The notes under the pieces are model-generated. The model saw nothing but the letters and a program-made list of their open reading frames with translations, had not been told where the DNA came from and did not search any database. Position numbers and translations under genes: made by a program. 64,000 bases of DNA, taken from contig NZ_AP025628.1 of NCBI RefSeq assembly GCF_025999835.1, positions 992,001 through 1,056,000 of the forward strand, written 5' to 3'. Below, in pieces: positions 1 through 64,000 of this stretch. Position 1 is the first letter of the stretch; every line of letters begins with the position of its first letter. Source of the stretch: Caldinitratiruptor microaerophilus. GTDB taxonomy: Bacteria > Bacillota > Sulfobacillia > Symbiobacteriales > ZC4RG38.

Positions 1-573
1 GAGGGATTGGCCGTGCTGGCGGGCGACGCCCTCCTCACCCTGGCCTTCGAGGTCATGGCGGGGCTCGAGGGCGACCCGCGCGTCGGCCCCGGGCGGGCGA
101 TCCGCGCCGTGGCGGAACTGGCCCGCGCGGCCGGGCCGGCCGGCATGGTCGGCGGCCAGGTGCTGGACCTGGAATGGGAGGGGCGGGACGCGCCGGTGGC
201 CGTCCTGGAGGATCTCGACCGGCGGAAGACGGGGGCGCTCATCGCCGGCAGCCTCCGGATCGGCGCCATCGTCGCCGGGGCCAGCCCCGCCCAGGAGCAG
301 GCCCTGACGGCGTACGGGCTGCACCTGGGACTGGCCTTCCAGATCCAGGACGATATACTGGACGTGGTGGGCGATCCGGCCGTGCTGGGCAAGCAGGCCG
401 GGTCGGACGAGCGGCAGGCCAAGTCGACCTACGTGCGGGCGCTGGGCCTGGAGGGCGCGCGGGCGCGCGCCCGGGCGGCCGCGCAGGCCGCCACCGAGGC
501 GCTGGCCCCCCTCGGGCCGGGCGCCCGGGTCCTGGCCGAGCTGGCGGCCTACGTGATCGAACGGGAGCGCTGA
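1..573 (+). CDS. ispA: Polyprenyl (farnesyl/geranylgeranyl) diphosphate synthase, 3' part
   Basis: This is the C-terminal part (about 190 codons) of a trans-isoprenyl diphosphate synthase; the frame is open at base 1, so the 5' end lies outside the window. These cytosolic enzymes condense isopentenyl diphosphate with allylic diphosphates. The visible part carries the second aspartate-rich motif (DDILDVVGD near residue 117) that binds magnesium and diphosphate, and the family segment [16 protein letters not shown] after it. The first aspartate-rich motif should lie upstream. Only 4 bases separate its stop from dxs, the usual ispA-dxs coupling in spore formers. The exact chain length made cannot be told. 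Confidence 0.9.
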
Positions 574-577
574 GGCC

Positions 578-2509
578 ATGCTGCTGGAGGGCATACGAGG
601 CCCCGAGGACCTGCGGGGCCTGAGTGTCCCGGAACTGGAACGCCTGGCCGGCGAGATCCGGCAGGTCGTGGTGGAGACGGTGGCCCGGACCGGTGGCCAC
701 CTCGCCCCCAACCTGGGGGTGGTGGAGCTCACCCTGGCGCTGCACACCGTCTTCTCGAGCCCGCAGGACAAGATCCTCTGGGACGTGAGCCACCAGAGCT
801 ACCCGCACAAGCTCGTGACGGGGCGCCTGCCGCTCTTCCACACGCTGCGCCAGGTGGGCGGACTGGCGGGGTACACCCACCCCGCGGAGAGCCCCCACGA
901 CCACTTCCACTGGGGCCACGCGTCCACGGCGCTGTCGGCGGCCATCGGCCTGGCGAAGGCGCGCGACCTGGCGGGGGAGACCTACGACGTGGTGGCCGTG
1001 GTGGGCGACGGGGCGCTCACCGGCGGCATGGCCTTCGAGGCGCTGGACCACGGCGGCCACGACAAGACCCGCGTGATCGTGGTCCTGAACGACAACTCCA
1101 TGTCGATCTCCCCGAACGTGGGCGGGATCAGCCAGCTCCTCGCCCGAATCCGCACCGGGCCGCACTACCAGGCCCTGAAGCAGCAGGCCGCCGAGGTCCT
1201 CAAGGGCCTGCCGGTGTTCGGCCCCCAGGCCTTCGACGTGGTCGACCGCATGAAGGAGGGGGTCAAGCACCTCCTGCTGCCCACGATGTTCTTCGAGGAC
1301 CTGGGCTGGACGTACCTGGGTCCGGTCGACGGCCACAACCTCACGGCGCTCCAGGCGGCGCTCCGGCAGGCCCGGAGCCTCCGGGAGCCGGTGGTGGTGC
1401 ACGTCGTCACCACCAAGGGGAAGGGCATCCCCTACGCGGAGGAGCTCCCGGACAAGTACCACGGCGGCGGTCCCTTCGACATCGCCACCGGCAGGTTCCT
1501 GCCCGGGGCGACGACGTACAGCGAGGTCTTCGGCAACACGATGGTCCGGATCGCCCGGGAAGACCCGGACGTGGTGGCCATCACCGCCGCCATGCCCGGC
1601 GGGACCGGGCTGAGCCGGTTCGCCCGGGAGTTCCCGGACCGCTTCTTCGACGTGGGGATCGCCGAGCAGCACGCGGCAGCCTTCGCCGCCGGCCTGGCCA
1701 AGGGCGGGAAGAAGCCGGTCTTCGCCGTGTACTCCACCTTCCTGCAGCGGGCCTACGACCAGGTCATCCACGACGTGGCCCTCCAGGGGTTGCCCGTGGT
1801 GTTCGCCATCGACCGGGCCGGCCTCGTGGAGGACGGCGCCACCCACCAGGGCGTGTTCGACGTCGCCTACCTGCGGTGCGTGCCCGGGATCGTGGTCGGG
1901 GCACCCCGGGATGAGAACGAACTCCAGCACATGCTGTACACGGGGATCCGGTACCGGGGCGGGCCCTTCGCGCTGCGGTACCCGCGCGGCAAGGCGCAGG
2001 GCGTGCCGCTCGACGCGGAGCTGAGGGAACTGCCGATCGGCAAGGGCGAGGTGCTGCGGCCCGGCCGGGACGCGGCCGTGCTCGCGCTCGGCGTCTGGGC
2101 GCCCGCCGCCCTGGCGGCGGCCCGAGCGCTGGAGGCCGAGGGCCTGGACGTGATGGTGGCCGACGCCCGCTGGGTGAAGCCCCTGGACCTCGACCTCGTG
2201 CGGGAGGCCGCCGCCACGGGGCGGATCGTCACGGTCGAGGAGGCGGCCCTGGCGGGGGGCTTCGGGTCCGCGGTGCTCGAGGCCCTGGCCGACCTCGGGC
2301 TGAGCGGGGTCGAGGTGCGCCGCCTCGGGGTGCCGGACCGCTTCGTCCCCCACGGCCGGCCTGCCCACTACCTGGAGGAGATCGGACTGAGCGCCGAGGG
2401 CATCGCGGCGGCGGTCCGGGACGTCGTGCTCGCAGGTCGGCGCCAGATGCCGGCACGGCGCCCCGGGGCGCGGAGCCGCGTCGCGGCGCACCGGTCGGGC
2501 GGGGCGTGA
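578..2509 (+). CDS. dxs: 1-deoxy-D-xylulose-5-phosphate synthase
   Basis: The 643-residue product matches the family length (about 620-640). Dxs joins pyruvate and glyceraldehyde 3-phosphate with thiamine diphosphate, the first step of the MEP isoprenoid pathway. The thiamine-diphosphate motif GDGALTGG lies near residue 142 with the NDNSMSIS segment after it, and the transketolase-type DVGIAEQHA catalytic segment near residue 357. The ATG at 578 begins 4 bases after the preceding stop, so the two genes are translationally linked. The last 20 or so residues are Arg/Pro-rich and probably a lineage-specific tail. Confidence 0.96.
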
Positions 2510-2929
2510 GGGACTCGGGCGAGACGGAACCGTCCCCCCGAACCCGAACCGACGGACAGCCGGCGCGGACCGGTTCCGGCTGGTGGGACACCGTCACTCG
2601 GGGTGGCACGAAACGCACGGCATGACAGGCGAGACCCCGGTTCGAGTGTCAAGGTTTGCGTTTTGCTGCCCCTGCGGAGGCGCAAGGTCGGGCAGAAGAG
2701 GACGACCGGCGTTGCGAGGTCAACGCGATCGGGGCGTTATGTCAACGGGAAAGGTCGAAGCGACCGGCCCAAACGCAATACTTGAGAGGCGACGGCCGCG
2801 TTTGCCGCGCAACCTTTGCGGATCGCAGGGCGGCCACACCATGTAACAAAAAGATATCGGTATGATCACACGGCTCCACGAGTGACACGCTGTACCTGGA
2901 CTCACCCCACACTGCGCACGCTGCACAGG
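2510..2929. other. Intergenic region upstream of the sigma-54 activator
   Basis: No gene is supported here. The part from about 2640 is less GC-rich than its surroundings. A possible -10 hexamer TATGAT lies at 2861-2866 with no good -35 partner. A short inverted repeat GGTCG/CGACC lies near 2755-2767. It probably holds the promoter of the regulator gene. Confidence 0.4.
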
Positions 2930-4468
2930 ATGAAGACCCGGAAGATCGCCCGGGGGTTGACCCCCGGGCTTCGTGCGTTCCCAGGGGGGGTACTGGTGGT
3001 CCGCGGTGGAGATCTTCTGGGGGCCGCCGCGCGTGGGTTCGCCCAGCTGGCCGAGGTCGTTTGGGGCACCCCCGTGGTGATCGTGCTGGCGGATCGCCGG
3101 GGGAGAGTGGTGTGCCAGGCCGGCGGAGAGGGCGGGGTGGGGACGCGGTCTCTCCACCTGGACCCCGCGTGGGAGAGCGTTGTACGCGTCCTGCCCCGGG
3201 TGCTCGGAGAGGTGGAGAACCGGACCGCGCTCTGGGTGGAGGTGGGACCTGAAGGCGCCGGCTGGGCGGTGGCCGCCCTGCGAGATCCCGGCGGGGAGGT
3301 GGCCGGGGTGGTCGGCGTTCAGGGGCGGGACGGCGTCACCGGCCGGGCGACCGCCATGTGCCTGGCCGGGATCGCGGCCCGAGCACTGGCGGCGGTCCCC
3401 GGCGGGGCCGGAGCGGCGGCGCCGGTGGCGGCGACCCGACCCGGCAGGGGGGCCGCAGCGCGGTACACGTTCGACGACCTCGTGGGCCGGAGTCCGGCGT
3501 TCCTCCGGGCCGTCGGGCTTGCGCGCGCCGCCAGCCGGGTGGAGGCCAACGTGCTCCTGGAGGGCGAGAGCGGAACCGGGAAGGAGCTGTTCGCGCAGGC
3601 CATCCACCGGGCCAGCCGGCGCGGCGGCGGCCCGTTCGTCGCCATCAACTGTGCAGCGATCCCGCGAGAGCTCATCGCCAGCGAGCTGTTCGGCTATGCG
3701 GCCGGTGCCTTCACCGGCGCCAGGCCGGGGGGAAACCCCGGCGCCTTCGAGGCGGCGAGCGGCGGGACGCTCTTCCTGGACGAAGTCGGCGAGATGCCGG
3801 TGGATCTCCAGGCGGCGCTCCTCCGGGTGCTGGAGGAGCGGGCGGTGGTGCGCGTCGGGAGCCGGACCCCGGTGCCCGTCGACGTGCGGGTGATCGCCGC
3901 CACCAACCGCAACCTCGAGCAGGAGGTCCGCCGCGGCCGCTTCCGGCTCGACCTCTTCTTCCGCCTCAACGTGATCCACATCGTCCTTCCGCCGTTGCGG
4001 GAGCGCCGGGAGGACATCCCACTCCTGGTGCGCCACTTTCTCGCCGGCTTTGCCCCGCCCGGGGCGCTCCCCTCCGAGCCGGGGCCTGAGGTGGCCGCGG
4101 CCCTGGCTGCCCGGGACTGGCCGGGGAACGTGCGCGAGCTCCGCAACGTGGTGGAGCGCGCCGTGCTCCTGGGAGGGCCGAATCCCTCGCCGGACGACTT
4201 TCGCCTCGCGCTCGGGGCCGGACCGGGAGCCGGGCCGTCGCCGGAGGCAGGGCAGCGGGAGTCCGAGCGTGAGCGGCTGCGCGCGGTCCTCGAGGCTACC
4301 GGTGGCAACCGGGTCCGCGCGGCGGCGCTCCTGGGCATCGCCCGCAGCACCCTCTACAGGCGGATGAGCCGGCTGGGTCTGGCCGGCGAGGCGGGGCCCC
4401 GCGGGCCAGGTGTGGATTTCGCGGCGCGCCGGGTCCGGCGTCCCGACGATGTCACCGGCGGCCGTTGA
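2930..4468 (+). CDS. Sigma-54-dependent transcriptional activator (NtrC/PspF type)
   Basis: About 512 residues if the ATG at 2930 is used. The N-terminal 170 residues look like a GAF-type sensory domain; the centre is an AAA+ sigma-54 activator domain with Walker A GESGTGKE, the sigma-54 contact loop GAFTGA and Walker B region LFLDEVGE; the C-terminus carries a Fis-type helix-turn-helix ([21 protein letters not shown]). It ends just upstream of a palindrome and a consensus sigma-54 promoter in front of the amidase gene, so it most likely controls that operon. The start is uncertain: ATG 2930 has a poorly spaced SD, and GTG 2996 follows an AGGGGGG run. A perfect 9-bp stem at 2948-2969 would be coding with the first start and 5' leader with the second. 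Confidence 0.9.
2948..2969 (+). promoter_or_regulatory. Perfect 9-bp hairpin near the start of the activator gene
   Basis: GCCCGGGGG, loop TTGA, CCCCCGGGC. It sits 27 bases upstream of the alternative GTG start at 2996 and could affect translation of the regulator. No U-tract follows, so it is not a terminator. Confidence 0.4.
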
Positions 4469-4494
4469 TCCATGACCGATGTCGCGCGGCACCG

Positions 4495-4523
4495 CTGTCC
4501 CGCGGGACAGGTCGTCGGGACAG
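4495..4523. promoter_or_regulatory. Palindromic upstream activator site for the amidase operon
   Basis: CTGTCCCGCGGGACAG (4495-4510) is a perfect 16-bp palindrome, and a further half site CGGGACAG follows at 4516-4523. It lies about 65-80 bp upstream of the -24 element of the sigma-54 promoter, the usual place for an NtrC-type activator site, and right after the activator gene. Confidence 0.65.
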
Positions 4524-4574
4524 CCGGCCCGGGGAAAGCCCCGGGGCTGCGGGTTCTGCCGGCCGCCCCCGACG

Positions 4575-4590
4575 TGGCACGGGACTTGCT
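4575..4590 (+). promoter_or_regulatory. Sigma-54 (-24/-12) promoter of the amidase operon
   Basis: TGGCACGGGACTTGCT matches the sigma-54 consensus TGGCAC-N5-TTGCW exactly. Transcription should begin near 4602, which leaves a leader of about 50 bases before the amidase ATG at 4652 and argues against the upstream in-frame ATG at 4472. Confidence 0.85.
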
Positions 4591-4651
4591 GCGAGAAACC
4601 CCCGGCCGGCGGCAGGTGCCGCCGGGAGCACAGAGCCGGAGGGTGATGCAC

Positions 4652-5626
4652 ATGCCGGTGGGTACCATCTCCTCGTCGCGCGACACGGTCGGCGTTGCGG
4701 TGGTGAATTACCGGGTTCCGGTGGTGGAGAGCAAGGCGGAAGTCCTGGAGAACTGCAAGCGCATCGCCAGCTTCATCGATGGCGCCAAGCGGGGCTACCC
4801 CGGTCTGGACCTCATCATCTTCCCGGAGTACAGCACGCAGGGATTCCACCCCACCAGGTGGCTGGAGCTGAGCACCACGGTGCCGGGGCCGGAGACCGAC
4901 ATCTTTGCCGAAGCCTGCCGGCGCAACAAGGTCTGGGGCATCTTCTCGATCACGGGGGAACTCAACCCGAAGGGAAACCCGTGGAACTCGCTCGTCATGA
5001 TCAACGACCGCGGCGAGATCGTGATGAACTACCACAAGATCCACCCGTGGGTGCCTCAGGAGCCGTGGTACCCGGGGAGCGAAGTCCTGGTCGTCGAGGG
5101 GCCCAAGGGTCTCAAGGTCGCCGGCACCATCTGCTACGACTGCAACCAGCCGGAGATCGTGCGCGAGGCGGTGATGAAGGGCGCCGAGCTCGTTGTCCGG
5201 ATCCAGGGCTACATGCACCCGACCAGCCTGCAGCAGAAGCTGATCTCGCAGGTCCGCGCCTGGGAGAACCTCACGTACTTTGCCGTCGCGAACATGGCGG
5301 GACGTGATCTGGTCTACTCGTACTTCGGCGGGTCGAACATCGTGAACTTCGATGGCACCGTGCTCGCCGAGTGCGGCCAGACGCCTGACGAGGTGACCTA
5401 CGCCCTGCTCTCGCTCTCGGCGATCCGGGACGCCCGCCGGAACTGGACGGCGGAGAACCACCTCTTCAACATCACCCACCGGGGGTACACGGCCGTGCAG
5501 GACGGGGTGGCCGAGTGCCCGTACGAGTTCTACCGGACCTGGGTCACCGACCCGGCCAAGGCGCGCCAGATGTCCGAGCGGCTCACCCGGAGCACGGTCC
5601 AGCCGGAGGAGCACGCGGCCGACTGA
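4652..5626 (+). CDS. amiE: Aliphatic amidase (AmiE/AmiF nitrilase superfamily)
   Basis: 324 residues; the start at 4652 is chosen because GGAGGG lies 8 bases upstream and the sigma-54 promoter lies inside the longer open frame. The enzyme hydrolyses short aliphatic amides (or formamide) to the acid and ammonia in the cytosol. The Glu-Lys-Cys triad of the nitrilase superfamily is visible: Glu in FPEYST, Lys in YHKIHPW and Cys in TICYDCNQPE. The family signatures SRDTVGVAVVNYRVP, VRIQGYMHP and NHLFNITHRGYT are present. The length is slightly below AmiE (about 345) and AmiF (about 334); sequence alone does not separate acetamide from formamide preference. It is the first gene of an operon with a GcvH-like protein and an AmiS-type channel. 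Confidence 0.92.
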   Translation: MPVGTISSSRDTVGVAVVNYRVPVVESKAEVLENCKRIASFIDGAKRGYPGLDLIIFPEYSTQGFHPTRWLELSTTVPGPETDIFAEACRRNKVWGIFSITGELNPKGNPWNSLVMINDRGEIVMNYHKIHPWVPQEPWYPGSEVLVVEGPKGLKVAGTICYDCNQPEIVREAVMKGAELVVRIQGYMHPTSLQQKLISQVRAWENLTYFAVANMAGRDLVYSYFGGSNIVNFDGTVLAECGQTPDEVTYALLSLSAIRDARRNWTAENHLFNITHRGYTAVQDGVAECPYEFYRTWVTDPAKARQMSERLTRSTVQPEEHAAD

Positions 5627-5649
5627 GCGGGCGCCGCTCGAGGCGGCGG

Positions 5650-5680
5650 GGGAGGCCGCCCTCCACCGGGGCGGCCTCCC
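5650..5680 (+). terminator. Hairpin after the amidase gene
   Basis: An 11-bp perfect stem, GGGAGGCCGCC / GGCGGCCTCCC, with a 9-base loop. There is no U-tract, so it may be a processing or attenuation hairpin between the amidase and the following gene rather than a full terminator. Confidence 0.5.
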
Positions 5681-5698
5681 GCATGCGGGGGTGAGCCG

Positions 5699-6106
5699 GT
5701 GTACCCGGACGACCGCCGCTACACCCATGACCACGTGTGGGCCCGCCGGGAGAACGGCGGCTGGCGCGTGGGGATCAGCGAGCACCTCGCCCGCCAGCTG
5801 ACGTGGGTGACGGCGGTCCGGTTGCCGCGGCAGGGTACCCACGTGGAGCGCGCACAGGACCTGGCCTCGATCGAGGCCACGAAGGTGACCTGGAGCGTGC
5901 CGGCGCCCTTCGCCGGCCGGGTTCTCTCCGTCAACGCTCCCCTTTCGCACCGCCTGGAGCGCATGCAGGATCTGAAGCGTGACCCGTACGGCGAGGGATG
6001 GCTGGTCGTGCTGGTTCCGGACGATCCGGGCGACCCGGAGCGGCTCCTGGACGCATCCGCCTACGCGGTCCACGCGGCAGGGTCGGACGGGGGTTTCCCC
6101 GGCTGA
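5699..6106 (+). CDS. Glycine cleavage H-like lipoyl carrier protein
   Basis: 135 residues, GTG start. The whole length follows the GcvH pattern: YTHDHVWARRENGGWRVGIS at the start, then a lipoyl-lysine loop LASIEATKVTW (the Lys would carry lipoate), SVPAPFAGRVLSVN and DPYGEGWLVVL. True GcvH shuttles the aminomethyl group in glycine cleavage, but no gcvT or gcvP is near. Instead it lies between an amidase and an amide channel. It may be a stand-alone lipoyl carrier with another partner, like the lipoate-binding proteins known from sulfur oxidation. The fold is clear; the role here is unknown. Confidence 0.8.
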   Translation: MYPDDRRYTHDHVWARRENGGWRVGISEHLARQLTWVTAVRLPRQGTHVERAQDLASIEATKVTWSVPAPFAGRVLSVNAPLSHRLERMQDLKRDPYGEGWLVVLVPDDPGDPERLLDASAYAVHAAGSDGGFPG

Positions 6107-6137
6107 GCGCGCCGGGGACACGGATGGAGGTGTCGAT

Positions 6138-6638
6138 GTGCTGGGGCTGGGGCTTCTTTACGTGGGGGCGGTGCTCTTCCTGAACGCGCTCTCCCTCCTC
6201 GGGCGGGTTTCCGCCCGCGGGGCGTCCGTCATGAACTTCTTCACCGGCGTGCTCACCTTCATCATCGCCATGTACACCGCGCTGGCGCGGCCGGCCGGCG
6301 ACGCTTCCTACTTCGCGGCCGCGCAGACGCTCCTGTTCTCGTTCACCTATCTGTGGGTCGCGATCAACGGGTACTTCGAGGTGGAGGACGGGTCGGCGCT
6401 GGGGTGGTACTGCCTCTTCGTCGCCGCGGTGACGGTTCCCACGGCGGCCCTCACGTTCGCGGCGGGGGACCTTCGCTTCGGCCTCATCTGGCTGGCCTGG
6501 GGATTCCTCTGGTTCCTGTTCTGGCTGCTCCTGGCCCTGAAGCGCAACCTCGCGAGGTTCACCGCCTACGTCACGCTGGCCGAGGCCGTCCTCACCTGCA
6601 TGGTGCCGGGCTTTCTGATCCTGACCGGGAGGTGGTGA
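6138..6638 (+). CDS. amiS: AmiS/UreI-family amide or urea channel
   Basis: 166 residues from a GTG start that has GGAGG 7 bases upstream. The protein is almost entirely hydrophobic, with about six membrane segments starting LGLGLLYVGAVLFLNALSLLG and ending at LTCMVPGFLILTG, which fits the AmiS/UreI family of passive amide or urea channels. The segments FSFTYLWVAINGYF and LIWLAWGFLWFLFWLLLALKR are family-like. It would bring short amides to the upstream cytosolic amidase. The longer open frame upstream of 6138 overlaps the GcvH-like gene and has no matching sequence character. Confidence 0.88.
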   Translation: MLGLGLLYVGAVLFLNALSLLGRVSARGASVMNFFTGVLTFIIAMYTALARPAGDASYFAAAQTLLFSFTYLWVAINGYFEVEDGSALGWYCLFVAAVTVPTAALTFAAGDLRFGLIWLAWGFLWFLFWLLLALKRNLARFTAYVTLAEAVLTCMVPGFLILTGRW

Positions 6639-6733
6639 GGCGCCGGGACGAGGCGGCGGGCGCGTGACAGTGCGCTTCCGGACGGGATACACTGGGGCGA
6701 GGACACCACGGATTCCTGGGAGCGCGTCCGATC

Positions 6734-7720
6734 ATGCGCGTCCGCTGCCTGGGGTGCGGACAGGTCTACTGGATTCCCCGGCCGTACGTCGCGGACGCCT
6801 GCCCACGGTGCGGGACGTACGTGTACGAGAGGTTCCCCGCCGGCCGGGCAGGCGCTGCGCGGCCCGGGAGCGCGGGGGCTGTGGCCGGTGGCGGCCGCGG
6901 CCAGTTGCGGGTGATCCCGGGCGCTTCGGGCTCGGCAGGCGGTGCAGAGACGCACCGCCAGCGTCTCGACCGCGCCCTGGTCGAGCGCGGCCTGTACCCC
7001 AGCCGCGAGCGGGCGCAGCAGGCCGTGCGGGCCGGACTGGTCACGGTGAACGGCCGTGTGCTCACGCGCCCGGCCGAGCCGGTGGGGGCGGAGGACCGGA
7101 TCGAGGTCCACGGCGACCCCGTGGGTTACGTGAGCCGCGGCGCCCTCAAGCTGGCGGCGGCGCTGGACCACTGGCACATCGACCCGGCCGGGCTCGTCTG
7201 CCTGGACGTGGGGGCATCGACGGGGGGATTCACGGAGGTCCTCCTCCGCCGGGGTGCGGCGCGGGTGTACGCGGTCGACGTCGGGCACGGGCAGCTGCAT
7301 CCCCGGCTGCGCGCGGATCCCCGGGTGGTCGCGATGGAGGGGACGGACGTGCGCGCGCTCGCCGCCCTGCCGGGGCCGCCGCCTGCGCTGGTCACGGTGG
7401 ACGTGTCCTTCATCTCGCTGACTCACGTGCTGCCGCACCTCCTCCGCCTGGCGCCGGGCGCCCCCGTCGTCGCACTCGTCAAGCCCCAGTTCGAGGTCGG
7501 ACGGGGGCGGGTCGGCAAGGGTGGGGTCGTCCGGGACGAGGCCGCGCGGCGGGCGGCGCTCGAGCGGGTGCTGGCGGCCGCCGCCGCCCTGGGCTACCGG
7601 CCCGAGGCGCCGATCCCGTCCCCTGTCCCCGGCGGCGACGGGAACGTGGAGTTCCTCGCCCTCTTTCGTCCCCCGGAGCCGACGGATCCCGTGCCTGCGC
7701 CGATCGATCACGAACCGTGA
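6734..7720 (+). CDS. tlyA: TlyA-family rRNA (cytidine-2'-O)-methyltransferase with N-terminal zinc ribbon
   Basis: 328 residues against about 270 in typical TlyA proteins. Residues 5-27 form a CxxC-X18-CxxC zinc-ribbon pattern (CLGCG ... CPRCG) followed by a Gly/Ala-rich linker to about residue 70. After it comes an S4 RNA-binding domain (RLDRALVERGLYPSRERAQ) and an FtsJ/RrmJ-like Rossmann methylase domain (CLDVGASTGGFTEVLL for S-adenosylmethionine, VDVSFIS, LVKPQFEVGR). TlyA enzymes 2'-O-methylate 16S and 23S rRNA cytidines. Its place before nadK-argR-recN is conserved in Firmicutes, though here about 8.6 kb of other genes lie between. The ribbon extension is unusual. Confidence 0.88.
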   Translation: MRVRCLGCGQVYWIPRPYVADACPRCGTYVYERFPAGRAGAARPGSAGAVAGGGRGQLRVIPGASGSAGGAETHRQRLDRALVERGLYPSRERAQQAVRAGLVTVNGRVLTRPAEPVGAEDRIEVHGDPVGYVSRGALKLAAALDHWHIDPAGLVCLDVGASTGGFTEVLLRRGAARVYAVDVGHGQLHPRLRADPRVVAMEGTDVRALAALPGPPPALVTVDVSFISLTHVLPHLLRLAPGAPVVALVKPQFEVGRGRVGKGGVVRDEAARRAALERVLAAAAALGYRPEAPIPSPVPGGDGNVEFLALFRPPEPTDPVPAPIDHEP

Positions 7721-7776
7721 TCGTTTCAATCAGAAATCGGAAAGCCCCCTTGCATGAAAAAACCTGACAAGCAAAG

Positions 7777-7806
7777 TTGACATGGGTCCTGCGCAGATGG
7801 TACCAT
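7777..7806 (+). promoter_or_regulatory. Sigma-A promoter of the glutamate synthase leader
   Basis: A perfect -35 TTGACA (7777-7782), an 18-bp spacer and -10 TACCAT (7801-7806). Transcription from about 7813 gives a leader of roughly 380 bases before the glutamate synthase GTG. Confidence 0.7.
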
Positions 7807-8192
7807 GCGCACTAACATGAGCCTGTGTTCACAACCCGTGCCGCCTTCTTCCGACAACTGCATCCTGTGATGGAGAAGTGCGCCTGAGGGTTCCGCCGCC
7901 TGCGTGCGGGACAGCGACCGAGCGGCGCAGCCTGCCGGGGAGGGCAGGTACACCGGGTGGCCAAAAACCAGGGCGGGGAGGTTCTTCCAGGTCCGGTGGA
8001 ACCGTCCCGCCCTGGTCTCGTACGGAAGGAGGGATTGTCGGTGCGCTGCGTTCCGATCCGTACCGGCCGCACGCGCGGGAAACGCGCGCCGGCCTTCCGC
8101 ACCGGGGCGATCCCTCCTTCTTCGTGGGGGAAATCGCTCCGCGCGGCCCTGGTGAGTCCGTCCGGCACCGCCGGCCCGAAGGAGGGATCCCC
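7807..8192 (+). promoter_or_regulatory. Long structured 5' leader of glutamate synthase with competing SD/anti-SD segments
   Basis: The leader holds several hairpins: CCTGCC/GGCAGG at 7931-7948, and a long one with a 10-bp stem (7968-7977 with 8006-8015) and an inner 5-bp stem (7980-7984 with 7999-8003). The 11-mer GAAGGAGGGAT occurs twice, at 8025-8035 (SD of a short frame starting at GTG 8041) and at 8178-8188 (SD of glutamate synthase). ATCCCTCCTTC at 8110-8120 is the exact complement of both and can therefore mask only one at a time. This is the layout of a translational switch. It is an inference from complementarity; the ligand or signal is unknown. Confidence 0.6.
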
Positions 8193-8205
8193 GTGCCCGA
8201 GATGA
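8041..8205 (+). CDS. Possible 54-codon upstream leader frame overlapping glutamate synthase
   Basis: A GTG start 7 bases after the strong SD GGAAGGAGGG opens a 54-residue frame rich in Arg, Ser and Pro that stops 10 bases inside the glutamate synthase gene. Such a stop/start overlap would allow re-initiation, and ribosomes passing over 8109-8189 would open the helix that hides the second SD. The peptide itself resembles no known protein. It may be a regulatory uORF or chance. Confidence 0.35.
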   Translation: MRCVPIRTGRTRGKRAPAFRTGAIPPSSWGKSLRAALVSPSGTAGPKEGSPCPR

Positions 8206-11200
8206 ACCCGCGCCGTGTGGAGGAGTACCTGCGGAACTGGGAGCACGACGCCTGCGCGCTGCTCGCCGTGGTGCACAAGGACGGGGAAGCCACGCGCGGC
8301 CTGGTGGACGAGGCCCTGGAAGCGCTCGTGGCGATGGCGCACCGCTCGGGCGACGTCGACGGCGAGGGCGACGGGTGCGGGATCCAGACCGACATCCCGC
8401 GGGCGCTGTGGGCGCGGGTGCTGGCCGAGGCGGGGCAGCCGTCCGAGCGGGCCTTCGACCCGCGCTTCGCGGTCGGCCACTTCCTCATCCCGCGGCCCGA
8501 GGTGTACTGGGCCCGGGCCCTCAAGGAGCAGGTCCTGCGTCGCCTCGGCGCGGATGGCGCCACCGTCCTGGTCGAGCGCTCCGCTCCGGTCGACCCCTCC
8601 GCCCTCGGGCCGCAGGGGCGGCTTGACGAGCCCGAGTTCTGGCAGGTCGCCGTCCTCGTCCCGGAGGGGACCAACGCCGAGGCGCAGCTGTTCCGCTGGA
8701 CCCTGGCCATCGAGGAGGAGACCCCGGTCCACGTCGTCTCCTTCTCGACGGAAACGGCGGTGTACAAGGTGCGGGGCGGCCCCCAGACGCTGCGCCAGTA
8801 CTTCGGCGACCTGGGGGATCCGAACTTCGCCACCCGCGCGGTGATCGGCCACAACCGGTACTCGACGAACACGTCGACGGCCTTCGAGCGGGTGCAGCCC
8901 TTCCACCTGCTCGGCCACAACGGCGAGATCAACACGATCCGCCAGCTGCGCGAGCAGACCGAGATGCTCGGCATCCCGCTGACGCGGGGCGGCTCCGACT
9001 CGCAGGACCTGGACCGGCTCCTGATGGGGCTGCTGCACGTGTACGGCCTCACGCTGGCCGAGGCGATGGAGATGGTCTTCCCGCCCGTGATCGGGGAGAT
9101 CAAGCTCCTGCGCCCGGAGCTGCAGGACCTCTACATGTACCTCCGGCAGGCGTGGGGCCCGTTCGCCCAGGGCCCGGCCGCCGTCGTGGCCCGGGCCGGG
9201 GCGGAGGTGGTGGCCTCGGTCGACGCGATGGGGCTCCGGCCGCTGTGGCTCGTGGAGACCGAGGACACGCTCCTCCTCTCGTCCGAACCGGGCGTGGTGC
9301 CCTTCGGACGGATCGTGCGCGACCCCAAGCCCCTCGCCCCGGGCGAGAAGGTCCTGGTGGTCCTGGCGCCCGAGGGGCCGGTGGAGGTCGTCCCCCACCA
9401 CCGGATGCAGGACCTGGTCCTCGAGCGCATGCACCGGCGGGTGCGGACGCCCTCCGGCTGGCGGCGGTTCATCGAGGTGGGCGGCCCGCCCGGCTACTTC
9501 CCCCTGGTGCCGGTGCCCGACGCGCCGGCGGCGCCGCCGCCCTCCGAGGCGCTCCTGGCGGCGATGGGCTGGTCCCAGGAGGACCACCAGCTCATCCGGG
9601 AGATGGCCGCCAAGGGCTCGGAGCCCATCGGCTCGCTCGGCTACGACGGCCCCCTGGCCTGCCTGAGCGAGGAGCGCCAGAACCTGGCCGACTTCTTCAA
9701 GGAAACCGTCGCGGTGGTGACCAATCCGGCGATCGACCGGGAGCGGGAGATCGAGCACTTCTCCACCCGGGTGGTGCTGGGCGCGCGCCCGCCCTTCGCG
9801 ATCCGCAACCGGGCCGACGAGGCGCTCGTCCACCGGACCCGGGTCGAGCTCCGCCTGCCGGTGCTCCTCGGCGGGCACACCGGCCAGGCGCCCGTCGACC
9901 GGGCCACCTACCGGGAGCTCGCCCGCGCGCACGGGACCTACGTCTTCGAGGACCTGCTGCTCGAGTGGGACCCCGTCTACGGGGCGCCCCGGGACCCGGG
10001 CGTGGTGCGGATCCTCCCGACCAGCTTCCGGCCGACCGAGAGCCTGGCGCAGGCCCTCGCCCGCCTCGGCCGGCAGGCGGTGTCCGCCGTCCTGGAGGGC
10101 GCCGAGCTCCTCGTCCTGGACGACACCGAGTGCTTCCGGGACGAGAACCTCTGGATCGACCCCCACCTGGCGGTGTCCACGGTGGACCTGGCCCTGAAGC
10201 GCCACCCGGTCCAGGAGGGCCAGACGAACTTCCGCCGGCGGGTGAGCATCGTCCTGCGGAGCGGCGCCATCCGCAACCTGCACGACCTGGTGATGGCGAT
10301 CGGCCTGGGCGCCGACGCCGTGAACCCCTACCTCCTCCTCGAGGTGGCGGCGCAGAGCGACCCCCGGGCGGGGATCGACAACATCCTCTCGGCCCTGCAC
10401 AAGGGTCTGGAGAAGGTCATCTCCACCCTTGGCATCCACGAGCTGCGGGGATACGCCCGCCTCTTCAGCAGCATCGGGCTGAAGCCGGAGGTCGCGAAGT
10501 ACTTCGACACGGTGAACTACTGCGGGTCGGAGCACGGCGGCCTGGGGCTTGCCCGGCTCAAGGCGGACGCGGCCGAGCGGTACGCCATCGCCAACGGCCT
10601 CGTCCCCGGCGCCCGGATGGCCCGCACGTTCCGCATCTGGCCGCGCCTCTGGAAGGCCCTGGGCGACGTGGCCGCCGGCCGCAGCCCCTACCGGGCGTAC
10701 GCCCAGAAGCTCCAGGCCATCGAGCGGGAGACCCCGGTGAGCCTGCGCCACCTTCTCGACCTGCGCGAGCAGCGGCCCGTCGACCCGGCCCAGGTCGACA
10801 CCACCATCGAGGACTACGCGTACCCGATCACCATCTCCGGCATGTCCTTCGGCTCCCAGGGCGAGGTGGCGTTCCGGGCCTACGCCGAGGCCGCCAAGCG
10901 GCTCGACATCGTGTGCATGAACGGCGAGGGCGGCGAGATCCCGGACATGGTCGGCCGCTACTTCAAGTGGCGGGGGCAGCAGGTCGCCTCCGGCCGCTTC
11001 GGGGTGCACGCCCGGATGCTGGCCGGCAGCCGGTTCATGGAGATCAAGATCGGTCAGGGCGCCAAGCCGGGGGAGGGCGGGCACCTGCCGGGCAAGAAGG
11101 TCACGGAGAAGGTGGCCCGGGCCCGCAACGCCGTCCCCGGGATCGACCTCATCTCGCCCTCGAACAACCACGACATCTACTCCATCGAAGACCTGGCGCA

Positions 11201-12833
11201 GATCGTGGAGGAGCTCCACACCGTCAACCCGCGCGGCAAGGTCGTGGTGAAGGTGCCGGTGGTGCCGGGGATCGGCACCATCGCGGTCGGGATCGCCAAG
11301 TCGGGCGCGGACGTGATCGCCCTCTGCGGTTACGACGGCGGCACCGGTGCGGCCCGCAAGCACGCCCTGCGCCACGCCGGCCTGCCGATCGAGATCGGGG
11401 TGCGGGAGGCGCACCTCGCGCTCACGGCCGCCGGCGTGCGTGGGCGGGTCGAGATCTGGGCCGACAGCGGCATGAAGAGCGGCCTGGACGTGGTGAAGCT
11501 CATCCTCCTGGGCGCCAACCGGGTGGGCTTCGGCACCCTGGCGATGGTGGCCGCGGGCTGCACGGCGTGCCGCGGCTGCCACCTCGACACCTGCCACGTG
11601 GGCATCGCCACCCAGATCGAGTCGGTGGAGGAGGCCCGGGAGCGGGGGCTCAAGCACTTCGTCCCCCGGGAGTTCGAGACGGCGGTGCAGCACCTCGTGA
11701 CGGTGCTCGGCGCGATCGGCGAGGAGGTCCGGGAACTCACGGCCCGGCTCGGCTTCCAGCGTACCCAGGACATGGTGGGCCGGGCAGAACTGCTGCAGCA
11801 GGTGCGGGGGCTCGGCCAGGCGGACCTGCGGGAGCTGACCATGCCCACCCCGCTGCCGCTCGAGCTCCAGCCCGACCGGACGCGGGGCCCGGTGCGCCGG
11901 GTGACGAACCCGCTGGCGGTGGAGATCGCCGCCCTCGCCCACGTGCACGCCGGCTCCCCCGGCGCGCCGGCCCGGTCGCAGTGGAGCGGGGTCACGGCGC
12001 GGGACCGCATCCTGGGCACCGCCCTGGCGGGGGAACTCGCCCGGGGGATGCTTGCCGTGGAGGACGGCGCCGCGCCCCCGGTGGACGGCGCGCCCGCCGG
12101 CGCGGAGCTGGGTCCGAAGGCGGAGATCCTTCTGGAGGAAGGCTCGCTGGCGGGCCACGGGCTTGGCGCCTTCAACCTGGACGGCATGCGGCTCGTGGTC
12201 CGGGGCGGCGCCCAGGACGGCGTCGGCAAGGGTATGCTCGGCGGCGAGGTGATCGTCCTCAAGGGGGCCAACCGGCACGGCAAGCTGGTGGGCGGCTCCG
12301 TGGGCAAGAGCTTCGCCTACGGCGCGCAGGGCGGTCTGCTGATCGTGCAGGGCGATGCGGACGCCCGCTGCGGAATCCGCCTGTCGGGCGCCGACGTGAT
12401 CATCGGCGGGCGGCTGCGAGGGCCGATCGACGACTCCCTGGGGCTCCTGGCGGAACGGGCAAACCTCAAGGGGTTCGCCTTCGAGTACATGACCCGGGGG
12501 CGGGCCGTGGTCCTGGGCGATCCCGGCCCGTGGCTGTGCTCCGGCATGACCGGCGGCGTGGTCTACGTGCTCCTGCAGCCCGAGCTGGGCCTCGACGAGG
12601 CGGCCATCCGCCGGCGCCTCGCCAAGGGTGCCCGAGTGAACCTGGCGCCCCCCGGCAGCCGGGGCAAGAAGGACCTCACCGAGCTGCTCGGGATCTACCA
12701 CCAGGTGCTCCTCGACAGCGGTCAGAGCGAGGAGGCCGCCGAGGTGCTGCAGATGATGCTGGACTGCGAGCGGCGCTTCATCGCGATCCTGCCGGTCACG
12801 CAGCAGGTGGACCCGTCCGTGGCCACGGAGTGA
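8193..12833 (+). CDS. gltB: Glutamate synthase large subunit (or ferredoxin-dependent GOGAT)
   Basis: 1546 residues. The enzyme makes two glutamates from glutamine and 2-oxoglutarate. Domains in order: N-terminal class II glutaminase with the nucleophile Cys21 (HDACALLAVV, so a short propeptide would be removed), a central region, the FMN-binding synthase domain (PITISGMSFGSQGEVAFRAY, GEGGEIPDMVGRYFKW, SPSNNHDIYSIEDLAQ), the 3Fe-4S cysteine cluster CTACRGCHLDTC near residue 1122, and the C-terminal beta-helix (GGEVIVLKGANRHGKLVGGSVGK). The GTG at 8193 is preceded by AAGGAGGG. No small subunit gene (gltD) lies nearby, so the electron donor may be ferredoxin or a subunit encoded elsewhere. Confidence 0.94.
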   Translation: MPEMNPRRVEEYLRNWEHDACALLAVVHKDGEATRGLVDEALEALVAMAHRSGDVDGEGDGCGIQTDIPRALWARVLAEAGQPSERAFDPRFAVGHFLIPRPEVYWARALKEQVLRRLGADGATVLVERSAPVDPSALGPQGRLDEPEFWQVAVLVPEGTNAEAQLFRWTLAIEEETPVHVVSFSTETAVYKVRGGPQTLRQYFGDLGDPNFATRAVIGHNRYSTNTSTAFERVQPFHLLGHNGEINTIRQLREQTEMLGIPLTRGGSDSQDLDRLLMGLLHVYGLTLAEAMEMVFPPVIGEIKLLRPELQDLYMYLRQAWGPFAQGPAAVVARAGAEVVASVDAMGLRPLWLVETEDTLLLSSEPGVVPFGRIVRDPKPLAPGEKVLVVLAPEGPVEVVPHHRMQDLVLERMHRRVRTPSGWRRFIEVGGPPGYFPLVPVPDAPAAPPPSEALLAAMGWSQEDHQLIREMAAKGSEPIGSLGYDGPLACLSEERQNLADFFKETVAVVTNPAIDREREIEHFSTRVVLGARPPFAIRNRADEALVHRTRVELRLPVLLGGHTGQAPVDRATYRELARAHGTYVFEDLLLEWDPVYGAPRDPGVVRILPTSFRPTESLAQALARLGRQAVSAVLEGAELLVLDDTECFRDENLWIDPHLAVSTVDLALKRHPVQEGQTNFRRRVSIVLRSGAIRNLHDLVMAIGLGADAVNPYLLLEVAAQSDPRAGIDNILSALHKGLEKVISTLGIHELRGYARLFSSIGLKPEVAKYFDTVNYCGSEHGGLGLARLKADAAERYAIANGLVPGARMARTFRIWPRLWKALGDVAAGRSPYRAYAQKLQAIERETPVSLRHLLDLREQRPVDPAQVDTTIEDYAYPITISGMSFGSQGEVAFRAYAEAAKRLDIVCMNGEGGEIPDMVGRYFKWRGQQVASGRFGVHARMLAGSRFMEIKIGQGAKPGEGGHLPGKKVTEKVARARNAVPGIDLISPSNNHDIYSIEDLAQIVEELHTVNPRGKVVVKVPVVPGIGTIAVGIAKSGADVIALCGYDGGTGAARKHALRHAGLPIEIGVREAHLALTAAGVRGRVEIWADSGMKSGLDVVKLILLGANRVGFGTLAMVAAGCTACRGCHLDTCHVGIATQIESVEEARERGLKHFVPREFETAVQHLVTVLGAIGEEVRELTARLGFQRTQDMVGRAELLQQVRGLGQADLRELTMPTPLPLELQPDRTRGPVRRVTNPLAVEIAALAHVHAGSPGAPARSQWSGVTARDRILGTALAGELARGMLAVEDGAAPPVDGAPAGAELGPKAEILLEEGSLAGHGLGAFNLDGMRLVVRGGAQDGVGKGMLGGEVIVLKGANRHGKLVGGSVGKSFAYGAQGGLLIVQGDADARCGIRLSGADVIIGGRLRGPIDDSLGLLAERANLKGFAFEYMTRGRAVVLGDPGPWLCSGMTGGVVYVLLQPELGLDEAAIRRRLAKGARVNLAPPGSRGKKDLTELLGIYHQVLLDSGQSEEAAEVLQMMLDCERRFIAILPVTQQVDPSVATE

Positions 12834-12939
12834 CCCGGCGGGGTTCGAGCCGGAGCCGGCCTGTTCCTGCTCCGCCTGCCGTCAGGCCGACGCTGCGCCT
12901 GACGCAGGCGGTTCCTGTTTCAGCCGGCTCACGACACGC

Positions 12940-12972
12940 GGCCGGCCGGCCCCTGCCGGGGGCCGGCCGGCC
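12940..12972. terminator. Bidirectional GC hairpin between convergent genes
   Basis: A 14-bp perfect stem (12940-12953 with 12959-12972) and a 5-base loop, downstream of glutamate synthase and of the leftward gene that ends at 12988. It lacks a U-tract but is placed as a shared terminator. Confidence 0.6.
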
Positions 12973-12987
12973 TCCATGGCAGCCCGT

Positions 12988-13575
12988 CTATGTGCTGCCC
13001 TGTCGCTGGGGTGGCTGGGGCACCGGAACGCCGCCGTGCGCGGCGAGCGCCGTCAGTGCGCCCAGCAGCGAGCCGGCCCGGGCGGAGGCACTGCTGCCGG
13101 CTACCTGCCCGGTCGCGCTCGGTCCGGTGCCGGCCGCTGCGGGAGGGTCAGCCTGAGACCCCGGAGCGAGAACGGGCGCAACCGGGGCGGGGGCCGGAAA
13201 TGCGCCTGCCGGCCAGCCGGCGTGGAGCGAGGGGGAGTGGGGCAGCAGCCCCGGCAGGGACCCGATCGGCCCGAACGCCGGCAGGGGCGTGGCCATGGGG
13301 GTCGCCGGCCAGCCCCCGGCGCCCGCCGCGGGGCCAGCCAGCAGGCTGGGGAGGCCGGCCACTCCGGTGGGGAACAGTGTGGCCGTCCAGGGGCTGGCGG
13401 GGACGCCGCCAAGGGGGCCGCCCCGCCCGGCCGGGCGCATTGCCGGCACCATGCCGGGCATCGTACCCGGCACCATCCCCGGCATCATGCCCGGCGCCGG
13501 CCACGGGGCCACGCCGGCCCCCGCGCCCGGTCCCCACGGCAGCGTCCCCGGCAGGATCCAGGTGCCCGAGGGCAT
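12988..13575 (-). CDS. Pro/Gly/Ala/Met-rich low-complexity protein
   Basis: 195 residues from the ATG at 13575, which has GAGGAGG 8 bases upstream. No domain is recognised. Residues 23-50 contain repeating Met-Pro-Gly units (for example PGMMPGMVPGTMPGMVPAM); the rest is rich in Pro, Gly, Ala and Leu with almost no charged residues. There is no signal peptide or membrane segment. A near relative in composition lies 1.2 kb away at 14816-16159 on the same strand, with an EF-hand protein gene between them. In a spore former such proteins could be coat or exosporium components, but that is inference from composition only. Confidence 0.6.
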   Translation of the reverse strand: MPSGTWILPGTLPWGPGAGAGVAPWPAPGMMPGMVPGTMPGMVPAMRPAGRGGPLGGVPASPWTATLFPTGVAGLPSLLAGPAAGAGGWPATPMATPLPAFGPIGSLPGLLPHSPSLHAGWPAGAFPAPAPVAPVLAPGSQADPPAAAGTGPSATGQVAGSSASARAGSLLGALTALAAHGGVPVPQPPQRQGST

Positions 13576-13693
13576 GAAAGTCGCCTCCTCGTCAACCGGT
13601 TCCCCGTAACCTATGCCGACCGCTCCCCGCCCGCCACCGGAACGGAGCCGGGCGCGCACCCGCACACCTCCCCCGGCGGGCGGCGCGTAGACT

Positions 13694-13708
13694 GTAGCGG
13701 GCCGCTAC
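13694..13708. promoter_or_regulatory. Perfect palindrome upstream of the EF-hand gene
   Basis: GTAGCGG-G-CCGCTAC, 7-bp arms around one base, 42 bp before the ATG at 13751 and 118 bp from the divergent gene start at 13575. A plausible operator for either gene. Confidence 0.4.
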
Positions 13709-13750
13709 GCCTGTGAAGGGGCATGTCCGTTTCACGAGAGGGGGAGGGTC

Positions 13751-14752
13751 ATGTCCGGAACGTCCGAACTGGCGGTCTCCGTGCGGGGTGGGACCGCCGG
13801 CACCTTCTCGACCTTCGCGCGGGACGTCGCCCGGGGCAGGGTGTTCTCCAGCCGGCTGTCCTCGGACACCCCGCTGGTGTTCGACCCGGCCACGCGCCAG
13901 CTCGTTCCGTTCCCACCGGCACCGTCCGGCCGGGGTCCGGTCTTCCATTTCGCCCTGTCCAACCAGGGCTTTCCGCCCACCTTCTTCAGCGCGCCCGGCG
14001 GGATTGCCGGCAGCGCGCGGGGGACGGCGGAACTGCGGGAGACGGGTACCGACCCGGGTACCCTGACGGTCTCCGTGACGGGGCTGGGCCCGCTACCCCC
14101 CGGGGCCGAACTGGCGGCGTGGCTCATCCACGACCTCGTGGTGCCGCCGTCCCTCGATCCGGCCGATCTGGCCGCCCTGCCCCGGGTCGCGCCGGAGGCG
14201 AACACGCCGGGCCAGTTCTTCACGGTGGACGGGGCGCCGCCGACCGTGGGCCGGCCGGACGTGCCGGTCTGGAACACCGTGTCCGTCCCCGTGCGGGCCG
14301 GCACCCTGACCGTGCGTCCGGAAGGCACCGCCTCGCTCCGGGTCTCGCTGGCCGACGCCGCCCGGGTGGCGCTCGACCCGCGGGCGCTCCTCGGCATGGG
14401 GTTCTCCCCGGGGTTCGGGGGAGCGCTGCCATCGGGTCTGGTGGCAGCCATACTCACCGACGTGTTCATGCGCCCCGCAACCGTGTTCCCGCAGCTGCCA
14501 CTGGCCACGGCATTCCCGCAGCGCCTGGCTGCGATCACCCAGGCCGCGGTGGCCCGCTTCGACCGGGACGGCGACGGCACCGTGTCCGTCCAGGAGGCGC
14601 AGTCCATCCCCGGTGCGTTCCTGCGGGCACAGGACTTCACCCGGGTCGCCCTCACGGTCGAGCCCAGCGTGAGGAGCACCTCGCCGCTCCTGCCGACCGA
14701 GCACGCGGTCGCGCTGGCCGGCCTGCGACGTACACAGTCGGCGGTCAACTGA
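13751..14752 (+). CDS. Hypothetical protein with one canonical EF-hand
   Basis: 333 residues, ATG preceded by GGGGAGGG. The first 260 residues look like beta-rich, extracellular-type sequence without a signal peptide or membrane segment. Residues 271-282 (DRDGDGTVSVQE) are a canonical 12-residue EF-hand calcium loop with Asp1, Asp3, Asp5, Gly6 and Glu12 all present. No family is recognised with confidence. It is flanked on both sides by leftward genes for Pro/Gly-rich proteins, which suggests a shared structure such as a spore surface layer or matrix. Function is unknown. Confidence 0.65.
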   Translation: MSGTSELAVSVRGGTAGTFSTFARDVARGRVFSSRLSSDTPLVFDPATRQLVPFPPAPSGRGPVFHFALSNQGFPPTFFSAPGGIAGSARGTAELRETGTDPGTLTVSVTGLGPLPPGAELAAWLIHDLVVPPSLDPADLAALPRVAPEANTPGQFFTVDGAPPTVGRPDVPVWNTVSVPVRAGTLTVRPEGTASLRVSLADAARVALDPRALLGMGFSPGFGGALPSGLVAAILTDVFMRPATVFPQLPLATAFPQRLAAITQAAVARFDRDGDGTVSVQEAQSIPGAFLRAQDFTRVALTVEPSVRSTSPLLPTEHAVALAGLRRTQSAVN

Positions 14753-14768
14753 CCGTCACGGGCGCGCT

Positions 14769-14798
14769 CCGGGGCCCCGGCCGGCGCCGGGGCCCCGG
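14769..14798. terminator. Bidirectional hairpin between convergent genes
   Basis: A 13-bp perfect stem (14769-14781 with 14786-14798) and a 4-base loop, between the EF-hand gene and the leftward gene ending at 14816. Confidence 0.6.
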
Positions 14799-14815
14799 TT
14801 CGCGGCGCGCCGCCG

Positions 14816-16159
14816 TCAGCGGGGCTGGCGCGCGACCAGCCCGTGCATCTCCAGCAGCGTGCGCAGGCGGCTCGAGAAGAGTTCGCCGAAGCGCGAGCTG
14901 TCCAGCGCTCCGGTGACCAGGTCGCGCAGGGCCGACTGGCACTCGGCGGAGGTGAGCACCCCGGTGGCGACCCCGAGCACCAGCTGGGCGAGGTCCGGCC
15001 GGCTCTGCAGGGAGTCCAGGGCGGGACCCAGGCTGGTCCGCACGGCGCTGGACTGGAGGAGCTGCCCCGCGAGCTGGACCCAGGGCGCGAGCGCCTGCAG
15101 GAAAGCGGCGGGGGGCGGCGCGGGAAGTCCGGCCGCAGCGGCGGGCGCGCCGGGACCGGCCGCCGGCGGTGTCCAGGCGGGGAAGGCCGGCCCCGCGGGT
15201 GCACCCCACGGACCCGGACCGGCAGGCGCCACCGGCATCCCGAAGGGCACCCCCATGCCCGGCGTGCCCGCTGTCGCGCCGGCGGGCACGGGCATCGGGC
15301 CGGCAGGCATGGGCATCGGGCCGGCAGGCATGGGCATCGGGCCGGCAGGCATGGGCATCAGGCCGGCGCCGGGAGCGGGCGCGCCGGGCGGGAGCATCGC
15401 CGGCCGGCTCACCGCGACGGGCACCCCGGCGGGCGGGCCGAACAGGGCAGGCCCCGCCACGGCCCCGGGCAACGGCCCGCCGGCCGGCAGCGGTGCGCCG
15501 TACGCGCCGCCGGGTGGCACCGGCACGGGTCCGGGGACCGGTCCGCCCATCGGCATGGGCCCCGGTACCGGGCCGGCGAAGGGTATCGGGCCGCCCATCG
15601 GGTCCGGCGCCGGCATCCCCGCGAGGGCAGGGTTCGGGATGGCGCCGGGCGGGATCGCCGGCATCCCCGGCGAGGCCATGGGGGCCTGGCGAGTCGCGAA
15701 CGGATTCGGGAAACCGGCAGGGACAGGGGCCGGCGGGAGCGACGGGATCGGCGCCGGCTGCCCGGCCGGGGCGGCAGCGGCGACCGGGGCAACCCCGGCG
15801 GCGCTCACCCCCGGGACAGCTGCGGCCAGGTTACCGGGGGCAGGCCGGGCGGGTCCGAAGGTCACACCGGGCCCGGGCGGGGGCGCGAAGGTGACGCCGG
15901 GCCCGGGCGGCCAGAAGGCCGGCGGGTATGGCGCCGGCCCGCGAGGCATCACGCCGGGGGCCGGGCCTGCTGCCGGGCTCATGCCGCCGCCCATCGCCGG
16001 GAGAACCGTGGGACTGCGGGTGATCGACGGGGCCGGGGGCGGGGGCAGGGTCGGACCGGTCACCCCGGGTACCCCGGCGACGGGCAGGACGGACGGGGAT
16101 GTACCGTGAGCGCCGGAGGCCGGTGCGGGCCCACCGGCAGCCGGGAAACCTGACGACAT
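14816..16159 (-). CDS. Gly-Pro-Met repeat protein with a helical C-terminal domain
   Basis: 447 residues from the ATG at 16159 (GAGGAGGG 8 bases upstream). Residues 1-340 are Pro/Gly/Ala/Met-rich with collagen-like and GPMPMPA repeats; three exact 21-bp DNA units encode the core of this repeat at 15290-15352. The last 110 residues (from about AFLQALAPWVQLAGQLL to the end) are a compact amphipathic helical domain with a cysteine, unlike the rest. No signal peptide is visible. The large open frame continuing upstream of 16159 runs antisense to nadK and is not coding. Its partner at 12988-13575 has a similar composition. Likely a structural protein; role unknown. Confidence 0.65.
   Translation of the reverse strand: MSSGFPAAGGPAPASGAHGTSPSVLPVAGVPGVTGPTLPPPPAPSITRSPTVLPAMGGGMSPAAGPAPGVMPRGPAPYPPAFWPPGPGVTFAPPPGPGVTFGPARPAPGNLAAAVPGVSAAGVAPVAAAAPAGQPAPIPSLPPAPVPAGFPNPFATRQAPMASPGMPAIPPGAIPNPALAGMPAPDPMGGPIPFAGPVPGPMPMGGPVPGPVPVPPGGAYGAPLPAGGPLPGAVAGPALFGPPAGVPVAVSRPAMLPPGAPAPGAGLMPMPAGPMPMPAGPMPMPAGPMPVPAGATAGTPGMGVPFGMPVAPAGPGPWGAPAGPAFPAWTPPAAGPGAPAAAAGLPAPPPAAFLQALAPWVQLAGQLLQSSAVRTSLGPALDSLQSRPDLAQLVLGVATGVLTSAECQSALRDLVTGALDSSRFGELFSSRLRTLLEMHGLVARQPR
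15290..15370. repeat. 21-bp tandem repeat, three exact copies plus a partial one
   Basis: Units at 15290-15310, 15311-15331 and 15332-15352, with a diverging fourth from 15353. They lie in frame in the Gly-Pro-Met protein gene and encode seven-residue steps, so copy number could vary without a frameshift. Confidence 0.85.
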
Positions 16160-16358
16160 GGTTCGACACCCTCCTCGGCACGGCGGGGCGGGATGGGACG
16201 TGAGGGGCACCAGGGGCCTCCGCCCGTTGCCCCCTGCAGGGTATGCGGGGGCATCGCCGGGGGGTGCGCGCCGCCCCGGGAGGGATCGCCGGGGCGGCGG
16301 GAGAAAGCTATGAGCGATCCGGACCCGCCTGACGAGCACAGGTGCTGGAGGCGTTGGC

Positions 16359-17237
16359 GTGGACGTGATCGGGATCGTGTGCAACGCTGCCAAGCCGGCG
16401 GCGGTCGAGGTCGCCCGGACCCTCGTGCGCGAGCTGGACGCCCGGGGGCTGCGGGTGGTACTGACCCCGGAGGCGGCGGCCGCCGTGGGGGCTCCCGACC
16501 GCAGCCGTCCCTTCCCGGGCGGATGGCACGGGGTGGACCTGGCGATCGTCCTCGGCGGGGACGGCACGCTCCTGCGGGCCGCCAAGGCGGCGTCCCCCCT
16601 GGGCTTGCCGGTCCTGGGGGTGAACACGGGCCACCTCGGCTTCCTGACCGAGATGGAAGCCAGCGAGCTCCTGCCCTCGCTGGACGGGATCCTCTCGGGA
16701 GACTGGCAGGTGGAGGAGCGCATGATGCTCCGGGCCCGGGTGATGCGGGGCGGGCAGGAGGCGATGGGCGGCGAGGCCCTGAACGACGCCGTCATCGCCC
16801 GGGGCACGCTGGCGCGCATGGTCCACTTCACCGCCCGGGTCGGCGCGATCCCGGTCGCCGACTACGCGGCGGACGGCGTGATCATCGCCACGCCCACCGG
16901 CTCGACCGCATACTCGCTCTCGGCTGGCGGCCCGATCCTCCACCCCGGCCTCTCCGTTCTCCTCATCACCCCGATCTGCCCGCACACCTTCAACGCCCGC
17001 TCGCTGGTGGTCCCGGGCGGTGAGGCGGTCACCGTCGAGCTCCACGACCCCGGCGAGGTGCTCCTGCAGCTCGACGGCCAGACCGCCGGCCCCCTCCTGC
17101 CCGGCGACGAGGTGGTGGTCGAGCGGGCCCCGCAGGTCGCCCGCCTGGTGCGGCGAAGCCCGTTCCGCTTCTACGACGTGCTCCGGCGCAAGCTCGCCGA
17201 GCCGCAGCGGATCATCGGCACGTCCTTCGGGGGTTAG
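16359..17237 (+). CDS. nadK: NAD kinase
   Basis: 292 residues, GTG start with GGAGG upstream. It phosphorylates NAD to NADP in the cytosol. The diagnostic GGDGTLLRAAK motif lies near residue 66, followed by VNTGHLGFLTE and the NAD-binding segments EALNDAVIARG and DGVIIATPTGSTAYSLSAGGP. Length is normal for bacterial PpnK. It heads the conserved nadK-argR-recN group. Confidence 0.95.
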   Translation: MDVIGIVCNAAKPAAVEVARTLVRELDARGLRVVLTPEAAAAVGAPDRSRPFPGGWHGVDLAIVLGGDGTLLRAAKAASPLGLPVLGVNTGHLGFLTEMEASELLPSLDGILSGDWQVEERMMLRARVMRGGQEAMGGEALNDAVIARGTLARMVHFTARVGAIPVADYAADGVIIATPTGSTAYSLSAGGPILHPGLSVLLITPICPHTFNARSLVVPGGEAVTVELHDPGEVLLQLDGQTAGPLLPGDEVVVERAPQVARLVRRSPFRFYDVLRRKLAEPQRIIGTSFGG

Positions 17238-17268
17238 GGTCCGGCGCCTCCGCCGGCCCGGGCCGTCT

Positions 17269-17298
17269 TGCATATACAGCGAATGCCTTGTATATGCA
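17269..17298. promoter_or_regulatory. ARG-box-like operator upstream of argR
   Basis: TGCATATACA (17269-17278) and its exact inverse TGTATATGCA (17289-17298), spaced by 10 bp. This AT-rich palindrome stands out in a GC-rich context and lies 35 bp before argR. ArgR binds similar 18-bp AT-rich palindromes, so autoregulation is likely. Confidence 0.6.
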
Positions 17299-17332
17299 GA
17301 GGTGGGAGTTGCCACGGGGCGGAGGTGCGCCG

Positions 17333-17785
17333 ATGATGAAGGCCCGCCGGCAGGCCAAGATCCTCGAGCTGATCAAGAACCACGCCATCGAAACCCAGGA
17401 AGAGCTGGCGGCGCGGCTGACCCGGGAGGGGATCCCGGTCACGCAGGCGACGATCTCGCGGGACATCAAGGAACTGCACCTGCGGAAGGTCCCTGCCGGG
17501 AACGGACGGTACCGCTACGCCCTGCCGGACGACGGCACCCCGGGCAGCTGGGACAAGCGCCGCCGGATCCTGCAGGAGTCGGTGCTGTCCGTCGATCACT
17601 CCGAGAACATCATCGTGATCCGGGCCCTCCAGGGTACCGCGCCCACGGTGGCGTACGCGATCGACCACCTCGCCTGGAAGGAGGTCATCGGGACGGTGGC
17701 CGGGGAGGACACGGTCCTGGCCATCGTGCGGCCGAAGGAGGCCGCCCCGGAGGTGGTCGAGCGCTTCCGCGCGCTGATCCGCTGA
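17333..17785 (+). CDS. argR: Arginine repressor
   Basis: 150 residues; ATG at 17333 or 17336, both after GGAGGTG. ArgR/AhrC senses arginine as a hexamer and controls arginine synthesis and breakdown. The N-terminal winged helix carries the signature VTQATISRDIKELHLRKV; the C-terminal oligomerisation and arginine-binding domain has GTVAGEDTVLAIVR with the acidic pair typical of the ligand site. It lies 26 bases before recN as in Bacillus. The palindrome upstream suggests self-control. Confidence 0.95.
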   Translation: MMKARRQAKILELIKNHAIETQEELAARLTREGIPVTQATISRDIKELHLRKVPAGNGRYRYALPDDGTPGSWDKRRRILQESVLSVDHSENIIVIRALQGTAPTVAYAIDHLAWKEVIGTVAGEDTVLAIVRPKEAAPEVVERFRALIR

Positions 17786-17811
17786 CGCCGGCGGGAAGGG
17801 AAGGACAGCCC

Positions 17812-19614
17812 TTGCTGGTGGAGATCGCGATCGAGCAGTTTGCCCTCATCGACCGGGTCCGGCTCCAGTTCGGGCCGGGCCTCAACGTGCTCACGGGCGA
17901 GACCGGGGCCGGGAAGTCGATCATCCTCGACGCGCTGGCCGCCTCCCTCGGCGGCCGCACCCCCGCGGACGTGGTGCGGGCGGGCGAGGAGCGGGCCGTC
18001 ATCGAGGCCGTGCTGGACCTCTCGGGCCAGCCCGACCGGGTTCGGGCCGCCCTTGACCTCGGGATCGACATCGCCGAGGACGGCCTCCTCGTCATCCACC
18101 GGGAGGTCGCCCGGCAGGGGAGAGGGCGGATCCTCCTCAACGGCCGCTCCGTGACCGGCGCCATGCTGCGCCAGGTGGGCGAGGGCGCAGCCGACCTGCA
18201 CGGCCAGCACGAGCACCAGTCCCTCCTGCAGCCGCACCGCCACCTCGAGCTGCTCGACCAGTACGGCGGCATGCTGCTGCGCAGCCAGGGCCACGCGCTC
18301 GAGGTGCTCGACCGTTACGGCGGCGACCCCCTGCTCGCGCTGCGGGAGCGCGTCGCGGAGGTGCACGCTCGCCTGCAGGCGCTCCGGGCCGAGCGGGCTT
18401 CCCTGGCCGGGGACGCCCGGGAGCGGGCGCGCCGCCTCGACCTCCTGCACTATCAAAAGGAGGAACTGGACCGGGCCCGGCTGCGGCCCGGTGAGGAGGA
18501 GGAAGTCGAGGCGGAGCTCCGGGTCCTCGCCGCCGCCGGTCGGCTCCGCGCCGCGGCCGAGGAAGCCTACGCCCTCCTGTACGAGGGAACCCGCGGGCAG
18601 GAGTCGGCGGCCGACCTCCTCGGCCGGGTCCTGGGCCTCGTGGACGAGATGGCCCGCACCGACCCGGCAGCGGGCGCGGCGCGCGAGCTCCTCGAGGCCG
18701 CCTCGGTGCATGTGCGCGAGGCCAGCCGCTTCCTCGCCGACTACCGGGAGCGCGTCGAGGACGACCCCGCCCGCCAGGCGGCGCTGGAACGCCGGCTGGA
18801 GGAGCTGGCCGCCCTCCGGCGCAAGTACGGCAACACGGTTGAAGAGATGCTGCGGTACCGCGAGGAGGTGGCAGCGGAGATCGAGCGGCTCGGGGCCGCG
18901 GAGGCGCGCGCCGCCCGGCTCGACCAGGAGATCGCCGCCCTCGGCCGGGAGGCGGAGGAACTGGCATCCCGGCTGAGCGAGGCCCGCCGGGAGGCCGCTG
19001 CCGCCCTGTCGGCGCAGGTCGCCCGCGAGGTGGCCGACCTGGGCATGCCCCACGCCCGATTCGAGGTCGCGGTGGAGCCGCCCGCCCGGCGGTCGTGGGA
19101 GGAGGTCGGACCGCGGGGCTGGGACCGGGTGGAGTTCCTCTTCAGCCCGAACCCCGGCGAGCCCCTCCGGCCGCTGGCGAAGATCGTCTCGGGGGGCGAG
19201 ATGAGCCGGATCATGCTCGCCCTCAAGGTGATCCTCGCCCGGGTCGACGGCGTGCCCACCCTGGTCTTCGACGAGGTGGACACCGGGCTCAGCGGCCGCA
19301 CGGCCCAGGCGGTGGCGGAGAAGCTCGCCCGGATCGCCCAGAGCCGCCAGGTCCTCTGCGTCACCCACCTGCCCCAGGTGGCCGCGATGGCCGACGTGCA
19401 CTTCGCGATCCGCAAGGAGACGGACGGCGACCGGACGGTCACCCGCGTCGAGCGACTCGACGAGGAGGGCCGGGTGCAGGAGATCGCCCGGATGATCGGC
19501 GGGGCGGAGGTCACCCGGCTCACCCTGGAGAACGCCCGCGAGCTCATCCGGTCGGCGGCGGCGTGGCGGCAGGCGCTGGGGCGCGGCAACACCTCCGACC
19601 TGGCGGGCCGCTAG
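17812..19614 (+). CDS. recN: DNA repair protein RecN
   Basis: 600 residues from a TTG start with AAGGA upstream; B. subtilis RecN has 576. It is an SMC-like ATPase acting early in double-strand break repair. Walker A GETGAGKS lies near residue 29, the long coiled-coil arms fill residues 170-380, the ABC signature KIVSGGEMSRIMLALK and Walker B VFDEVDTGLSG lie near residues 460-490. The neighbouring order argR-recN-spoIVB is conserved, here with one inserted leftward gene. Confidence 0.95.
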   Translation: MLVEIAIEQFALIDRVRLQFGPGLNVLTGETGAGKSIILDALAASLGGRTPADVVRAGEERAVIEAVLDLSGQPDRVRAALDLGIDIAEDGLLVIHREVARQGRGRILLNGRSVTGAMLRQVGEGAADLHGQHEHQSLLQPHRHLELLDQYGGMLLRSQGHALEVLDRYGGDPLLALRERVAEVHARLQALRAERASLAGDARERARRLDLLHYQKEELDRARLRPGEEEEVEAELRVLAAAGRLRAAAEEAYALLYEGTRGQESAADLLGRVLGLVDEMARTDPAAGAARELLEAASVHVREASRFLADYRERVEDDPARQAALERRLEELAALRRKYGNTVEEMLRYREEVAAEIERLGAAEARAARLDQEIAALGREAEELASRLSEARREAAAALSAQVAREVADLGMPHARFEVAVEPPARRSWEEVGPRGWDRVEFLFSPNPGEPLRPLAKIVSGGEMSRIMLALKVILARVDGVPTLVFDEVDTGLSGRTAQAVAEKLARIAQSRQVLCVTHLPQVAAMADVHFAIRKETDGDRTVTRVERLDEEGRVQEIARMIGGAEVTRLTLENARELIRSAAAWRQALGRGNTSDLAGR

Positions 19615-19660
19615 CTCCCGGCGGCCGGTGCGACGGTCCGGCACAGGACGTGACCGGGAC

Positions 19661-20278
19661 CTAGCCTTCGGGTGGTTCGGGCCCTGCGCCGAAGAGGCGC
19701 AGGGCCTCCTCGTACTCCTGCGGCGTGTTGCAGTTGAAGAAGAGGCGGCGGGGGGGACCGAACCGGGCCAGTTCGGCCTCCTCCACGGCCCGCACGCGCA
19801 CGCGGGGGAAGAACCGTGCCACCTTGAAATCGCCCGAGTCGAGCTGCGCGGTGACCGCGGGCAGCGCGTCCCGCGTGTACACGGCGTGCAGGGTCTCCCA
19901 CTGGCCGTCCACCCGGGGCACGACGGCGTCGTGGTCCGCCGCCAGCGACACGAGGTAGGCGATCAGGTCCCGGTTCAGCAGCGGCATGTCGCAGGCGGCG
20001 AAGAAGGCGGCGCGGAAGCGGCTCGCCTTGAGGCCCGCCTCGATTCCGCCGAGCGGGCCGGAACCCGGGATGCGGTCGGCCACCGCCGGCAGGCCGAGAA
20101 AGGCATACGTCTCGGGCTCGTTGGTGCTGACGAGGACCTGCTCGAAGAGGTCCCGGAAGAGATCCGCGACATGTTCGACCAGACGCCGGCCGCCGACCGG
20201 GAGGAGCGCCTTGTTCCGGCCCATCCGGGTCGACCGTCCGCCGGCCATGATCACGCCGCACGCTTGCAGTCTGGCCAC
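19661..20278 (-). CDS. mobA: Molybdenum cofactor guanylyltransferase (MobA-like)
   Basis: 205 residues from a GTG at 20278. The nucleotidyltransferase signature MAGGRSTRMGRNKALLPVGG lies near the N-terminus, followed by ACDMPLLNRDLI, the metal-binding segment of MobA. The C-terminal FNCNTPQEYEEA is typical of the family. MobA attaches GMP to molybdopterin to form the bis-MGD cofactor. It is transcribed against recN and spoIVB and so is an insertion in the usual gene order; no other molybdenum cofactor gene is in the window. A CobY or other nucleotidyltransferase role is less likely. Confidence 0.87.
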   Translation of the reverse strand: MARLQACGVIMAGGRSTRMGRNKALLPVGGRRLVEHVADLFRDLFEQVLVSTNEPETYAFLGLPAVADRIPGSGPLGGIEAGLKASRFRAAFFAACDMPLLNRDLIAYLVSLAADHDAVVPRVDGQWETLHAVYTRDALPAVTAQLDSGDFKVARFFPRVRVRAVEEAELARFGPPRRLFFNCNTPQEYEEALRLFGAGPEPPEG

Positions 20279-20673
20279 CGGCCGAACCCCCTGAGGCGAT
20301 TGTAGCCTGTCGAGGGCGTGCGGGAAACGCCGGCCGGAACGCACCGCGGACGCGTGCGGCCGGCCGGAGCCGCGCCGCAGGCGCCCCGCCCGCCGGACGG
20401 CCTTGACGGCCGTCGGACGCAGATGTTGACAGGGAACGGGGGGCCTCGTCTGTCAGTGCGTGCGTTTCGTGCCGGCGGCGGATGACGGGGTTCCAGACCC
20501 GCGCGAAAACTCCCTTTGAGGCCGATCTCCGGGCGTGACGGTTCACCACAGGACGTGGCGGTTCACCGACGCCAGCGGCGGAAACAAGTCGTCGGCTTAT
20601 GTCAGCATAGCCCCGCTCGCGCAAGGGGACGATAACGGCTGCCGGCGCAAGGCGCTCCGATCTCTCTTGCGGG
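20279..20673. promoter_or_regulatory. Divergent control region between mobA and spoIVB
   Basis: No gene is seen. A TACAAT -10-like hexamer (leftward, near 20298-20303) could serve mobA. Ahead of spoIVB, the octamer GGTTCACC is repeated directly at 20540-20547 and 20560-20567, exactly 20 bp apart (two helical turns), a likely site for a dimeric regulator. A clear forespore sigma promoter could not be assigned. Confidence 0.45.
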
Positions 20674-22032
20674 GTGGTGGCGACGGTGACTACCCGGGCC
20701 AGAGTGCCGGGGGCCGCAAGGCTGCTCGGTCTCGCTCTGATCCTCGCGCTGGTGGCAAGCCTCCCCGCCTGGGCCGTCGCCAGACTGCCGGCGCACCTGC
20801 GCCTGGTACAGGGAGAGGGTCAGCAGTTCCGCCTGCCCCTCCCGGTGCCGGTGACGGTGCGGTCCACCCGGGGCGCCGTGGTGGAGACCGGCGCGGGAGA
20901 CGGCCCGCTCCGGCTGGCGAGTGCCGTGAACCTTTCCCCGCTCCGGTTGGGGCAGGAGCAGCTCGACTTCCGACTTTTCGGCTGGATTCCCTTCCGCCGG
21001 GTCACGGTCGACGTGATCCCGCCCCTGCGGCTCGTCCCCGGCGGGCATTCCATCGGCGTGGTGATGCGGTCCGACGGGGTGCTCGTCGTGGGATTCGGTC
21101 GCCTCACCACCGCGGACGGGCGCACGGTGCAGCCTGGCCGCGACGCCGGGATCCAGGTGGGTGACGTCATCGTCCGGGTGGGGGGAGTCCCCGTCGAGGA
21201 CCAGGAGCACGTGAGCCGTCTCGTGCAGGCGGCCGGCGAGGCAGGCAGGCCCGTCGAGCTGACCGTGAGCCGGCAGGGGCGCCTGCTCGGGCGCACGGTG
21301 GTGCCCGTCCGGGACGCGTCGTCCGGCCGGTTCCGGCTGGGCCTGTACGTTCAGGACGGGGCCGCCGGGGTCGGCACCCTGACCTTCTACGATCCGGACA
21401 CGGGGCGCTTCGGTGCGCTGGGCCACGTGGTGGCCAGCCCGGAGACCGGTCAGCCCATCGCCATGCGTGAGGGGCACATCCTCGCCGCCTCCGTGATGTC
21501 CGTGCACGAGGGGCGTCGGGGCGAGCCGGGCGAGAAGGTGGCCACTCTCGTGGGGGAAGGCCGGTGGCTGGGGGTCATCGAGCGGAACACGCCGTACGGC
21601 ATCTTCGGGCGGATGCAAGAGCTCCCCGGCAACCCGCTGTTCCCCGAGCCGGTGCCGGTGGCGGTGGCCACCCAGGTCCACGAGGGTGCCGCCGAGATCG
21701 TCACCGTGCTGAGCGGGCAGCGCCTCGAGCGCTTCTCCGCCGAGATCCTGCGGGTGAACCGCTCGCCCGGGGCGGCGGGGAAGAACCTCGTCATCCGGAT
21801 CACGGACCCGCGGCTACTGGCCAGGACCCGGGGGATCGTCCAGGGGATGTCGGGGTCCCCGATCCTCCAGGACGGGCGTCTCGTCGGGGCCGTGACGCAC
21901 GTCTTCGTGAGCGACCCCTCGCGGGGTTACGGCGTGCTCCTGGAGTGGATGCTGCAGGAGGCGGGTCTTCTGGACGGAGGGCAGCAGCGGGCCGGCTCCG
22001 GGGGCTTTGCCCCCCGGGCCGCCGCGGCCTGA
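20674..22032 (+). CDS. spoIVB: SpoIVB peptidase (S55 family)
   Basis: 452 residues, GTG start. SpoIVB is the forespore serine protease that triggers SpoIVFB and sigma-K activation across the membrane. An N-terminal membrane segment (about residues 15-37) is followed by a PDZ domain (about 130-215, DAGIQVGDVIVRVGGVPVED) and the S55 protease domain with the His of GALGHVV (residue 251) and the catalytic Ser in GMSGSPILQDG (about residue 393). It directly precedes spo0A as in Bacillus. The last 25 residues are a Gly/Ala/Arg tail. Confidence 0.95.
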   Translation: MVATVTTRARVPGAARLLGLALILALVASLPAWAVARLPAHLRLVQGEGQQFRLPLPVPVTVRSTRGAVVETGAGDGPLRLASAVNLSPLRLGQEQLDFRLFGWIPFRRVTVDVIPPLRLVPGGHSIGVVMRSDGVLVVGFGRLTTADGRTVQPGRDAGIQVGDVIVRVGGVPVEDQEHVSRLVQAAGEAGRPVELTVSRQGRLLGRTVVPVRDASSGRFRLGLYVQDGAAGVGTLTFYDPDTGRFGALGHVVASPETGQPIAMREGHILAASVMSVHEGRRGEPGEKVATLVGEGRWLGVIERNTPYGIFGRMQELPGNPLFPEPVPVAVATQVHEGAAEIVTVLSGQRLERFSAEILRVNRSPGAAGKNLVIRITDPRLLARTRGIVQGMSGSPILQDGRLVGAVTHVFVSDPSRGYGVLLEWMLQEAGLLDGGQQRAGSGGFAPRAAAA

Positions 22033-22078
22033 GCGGCGCGCCGCCGGCCCTGCTGGCGGAGGTGCGGATCACGCCGGT

Positions 22079-22112
22079 GTGCGCCTCGTGACGCGGCCGT
22101 CGCGAGGCGCAC
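22079..22112 (+). terminator. Hairpin after spoIVB
   Basis: A 10-bp perfect stem GTGCGCCTCG / CGAGGCGCAC with a 14-base loop, 46 bases after the spoIVB stop. No U-tract follows directly. It separates spoIVB from the spo0A promoter. Confidence 0.5.
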
Positions 22113-22185
22113 GCCGCATCTCCGCGAGGTTCAGCCATGAACTGTGAAAGCGTTAACCAATATCTTGGTTTTCGTCTTGATCCTG

Positions 22186-22215
22186 GAAGGAATCCGCGGT
22201 ATCCAGGGCGAACCC
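22186..22215 (+). promoter_or_regulatory. Sigma-H-like promoter of spo0A
   Basis: GAAGGAATC (22186-22194, sigma-H -35 RNAGGAWWW), a 12-bp spacer, and GGCGAACCC (22207-22215, -10 RNNGAATWW with GAA kept). The B. subtilis spo0A Ps promoter is sigma-H dependent. The site supports a start at 22261 rather than the in-frame GTG at 22144. A short palindrome AACCAA-TATC-TTGGTT lies just upstream at about 22155-22170. Confidence 0.55.
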
Positions 22216-22260
22216 CCTATGGCGATTCCGGCGACTCGCCTGCTGGGGGGCCCAGGGATC

Positions 22261-23070
22261 GTGGGCGGTAAACCCATTCGGATTGTCGTGGTGGAGGATC
22301 AGCCCCGGACGGGGGAGACGCTCAGGCGCCTGTTGGGTGGCCAGCCGGACATGCAGGTGGCGGCGCTCGTCACGGACGGGGCGGAGGCCGTACCGGTCAT
22401 CACCCGGGAGCGGCCCGACGCCGTGACGCTGGATCTCGTGCTGCCCCACCTGGACGGGCTGGCCGTGCTCGAACGCCTGGCCGGCCTCCAGCTCGAACGG
22501 AGGCCCCGCATCGTGGTGGTCACCGCGCTGGGGAGCGAGGCGGCCCTGCGCCGCGCGCTGAGCCTGGGGGCCGACTACTACCTGCTCAAGCCGTTCCGAC
22601 CGGAGGTCCTGGTCGAGCGGATCCGCCAGCTCGTGCGCCCGGCGCCCGAGCCGGGCGGCTTGACGGCCGCGGGGCCGGGGGCCCGGAGAGCGCCCCTCTC
22701 GCCGCCGTCGCCCGAGCGGCAGCGCCTCGAGGCGGAGGTAGGGCGGATGATCCACGAGATGGGGATCCCGGCCCACATCAAGGGGCACCGGTACCTGCGG
22801 GAAGCCATCCTGCTTCTCCTCGACCGGGACGGGGAGATCGGAGGCATCACGAAGGAGGTGTACCCGGCGATCGCCCGGGTGCACCAGACGACCCCGAGCC
22901 GGGTGGAGCGGGCGATCCGCCACGCCATCGAGGTGGGCTGGAACCGGGGCAACACCGAGGTCCTGGCGAGCCTCTTCGGCCACAGCGTGAGCCGGGAGCG
23001 GGGCAAGCCCACCAACGCGGAGTTCATCGCCATGGTGGCGGATCACCTTAGAACCATGCGGGTTTCGTGA
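22261..23070 (+). CDS. spo0A: Sporulation master regulator Spo0A, C-terminus rewritten by an integrated element
   Basis: 269 residues from GTG 22261 (B. subtilis Spo0A has 267); this start places the phospho-acceptor Asp at residue 58 (TLDLVLPHLDG), next to the D56 of B. subtilis. The receiver domain (IRIVVVEDQP at the start, KPF near residue 107) is followed by a linker and the DNA-binding domain with the signature TTPSRVERAIRHAIEVGWNR and the segment KPTNAEFIAMVADHL. The gene's last 39-bp conserved stretch is the left attachment site of a 17-kb element; beyond it the reading frame continues into element DNA for RTMRVS and stops. The displaced native tail, LRLLARSG, is preserved at 40064-40088. 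The protein should fold, but its extreme C-terminus differs from the ancestral one. Confidence 0.93.
   Translation: MGGKPIRIVVVEDQPRTGETLRRLLGGQPDMQVAALVTDGAEAVPVITRERPDAVTLDLVLPHLDGLAVLERLAGLQLERRPRIVVVTALGSEAALRRALSLGADYYLLKPFRPEVLVERIRQLVRPAPEPGGLTAAGPGARRAPLSPPSPERQRLEAEVGRMIHEMGIPAHIKGHRYLREAILLLLDRDGEIGGITKEVYPAIARVHQTTPSRVERAIRHAIEVGWNRGNTEVLASLFGHSVSRERGKPTNAEFIAMVADHLRTMRVS
23010..23048. repeat. attL core: 39-bp direct repeat in spo0A
   Basis: Bases 23010-23048 are identical to 40025-40063. The repeat begins CACCAACGCGGAG and ends GTGGCGGATCACCT, and codes for the conserved Spo0A segment TNAEFIAMVADHL. The sequences diverge on both outer sides at the first base, as expected for integrase-made attL and attR. 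Confidence 0.95.
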
Positions 23071-23086
23071 ATCAACACCCCCCGTC

Positions 23087-23110
23087 TTGTGTGCGCATGG
23101 TGTGCGAACT
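23087..23110. promoter_or_regulatory. Candidate integrase arm sites near attL
   Basis: TTGTGTGCG at 23087-23095 and GGTGTGCGAACT at 23099-23110, just inside the left end. The same TTGTGTGCG occurs inverted twice upstream of int (24323-24331 and 24335-24343) and as TTGTGTGCGAACT inside the right end (39902-39914). Repeats of this kind flanking both ends are typical of integrase or excisionase arm sites. Confidence 0.55.
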
Positions 23111-23119
23111 GCGAGCGAC

Positions 23120-24268
23120 TCACCGCACCGACCCGGGCTTCCGCCTGGCGAACAGGGCCGCCTCGACCTTCTCCGCCGCCGCCTTCTGCATGCCCGGGGC
23201 CAGGTGGCTATACAGGTCGAGCGTCATGCTGATGCTGCTGTGGCCGAGCCGCTCCTGCACAACCTTCGGGTGGACGCCTTCGGCCAGCATGACGCTGGCT
23301 GCCGTGTGCCGCCATGCTTTGTGGGAGGAGAGGACCGGTAGCCCCGCGCGCCGCATGAGGGTCTTGAGCCGCTTGTTCACGTTGCTGCGGTCCTCCGGGG
23401 AACCGTCCGCCCGGCAGAACACCAGCCCGTGGTCCTGCCAGTTGGGTCCGGCCTGGAGGCGCAGTTCGTTCTGCCGCGCCTTGTGCTCCCGAAGCGCGCG
23501 CACCACCTCGGGGCTTAGGTCCACGCGGCGGGCGCTGCTCTTCGTCTTGACCACCTTGAGGTAGACCCGGCGGTTCTCGTCCACGGCCTGGGTGTGCCGG
23601 ATGGAGATGGTGCCTGTGGTGAAGTCCAAGTCGTCCCACCTTAAGGCGCAAATCTCGCCAACCCGCATCCCGGTTGTGAGCCCCAGGAGCACGGGGATGT
23701 AGAGGTCCGTGCCCTCCGCCGCCTCGAGGAGCCGGGCCGCCTGGTCGGGGGTGAGGGCCTGCACCTGGCGCCGCTGCACCCTGGGCAGGTCCGCGCCCGC
23801 CGCGGGGTTCGAGGTGATCAGCTTCCACCGCACGGCGGCGGCCATCGCCTGGTTCAGCACGGCGTGCACGATCCGGAGGGTCGCCGGCGCCTTGCCCTGC
23901 TCGCGCAGTTCGGCGTAGAAGTCGTTGATCGTCAGCGTGTTGACCTTGGAGAGGGGGAGGTACCCGAGCGCCGGCTTGATGTGCTTGTCGGCCGCCCACC
24001 TGTACCGCAGGAGCGTGGTCTTGGAGACCCGCTGCTCCGCCCAGTCCCGGAGCCACCGGTCAAGCAGTTCGCCCACGAGCACCTTGGACGGCTCGACGTA
24101 GCCGCCTGCCTCAATTTCCCGAACCCAGTTCCGCAGCTCCGCTTCGGCCTGCTTCTTGGTGAGGCCGTGCACGGTCTTTGCCTTGTACTGGCGCTTGCCG
24201 TTCACCTCGCCCAGGTACACCCGCAGGAGCCAGGTCTTTTCTCCCCGCTGGATCAGCTGCCCCCGCAT
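23120..24268 (-). CDS. int: Tyrosine recombinase / integrase
   Basis: 382 residues, ATG with a GGGGG-type SD. Phage-type integrase with an N-terminal arm-binding domain (GEVNGKRQYKAKTVHGLTKKQAE), a SAM-like core-binding domain (about 60-160) and the catalytic domain with Arg in TGMRVGEICALRW, the HxxR box as SHKAWRHTAAS, the LGHSSISMT box and the nucleophile Tyr in LDLYSHL. It lies 72 bases from the attL core and is transcribed towards it, the usual place for an integrase that recognises this site. Read-through from spo0A would run antisense into it. Confidence 0.95.
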   Translation of the reverse strand: MRGQLIQRGEKTWLLRVYLGEVNGKRQYKAKTVHGLTKKQAEAELRNWVREIEAGGYVEPSKVLVGELLDRWLRDWAEQRVSKTTLLRYRWAADKHIKPALGYLPLSKVNTLTINDFYAELREQGKAPATLRIVHAVLNQAMAAAVRWKLITSNPAAGADLPRVQRRQVQALTPDQAARLLEAAEGTDLYIPVLLGLTTGMRVGEICALRWDDLDFTTGTISIRHTQAVDENRRVYLKVVKTKSSARRVDLSPEVVRALREHKARQNELRLQAGPNWQDHGLVFCRADGSPEDRSNVNKRLKTLMRRAGLPVLSSHKAWRHTAASVMLAEGVHPKVVQERLGHSSISMTLDLYSHLAPGMQKAAAEKVEAALFARRKPGSVR

Positions 24269-24595
24269 CTTGCCAACCCCCTACCCGAACTCTGGCAATC
24301 TGAGCGTATCATAGGCAATGTCCGCACACAAGGACGCACACAACGCGGCACACATGACCCGATAAGCCGCTGTGATAGCGGACTTGCACCGTCAACGCCA
24401 TTTCGCTAGTGTTCATCGCCAATCATTCAAATCTGGCATACCTCGGGGCAGTTCCATGCCGCTAGCGTATGGAACCTCGCTGGCACCCGCGACAAAGCCC
24501 CGGTTGCCCGGGGCCTCGCCTACCGAAACGCCACCCTCGATGTGAAGCCCCCGGGCCAGTGGCCCAGGGGCTCAGCAATCCTGATACCCTTCCGT
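24269..24595. other. Intergenic region upstream of int
   Basis: Holds no gene. It contains the CGCACACAA arm-like repeats (24323-24331, 24335-24343), an inverted pair GTTCCAT (24451-24457) / ATGGAAC (24469-24475) that uses the same motif as the iterons at 35.5 kb, and two hairpins at 24497-24572. Confidence 0.6.
24497..24572 (-). terminator. Two terminator hairpins after the 24.6-25.6 kb leftward genes
   Basis: 24546-24572 forms an interrupted stem AGCCCC/GGGCC with GGCCC/GGGGCT. 24497-24514 forms GCCCCGG-loop-CCGGGGC, followed on the minus strand by TTTGTC. They end the three-gene leftward operon before int. Confidence 0.65.
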
Positions 24596-24934
24596 TCACT
24601 TCGCCGCCGCCGTGCCGGCGTCCTCCCCCTCGTACGGGTCGAACATGACGCGGACCACAACCTCCCGCACGGCCTCCAGCCCGGGCAGAGCGCGCCGGTC
24701 GCCGTGCTGGTTCTCCAGGTACCATGTGTCGCCGTTGCGCACGAGCCAGCCGAACCGCTCCTCGCCGTCCACGACCGCCAGCACCAGGTTGGCGTCCTGC
24801 GGCGGGCGGTACTCGACGGCCTGGCAGAGCAGCGTGTAGCCGGGCTTGATGTCGCCGAACCCTTCGAGCTCGGGGCCGGCGGTGCGGGAGCGCCAACCCT
24901 GGTAGTCGTGGGTAGTCAGTGTCTGGTTCGGCAT
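24596..24934 (-). CDS. Hypothetical element protein, 112 aa
   Basis: 112 residues; its ATG overlaps the stop of the gene before it (ATGA). The middle, IKPGYTLLCQAVEYRPPQDA then VLAVVDGEERFGWLVRNGD, has the alternating strand pattern of an S24/LexA-like fold, but no Ser-Lys dyad can be assigned, so this is only a likeness. Last gene of a three-gene leftward set (25556 to 24596) with overlapping starts and stops. Confidence 0.65.
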   Translation of the reverse strand: MPNQTLTTHDYQGWRSRTAGPELEGFGDIKPGYTLLCQAVEYRPPQDANLVLAVVDGEERFGWLVRNGDTWYLENQHGDRRALPGLEAVREVVVRVMFDPYEGEDAGTAAAK

Positions 24935-25272
24935 CAGGGATTCGCCTCCTCTGCGTCATCGCCGGCCACGGGGCTCACGACCGTGGCCAGGATATCCTCC
25001 GCCCGGACGTACTCCGGATCGGGCAGGCGCCGGTCGATCTCCTTCACCAGCGGGTGCTGTGCCAGCGCCAGCGTAACCCTCGACATCTCGCCCACGAGCC
25101 ACCGCACGCCGTCAAGCCAGCCGATCACGTAGACGGCGTCTTCGTACATGATCCCCGGGTTCCGCTCCAGCGCCCTGGCCTGCTTCATCGCGTCGTGAAT
25201 CCGGTTCTCTGCGTGCCTGGTCAGCAGCACGCCGTCCGAGAGCTGCACGCCGTTGACCCGCCGTACGCTCAC
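24934..25272 (-). CDS. Hypothetical element protein, 112 aa
   Basis: 112 residues from GTG 25272, which overlaps the stop of the upstream gene (GTGA). Rich in Arg, Asp and Glu, mainly helical. Segments: AENRIHDAMKQARALERNP, YEDAVYVIGWLDGVRWLVGEM. The pattern YxxGWLDGVRWL resembles HAAYMLGYRDGLMGA in the neighbouring 95-residue protein, so the two may be related. Function unknown. Confidence 0.65.
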   Translation of the reverse strand: MSVRRVNGVQLSDGVLLTRHAENRIHDAMKQARALERNPGIMYEDAVYVIGWLDGVRWLVGEMSRVTLALAQHPLVKEIDRRLPDPEYVRAEDILATVVSPVAGDDAEEANP

Positions 25273-25556
25273 TTGCCGTCGCCCTCCCCGTAGGTCAGTT
25301 CGGTCGCACTCAGCACGTCCTCCGGCAGCGGCCACAGGGCACGGAGCCCGTCCGATGCTTCCCGCATGTGCCGGTTCTCGCCCAGGAGCCGCATGGCGAC
25401 GTTCTCCAGGTGCAGCGCCGCTCCCATGAGGCCGTCACGGTAGCCCAGCATGTACGCCGCGTGGGCCACCTCCACCGGCCCCGTCGACAGGGCCATGGCC
25501 TGCCGCTCCACCTCCTCGATGCGCTCCTTGAACCGGGGGTTGCCAACCAAGATCAC
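25269..25556 (-). CDS. Hypothetical element protein, 95 aa
   Basis: 95 residues from GTG 25556, preceded by AGGAGGT. Mainly helical, no recognised domain. It is the first gene of the leftward set and is transcribed away from the TACGTCAA repeats and the ribbon-helix-helix gene, so it probably shares that control region. Confidence 0.6.
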   Translation of the reverse strand: MILVGNPRFKERIEEVERQAMALSTGPVEVAHAAYMLGYRDGLMGAALHLENVAMRLLGENRHMREASDGLRALWPLPEDVLSATELTYGEGDGK

Positions 25557-25590
25557 CGGCGTCACCTCCTGAGCAACACCATAGCAGGTG

Positions 25591-25649
25591 TACGTCAATA
25601 CGTCAATACGTCAGGAGCGTTTGACGCATCGACGTATTGCTGCCATAAT
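25591..25649. promoter_or_regulatory. TACGTCAA iterons overlapping a sigma-A promoter
   Basis: Three direct octamers at 25591-25614 (TACGTCAA, TACGTCAA, TACGTCAG) and an inverted copy around 25631-25639 (GACGTATTG). A rightward promoter TTGACG (25621-25626), 17 bp, CATAAT (25644-25649) is interleaved with them. The layout points to autoregulation of the ribbon-helix-helix gene and control of the divergent gene at 25556. Confidence 0.65.
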
Positions 25650-25668
25650 CAGGGCGGGTGATGAACGG

Positions 25669-25836
25669 ATGGAGAAGAAGCGCAGTCTCACGCTGCGACT
25701 CGAAGAGCGCGTGTATAGGGCCTACCGCGTATGGCTTGCCGAACGCGGGCGCACGGCGCAGGAAGACCTTGAGGAGTGCGTCCTCCGCCGCCTCCAGGAC
25801 GCCGGCCGCCTGCCGAAGGACGAGCGGCCACGGTAG
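25669..25836 (+). CDS. Small ribbon-helix-helix (Arc/CopG-like) DNA-binding protein
   Basis: 55 residues from ATG 25669. A basic beta strand (KKRSLTLRLEE), then two helices (VYRAYRVWLAERG and AQEDLEECVLRRLQD) fit the ribbon-helix-helix fold, which binds short direct or inverted repeats as dimers. It is the only rightward gene in the element. Iterons lie in its promoter and three strong palindromes lie just downstream, so a role in autoregulation, copy control or partition is possible. The SD is weak. Confidence 0.65.
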   Translation: MEKKRSLTLRLEERVYRAYRVWLAERGRTAQEDLEECVLRRLQDAGRLPKDERPR

Positions 25837-26119
25837 GGCATTGCCCCTTGCCCCTGTGGCGGCCCTTCTGCGCCCGTTTGGGGCGGGGGCAATACCCTCT
25901 GGTGCCCCCCCGCCACGATCCGGGCCTCAGACGGGCCGGTAGGAATGGAAGCCACGGAAGGATGTGGAAGCAGGTGGCCAAATCGGCCACCTGGCGGGGC
26001 GTGATTACGCGCGTAATCAGGTGGGGAAATCGCCCGCTTCGCCCGGCGCGATCAATCGCTTTATCGCGGCCCCCGAAACGTCAACGCGCGTTGACGGCCA
26101 GCCCGGGGGTGGGTTCAGT
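25837..26119. promoter_or_regulatory. Cluster of three strong palindromes after the RHH gene
   Basis: CAGGTGGCC-AAATC-GGCCACCTG (25971-25993), TGATTACGCGCGTAATCA (26002-26019, perfect) and CGTCAACGCGCGTTGACG (26079-26096, perfect). The last two share the core ACGCGCGT, and the last contains the CGTCAA of the iterons at 25591. No gene is present. Candidate operator array, centromere-like site or secondary origin. Confidence 0.65.
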
Positions 26120-26500
26120 TCAGGTGAAGCCAGCACTCCACCCCACCGCCTTGCCGACGAGGTCGCGGGCTTTCTGCCGTTCAGCTTGGTGGAACGGTTC
26201 CACCGAGCTGCCTTGCCGTGCTCGCCCGCCCTTCCGTCGCCCTTCGTCCTGCCTCTCCCTCGCCTTCTGCCGCTCCCGCGCCATGAGCTCGCGGGCGAGG
26301 GCTGCGCAGAATGCCCCGCCCGCCGTGGGCTCCTTGTAGAGCCCGCCTCCGAAGCGGCCTCCGCGGCGGGTCCGTGCGGAAGCGCGTGCGCCGGTACTTC
26401 CGGCTACCCCTGAGTCCAAGTCAGGGGTCTGTGCTGAACGCAGGTCCTTGTTGACGATGGCAACAAGGGCGTCGCCACTACCGACACCCCGCGGGGTCAC
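26120..26500 (-). CDS. Doubtful hypothetical protein, 126 aa
   Basis: 126 codons from a GTG without a clear SD. The C-terminal half (ELMARERQKARERQDEGRR, HQAERQKARDLVGKAVGW) is charged and helical and could be real; the first half is low complexity. The perfect palindrome GGTGGAACGGTTCCACC lies inside it at 26188-26204. It stands alone after a hairpin-rich gap. Low confidence. Confidence 0.35.
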   Translation of the reverse strand: MTPRGVGSGDALVAIVNKDLRSAQTPDLDSGVAGSTGARASARTRRGGRFGGGLYKEPTAGGAFCAALARELMARERQKARERQDEGRRKGGRARQGSSVEPFHQAERQKARDLVGKAVGWSAGFT

Positions 26501-26798
26501 ATCGGTTCCGGCCCCGGCGCGCCGGTGAGTGGAGCGGGACTCCGGTCACGTAGGGGGTGCATACTGTGCACCCCCTCGGCATGGGCGAACGGCCCGTTCA
26601 CCCCCCGGAGTGCTTAAATTCGGCTCACCCCCCGCGCCGTTTCCGCGGAGCGTGTCCGCGCGCCTCCCCGTACCCCCTATATAGGGGCGCGCTTGGGAAC
26701 GGGTGTCGGGAACCGCTTCGCGGAACCGGACGCGAAAGCCCCCGGCCTTTCGACCGAAGGGCTTTGGTTGACACCTGTTCGCCCAGTGGCAGGCACAA
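26501..26798. other. Hairpin-rich spacer after the late operon
   Basis: No gene. It holds GGGGGTGCA-TACTG-TGCACCCCC (26553-26575, 9-bp stem), the palindrome CCCCTATATAGGGG near 26675-26690 and a terminator at 26735-26765. Confidence 0.55.
26735..26765 (-). terminator. Terminator of the leftward late operon
   Basis: AAAGCCC and GGGCTTT form the outer stem with TCGG/CCGG inside, read leftward just after the stop of the 964-aa gene at 26799. The uridine run is part of the stem. Confidence 0.55.
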
Positions 26799-29693
26799 TC
26801 AGTTGCTTGCCTTCCTGGTCTTCGACAGCTCCCGCTTCGCGGCCTCGATCAGCTTGTCCGTCCGCGCCAGCCTGGCGGCCTTGGCCCTGGCGCTGCGGAT
26901 GAGGTAGTCGGTCCTCGCCGTCCCGCCCGGCGCGGGCGACCGCCTCGCGATCTCCTGGAGGGTTGGCCACGGGCGGCCAGAAGCCCGCTGTAGGTCCTGG
27001 AGCCGCCGGGCCTCCGCCTCCGCATTCCGCGCCCGGTTGTACTCGGGGTCTGCCGCATAAACCCCTGGCACAAACTGCCGCACCAGAGACGTTGCCCCCG
27101 CCGCCTTCTCCCACGGTTCGCCGGTCGCAAGCCGCCACGCGGCCTGCGCGGTCTCGCCCGGGCGGCCGCCGTATGCTCCCAAGGCGAACTTCGCCACGTC
27201 TCCCGGTCCCCGGAACGGGCGCTGCGTGCGCGGGTCGACCTGGGTGAACGCGGCGCCGATGGTCTGCGGGATGGGGCCACCGGCCCCGCGGACAGACTCG
27301 CCCGGCTGCTCCACAATCGACAGCGCGCTCATCACCGGGTCGATGCTGGCCGGGCCGGCGATCACCGGCAGCCCCATCGCGGTCGTGCCGACGGGCATCC
27401 CGTAGCGGAGCCACTCCGGGCGCTCCTCCCGGCCCCGTCGCGAAGCCTGCTCGTAGGCGTTCAGGTAGGCCCGGTACAGGGTCGGGCGGCGCAGGAAGTT
27501 GGTCGTGTGGAGCACGAGGTTGTTCCGGTGGAAGACCCAGAAGGGGATGAGGTACTCGCGGATCGTGTTCTCCAGCGCCCCGTAGCTCTCGGGTCGGTAG
27601 TCGAATTGCGTTCGGAACACAGCCTGAGCGGCCTGCTGTGGGGTTTCCCCTTTCGCGAGCCGGTCGATGAAGATCGCCAGACGGTTGGCGTCCTCGACGG
27701 CCTCGTTCGAGCGGACCACGAACGAGCCGAACCGTTTCGCCGCGGGGAGTTTCCCGACGGCCTGCTGCGCCTCGGTCAGCAGGTTCTCCGTGCCGCGCAC
27801 GTCCCGGACGATGGACTGTAGCGCCCCCGTCTCCTCGGCGGCCCGGACCACCTCAGCGAAGGTCATCGGCCCGCGCGGGGTCTGGACCACGCCCTGGAGT
27901 GGCCTGCGATAGAACCGCTGTGCGGCGATCTTCAGGGCCGGGCCGTAGGCGCTCGGGTCCATGCCCCACATGATGTTGTTCACGAAGCCGCCGATAGCGT
28001 TGTTGATCGTGAAGCCGGGGAACCGCCAGAGGGTCGTGGCGCGCTTCCAGAAGCTGTGGAAGTCCCGAACCGCCTTCGCCAGTCTCGCCGCGCCGTCATC
28101 GGTCCCGAAGGTGATGACGTACCGGCTCATGGCGTCGAAGATCGGCTTGGGCAGCACCGACGCACCCTCTGGCACAGGGCCGGACTTGATCGGCACGAGC
28201 CCTTCCGTGGGGCTGTAACGGGCCGCCACGAACCCTTCCTGTGCCAGTTCCTCCACCGTGCGCCCCGTGGCCGGTCGCCCGAACCGCTGCAGGGCCTGCT
28301 TGATGTAATCGTCCAGGACGATACGCTGCTGCGCTGCTGCGGCCCGAACGGCCAGGGGAATGCGGAAGTCCTGACGGTAGGCGGGGACGCTCTCCCCGGC
28401 CTCGCGGAGCTTGGCGAGTTCGTCAATCGACAGTTCCGGCTCCACCACGCGGGCCTTCGTGAACGGGTCACGCCCCCGCCACAGGTTCCGGGCGGCGATC
28501 CGCAGCTTCTCCGTCAGGGGTCGGCCTTCGACGATGCGCGGGAAGTACGCCTCGCGGGCCTCCAGGGGAATGCCCCGCTTGGCGTACTCCCTGGCGATCT
28601 GCTGCGTCAGTTGCCGCCCCTGGATCGCCGCCCTTGCCACCCGTGGTTCGACACCGTACTGCCCGACGAGGAACGCTTCGGCCTTGTCGAGGTCGACCGT
28701 CGGGCGGCGGACCGGCACCTTGCCACCGGCCTTGGCCCGCATGGCCTCCAGGCGGCGCTGCACGGCGGTGGGTTGCTTCGTAGGGGCCTCGCCCACGGCG
28801 CGGCTCAGGAGCCGATCCAGGGGTTCTGTGGGGCGGAATGTGCGCGGCGTGCTGGCCCGCTGAAGCGCCACGTCCACCGGGGCGGTGGGGTGTTCAGGAC
28901 CCAACCGTTCCATGAGTCTGCGGGCGGCCTGCTCCTGTTCCGGGGTCAGGCCCTCGCCGATCCTCAGTCCCCGTGCGATACCCTCCTCCGCTGCCCGCTG
29001 GCGGGCTAGACGAAGGCCCTGAACCATTTGCCGGGCCTCGGCGGCTTGTTCTCCGCGCTGGACCAAGCGCGCGACCTGCGGCACGCCGCGGACCGTCCGT
29101 GAGGCGGCGCCGATGACCTTGCCGGCAACGTCGGGGGTGGCGGCAGCCGCCGCGAAATCGGCCAGCGCCGCCGTCGTCGGATGCCGCTTTGCCCACTCGG
29201 GGTACGCCTCGGAAAAGAGGTTGCCGTAGGTCTCGCCGCGCCAGCCGCGCCGGAATCCCTCGCCGAAGGCGCGCCACACCTCGGGGTCGGTCAGGGCCAG
29301 TCTCCCCGGCCTCTCGGCCCGCTCCGACGCCGCCATGGCGCTGAAGAGTGCTCGGCGGGGCGTGTCGATGGCCCACAGGCCGCGCCCGACGAAGCTAGCC
29401 ACCTTCTGCCCGAGCGTCCGTGGGGCGGGCTGTCGGTACGGGTCGGTCAGGTAGCCGGTGATCGTGGGCGGCGTTTCGGCGCGCCGGATCTCCTCTTCGG
29501 GCACACCCGCCGCCCGCGCCCGCACCTTCAGGGCCTCGGCCTCGCGCTGGGATTTACGAAGGCGTTCCTCCTCTTGCGTCAGCGCCGGGCCGGCCGTCTC
29601 CACGGAGCGGGGCGCGCGGAACGTAACCGTTGGTAGCGCGCCCCGGTTCCTCTCCGCGAGCCTTGCGGCCAGCCATGCGTCGGTCCTGGCCAC
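26799..29693 (-). CDS. Large element protein, 964 aa, polyvalent-protein/virion-associated type
   Basis: 964 residues. No enzymatic motif is visible. The N-terminal 500 residues are Arg/Glu/Ala-rich and helical. The C-terminal half has a distinctive stretch (DFHSFWKRATTLWRFPGFTI then NNAIGGFVNNIMWG, later FDYRPESYGALENTIREYLI and PFWVFHRNNLVLHTTNFLRR), which resembles the domains found at the C-termini of large phage polyvalent or internal-virion proteins (LPD38-like is my best guess, from memory). Such proteins can be injected with phage DNA. It is the last gene of the leftward late operon, 6 bases after the 717-aa gene. A portal or capsid role is not supported. Confidence 0.75.
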   Translation of the reverse strand: MARTDAWLAARLAERNRGALPTVTFRAPRSVETAGPALTQEEERLRKSQREAEALKVRARAAGVPEEEIRRAETPPTITGYLTDPYRQPAPRTLGQKVASFVGRGLWAIDTPRRALFSAMAASERAERPGRLALTDPEVWRAFGEGFRRGWRGETYGNLFSEAYPEWAKRHPTTAALADFAAAAATPDVAGKVIGAASRTVRGVPQVARLVQRGEQAAEARQMVQGLRLARQRAAEEGIARGLRIGEGLTPEQEQAARRLMERLGPEHPTAPVDVALQRASTPRTFRPTEPLDRLLSRAVGEAPTKQPTAVQRRLEAMRAKAGGKVPVRRPTVDLDKAEAFLVGQYGVEPRVARAAIQGRQLTQQIAREYAKRGIPLEAREAYFPRIVEGRPLTEKLRIAARNLWRGRDPFTKARVVEPELSIDELAKLREAGESVPAYRQDFRIPLAVRAAAAQQRIVLDDYIKQALQRFGRPATGRTVEELAQEGFVAARYSPTEGLVPIKSGPVPEGASVLPKPIFDAMSRYVITFGTDDGAARLAKAVRDFHSFWKRATTLWRFPGFTINNAIGGFVNNIMWGMDPSAYGPALKIAAQRFYRRPLQGVVQTPRGPMTFAEVVRAAEETGALQSIVRDVRGTENLLTEAQQAVGKLPAAKRFGSFVVRSNEAVEDANRLAIFIDRLAKGETPQQAAQAVFRTQFDYRPESYGALENTIREYLIPFWVFHRNNLVLHTTNFLRRPTLYRAYLNAYEQASRRGREERPEWLRYGMPVGTTAMGLPVIAGPASIDPVMSALSIVEQPGESVRGAGGPIPQTIGAAFTQVDPRTQRPFRGPGDVAKFALGAYGGRPGETAQAAWRLATGEPWEKAAGATSLVRQFVPGVYAADPEYNRARNAEAEARRLQDLQRASGRPWPTLQEIARRSPAPGGTARTDYLIRSARAKAARLARTDKLIEAAKRELSKTRKASN

Positions 29694-29699
29694 GCGTCA

Positions 29700-31853
29700 T
29701 CACCTCAGCAGTTGCCCGACGGTCGGGCGCGCTGTCCGAGCCACCTGGTCGATCCACCGGAGGACGGCGTGCGGGTCAACGCCAACCGCCTGGAGCGCCT
29801 CCCGGTTGTCCCAAACGTCGGACTGCGCCTGGTCGATGGTCTTGGAGCCGTCCTCCAGGTCGGCGGCGAGGTTGCGAATGTAGTCGAGCGTCGCGTCCCC
29901 GCCGCTAGAACCGCTACCCCGCGCCCGGCGCTGGGCCTCCTGGCGGCGGATCTCCAGTTCCTTTGCGCGGTAGTCCGTCTCGAGCTGGAGTTCGAGGAGC
30001 TTCAGTTCCTGCTCGTACTGCCACTTCTCGTCCTCTTTGGCGTCGCGGTACTGCTCGTAGAGCCGGTCATACTCCTTCAGGCGCCGCTCAATGTCTCGGT
30101 CGTACCGCGCCACCGCGTCCTCGTACTGCTGGCGGCGCTGTTTCACCCTCATCTCCATGAACGCCTTGGCGAAGTCGGCCCTGCGCTTCTCGTAGTCGAG
30201 GGCCGCCTCGGCCTGGCTCTTCGCCGCCTGGGAGTAGAGGTCGCCGGCGGTCTTGAGCCGCCACTCCCGGATCTGGTTCAGCCGCGTCTCGAGCTTGTCC
30301 CGCAGGGCCTGGAGGCGCTGGGCCAGGATCTTTTGCTGGTCCGTCAGTCCCTGCTTGCGGATGCGGTTCTCCAGTTCAAGAAGGATGCCCGACTCGAACA
30401 GGCCCCGCCGGTTCAGGTCCTCACGGGTTGCCTGGAGCGTGAGTTCCATCTGCTCCCGGAGGACACGCAGGGCCTCTTCGGTCTGCGGGTCCAGGACGGT
30501 CTGCTGCTTCTCGAACTCCTGCCGGATCTCTTGTTCGAGCTGCTTGGCGAGTTCGAGGATCTGCGACGCGGCGGCCGTGAAGTACGCCTGCACGTCGATG
30601 GGCTCGTTCTGGATCGCCCGGAACAGGGCCGCGCCTTCCTGCAGGTCGGAGCGGAGTTGTTCGGCCGACTCCGGCTCGTACGGCGCCGGCGGCTCGGGCA
30701 GCTCAGGACGCCCGGGCGGCTCCTCCGGCGGTAGGAGCCACGCGGGCGGCTCGGAAGGCGGAGGCTGCGGGGGCTCCTGGGGCGGGGGCTGCGGCTGGGA
30801 CGCTCCTCCGGCTCCTGTGCGGCCCGTTCCCGCCGATCCTGCCGGGCGCGAAGGCGCCGCCGCTCCCGTCTGCGCCGGGGCCATGCCGCCCGTAGGGGCA
30901 GTGGCGGGCCGCTGCGGAAGCCCCTCGGGCCGCCCCGTGGCGATCTGGTTAGCCGCCCGCTCGGCCTCCTGGGCGTAGTTGCCGAGCCGCGCCCGGATCT
31001 GGTTCGCCCGCTCGTGAGCCTGCTGCATGGCGGCGGTGTCGCCCCGGGCCTGTGCCTCCATCCAGGCCCGCTTCGCCGCCGCCAGTTCCATGATGGCGTC
31101 GTTCACCTCGGCGGGGCGGGCCGCCTCGGCGTAGGGCGTCGTCCGGGGCATGGTCCCGGTGCTGCTGTAGGCGCTCGTCATGACCGCGGAGCGGAACGCC
31201 TTCGGCCCCTGCTGGACCGAGCCCAGGATGGTGTTCATTTGCTCGGCCTGCCGCTGAATGTTCGCTTCCCGGTTCAGGAAGTAGTCGAGGCCCGCGGGGA
31301 GTTTTGGTGCCTGCGGAGCCTGGGGTAGGCGGACGACGGACGGGACGTAATCCGATCCTTGGGACCCAAGTCGCCGCTGGATCGCCCCAAGCCCAGGGGA
31401 TTGTGCTTCGGTACGGCGCACGTCACCCATCCCCGCACCTCCGGACGGACGGGAAGGCGCGGGCGCACGAGGAATCTGTGCCAGTCCTTCATTCACCGAC
31501 GTGCCTACCGGCGTCCGGTCACGACGCGGCGTGGAAGGCGTAGACGGACGGCTCGGTGCAGACGGCGCAGGACGGCTCACGAGCCCTTCCGGCCTGCCGG
31601 TCGCCATGCGGTTCGCCTCGGCCTCGTTCGCGCCCATCGCCCGAAGCTGATTCGCACGGGCATGGGCCGCGGCCATAGCGGCGGTGTCGCCGCGCTGGCT
31701 GGCGGCGATCCAGTCCTGCTTCGCCTTCGCCAGTTGCTGCGTGAGGGAAGCGGTATTCGGCTTCGGAGCGGGCTTGCTGGCAGCCTGCACGTCGCCCATG
31801 CCGGGCTTCTTCTTGGTGCTACCGCCGAACCCTGCTCCCGCTGCGATGGCCAT
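29700..31853 (-). CDS. Large coiled-coil element protein, 717 aa
   Basis: 717 residues, ATG with GGAGGTAGAGC upstream. The first 350 residues are Pro/Ser/Ala/Gln-rich and contain two copies of a module of about 45 residues built as KAKQDWIAASQRGDTAAMAA...ARANQLRA and AKRAWMEAQARGDTAAMQQA...RANQIRA, each followed by ATGRPEGL. A Pro-rich hinge (about 330-385) leads to a long coiled coil (about 390-660, QEIRQEFEKQQTVLDPQTEE to LEIRRQEAQRRARG). The C-terminus is a short helical tail. This looks like a virion scaffold, tail-fibre-like or adhesion protein. A similar RGDAAAMQ module occurs in the Tad protein at 50069-51883. Confidence 0.75.
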   Translation of the reverse strand: MAIAAGAGFGGSTKKKPGMGDVQAASKPAPKPNTASLTQQLAKAKQDWIAASQRGDTAAMAAAHARANQLRAMGANEAEANRMATGRPEGLVSRPAPSAPSRPSTPSTPRRDRTPVGTSVNEGLAQIPRAPAPSRPSGGAGMGDVRRTEAQSPGLGAIQRRLGSQGSDYVPSVVRLPQAPQAPKLPAGLDYFLNREANIQRQAEQMNTILGSVQQGPKAFRSAVMTSAYSSTGTMPRTTPYAEAARPAEVNDAIMELAAAKRAWMEAQARGDTAAMQQAHERANQIRARLGNYAQEAERAANQIATGRPEGLPQRPATAPTGGMAPAQTGAAAPSRPAGSAGTGRTGAGGASQPQPPPQEPPQPPPSEPPAWLLPPEEPPGRPELPEPPAPYEPESAEQLRSDLQEGAALFRAIQNEPIDVQAYFTAAASQILELAKQLEQEIRQEFEKQQTVLDPQTEEALRVLREQMELTLQATREDLNRRGLFESGILLELENRIRKQGLTDQQKILAQRLQALRDKLETRLNQIREWRLKTAGDLYSQAAKSQAEAALDYEKRRADFAKAFMEMRVKQRRQQYEDAVARYDRDIERRLKEYDRLYEQYRDAKEDEKWQYEQELKLLELQLETDYRAKELEIRRQEAQRRARGSGSSGGDATLDYIRNLAADLEDGSKTIDQAQSDVWDNREALQAVGVDPHAVLRWIDQVARTARPTVGQLLR

Positions 31854-31858
31854 GTGCT

Positions 31859-32143
31859 CTACCTCCTTCGGATGCGCAACCGGCGCTGCCGGAGCGCCCT
31901 GGGCGCCTCGGCGTCGCCGCTGTCCTGCTGAACGTCGTTCTGGTCAGCCTGGTCGGCCGGCGGCTCAGGGTCCGGGAACTGCATGCCGTCCACCTGCCGT
32001 GCTGCCTCGAAGAGCGCCTGGGTCGGGCCGGCGCCGGAGTCGAGCAGCCGCGCCACGAGGTCCAGGGCTCCGCGGGCGCCCGTGCGCCACCCGGCACGAT
32101 ACCCCTCGCGGAACGCCTCCATCTGCGCCTTCACCGTGTCCAT
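31859..32143 (-). CDS. Hypothetical element protein, 94 aa
   Basis: 94 residues, ending 5 bases before the 717-aa gene. A helical N-terminal half (MEAFREGYRAGWRTGARGAL, DLVARLLDSG) followed by an acidic, then Arg-rich tail. No domain recognised; part of the late operon. Confidence 0.65.
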   Translation of the reverse strand: MDTVKAQMEAFREGYRAGWRTGARGALDLVARLLDSGAGPTQALFEAARQVDGMQFPDPEPPADQADQNDVQQDSGDAEAPRALRQRRLRIRRR

Positions 32144-32155
32144 GGGCGCACCTCC

Positions 32156-32674
32156 TCAGCGGTCGCCGTACACTGCCCGCCATGCTTCGGCCGTCGCCTC
32201 CGCCGCCGACCGCTCGAAGGGGTCGTCCTGCCGCAGCGAGCTACCGGCGGTGCGGGCGCCGCTGTTCGCGGCCTCCCATGCCTTGCGGGCTGCCTCCCGG
32301 TGCTGCCGGATGCGGGCCTCGTCCCGCTTGAGCGATGCCCGCCGCTCGGCGTTCTCCTGTTCGATGCGCTTCACGTAAGCCTCGTGCTCTTCCTGAAGGG
32401 CCTTCTCCAGGCGGGCCCTGCCGCCCCGGAACGCCTGGTCGAAGTTCTTGGGCCCTGAGCCAGGCGGGCGCCAGTGCAGCTCGTCCTCGGGCCGGGGGGC
32501 TGCCTGCTGCTGCGCGACCTTCAGTTGGGCCAGGGTGGTGAAGTCCCGCTCGCGCTGGGCGCGGTTCCACTCCTGCTGCAGGATCGGGTCGTCGCCGTCC
32601 TGCCGGGCCGCTTCCACGGCCAGGCGCTGGCGGGCTCGCTTCATGGCCTCGTCCAGCGGGTTCGTGTACCGCAT
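32156..32674 (-). CDS. Hypothetical charged helical protein, 172 aa
   Basis: 172 residues. Highly charged and helical throughout (LQEEHEAYVKRIEQENAERR, KRDEARIRQHREAARKAWEA), the look of a phage scaffold or packaging accessory protein. No family recognised. Second gene downstream of the Cys-rich protein in the same operon. Confidence 0.7.
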   Translation of the reverse strand: MRYTNPLDEAMKRARQRLAVEAARQDGDDPILQQEWNRAQRERDFTTLAQLKVAQQQAAPRPEDELHWRPPGSGPKNFDQAFRGGRARLEKALQEEHEAYVKRIEQENAERRASLKRDEARIRQHREAARKAWEAANSGARTAGSSLRQDDPFERSAAEATAEAWRAVYGDR

Positions 32675-32822
32675 GCCGCTCGTCCTCCTTCGGGGTCTTT
32701 TCGGTCGGGCACGTAGGGGTGTAGCGGGGCGCCGTTTTTGTGCATGGGGGCTGTTCTCGAAACTGGCTTCTGTGGCGGGCTTCAGGGTTGGAAGAAAGTG
32801 CTAAAGCGTGACATGCAGCCCC

Positions 32823-33227
32823 TCAGGCGGCGCCCTCGCGCTGCCTTCGCTTTCGCTGTCGGGCCGCTTCGCGCGCGGCGGCCTTCATGCATGCCGGGCA
32901 ATAGCGCTGCCGGTTCGAGCGGCGGTCGAACGCGGTGCCGCACCTCTCGCACTGGCCCCGCAGGACCGTGATGGCCAGGGCGGCTTCCCGCTCCCGGCGG
33001 CTGAGTTGCCGCCCCTCGGCGTCCGCCTTGCGCTCCGCCCAGTACAGCTTCTCGAGCTGCGGGTCGAGGGGTAGGACAGCTTGCTCGAACCACCTGCACC
33101 TGGGCAGCCGGCCCTCCGGCGGGGCGAAGTACCGGCACGGCGCGTCGGCCGGCAGGCAGCGGTCAGGGCCGGAAAAGTTGGCGCACACCTCAGCGACCAG
33201 GCCCTTCACCGTCCGGGTCCGCACCAT
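32823..33227 (-). CDS. Cysteine-rich zinc-finger phage protein, 134 aa
   Basis: 134 residues from ATG 33227, which follows GAGGAGG and overlaps the preceding gene by 38 bases. It has a Cys pair pattern CANFSGPDRCLPADAPCRYF near the N-terminus and a C-terminal CERCGTAFDRRSNRQRYCPAC zinc finger followed by a very basic tail (AAAREAARQRKRRQREG). Small Cys-rich proteins of this form are common in Firmicutes phages; their role is unknown. The longer upstream open frame overlaps the RinA-like gene and is not coding. Confidence 0.75.
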   Translation of the reverse strand: MVRTRTVKGLVAEVCANFSGPDRCLPADAPCRYFAPPEGRLPRCRWFEQAVLPLDPQLEKLYWAERKADAEGRQLSRREREAALAITVLRGQCERCGTAFDRRSNRQRYCPACMKAAAREAARQRKRRQREGAA

Positions 33228-33642
33228 CCCCGTCCACCTCCTCGGCCAGGATGTAGGCCGTGCTCCGTAGCACTTGCTGCAGCCACCGGGCTGCCGCCAC
33301 CGGGTGCAGGCCGGCCTTCTTTGCTGCGGCCCGCACCGGAAGCGTGGGCGCCGTCCAGAACGTGAGCCGCACGAGGCGCTGCACCTCATCGGGGAGCCCG
33401 CGGACGAGGCTCCAGGTCCGGAGCGCCACCCGGCGCCGCTGGCCCTCGGCCAGCAGTCGGGCCGCCGCCCGGTGCGTCGGGTCCGGTACGCTACCCCTGT
33501 CCCGGCGCGGGCTCACCACGATGCCCTTCGCGTGCCGGTAGGCCGCCCATTCGGCCAACTCGTCCTGCTCCCGCAGCAGGTCGGGCAGGTCCCGCAGGAA
33601 CGCCGCCGCCTCGTCAAGCCACGTGCTGGCGGGCAGGGCCAT
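33190..33642 (-). CDS. RinA/ArpU-like phage transcription regulator, 150 aa
   Basis: 150 residues. The C-terminal half (LVRLTFWTAPTLPVRAAAKK, AGLHPVAAARWLQQVLRSTAYIL) has the sigma-70 region-4-like helix-turn-helix of RinA/ArpU proteins, which switch on late or packaging genes in Firmicutes phages and satellites. It lies near the start of the leftward late operon, the expected position for a late activator. Confidence 0.7.
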   Translation of the reverse strand: MALPASTWLDEAAAFLRDLPDLLREQDELAEWAAYRHAKGIVVSPRRDRGSVPDPTHRAAARLLAEGQRRRVALRTWSLVRGLPDEVQRLVRLTFWTAPTLPVRAAAKKAGLHPVAAARWLQQVLRSTAYILAEEVDGDGADPDGEGPGR

Positions 33643-33651
33643 GGGCGCACC

Positions 33652-33999
33652 TCACCAAGTCCTCGGCCGGCCGTAGGCGATGAACCCGACGTTCGCCACG
33701 GCCGACAGGTCGGTGCCCGCGGCGACTTCGACCGCCGGGCCGGCTGCAGCGGCGGGGTAGTCGAACCGCAGCACCTTGACCTTCTTCGCAGCGCGGTCGT
33801 ACTCGAACAGGTACCCAGCCCGCTGCTCGAAGAGGACCACGTGCACTTCGGTGAGGTCATCCCCGAAGTCGAGCGGGTAGCCGCCGGTGGGGTAGCTGTT
33901 GTCGAGGGTCAGGAGACCGGCGATGTGCGGCACCTCGGCCTGCGTGCCCTGCCAGCGGCCAGTACGCCATTCCTCAGTCCGCACAATCTGAATCGCCAT
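33652..33999 (-). CDS. Phage virion-like protein, 115 aa
   Basis: 115 residues from ATG 33999 (GGAGGTG 6 bases upstream). Beta-rich pattern with DNSYPTGGYPLDFGDDLTEV, GYLFEYDRAAKKVKVLRF and EVAAGTDLSAVANVGFIAYG, closely like a small protein often found in the structural gene region of Firmicutes tailed phages. It is the first gene after an extended -10 promoter and so heads the late operon. It is the best hint that the element has or uses virion parts. Confidence 0.7.
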   Translation of the reverse strand: MAIQIVRTEEWRTGRWQGTQAEVPHIAGLLTLDNSYPTGGYPLDFGDDLTEVHVVLFEQRAGYLFEYDRAAKKVKVLRFDYPAAAAGPAVEVAAGTDLSAVANVGFIAYGRPRTW

Positions 34000-34033
34000 G
34001 GTGGCACCTCCGCTCATGTGTTCGCTTGGGTCC

Positions 34034-34049
34034 AGCATAGCAGCTATGC
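34034..34049 (-). promoter_or_regulatory. Extended -10 promoter with overlapping palindrome for the late operon
   Basis: Read leftward, TGCTATGCT is an extended -10 (TGN-TATNNT) with a weak -35 (TTCCCA) 17 bp upstream. The -10 lies inside the palindrome GCATAGC-A-GCTATGC (34035-34049), which would let a repressor or activator control it. Confidence 0.5.
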
Positions 34050-34723
34050 CATTGACTGGGAAGCGCGGTGTGAAGGCGGCGGTCGCGCGTCCCTACCCAT
34101 AAGGGTGAGGGCGGCGCGCGGGGACCCCAGGAGTCCCAGGAACCAGCACGGGGCACCAGCCGGGGCGAATACTTCGCATAACGTTGCGAAGTTGGCCTCG
34201 TGCCTACGGCGATGCGGGATGCGCGGCGCGCAGGCGAGCATGGGCACGGCCCGCACACAGCACCGGCGACCAACCGCAGATTCATGGCGCACGCCTGAGC
34301 CCGCTTCACAGGCCGTGTCCAGGGTGGCGGTGTGCGGGTTGTGTGCGGACGGGCTGCCTGCGTGTGACTGCTTGACTGGACATTTGAGGGTCGCGCCGCG
34401 CGCTTAGAACCATGCGGTGTCCAAATGGTGTTCAGGAACCGTTCAGGAACGCCAGCCATCCCTTGGTACCTCATGCCGTCCAGCCTGCGGGTCGGCCGGG
34501 CGGCCCCGGCTCCCTGCCGCCCCCGCGCGAGCCCGTGTCGCATGTGCGGAAAGCCCACACCCCGCCGCCTCCCACTTCCCGACACGAACCTCTTCCAGCC
34601 CGCTTGCATGGCGGTTTGCACGCCTCTCACGCCTCCGTCCAGAGCCGAATAATCGTCAGCAGATAGGTGCTTCATGTGCGTGTAGATCCGAACAATATGC
34701 GCGCGATGCGTGGTGAATGTACG
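34050..34723. other. Non-coding region between late and early modules
   Basis: No gene with phage-like codon pattern and SD was found in 670 bases. It holds the palindrome ACTTCGCA-TAACGT-TGCGAAGT (34171-34192), an arm-like TTGTGTGCG (34339-34347), the 15-mer CTTAGAACCATGCGG (34403-34417) that is also found across the attL junction (23047-23061), and a tandem GTTCAGGAAC pair (34430-34450). Confidence 0.6.
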
Positions 34724-34927
34724 TCAGAAGCTGAGGAACTCTTGCCCATTCACGAGCACGGTCGTGCGCACCGCGCCCCCGCACCGCGGGCACGGCTTCG
34801 CCTTGCGGCCCGGGTGGCGGGTTTTGGCCGCTTGGGCGTAGACGAAAGGTATCTCGTCGCCCACGTGGAGTTCCTCCGCGGTCCAGTGGCATTTCTGGCA
34901 ACGGCGCTTCACGGTCGTCGCGATCAT
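34724..34927 (-). CDS. Small zinc-ribbon protein, 67 aa
   Basis: 67 residues from ATG 34927, overlapping the stop of the next upstream gene (ATGA). Two CxxC pairs (CQKC and CPRC) spaced by about 34 residues form a zinc ribbon. Last gene of the leftward early/replication group. Possibly a nucleic-acid binding accessory protein. Confidence 0.7.
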   Translation of the reverse strand: MIATTVKRRCQKCHWTAEELHVGDEIPFVYAQAAKTRHPGRKAKPCPRCGGAVRTTVLVNGQEFLSF

Positions 34928-35121
34928 GCCGCGCCGCCTCCCTCGCGAATCGGCCGGGAGATGATCTCCACGTCCCGGCTCTTGCACACCGGGCACCGCT
35001 TCAGCCGCTCCGCGAGCTGCCGCTGCCGGCGCTCGGCCATGCGGCCCGGGGGCACCAGTTCCAGACGTGCAGTAAGGCCGCAGGTGTGGCAGAGCTGGAC
35101 GAGTTCGAGCACCGAGAGCAC
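34924..35121 (-). CDS. Small zinc-finger protein, 65 aa
   Basis: 65 residues. CHTC near residue 11 and CPVC near residue 43 make a zinc ribbon. Overlaps the following gene by ATGA and lies just before a 91-aa gene. Function unknown; the pair of ribbons suggests regulators or helpers in replication or transcription. Confidence 0.68.
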   Translation of the reverse strand: MLSVLELVQLCHTCGLTARLELVPPGRMAERRQRQLAERLKRCPVCKSRDVEIISRPIREGGGAA

Positions 35122-35124
35122 CTC

Positions 35125-35400
35125 CTAACGTCCGCTGGGGCGAGAGTTTGCCAGCGCCGTCCACGCGGCCAGGGTTTCGTCGTCGGGCTCGTCCGGCGCC
35201 ACCTCGAGACGCCAGAGGCCACCCGGTCCGCGCCAGAGTCCGTTGCCGACCGCCTGGAACCTTGCGGGCTTGCCCTTGGCCCCCCGGGCCGTGAGGTCGC
35301 CACCTCTTGCTTCGTCCGCCAGGAGCGCCCCAGCGGGCGCCTGTTGCCCGGGCCTGAAGGCGTAGAGGACGTTGCCGGGTTTGATTTGTGCTTGAACCAT
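35125..35400 (-). CDS. Hypothetical element protein, 91 aa
   Basis: 91 residues from ATG 35400 with GGAGGT upstream. Compact, beta-like sequence (PGNVLYAFRPGQQAPAGALL, GNGLWRGPGGLWRLEVAPDE). No domain recognised. Transcribed from inside or beyond the iteron region. Confidence 0.65.
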   Translation of the reverse strand: MVQAQIKPGNVLYAFRPGQQAPAGALLADEARGGDLTARGAKGKPARFQAVGNGLWRGPGGLWRLEVAPDEPDDETLAAWTALANSRPSGR

Positions 35401-35436
35401 AGCGGCGAGACCTCCAATCGAAAGACATCTCTGTCA

Positions 35437-35611
35437 GTTCCATTTCGGGGTGGAACCAAAGGAGGCCGGTGGAACCTGTTCGCGCCGCTTCGGGAGCCGG
35501 TTTCAGGTTGGTTCCACGTTCCGCCCCCCCCTTATAAGGGGGGCGGTAACGTGGAACCTGAAACCCGGCGTTCCATGGAACCGACATGGAACCTCAATGG
35601 AACCTGGAACT
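35437..35611. promoter_or_regulatory. Candidate replication origin: TGGAACC iterons around a large cruciform
   Basis: Within 175 bp, TGGAAC(C) or its inverse occurs about ten times: 35437-35442, 35451-35457, 35470-35476, 35510-35516, 35552-35558, 35570-35575, 35576-35582, 35587-35593, 35598-35604, 35605-35611. In the middle an imperfect inverted repeat spans 35501-35563: TTTCAGGTT...CCGCCCCCC on the left and GGGGGGCGG...AACCTGAAA on the right, meeting at CTTATAAG. The array overlaps the 3' end of the helicase gene, a usual place for iteron origins. Confidence 0.7.
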
Positions 35612-37006
35612 GACGGAATCTTTGCCACGGTCAGTCAGTCTGAACCTCTTTCGCTTCAGGTCCTTCGTCACGTAACCCGTGGCCTCCAGGTCCCGAAGAA
35701 TCCGACTCAGCGTCGCCTTCGGAGTCTTGGTCGTCTCCTCGAGCTGCGACCACGAGACGCCGTCGCCGTGGTCGAGGTCGTAGATGGTGTCGATGACCTT
35801 CTGCTGGTTTGGCTTCAGGTGGCCAGACTCCAGCGCCTCGATCCGCTCCCGGTGGGTCTCGAACCGCACCACGCAACTCGTCTGCCCGTCCGGCAGGTTC
35901 ACGACCTCAAGCTTCAGCGGAAGCGGGTCGAAACGCGCGCCGTAGCGCATGGCATCGCAGGAGAGGGTCAAAGAGCCGCTGTCATCCACCAGCACGAACA
36001 TGCCGTCCACGGCGCCACGGAGGGCCGTGCTGCCGCGTTCCTGCTGGCCGGCCTTGTTCGTATGGTGCAGCACGAGCACGGCGGCGCCGGTTTCGGCACG
36101 GATGCGGTCCAGGGCCTGCACGGCCTCGCCCACGTCCTTGGCGCTGTTCTCGTCCCCGGCGGGCAGGCACCGGGCGAGGGTGTCGAAGATGATCAGCGCC
36201 GGCGGTTCCGGCATTGTGGCCGTGTACTGAAGGAACCCGTCCACGTCGGCCTGCGACAGCAGGTTGACCGGCCGCAGCACGAACGTGACGGCATCATCTG
36301 GCACCGGGACGCCGCGGTGCTGTTCTAGCCATGCCCGGATGCGGTTGCTGAGGTCGCCCTGACCTTCGGCGAGCACATACACCACGCGCCCCTTCCGGGT
36401 GGCGTGCCCCATCCAGACGACTCCGGAGGCCACGTGGAGCGCCAGATCCAGGGCAAGGAAGGACTTGCCGGTCTTTGGCTGGCTGTATAGCACCGACAGG
36501 CTACCCCGCACCGCCACGCCCTCGATGAGCCAGTCCGGCGCCGGCATGTCCAGCACGTCGCGGATGCTCAACCCGGCGAACTTCGTGGGCTCCCGTGGAC
36601 GCTCCCCAACCTGCTCGCGCCTCTCCGCGCGCGCCCTCTCCAGGCGTGTGCGCCAGCCGGGTTCGAGCACGTCCCGAAGGTCGGCGAAGTTCTTCCCCTG
36701 GCAACCGTTGTGGTGGCACCCCGCCGAGATGTGACCGTCGGGCCACTGGATGACGAAGGCGCTGCGGTTCGTATGAGCCGGATTCCAGGGGCAGGGGTTT
36801 AGGATGTACTTGGTGGCGCCGTTCCCGTAGGGACCTTCGGCGACGATTGGAGCGCCGTGTTGGCGCAACCACCACCCGACATCATCGATCCAAAGCGGCC
36901 CCAGGTCCTGCCTTCTGGCCGGCCGCTCCGGCGCTTTCTCGGGCGGCGCCAGGGCCAAGAGCTGGTCCATCATCTCCAGCGTGACGATGCCATCCTCAAG
37001 GCTCAT
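35594..37006 (-). CDS. RecA-fold replicative helicase / RepA-like ATPase with C-terminal winged helix
   Basis: 470 residues. The N-terminal part has a Cys/His zinc-binding pattern around CPWNPAHTNR and GCHHNGCQ, seen in phage primase-helicase relatives. The centre is a RecA-type ATPase (RepA/AAA_25 group) with Walker A SQPKTGKSFLAL near residue 170, Walker B LIIFDTLARCLPAGDENS and a following VLVLHHTNKAG sensor. The C-terminal 90 residues look like a winged helix (WSQLEETTKTPKATLSRILR, DLEATGYV). It probably unwinds the element origin whose iterons overlap its 3' end. Overlaps the primase gene start by ATGA. Confidence 0.85.
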   Translation of the reverse strand: MSLEDGIVTLEMMDQLLALAPPEKAPERPARRQDLGPLWIDDVGWWLRQHGAPIVAEGPYGNGATKYILNPCPWNPAHTNRSAFVIQWPDGHISAGCHHNGCQGKNFADLRDVLEPGWRTRLERARAERREQVGERPREPTKFAGLSIRDVLDMPAPDWLIEGVAVRGSLSVLYSQPKTGKSFLALDLALHVASGVVWMGHATRKGRVVYVLAEGQGDLSNRIRAWLEQHRGVPVPDDAVTFVLRPVNLLSQADVDGFLQYTATMPEPPALIIFDTLARCLPAGDENSAKDVGEAVQALDRIRAETGAAVLVLHHTNKAGQQERGSTALRGAVDGMFVLVDDSGSLTLSCDAMRYGARFDPLPLKLEVVNLPDGQTSCVVRFETHRERIEALESGHLKPNQQKVIDTIYDLDHGDGVSWSQLEETTKTPKATLSRILRDLEATGYVTKDLKRKRFRLTDRGKDSVSSRFH

Positions 37007-37719
37007 GCGGCTCGCTCCTTGGCCAAGTAAGGAGGCACGTACAGAATCCGGCTCAGCCGGTGCGGGCGCTCCGGTGTGCTGTCGCCCTTGCGGGACGTGG
37101 TTCCGTAAAGTTTCCAGATGCGCGCCGCGTTGGCGACACTCGTGTCGATGGACACCATCCGGTCGGAGAACTGCGAGGCGAGAGTCTTGAGGACGCGCTC
37201 AACCGTCTGCCGGGCGTCGTCGTTGTTTGGAAGGTCGATGCGGTAGAGCAGGTGCGCGCCGTTCCCCGAGTCGGCCATGACCGGTTCGGGCCATCCGAGC
37301 CCCGCAAGGTGATCGAAGATCCTCGCCTGGGCCTGAAGGGCCAGGTCGTGCTCCAGGTCGGTGGACGAGACGCCGGACGGGCGCACCGGGTCCAGGTCGA
37401 TTGGCAGCCAGCGCCTGCGGAGGATGTCCTGGTCCGATGTGGACGACTCGCCTTGCTGAACGGGCACGCGCAGCCGGTTGGCGGCCCGGGCGAGCACGTC
37501 AGGGCGGACGGGGTTTAAGGTGACGTATACCCCCCGGCTCCGCCCGTCCCACTCGGCCGCTGCCTGGACCAGATCTTCGAGATGGTCGTAATCGTAGTAG
37601 CCGGAAAGGGTTCCGACGCGGCCACGGGCATACTCGGCGCCCACGATGCGCAGCTCCGTGACCCCGCCGGGCTCGACCAGGATGTGCAGCGCCCGGCGGA
37701 TCTCCGCCGGGTCAGCCAT
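37003..37719 (-). CDS. Primase-polymerase-like replication protein (AEP fold)
   Basis: 238 residues. The segments VYVTLNPVRPDVLARAANRL, WLPIDLDPVRPSG and ADSGNGAHLLYRIDLP are typical of the archaeo-eukaryotic primase-like proteins found next to RepA-type helicases in phages and plasmids; DLDPVR carries the expected metal-binding Asp residues and SIDTSVANAARIWKLYGT the nucleotide-binding Arg region. It would prime replication of the element. Coupled to the helicase gene by a 4-base overlap. Confidence 0.8.
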   Translation of the reverse strand: MADPAEIRRALHILVEPGGVTELRIVGAEYARGRVGTLSGYYDYDHLEDLVQAAAEWDGRSRGVYVTLNPVRPDVLARAANRLRVPVQQGESSTSDQDILRRRWLPIDLDPVRPSGVSSTDLEHDLALQAQARIFDHLAGLGWPEPVMADSGNGAHLLYRIDLPNNDDARQTVERVLKTLASQFSDRMVSIDTSVANAARIWKLYGTTSRKGDSTPERPHRLSRILYVPPYLAKERAA

Positions 37720-38212
37720 CGCGGGTCGCCCCTTTCGCCAGGCGGTCGATTAGCTCCGACGCCTCGGCCCGATTGGAGGGGGGCGAGCCGGCGTACCCAA
37801 GGCGGTACAAGTAGGCAAGCTGCCGCTCGGTTGGCGGCTGATGGGCCATCCACTCCCGGCGGTAACGCTCCGCGCGTTGTACCTTCACCTGCTCACGAAC
37901 GCCGGCAGGCAGTGACGCCCAGGAAATCGCCCACGATGCGAAGCGCCGCGCCTCCTCGGGGTGGGCCTCGATCACGTCCCGGATCTCGACCAAGGCGTCC
38001 AGGTCGCGCCCACCCCAGTACATGGCCTCTCGGATCCGCTGGTCTAGGTCTTGTCGGACGTGCGCCAGCAAGGCGTCGGACGAGACGAGGCGAAGATTTC
38101 GGGCGGGCACTGTGAACAGGTTGACGACGCGACTCCGGCGCTCCGTGGCGAACCGGGAGAGGAATTGATCCCGGAACTTGCTGGTAGCCGAGCCATCGTG
38201 TAGAGTAAGCAC
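37712..38212 (-). CDS. Hypothetical element protein, 166 aa, with a C-terminal PTxxQLAYLxxLGY motif
   Basis: 166 residues from GTG 38212, chosen because GAGGTGG lies 5 bases upstream; the longer frame overlaps the SSB-like gene. The C-terminus PTERQLAYLYRLGYAGSPP resembles short motifs at the ends of many phage early proteins. The middle is helical and charged. It lies between the SSB-like and primase genes, so a recombination or replication role is likely but not proven. Confidence 0.65.
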   Translation of the reverse strand: MLTLHDGSATSKFRDQFLSRFATERRSRVVNLFTVPARNLRLVSSDALLAHVRQDLDQRIREAMYWGGRDLDALVEIRDVIEAHPEEARRFASWAISWASLPAGVREQVKVQRAERYRREWMAHQPPTERQLAYLYRLGYAGSPPSNRAEASELIDRLAKGATRDG

Positions 38213-38264
38213 GAGAGCCACCTCACGCGAGAAGCGCCAGCCGCCCCAACGGCGGGCGCCTGTC

Positions 38265-38636
38265 TCAGAACGGGATATCGTCTTCCTCCTCAGCACCGGA
38301 TGCGGCCGCGTCCCAGTCGAAGTTGCCGCCTTCGGTAACCACCGTGTAGGCCTGGTACGAAGCCCCGTTACGGCCTGTCTGCTTGCCCAGGTACTTGATC
38401 CCGATCTTCTGCCCAACCTGTGGCCGCCGGCGGGCCAGTTCACGCCGCAGCACGGCGTGGCTGGCCCATACGGCCACGAGCGGGCCGCCGTCGTCAGGCC
38501 GTACCGTGACGACCGGGACTGCCCCGTAGCGCGTCGCGAGGGTCTCGATCCGCACCACGACGCCGACCAACACGCCGCCGGGTTCCGGCCGCCAGCTCTC
38601 GGGTTGGGGCTGGTTCAGGAGTTCCCGCAGGTCCAT
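38265..38636 (-). CDS. SSB-like OB-fold protein with acidic tail
   Basis: 123 residues from ATG 38636 (AAGGAG 10 bases upstream). Strand-rich core (GVLVGVVVRIETLATRYGAV, PVVTVRPDD, QKIGIKYLGKQTGRNG) fits an OB fold. The C-terminus EEEDDIPF is the classic acidic tip by which single-stranded DNA-binding proteins recruit partners. Most likely the element's SSB. Confidence 0.75.
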   Translation of the reverse strand: MDLRELLNQPQPESWRPEPGGVLVGVVVRIETLATRYGAVPVVTVRPDDGGPLVAVWASHAVLRRELARRRPQVGQKIGIKYLGKQTGRNGASYQAYTVVTEGGNFDWDAAASGAEEEDDIPF

Positions 38637-38657
38637 TGAAGTGCCGCTCCTTTCATA

Positions 38658-38684
38658 CCCCGCCGCGCTACCGGCGGGTTTTTT
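38658..38684 (+). terminator. Rightward-facing hairpin with T-tract
   Basis: CCCGCCG-loop-CGGCGGG followed on the plus strand by TTTTTT (38679-38684). It faces against the surrounding leftward genes and could stop antisense transcripts, or act as a leader hairpin for the SSB-like gene. Confidence 0.5.
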
Positions 38685-38692
38685 CCCGTCTG

Positions 38693-38890
38693 TTACGCGC
38701 CCCGCCGCCACCCGCCGGGCAGGGCCTGGCCGCCGGCTTCGATCCATCGTTCCACGGCCAGGCGGTCGAAGCGAACCGACCGGCCTACCCGCACGTGCGG
38801 GATCAGCGACTGTCGAGCTAGCTCGTACACCCGCTCTACCCGCAGCCCGTACTCTGCGGCGATCTCCCGGGCCGTAGCCAACCGGGCCAT
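38693..38890 (-). CDS. MerR/AlpA-type excisionase-like DNA-binding protein
   Basis: 65 residues, ATG after GGAGGTGAGACG. A compact helix-turn-helix ATAREIAAEYGLRVERVYEL with the wing VGRSVRFDRLAVERWIEAGG identifies the excisionase/MerR-like family. It likely aids excision or regulates the early operon, of which it is the first gene. Confidence 0.85.
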   Translation of the reverse strand: MARLATAREIAAEYGLRVERVYELARQSLIPHVRVGRSVRFDRLAVERWIEAGGQALPGGWRRGA

Positions 38891-38960
38891 CGTCTCACCT
38901 CCGGATCATCGAGGGGTGGATCGTATCGTCAACCACATCATCGCCTGGCAACGACTGGGT

Positions 38961-39000
38961 GAAAATGAGAAAACGCTCCAGCGCGTTTTTGCCGGAGCGT
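38961..39000 (-). terminator. Rho-independent terminator, leftward
   Basis: Stem 38973-38982 with 38991-39000 (ten pairs, one G-U), followed on the minus strand by TTTTCTCATTTT. It ends the transcript of the 259-aa gene and separates it from the excisionase operon. Confidence 0.8.
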
Positions 39001-39018
39001 CCTACGGCGAAGCCAGTT

Positions 39019-39798
39019 TCAGGGTTGTTTCGACTTTGGCCGCCCTCGCGGCCGAACGGGGATGGCCAGGAGCCTTTCTACGCGGTTCACGGCTTCAAGG
39101 ATGGGGCGAACGTCAAGCTGCCAGGCCGGGCGTGAGTCGGCGCCGGGCAGCAGCTCCAGCGGCGATTCGCCGCCCAGCCGGGTGCGGATGAACGCCTGTA
39201 TGTCCTTCGTGAGGGCCGAAGGGCGCTGGGCCTGCGCCGGCAACCCGTGCTCCTTCGCCCATCGTGCCAATGCGGGCAACAACCGCCTCAGCTTCGGATG
39301 GTACTGCGCGAACGGCCGCACCGCCGCCACCGAGCCCCTCCAGCCGGCAAACGACGGGCTGCGCCCTCGGATCGGGCGGAGGCGTACCGGCGGGAGCGGG
39401 CAGCATGCGCCCGCGAGGTCATCGCCGGGAACGAACCAGAGTTGCGAGGGCACAAGCCGTCTTCGAGCCCACGCGACGAGGGTGGCCAAGGCCACATGGC
39501 CTAGCCACGGCCCTTGGAGACACCATCGGGCCTGCCACTCGGCGATGTCCGCGGCCAGGGCGGGCGGCGCGTCGCTGGGCTCAATCACATCGGGCGCCGG
39601 CAAGGCGGCCAGCGCTGCAGCGTGCCGGTGCCAGAGCGCCCGGAGGTCATCAGCCCAGGTCGCGACCCGCCAACGCACGGCTTCCGGGTAGGCGGTGTCG
39701 CCCCCCAGGACCGCGTCGATCTCGAGCACGAACGTGACCCGGGCGTTCCACCGCTCGACCATCTCCCGGTAGGGATTCCCCCCACCGCCGTCGAACAT
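39019..39798 (-). CDS. Hypothetical element protein, 259 aa
   Basis: 259 residues, ATG with AGGAGG 8 bases upstream. Trp- and Arg-rich with a middle CCPLPPVRLRPIRGR segment and a basic C-terminus (IPVRPRGRPKSKQP). No family recognised. It is a single-gene unit next to attR with its own terminator, a common place for cargo or superinfection genes in phage-like elements; no anti-phage domain could be identified. Confidence 0.6.
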   Translation of the reverse strand: MFDGGGGNPYREMVERWNARVTFVLEIDAVLGGDTAYPEAVRWRVATWADDLRALWHRHAAALAALPAPDVIEPSDAPPALAADIAEWQARWCLQGPWLGHVALATLVAWARRRLVPSQLWFVPGDDLAGACCPLPPVRLRPIRGRSPSFAGWRGSVAAVRPFAQYHPKLRRLLPALARWAKEHGLPAQAQRPSALTKDIQAFIRTRLGGESPLELLPGADSRPAWQLDVRPILEAVNRVERLLAIPVRPRGRPKSKQP

Positions 39799-39816
39799 CG
39801 TGCTTGCCTCCTACCC

Positions 39817-39859
39817 GGGGCGGCGCTCAACCTCTGGCAACACAGCGCCGCCCCTTTTT
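39817..39859 (+). terminator. Strong rightward terminator near attR
   Basis: GGGGCGGCGCT and AGCGCCGCCCC (39844-39854) form an 11-bp perfect stem followed by TTTTT (39855-39859) on the plus strand. It would stop rightward transcripts leaving the element for the host gene at 40216. Confidence 0.75.
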
Positions 39860-40024
39860 CGTTTCGGCCTACCCCCGGGAGTACCCTTCTCCGCGCGCGG
39901 ATTGTGTGCGAACTCGACCCAAAACGGCCGATTTCAGGGCACCTGGGAGCAACTCCCAAAACCAGCTATCCCGCATGGGAAGCGGCCGGAGCGGCTTGGT
40001 TAGCGGCACGCGGGAACCGGGCAA

Positions 40025-40063
40025 CACCAACGCGGAGTTCATCGCCATGGTGGCGGATCACCT
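40025..40063. repeat. attR core: second copy of the 39-bp repeat
   Basis: Identical to 23010-23048; the following bases are host spo0A sequence. Confidence 0.95.
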
Positions 40064-40088
40064 GCGGCTGCTGGCGCGGTCCGGCTGA
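40026..40088 (+). pseudogene. spo0A: Displaced native 3' end of spo0A
   Basis: In frame, the repeat continues into TNAEFIAMVADHL-RLLARSG and a stop at 40086-40088. This is the pre-integration spo0A tail, now without a start. Leu after Arg matches the conserved ADKLRL of other Spo0A proteins. Excision would restore it. Confidence 0.9.
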
Positions 40089-40215
40089 TGCACAGGCAAC
40101 CGAACTGTAACCCGACGACCCGCGAACTGTCACACCCGGCGCGACACGGGGCGGCATAGGATGAAACGGGGGAGGGATGGTCTGAGCCCGCAAGCACAGG
40201 AGAGGAGGAGCCGCC

Positions 40216-40764
40216 ATGCGGCTCGTACGGCTCCTCACGCTGGTCGCCGCCCTGGCGCTCGTCGTTTCGTCGTCCGGGTGCGGCCGGATCTTGCGGGGAC
40301 GGACGGGGCCCGCCAGGGGCCGGCAGACGCCGGCCGAGATCGGGATCCCCGCGGCCGTCACCGGCGTTCCCGGCGGCACGTTCCGACTGCCTGAAAACGT
40401 ATATCTGGCGTCCCTCATCACCATGGGGGTCACGGCCGAGCTCGGCATGCCCGTGGCGATCGGCCCCAATGTAGGTACGTTCACCACAGGCGACATCCGC
40501 TTCGTGATCCTGAACAAGTGGGGCGGCCTCTCCGTGGGGCGGCACCGGGAGGAAGTGGTGGTGCTGGCCCCGGATGGCAAGACGGTCCTGGCCAGGGACC
40601 AGACCGAGTTCGAGTACGGACGGGAGGCCGCCTTCACCACCGTCGTGACGCCGCTGTCGTTCGAGGCCAGGGAACCGGGCTTCTACCACGTGACGGTCAG
40701 CCTCGACGGAACCCCGGTCGCCCAGTACCGATTCCAGGTGCGGGAGGAGAAGAAAGACGGCTGA
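40216..40764 (+). CDS. Predicted lipoprotein, 182 aa
   Basis: 182 residues, ATG with GAGGAGGAG upstream. A signal peptide (MRLVRLLTLVAALALVVSSS) ends in a lipobox SSGC (Cys about residue 22). The rest is a beta-sandwich-like domain (IRFVILNKWGGLSVGRHREE, YHVTVSLDGTPVAQYRFQV) seen in Firmicutes cell-surface proteins related to Ig-like ligands. It is the first host gene after the element. Function unknown. Confidence 0.75.
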   Translation: MRLVRLLTLVAALALVVSSSGCGRILRGRTGPARGRQTPAEIGIPAAVTGVPGGTFRLPENVYLASLITMGVTAELGMPVAIGPNVGTFTTGDIRFVILNKWGGLSVGRHREEVVVLAPDGKTVLARDQTEFEYGREAAFTTVVTPLSFEAREPGFYHVTVSLDGTPVAQYRFQVREEKKDG

Positions 40765-40775
40765 ACGGGACCCAG

Positions 40776-40806
40776 CACCCCACCGCCCGCGGTGGGGTGT
40801 TCTGTT
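40776..40806 (+). terminator. Terminator after the lipoprotein gene
   Basis: CACCCCACCGC-CC-GCGGTGGGGTG, an 11-bp perfect stem, then TTCTGTT. It lies just after the stop at 40764. Confidence 0.75.
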
Positions 40807-40888
40807 GCAGGATTGTGCACGCGCGAGGCGAACGAGGAGTGCAAGAACGTGCACAACCTGCGCAGGGACCCGACAGGAGGTGGGCGCC

Positions 40889-42973
<2,085 letters not shown>

Positions 42974-42984
42974 GGGGGGTGAGG

Positions 42985-43020
42985 GATCCCCGCCGGGCCG
43001 CGGCCGGCGGGGATCTTCCT
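42985..43020 (+). terminator. Terminator after bkdR
   Basis: GATCCCCGCCGG (42985-42996) and CCGGCGGGGATC (43004-43015), a 12-bp stem, followed by TTCCTTATCC. Confidence 0.75.
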
Positions 43021-43089
43021 TATCCGATGTGTTGGGGTGGGATCGATCCCTCGCGGGGTCGGCGATCACGAACTTCGATCTGTATCGAG

Positions 43090-43118
43090 GCAGGATCTGG
43101 AGTGAAAGCATAGAATTA
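43090..43118 (+). promoter_or_regulatory. Sigma-H promoter of the first Tad cluster
   Basis: GCAGGATCT (43090-43098; RNAGGAWWW) and ATAGAATTA (43110-43118; exact RNNGAATWW) with an 11-bp spacer. Transcription would begin near 43125, just before the first gene at 43146. Confidence 0.75.
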
Positions 43119-43145
43119 CCTGGGTAAACGAGCCAGAGCAGGAAG

Positions 43146-43874
43146 GTGGAGGATGTGTGGGGCGCGCACCGCGGGACTGCCCTGATGCTGGCGGGAGCCC
43201 TCGTTGCAGGGGCTCTGGCAGCGGTCACCGCCCTCGCACGGCTGCGGGCGCTCGAGGCGCAACTGGGGGAGGAGGTACCCGCCGTGGTGGCCCGTGTCCC
43301 CCTGGCGGCGGGCGAGGTGATCGCCCCCGCCTCCCTCTCCACCGTGGGCATCGCCCGCCGCTACGCCTTCCCTTCGTTCTACAGCGACCCGGCGCAGGTG
43401 GCAGGGCGGGTGACCCGGGTCCCGATCGCGGCGGGAGAGCCGGTGCTGGCGAGCATGGTCGCACGGGCCGACGGGCTGGCCCTCGAGCAGCGGGTCTACA
43501 CCCTGGTGGAGAGCGAGCGTGTGTTCCTCGAGCCCGACCTGGCCCCGGGGGACCGGGCCGACGTCCTGGTGGCCTACGAGCGCGGGGATAACCGCCTGGC
43601 GGAGGTCTACCTCCAGGACGCCCTCGTGGTCCGGGTCGACACACCCCCCGCCCCGGAGGCGGTTGCGGCCGACCTGGCCGGGCCCCGGGGAACCCGGATC
43701 TCCCTGCGGATCCGCCTCGAGGAGGCCCGCCGGCTTGCCTGGGCCGAGAACTTCGGCCAGCAGATCCGCGTGGTGCGCCGGCCCGCCGCGGCGGCCGGGT
43801 CTGCGTGGACCTCCGGCGGAACGGACGGTGCCACCGAGTCCTCCGGGGAGGAAGGCGGAACGGATGGCAGATAG
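43146..43874 (+). CDS. cpaB: CpaB/RcpC-like Flp pilus assembly protein
   Basis: 242 residues, GTG start (GTG 43155 is an alternative). One N-terminal membrane segment (LMLAGALVAGALAAVTAL) followed by a SAF domain (VVARVPLAAGEVIAPASLST, RVTRVPIAAGEPVLASMV). CpaB/RcpC couples the pilus to the cell wall or outer layer and may bind glycan. First gene of the rightward Tad set. Confidence 0.82.
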   Translation: MEDVWGAHRGTALMLAGALVAGALAAVTALARLRALEAQLGEEVPAVVARVPLAAGEVIAPASLSTVGIARRYAFPSFYSDPAQVAGRVTRVPIAAGEPVLASMVARADGLALEQRVYTLVESERVFLEPDLAPGDRADVLVAYERGDNRLAEVYLQDALVVRVDTPPAPEAVAADLAGPRGTRISLRIRLEEARRLAWAENFGQQIRVVRRPAAAAGSAWTSGGTDGATESSGEEGGTDGR

Positions 43875-44658
43875 GAACCCATGGCCGGACGCCGGGGACC
43901 GGGTGCCGGACCCATCCGGCGCGGTGCCGGGGAGGGCGTACACGATCGCCGTCTGGAGCGCGCGCGGCGGCAGCGGCAAGACCTTCCTCGCCTCGTCCAT
44001 CGCCCTGGCCGAACGAGAGCGGACGGACCGGCGCGTCCTCCTCGTCGACCTGAGCCTGGACTTCGGGGGCGCGGAGGTGTTCCTCGACCTGCACCCGGAG
44101 CGGGGGGTGGCAGATCTCCTCCCGGTGCTGGAGGAACTCGAACCGTCGCAGTTCGAACGGGCCCTCACCGTCCACCCGACCGGACTGCGGGTCCTGTGTG
44201 CGGGGGACCGCACGGGCCCGGCGCCATCGGCAGCCCAGGTTCGCGCCCTCCTCCGGTTCTGCCGGGCCCACCACGACCTCGTCTTCCTGGACGTTCCCTC
44301 CGCTCTCGGCGAGGTGACGTGGGCGGCCCTCACCGAAGCCACGGCCATCCTCTACGTCCTGACCCCCGACCTCCCCGGTGTGCAGGGGCTGCGCCGGGCG
44401 GTCGCCCGCATCGAGGCGGAGCGCCCGGCGCTCCTGCACCGCATGGGGCTGGCCGTGAACCGATCCGCCCGGGGCAACCAGTTCGGCTTTCCGGATATCG
44501 AGCGCCTCACCGGACTCCCGGTCCTGGGACAGGTTCGTGCCGCCTTCTGGGAGCTCCAGGGGTACCTGGCCCGGTCCCGGCTCCCCCTGAACCCCGGGGG
44601 GAGGCTCACCCCGCTCCTGCGGGACGTGGTTCGACTGGCTACGAGGCTGGTGGGCTGA
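43864..44658 (+). CDS. cpaE: CpaE/TadZ-like ATPase (MinD/ParA family)
   Basis: 264 residues from ATG 43864, overlapping cpaB by 11 bases. MinD-type ATPase with P-loop SARGGSGKTFLASSIAL near residue 35 and LLVDLSLDFGGAEVFLDLHP. TadZ/CpaE proteins place the pilus machine at the membrane. It lacks the receiver domain found in its counterpart at 56902-58350. Confidence 0.85.
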   Translation: MADRNPWPDAGDRVPDPSGAVPGRAYTIAVWSARGGSGKTFLASSIALAERERTDRRVLLVDLSLDFGGAEVFLDLHPERGVADLLPVLEELEPSQFERALTVHPTGLRVLCAGDRTGPAPSAAQVRALLRFCRAHHDLVFLDVPSALGEVTWAALTEATAILYVLTPDLPGVQGLRRAVARIEAERPALLHRMGLAVNRSARGNQFGFPDIERLTGLPVLGQVRAAFWELQGYLARSRLPLNPGGRLTPLLRDVVRLATRLVG

Positions 44659-44659
44659 C

Positions 44660-45898
44660 GTGAACGAGCACGCGCGTGCGGCGGGGACCGAGTACGTGGA
44701 GCGGCTCCTGCGCGAGGCGGACGTCGAGGCGCTTGCCGCCCTGCCGCCGGAAGAGCTGCGGCGCGGCGTCGAGCGCCGGGTCAGCCGGATGCTGGAGGAG
44801 GCCCGCGTGATCCTGCCCAGGGCCGAGTACCAGCGCGTGGTCCAGGGGGTCGTGGACGAGGTGGCGGGCTACGGCCCTCTGGAGCCGCTCCTGCACGACC
44901 CGGCGATCACGGAGATCATGGTGAACGCCCCGGACGCGGTGTTCGTGGAACGGCAGGGGCGCATCCAGCCGGCCGCCGTCCGATTCCGGGATCGGGATCA
45001 CATCCGGCACATCATCGACCGCATCACGGCCCGGGTGGGCCGCCGGGTCGACGAGTTCTCGCCGATGGTCGACGCGCGCCTGCCTGACGGGAGCCGGATC
45101 AACGCCGTCATCCCTCCGGTATCGGTCGGTGGCCCGATCCTCACCATCCGCAAGTTCCAGCGGCGTCCCCTGTCGCTGCGGGATCTGGTCGAGCTCGGAG
45201 CCCTGACCCCCGAGGCCGCCGGGTTCCTGCGGGCTGCGGTCCGGGCACGCCTCAACATCCTCATCTCCGGGGGTACAGGGACCGGCAAGACGACCCTGCT
45301 GGCCGCTCTGGCCGCGGAGATTCCCCCCACCGAGCGGGTCATCACCATCGAGGACATGGTGGAGCTGCGGGTGCCCCACCCGCACGTCCTCGCCCTGGAG
45401 GCCCGGCCGCCGAACGTCGAGGGGAAGGGCGAGGTCCCCATCCGCCAGCTCGTGCGCAATGCCCTGCGCATGCGGCCGGACCGGATCATCGTGGGCGAGG
45501 TCCGCGGCGAGGAGGCCCTGGACATGCTGCAGGCCATGAACACGGGCCACGAGGGCTCCTTGACCACCCTGCACGCGAACTCGCCCGCCGACGCCTTCTC
45601 GCGCCTCGAAGCCATGGTCCTCATGGCTGGCACGCTTCTCCCCGTGCGGGTGGTCCGGGAGCACCTCGTGGCGGCGCTGGACCTCGTCGTGCAGGTGCAG
45701 CGCCTGCCCGACGGACACCGCCGGGTGGTCGAGATCGCGGACGTCACGCGGGTACCCGGCGGGCGGATCGTGACGTCGCCGGTGTTCACCGCCACGCGGA
45801 CGGGCCCCGGTTCGGGCCCGCACCTGGCGGGTCACGGGTCCCGGAGCCGCCACTGGCCCCGGCTGGTGGAGGCCGGCGCGGGTCCCCGTCCCGATTGA
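44660..45898 (+). CDS. cpaF: CpaF/TadA pilus assembly ATPase
   Basis: 412 residues, GTG start. Secretion ATPase with the N-terminal domain ending in GYGPLEPLLHDPAITEIMVN, Walker A GGTGTGKTTLL near residue 207, and the Walker B/His region PDRIIVGEVRGEEALDMLQA and MNTGHEGSLTTLHANS. It powers assembly of Flp pili. About 60 C-terminal residues are Pro/Gly/Arg-rich. Confidence 0.94.
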   Translation: MNEHARAAGTEYVERLLREADVEALAALPPEELRRGVERRVSRMLEEARVILPRAEYQRVVQGVVDEVAGYGPLEPLLHDPAITEIMVNAPDAVFVERQGRIQPAAVRFRDRDHIRHIIDRITARVGRRVDEFSPMVDARLPDGSRINAVIPPVSVGGPILTIRKFQRRPLSLRDLVELGALTPEAAGFLRAAVRARLNILISGGTGTGKTTLLAALAAEIPPTERVITIEDMVELRVPHPHVLALEARPPNVEGKGEVPIRQLVRNALRMRPDRIIVGEVRGEEALDMLQAMNTGHEGSLTTLHANSPADAFSRLEAMVLMAGTLLPVRVVREHLVAALDLVVQVQRLPDGHRRVVEIADVTRVPGGRIVTSPVFTATRTGPGSGPHLAGHGSRSRHWPRLVEAGAGPRPD

Positions 45899-45941
45899 TC
45901 GGACCGGCTGGGCGACGCGGGATGCTCCGGGGGGATGATCC

Positions 45942-46874
45942 GTGGTCGTTGCCGCCGTACTGGTTGGGTTGGCCGCCGCGCTGGGGGCGGCCGCGCTCGC
46001 CGCTCTAGCCCGCACCGGCGGGACGCGGGTCCGGCTCGCCGGCAGGCTCCGGCACCTGGTGCAGCCCCACCGGGAGGCGGGGGGCCGGCGGTGGCTGTGG
46101 GCAGCCTCGTGGGCGGAGGGCACCGCCGTGGGCCGCGCAGCCGCTGCCGGCCTCGTTCGTGCCGGAATCGAGGTCAGTCCGCTGGCGTGGGCCGGCGCCA
46201 CGCTGGGGATGGCCCTCGCCTCCTGGGTACTGGTCCGCCGCTGGCTCGGCGTGGGGTTCCCGCTCGACGTCCTGCTGGCCTCCATCGGTGGTCGCGCGCT
46301 CAGCGGCCGGATCCTTGCCGCCCTTGCCTGGCGGCGCCGCGAGGAACTGGGGCGGCAGTTGCCCGAACTGGCTCGGATCCTGGCCAGTAGCCTGAGGGCG
46401 GGCCAGACCGTGCCCCAGGGGCTCGCCCGGGCCGCGGGAGAGCTGCGGCCGCCCCTCGGGGATCTCGTCCGGCGGGCGCACGGGGAGCTGTGCCTCGGGC
46501 GTCCGCTCGAGGAGGTGCTGGAGCGTCTCGGCGAACGGTCCGGAGAGCCCGAGGTCCGGCTGATGTGCGCCGTGATCGAACTCCACCGGGAGATCGGCGG
46601 GGACCTTGCACGAGCGCTCGACGGGGTCGGCCACGCCCTCCTGGAGCGCCACGCCGTGAAAAGGGAGGCGGCCGCCCTGACCGCCGAGGCCCGGGCGGTC
46701 GCCGGCCTGATCCCCCTCCTGTCCGTCGGCGGGGTCCTGCTGCTCAATCTCATCGCCCCCGGCGCGCTGGACCTCCTGCGAACCCTGCCCGGCATGGTGC
46801 TGTTCGCCGTCTTCACCGGTCTTCAGCTACTCAGCGGGTGGTGGATCCGGCGGCTGGCGGCGGTGGAGGTGTGA
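45942..46874 (+). CDS. tadB: TadB-like pilus platform membrane protein
   Basis: 310 residues, GTG start. T2SSF/GspF-type protein with the cytoplasmic segment RRREELGRQLPELARILASS, LRAGQTVPQGLARAA and C-terminal membrane pairs (AVAGLIPLLSVGGVLLLNLI, LPGMVLFAVFTGLQLLSGWW). Works with TadC as the inner-membrane platform. Confidence 0.9.
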   Translation: MVVAAVLVGLAAALGAAALAALARTGGTRVRLAGRLRHLVQPHREAGGRRWLWAASWAEGTAVGRAAAAGLVRAGIEVSPLAWAGATLGMALASWVLVRRWLGVGFPLDVLLASIGGRALSGRILAALAWRRREELGRQLPELARILASSLRAGQTVPQGLARAAGELRPPLGDLVRRAHGELCLGRPLEEVLERLGERSGEPEVRLMCAVIELHREIGGDLARALDGVGHALLERHAVKREAAALTAEARAVAGLIPLLSVGGVLLLNLIAPGALDLLRTLPGMVLFAVFTGLQLLSGWWIRRLAAVEV

Positions 46875-46875
46875 G

Positions 46876-47847
46876 ATGGCCCTGCTGACCGAGCTTCTGG
46901 CGTTCGTGAGCCTCGCCCTCCTGGTGCTCTCCGCCTGGGCGTGGTTGCGGGACGGCGTGCTCCGCCGGCGGGTGTTCATGCGGGCCGGCGACGGGCGGGC
47001 CGCGCGGGCCCCGGCTTCCGGGACGCCCCCCACCACCCGGGTTCGCGGTGAACCGGCGAGGGATTCCCTGCCCTTTCCTCGCTTCCTTCTCGGCCTCGCC
47101 GGCCGTCTTGAGGGGTGGGCCGTCCGGCTTGCCGGGCACCGTGCGCTGGAGGCGGCACGGCGCATCCTCAGCTGGGCCGGCCGGCCGGGCGGCCTCGGGC
47201 CGGAGCGCCTTCTCGGCCTGCAGGCGGCATCGGGGCTGGTGGGCCTGGCCTCGGGACTCCTGCTCTGGGCTGCCGGGCCGGGCGGTCCCTGGATCACCAT
47301 CGGGACCACGACGGCAGGCTGCCTCGCACCTGCGCTGTGGGTGCGGCGGATCGCCCGCCGCCGGCAGGCGCGGCTGGGCCGGGACCTGCCGGACCTTCTC
47401 GATCTTCTGGCTGTGGCGCTCGGGGCCGGCGCCGGACTCGACGCGGCCCTCTCCGCCGTGGTGTCCCGCCTCGAGGGCCCGCTGGCGGAAGAGTTCCGGC
47501 GATACCTGACCGAGGTCGCCCTGGGGGCGAGCCGCCGCGACGCCCTCTTCCGGCTCCGGGAACGCAACGACTGCCGGGACCTGGACTGGCTCGTCGCCAC
47601 CCTGGCGCAGGCGCACGCGCTCGGGGTGCCCCTGGCCGGCGTGCTGGCGACGGAGGCGAGCCACCTGCGCCGGATCCGCCTCGCACGGGCCAGAGAACAG
47701 GCCGCGAGGGCGGGGCCCCGGATCACGCTGGTGACCACGTTCGTGGCGACGCCCGGAGCCCTGGTCTTCTTTCTCGGGCTGTTGCTGTTGAGTGTGTGGA
47801 AGAATCCCGCAGAGTTCGGTCTCACGGGCATCCTGTTCGGCCCGTGA
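46876..47847 (+). CDS. tadC: TadC-like pilus platform membrane protein
   Basis: 323 residues, ATG directly after the tadB stop. GspF-type domain with RQARLGRDLPDLLDLLAVAL, GAGAGLDAALSAVVSRL and a C-terminal membrane segment (ITLVTTFVATPGALVFFLGL). N-terminal membrane anchors at about residues 5-25 and 110-150. Confidence 0.9.
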   Translation: MALLTELLAFVSLALLVLSAWAWLRDGVLRRRVFMRAGDGRAARAPASGTPPTTRVRGEPARDSLPFPRFLLGLAGRLEGWAVRLAGHRALEAARRILSWAGRPGGLGPERLLGLQAASGLVGLASGLLLWAAGPGGPWITIGTTTAGCLAPALWVRRIARRRQARLGRDLPDLLDLLAVALGAGAGLDAALSAVVSRLEGPLAEEFRRYLTEVALGASRRDALFRLRERNDCRDLDWLVATLAQAHALGVPLAGVLATEASHLRRIRLARAREQAARAGPRITLVTTFVATPGALVFFLGLLLLSVWKNPAEFGLTGILFGP

Positions 47848-47918
47848 GGAGGGGTTTCGGGAGCCGATCCGGCGGCTGCGTTGACGGGTACGGAGACTTT
47901 TCGTGAGGAGGGGAACCC

Positions 47919-48122
47919 ATGCGGCGGATTCTGCAGCGAGTGGTCCACCGGCTGCTGCGCGACCAGGCAGGGATGCAGACCATCGAGTGGCTGGGTCTGG
48001 GGCTGGTGGTGCTGGCCCTGATGGGCGTGATGATCTCGTGGTTCGGCGGAGACGGCGGTGTGGAGATCTCGGCTCTGGTGGGGCAGAAGGTCAAGGCGAT
48101 GGTCAACCGGCTGAGCCCTTGA
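47919..48122 (+). CDS. flp: Flp/Tad pilin
   Basis: 67 residues, ATG preceded by GAGGAGG. The prepilin site is visible as QAG/MQTIEWLGLGLVVLALMG: Gly before the cleavage point, Glu at mature position 5, then the hydrophobic helix. The mature pilin would be about 49 residues. No prepilin peptidase (tadV/cpaA) is in the window. Confidence 0.85.
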   Translation: MRRILQRVVHRLLRDQAGMQTIEWLGLGLVVLALMGVMISWFGGDGGVEISALVGQKVKAMVNRLSP

Positions 48123-48601
48123 TGGCCGGGGGGTCTCCAGAGCGGTTCGCCGGGCCGGCGGCTGCCGGAAGCCGGGGGCCGGTTCCCCGCCGGCGGGGGG
48201 AGGAGGGCAGCCAGGTCGTCGAGTTCCTGGGCCTCCTGCCCGTCCTCCTCCTGGTCACGGCGGTGGCGTGGCAGTTCATCCTGGCTGCGTACGCCGTGGT
48301 CGTGGCGGAGTCGGCCGTCCGCGACGCCGCCCGGGTTGCGGCGGTGGCCCCGGAAGCGGACGTGGAGCTGGCAGCCCGAAGGGCGGTGGTGGCGGCCGCC
48401 GGTTCCCTCCGGGTTCAGGACGTGGAAGTCCGCCTCCGCCGGTCTCCCCCATCCCGGGGCATGCCGGGACGCGTCTCCCGGGAGGTGGAGGTGCGCGCCC
48501 GGTTTGCCGTTCCTCTCGTGCGGCTGGGTCCGTCGGGCCGGCAACTCTTGCCCGTCACGGTCGAGCGAAGGGTGGTGATGCCGTGGGAGGGCGGCGCGTG
48601 A
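48122..48601 (+). CDS. tadE: TadE-like pseudopilin
   Basis: 159 residues, starting at the overlap with flp. EEGSQVVEFLGLLPVLLLVT is a TadE-type N-terminal pseudopilin helix (Glu after the processing site), followed by AAYAVVVAESAVRDAARVAA, the usual TadE continuation. A minor pilin or assembly factor. Confidence 0.85.
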   Translation: MAGGSPERFAGPAAAGSRGPVPRRRGEEGSQVVEFLGLLPVLLLVTAVAWQFILAAYAVVVAESAVRDAARVAAVAPEADVELAARRAVVAAAGSLRVQDVEVRLRRSPPSRGMPGRVSREVEVRARFAVPLVRLGPSGRQLLPVTVERRVVMPWEGGA

Positions 48602-49074
48602 AGGGCGGCGAGGGATCGAGAGGGGCGGCCGGAGCCGCCCTTCTCGCCGCCGCAGGCCTGCTGGTCTTCCTCGGCTCGGCCTCGCTGGATCTGCTCGCCG
48701 TCCACGCGGCGCACCGGCAGGCACAGGCAGCGGCGGACGCCGCCGCCCTGGGCTCCGCGCGGGCGTTGGGAGCGGCGTGGCGGAGCGAGATCGACCGGAT
48801 GGGCGGGAGCCCGTCTCCGGCGGACCGGTACGGTGCCGCCTGTCGGACCCTGCGGTCAGGCTGGGCTCTCGCGCGATCCCGGGCCGCGGCCTGGCTCGCA
48901 ACAGGCGGGGCGCGACTCGACCGTCTTCGCCTGACCCCGGACGGGCGAGTGGAAGTCCGGGCCAGCGTGGCACTGCCTCTTCGCCTCGCCGGCCCGCTGC
49001 GGGTCCGCGTCCCGGCGGCGGCCGCCGCCCGGCCCGTCCTGGACGGGGTGACCTTCCCCCGCTGCCGGCGTTGA
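48598..49074 (+). CDS. TadG-like pilus assembly protein
   Basis: 158 residues, GTG start overlapping the tadE stop. One N-terminal membrane helix (GAALLAAAGLLVFLGSASLD) followed by HAAHRQAQAAADAAALGSAR, the signature of the TadG/TadE-like group. Last gene of the rightward Tad set. Confidence 0.8.
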   Translation: MKGGEGSRGAAGAALLAAAGLLVFLGSASLDLLAVHAAHRQAQAAADAAALGSARALGAAWRSEIDRMGGSPSPADRYGAACRTLRSGWALARSRAAAWLATGGARLDRLRLTPDGRVEVRASVALPLRLAGPLRVRVPAAAAARPVLDGVTFPRCRR

Positions 49075-49327
49075 GATCATCTCCGGACCTATGAGCCGGT
49101 GCCGGCTTACTCGTTGCTGCTGTCGCATGGCTGTCCGAGTCCATCCGCCGGCTGGCGGTCTCCCACGGCGAGCCCCGCCAGTTCCTGGACCAGGTGTTCC
49201 GGCGGCTCTGTCCGGCACACGACCACCGCGCCGGTCAGGCCGATGGAAGCGAAGAGCGGAGGCCGGGGGTTCCCCCGGCCTCGCCTTCACGCCTCGGGAC
49301 CTCGCGGTCCTCCAGGGCGTCCACTTT
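49075..49327. other. Spacer between the two convergent Tad clusters
   Basis: No supported gene in 250 bases. The hairpin GAGGCCGGGGG-TT-CCCCCGGCCTC (49259-49282, 11-bp stem) is a likely shared terminator for both transcripts. Confidence 0.6.
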
Positions 49328-49996
49328 TTACGGCGCCCACGGGTTCACCACCAGCCGCACCTTCGCGGTCTCGACGTGCCAGACGAGCGTGGAGACCAGT
49401 TCAGCCGGCACGGCCAGGACCGCGACGGCGGGGCCGCCGGCGACCCCCATCAGGCCGGGCTGGGGCTTGTCCGGGTCGACGTCCGCTCCCGAGCTGGCCT
49501 TCAGGGTCACGATCCGCAGCCCCCTGGCGACGAGGAGCGAGGCGGGCTCTTGCGGTGGCTCGGCCTTCGGCGCGTTCGTGTGGACTGTTGCGATCACGTC
49601 GACCCGGTCGCCGGGGCGCAGGTAGAGACCACTGCCCTGGCCGAGGGGAACCTCGAGCGCGACCTCACCCCGCAGCAGACCCCGGCGCACCGGGGTATCG
49701 GTCAGCATGCCGGACAGGAGGATCTGACCGGGAAGGACGTCCTGGGCGGCGAGCTTTCCCGCCGCCGCCTCGGGGCTGGTCAGGGCGGTCTCGGGTACAG
49801 CCTCCCGGGGAAGCCGGCGCACTTCCACGGCGGACGCGGAGACCGCCTCCAGGGCCCGGACGGGGGCTCTGGCGAAGAGGACGGGGACGAGGTCCGGGGC
49901 AGGCGCCAGGGCCCGGGCCTGGCGCACCAGCATGACGGCCGACGCGGAGGCGACGGCAAACGACAGTAGAGCGGCATACCGCCTTCTCAGCCGCAC
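49328..49996 (-). CDS. cpaB: CpaB/RcpC-like pilus protein of the second Tad cluster
   Basis: 222 residues, GTG start. N-terminal membrane segment (YAALLSFAVASASAVMLV) and a SAF domain (LRGEVALEVPLGQGSGLYL, PGDRVDVIATVHTN). In this cluster cpaB is the last gene, while in the first cluster it is the first. Confidence 0.82.
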   Translation of the reverse strand: MRLRRRYAALLSFAVASASAVMLVRQARALAPAPDLVPVLFARAPVRALEAVSASAVEVRRLPREAVPETALTSPEAAAGKLAAQDVLPGQILLSGMLTDTPVRRGLLRGEVALEVPLGQGSGLYLRPGDRVDVIATVHTNAPKAEPPQEPASLLVARGLRIVTLKASSGADVDPDKPQPGLMGVAGGPAVAVLAVPAELVSTLVWHVETAKVRLVVNPWAP

Positions 49997-50030
49997 CTTG
50001 GATCACCCGCCTTTGCCATGGAAACCGGAG

Positions 50031-50059
50031 GGGATCCGGATCCCCCTTCCGGATCCCCC
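50031..50059. promoter_or_regulatory. Hairpin between cpaB and the large secreted protein gene
   Basis: GGGGATCCGG and CCGGATCCCC form a 10-bp stem with a 9-base loop (GGGGATCCGGATCCCC is also a shorter palindrome). It may cap the 3' end of the upstream message or reduce expression of the last gene. Confidence 0.5.
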
Positions 50060-50068
50060 TGCCGTATG

Positions 50069-51883
50069 TCAGTCCGGCACCGGAACGACCCAGACCGTGG
50101 TCCCCTGGACCGTGACCTGGGCCGAGCCGCTGTCCTCGCCGGCCGGGCCGGTCGCCGTGACCGTGATGGCGTAGGGCGGCAGAGCCCGGCCGGCCATCAC
50201 GTCCTGCCACTCGGCCGGCGTGATCCAGTCGACCTGCTTGCTTCCCCGCCAGACGGTCCTCCCGGGGGCTTCCCCCGAGACCTTCGTCAGGGCGATGGCC
50301 GGATCGCCGCCCCGGTCCCGGTAGTCGGGACGGCGGTAGAGGACACGGGCGGAGAGGGCGGACGCCCGGCCGTCGAGTTCCACGGTCACGGTGAGGGTGT
50401 CGGCGAACCGGACCGGGTCCGGCGCGACGTCGACCCGGATCACCTCGGGCGGGGCCGGCCGGACGGTGACGGTGGTGCGACGGGTGGCTGTCTGTCCGCT
50501 CGCGCCCGCCACGACGACGGTCACCGGGTACGTGGTCTCCTGCGGGACCGGAGGAGCCACGGCCGTCGCGTACCAGGTGCCCGCCGGGCCGGAGAGCCGG
50601 ACCTGCAGCCCCCAGCCGAACGAGACGAGGCCCTCTGTGACCGGTCCGGTCGTCTGTACGGTCACGACCAGCGCCTGCCCTTCGACTACCGGGTTCGGGC
50701 GCACGTGGACGGAGCTGATGCCCACCGGCAGGGTTTCGGGCGGGGTGACGACCACCTCGCTGCCGCCCCCGCCGGGTCGGTCGGGGGCGGAGCCGCCGAG
50801 GGAGATGTCCACGAAGCCGCCGGGGGTATGGAGGGTGCCGGAGCTCCCCGCGTAGAACCACGGCCAGCCGTTCGGCGCGAGCACCGTCCGGGTGAGCGTG
50901 GCGAGGACCTCCGAGGACACGGCGCCCACCGGCGTGACCATGTGGAGATCGTTTCCCCCGGAGAGCCGCCAGCTGACGTCTCCCCTGGGCCCCCCGCCGG
51001 TGGCGGTGGCCGCGTAGAAGTGCGCGCTCACGAGCACCATGCCGCCGTCGACCACAAATCCTGCTTCGCGGAACCGCTGAACCTGCTCGGGCGTCATCCG
51101 GTCGGTCGGAATGGCGGAGATCGTCCCGCCGGCCCCCTGGTTCTGGTTGGCAGCGAACTGGGCGGCCATGATAGGCTTGCCGTCGGTGCCGATGAGAGGT
51201 CTGCCGTCGACGGTCAGCGGGTTGAAGCCGACCAGGGTCCCGTAGCCGAGGGCAGCGAAGGCCGGGGGAGCCTGGACGTACGTGCCCGCGCCGCCGGCGC
51301 CCGACCCGGCGCCTCCGTGGCTACTAGCGCCTCCCGGGCCGGCGTGATCCTCCCGGCGGCCGGTTCCGGAGGAAAGGAGCCACTCCGGGGGTTCGAGCCC
51401 CGTGCGCTCCCTGTATTCCCTGCGGGCGCGTTCCGCCTGTTCGTGCGCCTCCTGCATCCGCCGGCCGGCGGCCTGCATCGCCGCGGCGTCGCCCCGGGTC
51501 CGCGCATTCTCGTAGTCCGCGTAAGCCCTTCGCCAGTCGTCCTTTGCCCGCAGGACCGCCTGTTCCATGCGATCGATGGCGCTGCCCTGCGAATCGCGCG
51601 CTGGGCTTCGCTCCCGGCCACGGTCCGTGTCCCGGGAGCGGTCGGGGTGGGTCCGATCTCCGCCCTGGCGGCTGCCCGAGCGGAGGTCGCCCTCATCGTC
51701 CGCATCCCGATTGAGGTCAGGAGCCGCCCACCTGTCCGGGGCGAGCCATGCCGGGGGCTGTGAGCCGCACCCGTGGTCGTAGCACCTGCCTGCCGCCAGG
51801 GCAGGGGACGGTGAGCCGGGGCCCAGCCACGCGGCGGTGAGGACCGCCAGCGCCAGACGGAGCCGGGCAGTGCGCCTCCTCAT
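50069..51883 (-). CDS. Large secreted Tad-cluster protein with coiled coil and Ig-like repeats
   Basis: 604 residues from ATG 51883 (GAGGAGGGA 8 bases upstream). A signal peptide (MRRRTARLRLALAVLTAAWL then SPALAA) is followed by an acidic region and a coiled coil (about residues 105-170: RAKDDWRRAYADYENARTRG, DAAAMQAAGRRMQEAHEQAE), a middle region of unknown fold and, from about residue 380, two Ig/Big-like strands of about 85-90 residues (ISSVHVRPNPVVEGQALVVT; VIRVDVAPDPVRFADTLTVT). It may be the pilus-associated adhesin or tip protein. The coiled module resembles that in the phage 717-aa protein. Confidence 0.75.
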   Translation of the reverse strand: MRRRTARLRLALAVLTAAWLGPGSPSPALAAGRCYDHGCGSQPPAWLAPDRWAAPDLNRDADDEGDLRSGSRQGGDRTHPDRSRDTDRGRERSPARDSQGSAIDRMEQAVLRAKDDWRRAYADYENARTRGDAAAMQAAGRRMQEAHEQAERARREYRERTGLEPPEWLLSSGTGRREDHAGPGGASSHGGAGSGAGGAGTYVQAPPAFAALGYGTLVGFNPLTVDGRPLIGTDGKPIMAAQFAANQNQGAGGTISAIPTDRMTPEQVQRFREAGFVVDGGMVLVSAHFYAATATGGGPRGDVSWRLSGGNDLHMVTPVGAVSSEVLATLTRTVLAPNGWPWFYAGSSGTLHTPGGFVDISLGGSAPDRPGGGGSEVVVTPPETLPVGISSVHVRPNPVVEGQALVVTVQTTGPVTEGLVSFGWGLQVRLSGPAGTWYATAVAPPVPQETTYPVTVVVAGASGQTATRRTTVTVRPAPPEVIRVDVAPDPVRFADTLTVTVELDGRASALSARVLYRRPDYRDRGGDPAIALTKVSGEAPGRTVWRGSKQVDWITPAEWQDVMAGRALPPYAITVTATGPAGEDSGSAQVTVQGTTVWVVPVPD

Positions 51884-51926
51884 CCGGGGGTCCCTCCTCG
51901 TCGGACTCTGCCCCAAGCCGGGCTGC

Positions 51927-52463
51927 TCAGCGATACTGCCAGGAGCTGGAGAGCTGGTCGTAGGCGGGAGCGGCCTGGCGGGCCGCGACCTGCACCTCCA
52001 GGCGTCCGGCCGGTACCCCGAGAAGACGAACGGTGACCGGGAACCGCACCCGGGCATATACACTCGGGCCGGAAACGACGTGTCCGAGGGGATCGGGCGT
52101 CCCGGCGTCGGAGGCCGTGTAGACCCGGAAGTCCTCGAGGACCACGGGACCCGCCAGGACCGGATCGGTGGGAGAGGGCCCCCAGGCCGCCGTGAGGCCG
52201 GCGAGCTGGGGGAACGCGTGCAGGAAGGCACTGCGGGCCCTCGGCTCCAGGATCTCGCTCCGACCGGCGCGCGCCGTCAGGAGGGGGTCCGTCTGTGCGG
52301 CCGCCGCATCCAGGGCGGCCACGAGGGCTTGCCGCAGGCGCGACCGGGTGGCGGCCACCTCGTGTACGCCGGCCAGGCCCGCGGCGAAGGCGGCGAAGAG
52401 GAGGAGCAGCGCCGCGGCCAGGATGCCGAGGCTACCCTGCTCGTCCGACGGACGGGAGGTCAC
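51927..52463 (-). CDS. TadG-like pilus protein
   Basis: 178 residues. One N-terminal membrane helix (SLGILAAALLLLFAAFAAGL) followed by an extracellular domain (TRSRLRQALVAALDAAAAQT at its start, RFPVTVRLLGVPAGRLEVQV later). GTG start at 52463; overlaps the preceding gene by 32 bases, so the true start may lie slightly inside. Confidence 0.7.
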   Translation of the reverse strand: MTSRPSDEQGSLGILAAALLLLFAAFAAGLAGVHEVAATRSRLRQALVAALDAAAAQTDPLLTARAGRSEILEPRARSAFLHAFPQLAGLTAAWGPSPTDPVLAGPVVLEDFRVYTASDAGTPDPLGHVVSGPSVYARVRFPVTVRLLGVPAGRLEVQVAARQAAPAYDQLSSSWQYR

Positions 52464-53631
52464 GCCCGACCCCCTCCTTCCCGGGAACAGAAGGGTCCGT
52501 GAGGCCGGACCCGCCGCCGGGTCGGGAAGAAGTCCCCTGGGCGGACCGGGTCTCGCAGGTATTCTCGACGTACGTTTCCGTCACGGTGTAGGGGACGCTG
52601 CGGACCCGGGTCTCGTAGACCGGCACCGACACCGTGTACGGCACCTGCCGGGTTCGCGTTTCGTACGCGGTGTAGGTTTCCGTGGTCTCGTAGGGCACCT
52701 GGCGGGTGCGGGTCTCGTAGACGGGCACGACCTCGGTGTAAGGCTCCAGGTCCCGGTAGGTTCGGTAGGTGCAGCGCTTGAAGAGAGTCCCGGTGCAGAC
52801 CTTCTTCCGGCGGGTGACCTCCCGGTACCGGGTCTCCGCACGCGTCCCCACTTGCACCTGGTAGGTCTCCGTCCGGTACCGGGTGACGGTGCGGGTGCGC
52901 TGCACGGGCACCTCGTAGGTTTCCTCGCGGTAGCGGGTCTCCTCCCGGGTGTCAACCTGGACCGGGTATTCCTCATCCCGGTATCGGGTGGCCGTCCGGG
53001 TCCGCGTGACGGGACCGCACGCCGGAGCCTCGTGCCCCTCGCCCTGCGCTGTGTCCTGCCAGGGACGGAACGCCGGGGAATCGAAGTCGGTACCCGCCGC
53101 CTCCGGGGAGGCGGGCGACGGGCTGGGGCTACCGGCCTGTGCGCCTGCACCCACGGTGGCCGGCTCGACGCCGGCGTTGCCGGTGGCGGCACCGAAGGAG
53201 GGGCGGGTGCAGGCGGCGTTGCGCACGGGCGCGACGTGGTTCGACACTCCCGTCGCGGTCGCCGCCACCCGGACCCCGAGCGGCGTGCCGAGCCCGAGGA
53301 GGGCGACCGGCCTCACGTACTCCACCCGGGCCTGAACCCCTTCGCCATAGGGCTGGCGCACGGTGGTGGCGCTGAGCGCCAGGCGGCCAGGGTCCAGCCG
53401 GGCGCGGGAGAGGTACTCGCGGACCTGCGCGTCCGTGCGGGCGTCGTAGCACCCGTTCTCGCTCACGTTCTCGACCACCACCTCGGCGAGCCGCTTCAGG
53501 TGGTTCTGAAGGGCGCCGGTGCGGGCAACCTCGACGCCGCCCACGAGCGCGGTGCCGGCGACCAGTAGGCCGCCGACCAGGGCGATGGCCTCGCCCGAAC
53601 CGCGCGAGTCAAGGAGAAGCCGGAGAGGCAC
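52432..53631 (-). CDS. TadE-like membrane protein with Tyr/Thr/Arg-rich repeats
   Basis: 399 residues. The N-terminus (GSGEAIALVGGLLVAGTALV) is a TadE-like membrane helix; about 120 residues of pilin-like domain follow, with two cysteines. From about residue 210 to 360 the protein consists of repeating units built on YRTETYQVQ, YREETYEVPV, YETRTRQVPYETTETY and the like, broken once by KVCTGTLFKRCTYRTYR. Such repeats form beta-rich, sticky surfaces in other bacteria. The repeat region is unlike any standard Tad component. Confidence 0.75.
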   Translation of the reverse strand: MPLRLLLDSRGSGEAIALVGGLLVAGTALVGGVEVARTGALQNHLKRLAEVVVENVSENGCYDARTDAQVREYLSRARLDPGRLALSATTVRQPYGEGVQARVEYVRPVALLGLGTPLGVRVAATATGVSNHVAPVRNAACTRPSFGAATGNAGVEPATVGAGAQAGSPSPSPASPEAAGTDFDSPAFRPWQDTAQGEGHEAPACGPVTRTRTATRYRDEEYPVQVDTREETRYREETYEVPVQRTRTVTRYRTETYQVQVGTRAETRYREVTRRKKVCTGTLFKRCTYRTYRDLEPYTEVVPVYETRTRQVPYETTETYTAYETRTRQVPYTVSVPVYETRVRSVPYTVTETYVENTCETRSAQGTSSRPGGGSGLTDPSVPGKEGVGRDLPSVGRAG

Positions 53632-53663
53632 GCGCCTTCACCGTCCTTTCCGTTCCGAGAGGT

Positions 53664-53681
53664 CCGGGCCGTCAGGCCCGG
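53664..53681 (-). promoter_or_regulatory. Hairpin between pilin and the repeat protein
   Basis: CCGGGCC-GTCA-GGCCCGG, a 7-bp stem directly after the pilin stop. It may protect the pilin message or lower downstream expression. Confidence 0.5.
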
Positions 53682-53689
53682 CGGCGCTC

Positions 53690-53884
53690 CTACTTGATGG
53701 CCGTGATCGTGTCGATGACGCCCGTGAGCCACTGGATGACAGTGGGCAGGGCCGTGCGGCTGAAGAACGCGTAGATGCCCGCTGCGAACAGGAGTCCGGT
53801 CACGATGTAGACCAGGCTGTCGATGCCGCCTCGCTCTTCGCGGAGCAGGCGGAGCCCGAAGGTCACCAGGCGGTGGCGGATCAT
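53690..53884 (-). CDS. flp: Flp-like pilin of the second Tad cluster, lacking Glu5
   Basis: 64 residues, GGGAGGGG upstream. EERGG/IDSLVYIVTGLLFAAG has a Gly-type cleavage site and hydrophobic helix, but the mature position 5 is not Glu (I-D-S-L-V). Asp at position 2 may be the only acidic residue there. A divergent pilin; the assembly partner may differ from the first cluster. Confidence 0.75.
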   Translation of the reverse strand: MIRHRLVTFGLRLLREERGGIDSLVYIVTGLLFAAGIYAFFSRTALPTVIQWLTGVIDTITAIK

Positions 53885-53974
53885 GGTTTTCCCCTCCCGA
53901 AAGAATGTTCAGTCCAATAGGCAGGATCATCCCCGACTCCCGGAAGCCGCACCGGCACCGCAGGGTTTCGAGCC

Positions 53975-54751
53975 TCACGGCCCCGCCAGGGCATGAAGCG
54001 AAGCCAGGAGGATGGGCCCGCCGATGACCAGCGCGAGGTTGAACAGGCCGACCATGGCGATCAGGGCAAACACCGCCGGCATCCGGCGGGATGCCTCACG
54101 GATCTCCGCCTCCGCGGTCCGGCGCAGGGACTCGGAGAGGGCGGCGAAACCGGGATGCGACGGGGTACGGGCGTGAAGGGCAGCCCCGAGCCGGGCGGCC
54201 ACGGCCGCCATCTCCGGCCGGCCCGTGACCTGTCCGAGGGACTGCAAGGCCGACACGAAGTCCTGGCCGAGCGCGGCCCGGGCCAGCGTCCGGTCCACCT
54301 GGGGCCGGAGGGGACCGGAGAGGAGCGATGCGGCCCCGGCCAGGGCCTGCAGGGGCGTATCGCCGGCGGCGAGGTGGATCTCGAGCAGGTCGGCCAAGAC
54401 CGGCAGCTCCCGGAAGATCTCGACCTGCCAGCGCCGGTACTCGGCCTCCAGGGTCCAGAAGGAGACGGCGAGGACCGTCAGGGCCAGGAACAGGGCCGTG
54501 GCTCCCAGGGCGGGGAGGAGGAGCAGCGCCGTCAGGGTGCCGCCCGAGACCACGGCGGCGAAGGCGGCCGGCGGCCACCCGACGGCCTGAAGACGCACCC
54601 GCAGGGGACGAGGGAACCGTCCCGTCAGGTCGGGCGGGCGGACGCCGCGCCGGCGGGCGGGCAGGCGGCGGATGCGGAAGGGAGGCGGCTCCAGGAGGGT
54701 GCGGACCAGGGCGGCGATGCCCGCCACGAGGACGGCAACCGTCGCGATCAT
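53975..54751 (-). CDS. tadC: TadC-like pilus platform protein (second cluster)
   Basis: 258 residues. GspF-type segments WQVEIFRELPVLADLLEIHL, AAGDTPLQALAGAASLLSGP and a C-terminal membrane segment (FALIAMVGLFNLALVIGGPI). Shorter than its rightward counterpart (323), with less similarity in the N-terminal part. Its ATG overlaps the tadB stop. Confidence 0.87.
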   Translation of the reverse strand: MIATVAVLVAGIAALVRTLLEPPPFRIRRLPARRRGVRPPDLTGRFPRPLRVRLQAVGWPPAAFAAVVSGGTLTALLLLPALGATALFLALTVLAVSFWTLEAEYRRWQVEIFRELPVLADLLEIHLAAGDTPLQALAGAASLLSGPLRPQVDRTLARAALGQDFVSALQSLGQVTGRPEMAAVAARLGAALHARTPSHPGFAALSESLRRTAEAEIREASRRMPAVFALIAMVGLFNLALVIGGPILLASLHALAGP

Positions 54752-55581
54752 GACAGGGCCCTCCCCGCCCGGGACAGCAGGAACGCCGAGAGGCTCGTGA
54801 GCGCGGCGGAGACGGGCGCCAGGGCGCGGGCGGGGCCGAACAGCGTCTCCCGGAGCTCGGGCAGGGCTGCCCCTTCGACGAGAAGAAAGGCGACGGGGCC
54901 GGCGGTGAGGGCGATCGCCATCAGGTGGGCGCCCGCGACCTCGGCACGGCGGTCTGCCTCCAGCACGTGCTGTTCGTGGAGGGCGCGACCCAGGCGCCGG
55001 AACACCGGACCGACGTCCTGCGACTTGTGCTGGGCGACCTCGAGCCAGCGGGCGAAGAGGCGGACCTCCTCCCGGTCGGGCGCGGCGCCGGCGAGGGCGG
55101 CTCCCAGGGATTCGCCCGTCGCATGTCGGGCAAGCGCCTCGTGCAGGCGAACCCGGACCGGTTCCGGCGTCCGGTCGGCGACCCGAGCCAGCGCACGCAC
55201 GGGCGAACCGGCCGCTTCAAGGAAGTCGGGGAAGAGGTCGATGGCGACCCGCCACGCCCCGCGCACGCGCCGTTCCTGGACCTGCCTGAGCGACCGGAGC
55301 AGGGCCGCGCCGGCGAACCATCCGCCCGGGGCGATCGCCGCCCCGGCGAACAGGTTCTGAAAAGAGAGTGCGTACGCAGAAGCGGCCAGAACAGCGGCGA
55401 GAGCCGGGACGCCCACCGCGGAAAGGGCCGACCGCCGGGAGACCGTGCGCAGGGGCCGCCCCGGGAGGTGCCCGGGGCGCCGGGCTGCCGGCATTCGCCC
55501 GAAGACCCGCTCCGGCTTGAAGAGCAGCCGGGTGCCCGTGTACACCGCCACGAAGGTCACGGCGAGGAGAGCGAGCGTCAC
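54748..55581 (-). CDS. tadB: TadB-like pilus platform protein (second cluster)
   Basis: 277 residues from GTG 55581, which overlaps the cpaF stop (GTGA) and has GAGGAGG upstream. T2SSF-type with AWRVAIDLFPDFLEAAGSPV, RLFARWLEVAQHKSQDVGPV and C-terminal membrane helices. The longer open frame upstream runs against cpaF and is not coding. Confidence 0.87.
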   Translation of the reverse strand: MTLALLAVTFVAVYTGTRLLFKPERVFGRMPAARRPGHLPGRPLRTVSRRSALSAVGVPALAAVLAASAYALSFQNLFAGAAIAPGGWFAGAALLRSLRQVQERRVRGAWRVAIDLFPDFLEAAGSPVRALARVADRTPEPVRVRLHEALARHATGESLGAALAGAAPDREEVRLFARWLEVAQHKSQDVGPVFRRLGRALHEQHVLEADRRAEVAGAHLMAIALTAGPVAFLLVEGAALPELRETLFGPARALAPVSAALTSLSAFLLSRAGRALS

Positions 55582-56909
55582 CGGCCCACGTCCTCCTCTC
55601 CTGTGCCTCCGAACCGGTCCGGGAAGGGGTGGCCGAACTCCCACGCCCGCAGGCGCTTGGGGGCGCTCAGGTGGCGGAGGTACTCGAACTCTCCCGCCAC
55701 CCGCCCCCGCGCGTCCAGTCCGCCGTAGCGGAAGCGGATGAGGTCCCGGAACGGTTCGCCGCCGCCGAGAGGGCACACCTCGACGACCCGCACCACCTTG
55801 CGGCTGCCGTCCTGCCGGAAGCGGCGGCAGAAGATGAGGAGATCCAGCGTCTCGTGGAGCATGCGCCGGGTCTGGTCCTCGCTGAGCTGAAAGCCTGCCC
55901 GCATGAGGAGGAGGGTGAGGCGGCGAACCACGTCCTCCGGCGAGTCGCCGTGAAAGGACGTGATACCGCCCCGGAAGGCCGCACTCATGGCCTCGATGAG
56001 GTCGGCTGCCTCCTGCGGACCGCTCAGTTCGCCCAGGACGAACCGATCGGGCCGCAACTGCAGCGCCGCCCGGAAGAGTTCGTAGACGGGAACGGGATCG
56101 TGCAGGCGGTCCACGGCCTCCAGGTTGACGGTGTGGGGCAGGACGTCGTCGAAGACGAGTTCGGATGCCTGCTCGACGATCACCAGGCGCTCCTCGGGCG
56201 GGACGAAGCGCAGGAGGTTGCGGATGACCGTGGTCTTGCCGCTGCCGGTCTCGCCCAGGACGAGGATGTTCAGGCGGGCACGCACGGCCAGGGCGAAGAA
56301 GTCCAGCATGTCCGGGGTGAGGGAGCCCAGGGCCACGAGCTCCTGGGGTCCGATGGGACGCGCGGGTGTGGCGGGTTTCCGGACGGCCAGGACGAGCCCC
56401 TGGCGGGTGGCGGGGGACCGGACGATGCGGACCCGGACGCCGCCGGTCAGGGTCAGCAGTGCCAGGGGCCGGCTCTCGGTCAGTTCCCGGCCGGACTGCG
56501 CGGCGAGGCGCTGGGCCAGGTGCAGGAGTTCCGGCCCGGAGACGTCCACCGGGGCGCGCTCCAGGCGGCCGCCCCGCTCGACCCACACGGACCCCGGTCC
56601 GTTCACGAGCACCTCGGTCACGGTGGGATCGTCGACGAGGGATTGCAGCTTGCCAAAGCCCAGGACCTGGCTGGTGAGTTCCCGGGCCAGGGCGTCCCGC
56701 TCCTGCGAGGTGAGGGCCTCCGCCCGGACAGCGGCAGAGATCGCCTCCCGGAACTCCTGGGCGGCGCCCGGATCTGCCAGGGCGCGGGCCACCGTGGCGG
56801 CGTGCCGCTCGACGAGGCGCGCCGTGACGGACTTGTCCGGTGCGACCGGGAGGCCCGCTTGGTCGCGGCGGCGGCGGAGGATCTCGTCGCGCAGGTTGAC
56901 CCTAGCCAC
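55578..56909 (-). CDS. cpaF: CpaF/TadA pilus assembly ATPase (second cluster)
   Basis: 443 residues from GTG 56909. N-terminal segment LGFGKLQSLVDDPTVTEVLV, Walker A GETGSGKTTVIRNLL near residue 215, Walker B region PDRFVLGELSGPQEAADLIE and RGGITSFHGDSPEDVVR. Clear CpaF family, but the segments differ markedly from the first cluster, so the two sets are not a recent duplication. Confidence 0.92.
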   Translation of the reverse strand: MARVNLRDEILRRRRDQAGLPVAPDKSVTARLVERHAATVARALADPGAAQEFREAISAAVRAEALTSQERDALARELTSQVLGFGKLQSLVDDPTVTEVLVNGPGSVWVERGGRLERAPVDVSGPELLHLAQRLAAQSGRELTESRPLALLTLTGGVRVRIVRSPATRQGLVLAVRKPATPARPIGPQELVALGSLTPDMLDFFALAVRARLNILVLGETGSGKTTVIRNLLRFVPPEERLVIVEQASELVFDDVLPHTVNLEAVDRLHDPVPVYELFRAALQLRPDRFVLGELSGPQEAADLIEAMSAAFRGGITSFHGDSPEDVVRRLTLLLMRAGFQLSEDQTRRMLHETLDLLIFCRRFRQDGSRKVVRVVEVCPLGGGEPFRDLIRFRYGGLDARGRVAGEFEYLRHLSAPKRLRAWEFGHPFPDRFGGTGEEDVGR

Positions 56910-58350
56910 GCCCGGCCGCCCCCTGCCAGCGGAATAGACGGGCCAGGAGGCCCGGGCGAGGACTCGCCGCCGCCCCCTCCCCGCCAAGGGCGTCGGCGGC
57001 GAGGCGTGCCCAGGGATCCTCCCCCAGGCCCCGCGCGCGGGTGGCGACCGGCGTGCCCTCGTGAATGGCCCGGAGGTAGGACAGGGGCTCGGCCGGGATG
57101 ACCACCCGGGCCTGAAGGCCCAGGTACTCCTCGATCGCCTGCGGCGGGACGCCGTGACCCGCAAAGTACCGGTTGATCACGAGCCGCATGCCGTCCCGGG
57201 GGACGCCGGCCTCGGCGGCGAGGCGCAAGAACTCCCACGCGTGCTCGACGGCGACGCGGTCCTGGTCCACGACGAGATAGGTCCTCGCGGCGGTGCGCAG
57301 GGCGGCGTACGTGGTGGCCTCGTCGAGGGGGTGCGCGCAGTCCGCCACCACCACGTCCCACGCGTCCAGGCAGGCCGAGATGAGCCGGCCGGCTTCCTCT
57401 CCGTCCAGGCTGAGGAGGTCGGACGGCGCCGCGGTGAGGACGCAGAGCCCCGGCACCGACGGGACGGGGCGGGCGTGGCGGCGGACGGCCTGGGCGGTGA
57501 CGGCCTCCGCGTGCAGGGGAGCGAGGCCGCCGGATGAAGGGAGCCCGAAGTGAACGCCCAGCGCGGGGGCCCGCAGGTCGAGGTCGAGGGCGAGCACGGG
57601 GCGGCCCGTGCCGGCGATCGCGGCGGCCAGGCCGGCGGCCACGGTCGACGTGCCCACGCCGCCCTTGGGCCCCCACACGGCGCAGAGGAGCCGTGGGGAG
57701 AACGTGGACACGGATGGCGAGACGTCTGCGTCGACCTGGGGTACCCCGAAAGTGGCTCGCGGCGCGGCGGATGTCATGGGTGCACCTCCCTTCGACCGGG
57801 GAAACAGGGCATGCGCGGGGCGCAGCCGGCCGAGCACCCCCGCCAGACCCCTGCGGCCGCGCCAAACCGGTGCCTGCGGGGGCTTCCCGGCGGCCTCGGC
57901 GGGGGCAGGACGGCGATAGAGGTGGCGCACTTCCGCAGGCGACCGTGGCTCCCGGATCAGGCGCAGCAGGTCGTCCGGTCCGGGTGACCCGATGGCGAAG
58001 TCGTACACGCCTGCGTCCAGGAGCGCCTGGATGAGGGGATCGGCGCGGGGCCCTTCGGCGAGCAGGTACACGACCCGTGTCGCCGGCGCTGCCTGCCGTA
58101 CCCGGGCGAGGAAGGGGACCGGGTCACGCGGACCGGGAAGGAGTTCGTGCAGCACGAGCACGGCCGGCGGCGCCTGGCGCCGCAGGGCTGCGAGCAGGGC
58201 GTCCTGGAAGGGGAAGACCGCCGCCGGGATCTTCAGCCCGTGAAGGATGAGGTCGTCCGTCGCCGTGCCGGTCACCGGGTTGGCCGTGGCAACCCACACC
58301 TCGCTCTCCTCGCTCACCTCCCGCACCCCCCCGGCACCCGTCTGCGGCAT
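56902..58350 (-). CDS. cpaE: CpaE-like protein: receiver-like domain plus ParA/MinD ATPase
   Basis: 482 residues from ATG 58350 (GTG 58317 is an alternative with a GGGGGG-type SD). Residues 15-150 look like a degenerate receiver domain; residues 230-460 are a MinD-type ATPase whose P-loop reads GPKGGVGTSTVAAGLA. The usual Lys after Gly is replaced by Thr, as known in many CpaE/TadZ proteins, so ATP may be bound in a modified manner. A Gly/Arg-rich linker joins the two. First gene of the leftward cluster. Confidence 0.87.
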   Translation of the reverse strand: MPQTGAGGVREVSEESEVWVATANPVTGTATDDLILHGLKIPAAVFPFQDALLAALRRQAPPAVLVLHELLPGPRDPVPFLARVRQAAPATRVVYLLAEGPRADPLIQALLDAGVYDFAIGSPGPDDLLRLIREPRSPAEVRHLYRRPAPAEAAGKPPQAPVWRGRRGLAGVLGRLRPAHALFPRSKGGAPMTSAAPRATFGVPQVDADVSPSVSTFSPRLLCAVWGPKGGVGTSTVAAGLAAAIAGTGRPVLALDLDLRAPALGVHFGLPSSGGLAPLHAEAVTAQAVRRHARPVPSVPGLCVLTAAPSDLLSLDGEEAGRLISACLDAWDVVVADCAHPLDEATTYAALRTAARTYLVVDQDRVAVEHAWEFLRLAAEAGVPRDGMRLVINRYFAGHGVPPQAIEEYLGLQARVVIPAEPLSYLRAIHEGTPVATRARGLGEDPWARLAADALGGEGAAASPRPGLLARLFRWQGAAGRG

Positions 58351-58393
58351 TTGATTTCCATTTCCATATCTGGCTCACCCCGCCAGCGACCCC

Positions 58394-58422
58394 AGTTTAC
58401 TACATCCGGCCAGGCATGTCAA
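58394..58422 (-). promoter_or_regulatory. Sigma-A promoter of the leftward Tad cluster
   Basis: Read leftward: TTGACA (58422-58417), 17-bp spacer, TAAACT (58399-58394). A perfect -35 and optimal spacing, with transcription expected near 58387. Confidence 0.75.
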
Positions 58423-58440
58423 CCTCTTCCAAACACCGCG

Positions 58441-58456
58441 CGGGGCAGGGATTGCG
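58441..58456 (+). promoter_or_regulatory. Sigma-54-like promoter ahead of ptb
   Basis: CGGGGCAGGGATTGCG keeps the invariant GG at -24 and TTGC at -12 with exact spacing; four of the six -24 positions match. Consistent with BkdR control of ptb-bcd. Confidence 0.5.
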
Positions 58457-58589
58457 GTGGGCCGACGTGAATTATCGCCCTGGGGGAGCGTGCCCCGGGG
58501 CGACCGCTGGGCCGCCAGGGCGCGGGGAACCGGGAACATTACTGCCGGAGCCGCCTGAGACATCGATGTCGACACAGGGGTGGTGTTGC

Positions 58590-59483
58590 GTGCGTTCCTT
58601 CGCCGAACTCCTGGCTGCCGCGAAGGCTCGCGGGCCCCGCACGCTGGCGGTGGCGGCGGCGGCGGACCGGGAGGTGCTCGCCGCGGTCGACATGGCGCAC
58701 CGGGAAGGCCTCTGCCGGGCGGCCCTGGTGGGGGACGCCTCCCGGATCGCAGCGCTGGCCGGCGAACTCGGCGTGGACCTCGGCCCCCACCGCGTGGTGG
58801 ACGAGCCGGACGCCGAACGGGCCGCAGTCCGGGCCGTGGAACTGGTGGCCATGGGCGAGGCGGATTTCCTCATGAAGGGCATGCTGCCGACCGCCGCGCT
58901 CCTGCGGGCGGTGCTCGACAAGGAGCGGGGGCTTCGCACCGGGCAGATGCTGAGCCATGTCGGCCTCCTCGAGGTCCCCGGGTTCGGCCGGCTCCTCGGC
59001 ATCACCGACTTCGTGATGAACGTGGCCCCGGACCTCAAGGCCAAGGCGGCGATCCTGCGAAACGCGCTCGAGGTCCTGCGCCGGATCGGCCTGTCCGAGC
59101 CACGGGTCGCCGTCCTCGCCGCGGTCGAGGTGGTCAACCCCGAGATGCCGGCCACCCTGGACGGGGCCCTCCTCAGCAAGATGGCCGAGCGGGGCGAGTT
59201 CGGCCCGTGCCACGTGGACGGCCCCCTGGCCATGGACCTGGCGGTGTCGGAGGAGGCCGCGCGGCACAAGGGGGTGGGCGGGCCGGTCGCAGGCCGGGCA
59301 GACCTCCTGCTGGTCCCGGACCTGAACGCCGGCAACATCCTCTACAAGGCCCTCGTGTACCTCGCCGGGGCCCGGGTGGCCGGCGTGGTGGTGGGGGCGC
59401 GGGCGCCGGTCGTCCTGATCTCCCGTGCAGACACTGCAGAGAACAAGTTGTACTCGATCGCCCTGGGTCTGATCGCGAGCTGA
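58590..59483 (+). CDS. ptb: Phosphate butyryltransferase
   Basis: 297 residues from GTG 58590; the family has about 300. It converts butyryl- or branched acyl-CoA and phosphate to acyl phosphate. Phosphotransacetylase-like fold with LVAMGEADFLMKGMLPTAAL, LSHVGLLEVPGFGRLLGITD and LLVPDLNAGNILYKALVYLA near the C-terminus. In B. subtilis ptb is followed by bcd and buk; here bcd follows but buk does not. Confidence 0.92.
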   Translation: MRSFAELLAAAKARGPRTLAVAAAADREVLAAVDMAHREGLCRAALVGDASRIAALAGELGVDLGPHRVVDEPDAERAAVRAVELVAMGEADFLMKGMLPTAALLRAVLDKERGLRTGQMLSHVGLLEVPGFGRLLGITDFVMNVAPDLKAKAAILRNALEVLRRIGLSEPRVAVLAAVEVVNPEMPATLDGALLSKMAERGEFGPCHVDGPLAMDLAVSEEAARHKGVGGPVAGRADLLLVPDLNAGNILYKALVYLAGARVAGVVVGARAPVVLISRADTAENKLYSIALGLIAS

Positions 59484-59558
59484 GGGGCGACGGTGCCGGG
59501 AACGCCCCGTGGCCAAGCCCGTGAGACCCGATCACCGACCGAAAGGGAGGGCGCGCCG

Positions 59559-60632
59559 GTGGCGATCTTTTCCGAGGTGGCCACACACGGCCACGAGCAG
59601 GTCGTCTTCTGCCACGACAAGGTGTCCGGGCTCCGGGCCATCATCGCCATCCACGACACCACGCTGGGGCCCGCCCTCGGCGGAGCCCGGATGTGGCCCT
59701 ACCGGTCCGAGGAGGAGGCCCTCACCGACGCGCTCCGTCTGGCCCGCGGGATGACGTACAAGGCCGCGGCGATGGGGCTGGACCTCGGCGGCGGCAAGGC
59801 GGTCATCTGGGGCGATCCCCGCCGGGACAAGACGGAGGCGCTCCTGCGCGCCTTCGGACGCTTCGTGCACAGCCTTGCCGGCCGGTACATCACGGCGGAG
59901 GACGTCGGCACCACCGTGGAGGACATGGCGGTCATCCGCCGGGAGACCCCCTTCGTCGCGGGCCAGGCGGAGCTCTCCGGCGATCCCTCGCCGGTCACCG
60001 CCTTCGGCGTGTACCGCGGGATGAAGGCCGCCGCGCGCTGGGTCTGGGGCAACGAGAACCTGAAGGGGCGGACCGTGGCGGTCCAGGGCGTGGGCAAGGT
60101 GGGGTACCACCTCTGCCGGCACCTCGCCGACGAAGGCGCACGCCTCGTCGTCACCGACGTCAGCCCGGAGGCGGCTGAGCGGGCCGTCCGGGACTTCGGG
60201 GCCCGGGCGGTCCCGCCGGAGGCCATCTACGACGTGCCCTGCGACATCTACGCGCCCTGCGCGCTCGGTGCGACCCTGAACGACGACACGATCCCCCGGC
60301 TGAAGTGCCAGATCGTGGCCGGATCGGCCAACAACCAGCTGCAGGAGCCCCGGCACGCCCAGGCCCTGCAGGACCGGGGTATCCTCTACGCGCCCGATTA
60401 CGTGATCAACGGCGGCGGCCTGGTCAACGTGTCAGAGGAGTTTCATCCGTCGGGGTACAGCCGGGATCGGGCCTACGCCCGCGTCGCGACCATCTACGAC
60501 AAGCTGCTCGAGATCTTCACGATCGCCCGGGACCGCGGCATCACCACGGCCCAGGCGGCGGACGTGCTGGCCGAGGAGCGGATCGCCACGATCCACCGGC
60601 TGCGGCGCATCCACCTGCCGCGGGGGCGGTGA
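59559..60632 (+). CDS. bcd: Leucine (branched-chain amino acid) dehydrogenase
   Basis: 357 residues from GTG 59559 with AAGGGAGG upstream. It deaminates leucine, valine and isoleucine with NAD. The catalytic Lys lies in [20 protein letters not shown], and the dinucleotide fold in [20 protein letters not shown]. It lies 75 bases after ptb. The lpdV, buk and bkdAB genes usual in Bacillus are absent downstream; nudF follows. Confidence 0.94.
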
Positions 60633-60728
60633 CCCGGCTCCGGCTGGTTCCCGGGCGCCCGTTGTGGTAGGGTGAGGAAGGACCGGCGTACCAGCCGGCG
60701 ACCTCGCTCACAGGGGGAACCTCCGCCG

Positions 60729-61277
60729 ATGCCACAGGAGCCGAACCTGACCCGGCTGTCCTCCGAGACGATGTACGAGAGCCGGGTCTTTCGCGTTCAC
60801 CGTGACCGGGTGCGCCTCCCGGGAGGTCTCACCGTCACCCGGGAGGTGGTCGAGCATCCCGGCGCGGTGGTCATGGTGCCGATCCTCGACGGCGGGCGGG
60901 TGCTCATGGTCCGCCAGTTCCGCTACGCCGCGCAGGAGACGCTGCTCGAGCTGCCTGCCGGAACGCTGAAGCGGGGGGAGGACCCGCGGGAGGCGGCGCA
61001 GCGGGAGCTGCAGGAGGAGGTCGGCTACCGCGCCGGCCGGCTCACGCACCTGACCAGCTTCTACTCCGCCCCCGGCTTCTGCACCGAGTTGCTGCACCTG
61101 TACCTGGCCGAGGAGCTGACGCCGTCGAAGCTGGACGGCGACGAGGACGAGGACATCGAGGTCGAGGTGCTTCCGATCGGGACGGCCCTGGAGCGGGCCA
61201 TCGGGGGCGGGCTGCGGGACGCCAAGACCCTCGCGGGGCTCTTCCTCGCGGCGGCGCACCTCGGGGTGCTGCGGTGA
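60729..61277 (+). CDS. nudF: ADP-ribose pyrophosphatase (Nudix)
   Basis: 182 residues. The complete Nudix box GTLKRGEDPREAAQRELQEE (continuing VGY) lies near residues 81-103, with the ADP-ribose family segment RQFRYAAQETLLELPAG before it and SFYSAPGFCTELLHLYLAE after. Hydrolyses ADP-ribose to AMP and ribose 5-phosphate. Its place before spoIIM matches Bacillus (nudF-yqkK-spoIIM). Confidence 0.92.
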   Translation: MPQEPNLTRLSSETMYESRVFRVHRDRVRLPGGLTVTREVVEHPGAVVMVPILDGGRVLMVRQFRYAAQETLLELPAGTLKRGEDPREAAQRELQEEVGYRAGRLTHLTSFYSAPGFCTELLHLYLAEELTPSKLDGDEDEDIEVEVLPIGTALERAIGGGLRDAKTLAGLFLAAAHLGVLR

Positions 61278-62479
61278 ACCGACCCCTGTACTGCGACCTG
61301 CACGTCCACCTGGCCGGGATCAAGATGGCGGCCGCCCGCGACCTCACCGTCGCCGGCGTGCTGGACGAGTGCGTGCGGCGAAAGGGCATCGGGATGGTCG
61401 GCATCATCGACGCCGCCGCCGTACCTGCCCGGGCCGTCCTGCGGGACCTGGTCCGGGAGGGCGACCTGTTCCCCCTGCCGGGGGGCGGGCTGTCCTTCCG
61501 GGACCGGGTGACCCTCATCCCCGGCGCGGAGGTCGAGGTGTACCACGAGGGTCCGATCCACCTCCTGTGCTACTTTCCGGACCTCGCCGCGCTGGAGGAG
61601 TTCGGCCGCTGGCAGGAGAGCGTGGTCCGCAACCCTTCGCTGTCGACCCAGCGCCACCGGGCGACGGGGGAGGAGGTCGTGCGGCGGGTCGCGGCGACCG
61701 GCGGGTTCGTGGTCCCGGCGCACGCGTTCACACCTTACAAGAGCATCCTGGCGGCCGCCGGGTCGGTGGAGGCGGTGATCCCCCGCGAGCTCTGGGCGCA
61801 CGTGCCCGGGGTGGAACTCGGCCTCTCCTCGGACACCGCCCTCGCCGACCGGGTGCCGGAGCTGCAGCACTTCACCTTCGTGACGGGCTCGGACGCACAC
61901 TCCCGGGGAAAGATCGCCCGGGAGTACATGGCGCTGGGGGTGGAGGCGCCGTCCTTCGCCGAGCTGAAGCTCGCCCTGGAGGGAGCGGACGGGCGGCAGG
62001 TGCTGGCGAACTTCGGGCTCGACCCCCGTCTCGGCAAGTACCACCGCTCGTTCTGCCTGGACTGCGACGGTCCCCTCACGGGGCCGCCGCCGCAGGACCG
62101 CTGCCCGCGCGATCCCGCGCACCGGCTCGTGCTGGGGGTGCTGGACCGCATCTACCTCCTGGCCGGCCCCCCGGCCGGCGAGGAGTCGGGGCAGTCTGTC
62201 GGGTGGCCCCTGCCGGGGCGGCCAAGCGGCCGGCCGCGGCCACCGTACGTCCACCAGGTGCCGCTCCAGTTCGTGCCCGGCCTCGGGCCGCGGGCGCTGG
62301 ACCGCCTCCTGGCCGCCTTCGGCTCGGAGATGGCGGTCCTGCACGAGGCCACCCGGGAGCAGCTGGCCGAGGTGGTCGGCCCGGCGCTCGCAGGGCGGAT
62401 CGACGACGCCCGCTCCGGGCGGCTTGGCATCGCGCCCGGGGCGGGCGGGGCGTATGGGAAGCTGACTTACCAGTTGTGA
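61274..62479 (+). CDS. EndoQ-family PHP-domain DNA repair endonuclease
   Basis: 401 residues, GTG start overlapping the nudF stop by GTGA. PHP fold metal ligands are visible as YCDLHVHLAG at the start, GAEVEVYHEGPIHLLCYFPD, VVPAHAFTPY and GSDAHSRGKIAREYM. Next comes a zinc finger-like CLDC...C segment (HRSFCLDCDGPLT, DRCPRDPAHRLV) and a C-terminal helix-hairpin-helix-like region (FVPGLGPRALDRLLAAFGSE). This matches the TIGR00375/EndoQ family, which nicks DNA at deaminated bases. Confidence 0.82.
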   Translation: MNRPLYCDLHVHLAGIKMAAARDLTVAGVLDECVRRKGIGMVGIIDAAAVPARAVLRDLVREGDLFPLPGGGLSFRDRVTLIPGAEVEVYHEGPIHLLCYFPDLAALEEFGRWQESVVRNPSLSTQRHRATGEEVVRRVAATGGFVVPAHAFTPYKSILAAAGSVEAVIPRELWAHVPGVELGLSSDTALADRVPELQHFTFVTGSDAHSRGKIAREYMALGVEAPSFAELKLALEGADGRQVLANFGLDPRLGKYHRSFCLDCDGPLTGPPPQDRCPRDPAHRLVLGVLDRIYLLAGPPAGEESGQSVGWPLPGRPSGRPRPPYVHQVPLQFVPGLGPRALDRLLAAFGSEMAVLHEATREQLAEVVGPALAGRIDDARSGRLGIAPGAGGAYGKLTYQL

Positions 62480-62633
62480 GTGGTGAGTTGTGAGTTGTGA
62501 GATTGGCCACGCCCGTCAACATTCGCGGACCGCAGCGGACTGCAGCGGACCGCAGCGGCCCGGCCGCGCGCCGGGCGGCTTGCCCCCTCGCCTCACACGG
62601 GTGACTCACCACTCACCACTCACAACTCACAAC
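62473..62633. repeat. Heptamer inverted-repeat element with 10-bp tandem core
   Basis: Four heptamers GT(T/G)GTGA at 62473-62500 face four inverted heptamers TCAC(C/A)AC at 62606-62633, so the ends can pair over 28 bp with a few mismatches. Between them CGCAGCGGAC-type decamers repeat three times (62531-62560). The left arm overlaps the stop of the EndoQ gene. It looks like a mobile or REP-like intergenic repeat. Confidence 0.75.
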
Positions 62634-62700
62634 TGAATGAACGGCATTCGTGGCCGTCCGGGGACATACCCATTCCTGGGGGGCTCGGCCCCCCCAGGGG

Positions 62701-63351
62701 GTGGCCCGCGTGCGACGCCTGCAGCGCCTTTCGGAGCTCGTGGCCGAGGACCTGGAGGAACGGGTCGGCCCCGTGCTCCTCGCCCTCGCGCTCTTCGTGG
62801 CCGGGGTGATCTTCGGCGCGCTCGCGGTCGGGTCCCTTGGCGAGGCCGACCGGCGGGAGACCATGGCCGCCGTCACCGATCTCTTCCGGGGCCTGGCGAG
62901 GGGCGAGCGCCCGCTGCCGCCCCTCGTGGCGCTCGGCGCGGCGGCCCGGGACTACGTCCGCCTCATCCTGTTCTACTGGGGGCTGGGGCTCTCGGTGGTG
63001 GGGAGCGTGGTCGCCCTCGGCGAGACCTTCCTCCGGGGGTTTGCGGCCGGCTTCGCCGCGGGCTTCCTGGGGGCGGAGCTGGGGTGGCGGGGCGTCGCCT
63101 ACTCGGCGGCCGCGCTGCTGCCGCAGGGCCTCCTGACCGTGCCGGGCCTGGCCGCGGCCGCCGGGGGGACGGTGCACTTCGCGCTCCTCCTCGCCGGCGG
63201 GCAGGCGCGGAAGAGCCGCAGCGCGTTCTACGCCGAACTCTCCCGGTACACGCGCTGGATGGGCCTGAGCCTGCTCCTGCTCCTGTGCGCCGCTGCGGTG
63301 GAGGCCTACGCGGCGCCGGTCCTCATGGGGCTGGCCGGACGTATTCCCTGA
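62701..63351 (+). CDS. spoIIM: Stage II sporulation protein M
   Basis: 216 residues from GTG 62701 (family about 210-220); GTG 62650 and 62710 are alternatives. About five membrane segments (VLLALALFVAGVIFGALAVG, LILFYWGLGLSVVGSVVALG, FAAGFAAGFLGAEL, and two near the C-terminus) and an N-terminal cytoplasmic helix. Part of the DMP (SpoIID-M-P) engulfment complex. Synteny with nudF supports the call. Confidence 0.88.
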   Translation: MARVRRLQRLSELVAEDLEERVGPVLLALALFVAGVIFGALAVGSLGEADRRETMAAVTDLFRGLARGERPLPPLVALGAAARDYVRLILFYWGLGLSVVGSVVALGETFLRGFAAGFAAGFLGAELGWRGVAYSAAALLPQGLLTVPGLAAAAGGTVHFALLLAGGQARKSRSAFYAELSRYTRWMGLSLLLLLCAAAVEAYAAPVLMGLAGRIP

Positions 63352-63381
63352 GCGGGGCGGGGAGGTGGGGCGGCCAGTCAG

Positions 63382-63411
63382 TTGCGGCAGGCCGGGAGGA
63401 TCTGGGATAAT
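63382..63411 (+). promoter_or_regulatory. Sigma-A-like promoter ahead of alanine dehydrogenase
   Basis: TTGCGG (63382-63387), an 18-bp spacer and GATAAT (63406-63411). The -10 is good, the -35 moderate. Confidence 0.55.
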
Positions 63412-63446
63412 CGTTCTGGATCACGAACGCCGCAGAAGGGGAGGCA

Positions 63447-64000
63447 ATGGCGCCCGGTCCGGGCGGGCCGGGGTGCCGACGCGCAGTGGACATCGGCGTG
63501 GTCAAGGAGATCAAGCCATACGAGAACCGGGTGGCCGTCACGCCGGCGGGGGTCCGGGCGCTCGTGCGGGCGGGCCACCGCGTCTTCGTCGAGGCCGGAG
63601 CCGGTCAGGGGAGCGGGTTTGCGGACGAGGAGTACGCCGGCGCAGGCGCAGAGGTGCTGCCGCAGGCCCTGGACGTGTTCGCGGCGGCCGAGATGATCGT
63701 CAAGGTCAAGGAGCCGCTGCCTCAGGAATACGGACTTTTCCGGGAGGGCCAGATCCTCTTCACCTACCTCCACCTGGCGCCCGAGCCGGAACTCACCCGG
63801 ATGCTCATGGAGCGCCGGGTCGTGGCGATCGCCTACGAGACGGTGCAGCTGGAGGACCGGAGCCTGCCCCTCCTCACCCCGATGAGCGAGGTCGCAGGCC
63901 GGATGGCCGTGCAGATCGGCGCGCACTTCCTCGAGAAGCACTCCGGCGGGCGGGGCGTCCTCCTCGGGGGCGTACCGGGCGTACCGCCGGGCCGGGTGGT
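63447..64000 (+). CDS. ald: Alanine dehydrogenase, N-terminal part
   Basis: Open at the right edge; 184 codons are visible. ATG 63447 follows AAGGGGAGG. After a 13-residue extension ([13 protein letters not shown]) the family pattern begins with [20 protein letters not shown], then [34 protein letters not shown] and [20 protein letters not shown]. It interconverts alanine and pyruvate with NAD, important in spore formers. Confidence 0.93.

Follow-up and report, generated by a model that had tools for sequence, protein, structure and literature searches.

The window, a stretch of 64,000 nucleotides from Caldinitratiruptor microaerophilus, carries an intact spo0A frame on the plus strand (22144-23070), the start codon being uncertain between GTG at 22144, ATG at 22219 and GTG at 22261. 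In a Pfam search, Response_reg (6e-23) and Spo0A_C (4.3e-39) covered the product over its full length. The gene is one open frame that runs through the left copy of a 39-bp repeat (23010-23048, plus strand, within the spo0A codons TNAEFIAMVADHL) and ends ..EFIAMVADHLR-TMRVS. The right copy (40025-40063, plus strand) is identical in 39 of 39 bp and lies 17,015 bp away, which is also the core-to-core length of the element between them. The frame through the right copy reads ..EFIAMVADHLR-LLARSG, and its last part (40064-40088, plus strand, reading ..LRLLARSG with the stop at 40088) is the stranded original 3' end of spo0A. Both sides are thus the same up to and including HLR, and the difference is confined to the end, TMRVS versus LLARSG.

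By exact-match count the 39-mer occurs at only these two sites in the one-contig genome of 3,599,694 bp, and the pair is by far the longest exact direct repeat within 22-41 kb. A tyrosine integrase of 382 aa (23120-24268, minus strand; PF00589 (Phage_integrase) 6.8e-31, PF14659 (Phage_int_SAM_3) 6e-10, phrog_1 4.5e-85) is convergent with spo0A. GC content is slightly lower inside the element (0.65-0.72) than on the left flank (0.71-0.74), and no tRNA gene was found in the window. A previous sequence-only reading of this DNA had described the identical repeats, an integrase by the left copy and a displaced in-frame tail beyond the right one, all of which are confirmed here. Its conclusion that an element had integrated site-specifically at the 3' end of spo0A, swapping the last codons, is supported by the repeats, the integrase and the stranded tail, and its view of the element as the source of the new tail was borne out, with the five codons after the shared HLR coming from the element.

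The locus was compared with its counterparts in G001 and G002, which belong to the same family, and in G003 and G006 of the same order. In all four, a homologue (66-74% identity) of the sigma-54-dependent PAS regulator found at 40805-42973 (plus strand) directly follows spo0A, and spoIVB lies on the other side of spo0A, as in the window. Since spo0A there directly abuts the gene that here follows the element, the 17 kb is, judging by gene order, absent from the relatives. The nearest relatives, which are uninterrupted, end ..ADKLRMEMKAS; a TMRVS end in relatives free of the element, named by the sequence-only reading as an observation that would speak against integration, did not occur. The locus thus combines direct-repeat att sites, an adjacent integrase, a restored frame, a displaced end and an uninterrupted counterpart in relatives, as expected of a tyrosine-recombinase element in the 3' end of a gene.

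It is extremely unlikely that the repeats instead arose by segmental duplication of the spo0A end or by an assembly error. The genome is a one-contig assembly, the two copies have distinct flanks, and integrase and excisionase-family genes lie at the two ends of an insertion placed exactly between genes that are adjacent in relatives. The same anatomy is, moreover, found in many other genomes.

Genes carried by the element

Near the right end, 38693-38890 (minus strand) encodes an excisionase-family HTH protein of 65 aa (TIGR01764 4.7e-08, above cut-off; HTH_17; phrog_66). Overlapping it is a 160-aa ORF (38265-38747, minus strand) that matches a family of unknown function (phrog_28379, 7.5e-07) and may be SSB-like. 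Phage-type replication genes follow on the same strand, for a primase/polymerase-like protein, weakly matched (37003-37719; phrog_2478 8.7e-04), and a helicase/primase-type ATPase with a C-terminal winged helix (35594-37006; AAA_25 3.9e-44, phrog_906 5.3e-50). Between the helicase gene and a 128-aa ORF, 34044-35590 is without convincing coding assignment and is a possible site of gene loss. Further to the left are an ORF with a Cys_rich_VLP domain (32823-33389, minus strand; PF14194 7.3e-07, barely over the curated cut-off), a 717-aa coiled-coil-rich ORF without family match (29700-31853, minus strand), a 964-aa protein likewise without family match (26799-29693, minus strand) and a small ORF (25588-25836, plus strand) whose sole match, phrog_11411 with an E value of 0.15, weakly suggests an Arc-like DNA-binding protein.

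The 964-aa protein shares 26% identity over about 340 aa with the product of 35650-38970 in NZ_CP054610.1, a phage-plasmid of Paenibacillus cellulosilyticus, in which this remote relative adjoins the lysis genes, just upstream of them. No relative was found in viral contigs or phages, and plasmids and the class gave one weak match each. The phage-plasmid has terminase and lysis genes, and no other gene in common with the window element was found; the 717-aa protein did not match the neighbour of the 964-aa relative there.

The element had been called phage-like, and this stands as far as the phage-type integrase, helicase and primase-like genes are concerned. It does not extend to virion genes: no PHROGs or Pfam match to terminase, portal or capsid was obtained in the element, a search in which very divergent genes could be missed. 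A complete temperate phage or prophage, which calls for a recognisable terminase, portal or major capsid gene, was accordingly rejected as an identification. Compared with PICI-like satellites, the size and the replication genes would fit, and no satellite-specific match was seen. No defence system was found in the element. It is probably a degraded prophage, a remnant or a satellite, and the label phage-derived draws on the integrase, the replication genes and the single 26% match.

With an integrase and an excisionase-family gene both present, excision of the integrant would be reversible in principle, and the element presumably retains the ability. A mobile element in a sporulation gene that carries an excisionase-family gene also brings to mind developmental elements such as skin, which uses a large serine recombinase. 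By that reading spo0A would be interrupted and excision needed during sporulation to restore its function, which we regard as scarcely credible. The spo0A frame is complete with the element in place, and the action of spo0A precedes the stages of skin excision. Furthermore, a tyrosine integrase lies at the att site, whereas yin has a serine recombinase (PMC10747680).

Recurrence of integration at the spo0A 3' end

The sequence-only reading had proposed a survey of other genomes for integrases and split spo0A tails. Occurrences of a degenerate pattern, EFIAM(V/I)A(D/E), were counted across the phylum (398 genomes) and in 346 genomes of Paenibacillales, the order of one positive genome, and each pair was inspected. 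Recurrence was evident: a complete spo0A with a stranded tail downstream on the same strand was present in 25 of the 346 Paenibacillales genomes, at a distance of 1.4-62 kb and with a tail of 20-99 codons. Two genomes stood out in the phylum sample besides the window. G365, which is among the 25, has a full prophage of 39.7 kb with a 62-bp core running through the stop codon; in G231 the locus is split over two contigs, with the start of an integrase after spo0A and host genes past the second copy. G541, whose short contig has a pair of partial tails separated by 113 bp, was excluded from the count, and G578, G671, G724 and G766, in which the copies are on different contigs, are candidates only. 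Also dropped were G526, where contigs overlap, G202 and G309, each with a pair of full-length paralogues, and G629 and G786, in which EFIAMVAE belongs to another protein. Two genomes, G857 (L174-L177) and G855 (L161-L162), hold two tandem elements and three spo0A ends each, and the tandem elements of G857 carry different integrase types.

The integrases at these sites are of at least three types. Type A is a single Xer-like integrase directly after spo0A; with one genome per species, the end of spo0A lay just upstream in 48 of 50 loci of this family. Its hosts include Paenibacillus, Bacillus spizizenii TU-B-10, Virgibacillus, Halobacillus, Anoxybacillus, Fictibacillus, Viridibacillus, Tumebacillus, Shimazuella, Desulforamulus, Vallitalea and others. 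In type B an integrase lies at the far end, and one or two more usually follow spo0A (G365, G573, G816, G847, G749, G857). Type C is the window integrase, at about 24% identity to the other types. In a tree it groups (99/100) with phage integrases located away from spo0A and apart from the Paenibacillales types, a tree of few sequences with two very long branches that shows the separateness of type C and not the full history. Membership of the window integrase in the type-A family was rejected on the same identity and separate clade; by its sequence it is an independent lineage with the same target as type A. None of the 29 loci examined for its relatives had one at spo0A, and neither a second copy of the window element nor one of its integrase at spo0A was found in the sets searched. 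Three more integrases of its family, 36-46% identical, are encoded in the same genome (3092689-3093840, 2674307-2675425 and 3476712-3477692). On the evidence of these sequences, integrases of at least three lineages use the 3' end of spo0A, a recurrent attB in Bacillota.

The stretch around MVAD is common to all pairs of intact and stranded ends, so all cases probably share one exchange point. In all 25 Paenibacillales cases, which look independent of one another, the intact gene ends EFIAMVADKLRIE[HN]KVS, and the last 17 codons specify one protein sequence. Intact and stranded tails in these cases differ by 72 synonymous and 7 non-synonymous codons (75 and 11 with the window included), and all 7 non-synonymous differences fall in three degenerate stranded copies, those of G611 and G767 and the third copy of G855. 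Such mostly synonymous divergence fits selection on the element for a working spo0A end, that is, preservation and not tuning. The window is the sole case seen with a changed Spo0A end.

The cargo at spo0A includes prophages as well as restriction systems. In B. spizizenii TU-B-10 (NC_016047.1, L247:7163-18526), spo0A and a type-A integrase are followed by hsdM, hsdS and hsdR of a type I restriction-modification system, and the gene order beyond these is that found after spo0A in B. subtilis 168; no stranded spo0A tail was seen in TU-B-10, which leaves the right end undefined. Among 144 ORFs scanned from spo0A elements were type I restriction and methylation genes, HerA, SIR2, reverse transcriptase, AriA, ShosA and Mrr, together with phage portal, capsid and baseplate proteins, all of them matches of single genes that do not by themselves prove complete systems.

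Among the viral contigs, 36 stretches contained the pattern, and 32 of these carry a spo0A end. In L119 (4230-5406), L121 and L130 (4173-5365), an end of 23-45 codons has phage late genes on one side and a type-A integrase on the other, the rest of spo0A being absent, an arrangement as expected of attP, although a tandem integrant would look alike locally. The viral contigs tested were without terminal repeats, and the search yielded no complete circular genome carrying attP. In L112 and L140 (IMGVR_UViG_2879489548_000001), integrases stand on both sides of the spo0A end, one of type B and one of type A; neighbouring integrants have probably been read as one virus. The GenBank phage set was discarded as evidence for free phages. 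Its 11 Spo0A matches are all 'Bacteriophage sp.' from human faecal samples, and the five records examined (MT835504.1, MT835781.1, MT835737.1, MT835715.1 and MT835718.1; L242-L246) contain the whole of spo0A amid bacterial genes such as spoIVB and recA, and no integrase, which marks them as bacterial contamination.

The exchanged Spo0A end and its context

Conserved genes are familiar targets for integration at their 3' ends, and spo0A decides whether a spore former sporulates. It is very probable that a 17-kb phage-derived integrative element entered spo0A by way of an attP carrying a copy of the spo0A 3' end, as part of a recurrent strategy. We infer that the tyrosine integrase recombined this attP and the chromosomal spo0A, with strand exchange somewhere inside the 39-bp core. 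Upstream of the exchange spo0A would be host DNA and downstream it would consist of the element's codons and stop; an intact and presumably working Spo0A-TMRVS would still be made, while the old host tail would be left past the element. With the gene kept whole by the attP copy, the integrant would not be selected against.

The sequence-only reading had further suggested that the element may silently tune sporulation, with reference to the A257V allele of B. subtilis. A257, which we take to be the second A of EFIAMVAD, is in a helix that lies inside the identical core and is hence unchanged. Among the tails of 29 relatives, it is the residues after LR that vary most in length and sequence, and [KR][AV]S endings are the commonest (15 of the 29), which the element-borne RVS fits and the old end RSG does not. 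With tails so variable among relatives and RVS matching the commonest ending, the element-borne end looks like a normal Spo0A end. Silent tuning is left unsupported by the variability of the replaced residues, the unchanged A257 helix and the conservation of the restored end in the 25 Paenibacillales cases.

More broadly, an effect on sporulation could be supposed to be the reason why the element sits at spo0A, the output of Spo0A being shifted to its benefit by the new tail, by loss of the terminator and 3' UTR, or by timed excision. The tail does differ here, with TMRVS for LLARSG, and phage control of sporulation by carried regulators has been proposed (PMC10294663). Moreover, spo0A is 50 bp from the convergent integrase, and no intrinsic terminator was matched between them; this is a weak point, since none was matched at the displaced end either, so that the scans are uninformative. 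The changed residues, however, all belong to the non-conserved tail, the end is unchanged at the protein level in the 25 Paenibacillales cases, and conservation of the site alone explains the convergence of three integrase lineages. We therefore consider an effect on sporulation improbable as the reason for the location. The mechanism is very probably ordinary site-specific integration in which the target gene is repaired, and the wider use of spo0A is the main result.

We tentatively propose, at somewhat less than even odds for the whole, that phages and defence islands across Bacillota convergently use the spo0A 3' end as a general landing site, and that some 'truncated spo0A genes' of phages are attP-borne ends and not regulators. 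The landing-site half is supported by the present survey. The last codons of a master regulator would then often be phage-borne and exchanged by lysogeny, and reports of phages carrying truncated spo0A for sporulation control would have a testable alternative. The spo0A site would also offer a ready way of locating prophages and defence islands of Bacillota, and spore formers could gain a genetic tool in an integrase family whose chromosomal target is predictable. No published report of integration at spo0A was found in open-access full texts (subscription papers and preprints being outside this scope); spo0A as a docking site for mobile DNA is apparently unreported, and its novelty provisional.

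Among the closest parallels are prophages and islands, such as e14 and phage 21 in icd of E. coli, that insert at the 3' end of a protein gene and repair it. Like the window element, they have a tyrosine integrase by the att site, direct repeats, element-borne codons that keep the frame and a displaced original end. They differ in that the target here is the sporulation master regulator, and in that integrases of several unrelated lineages converge on the spo0A site across Bacillota.

Elements are known in the sporulation genes sigK, spsM, spoVFB, gerE and yabG (PMC10747680). With skin, vfbin, yin and SP-beta (PMC10747680, PMC4191935), the window element shares the placement of mobile DNA in a sporulation gene; those elements, however, split their gene until excision, whereas the window element, with its tyrosine recombinase, leaves spo0A intact. 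Finally, human-gut phages carry truncated spo0A homologues consisting of the effector domain only, which were reported as regulators (PMC10294663). The present cases resemble these in that phage DNA holds a piece of the 3' part of spo0A, but the pieces found here are mostly short tails that appear to serve as att sites.
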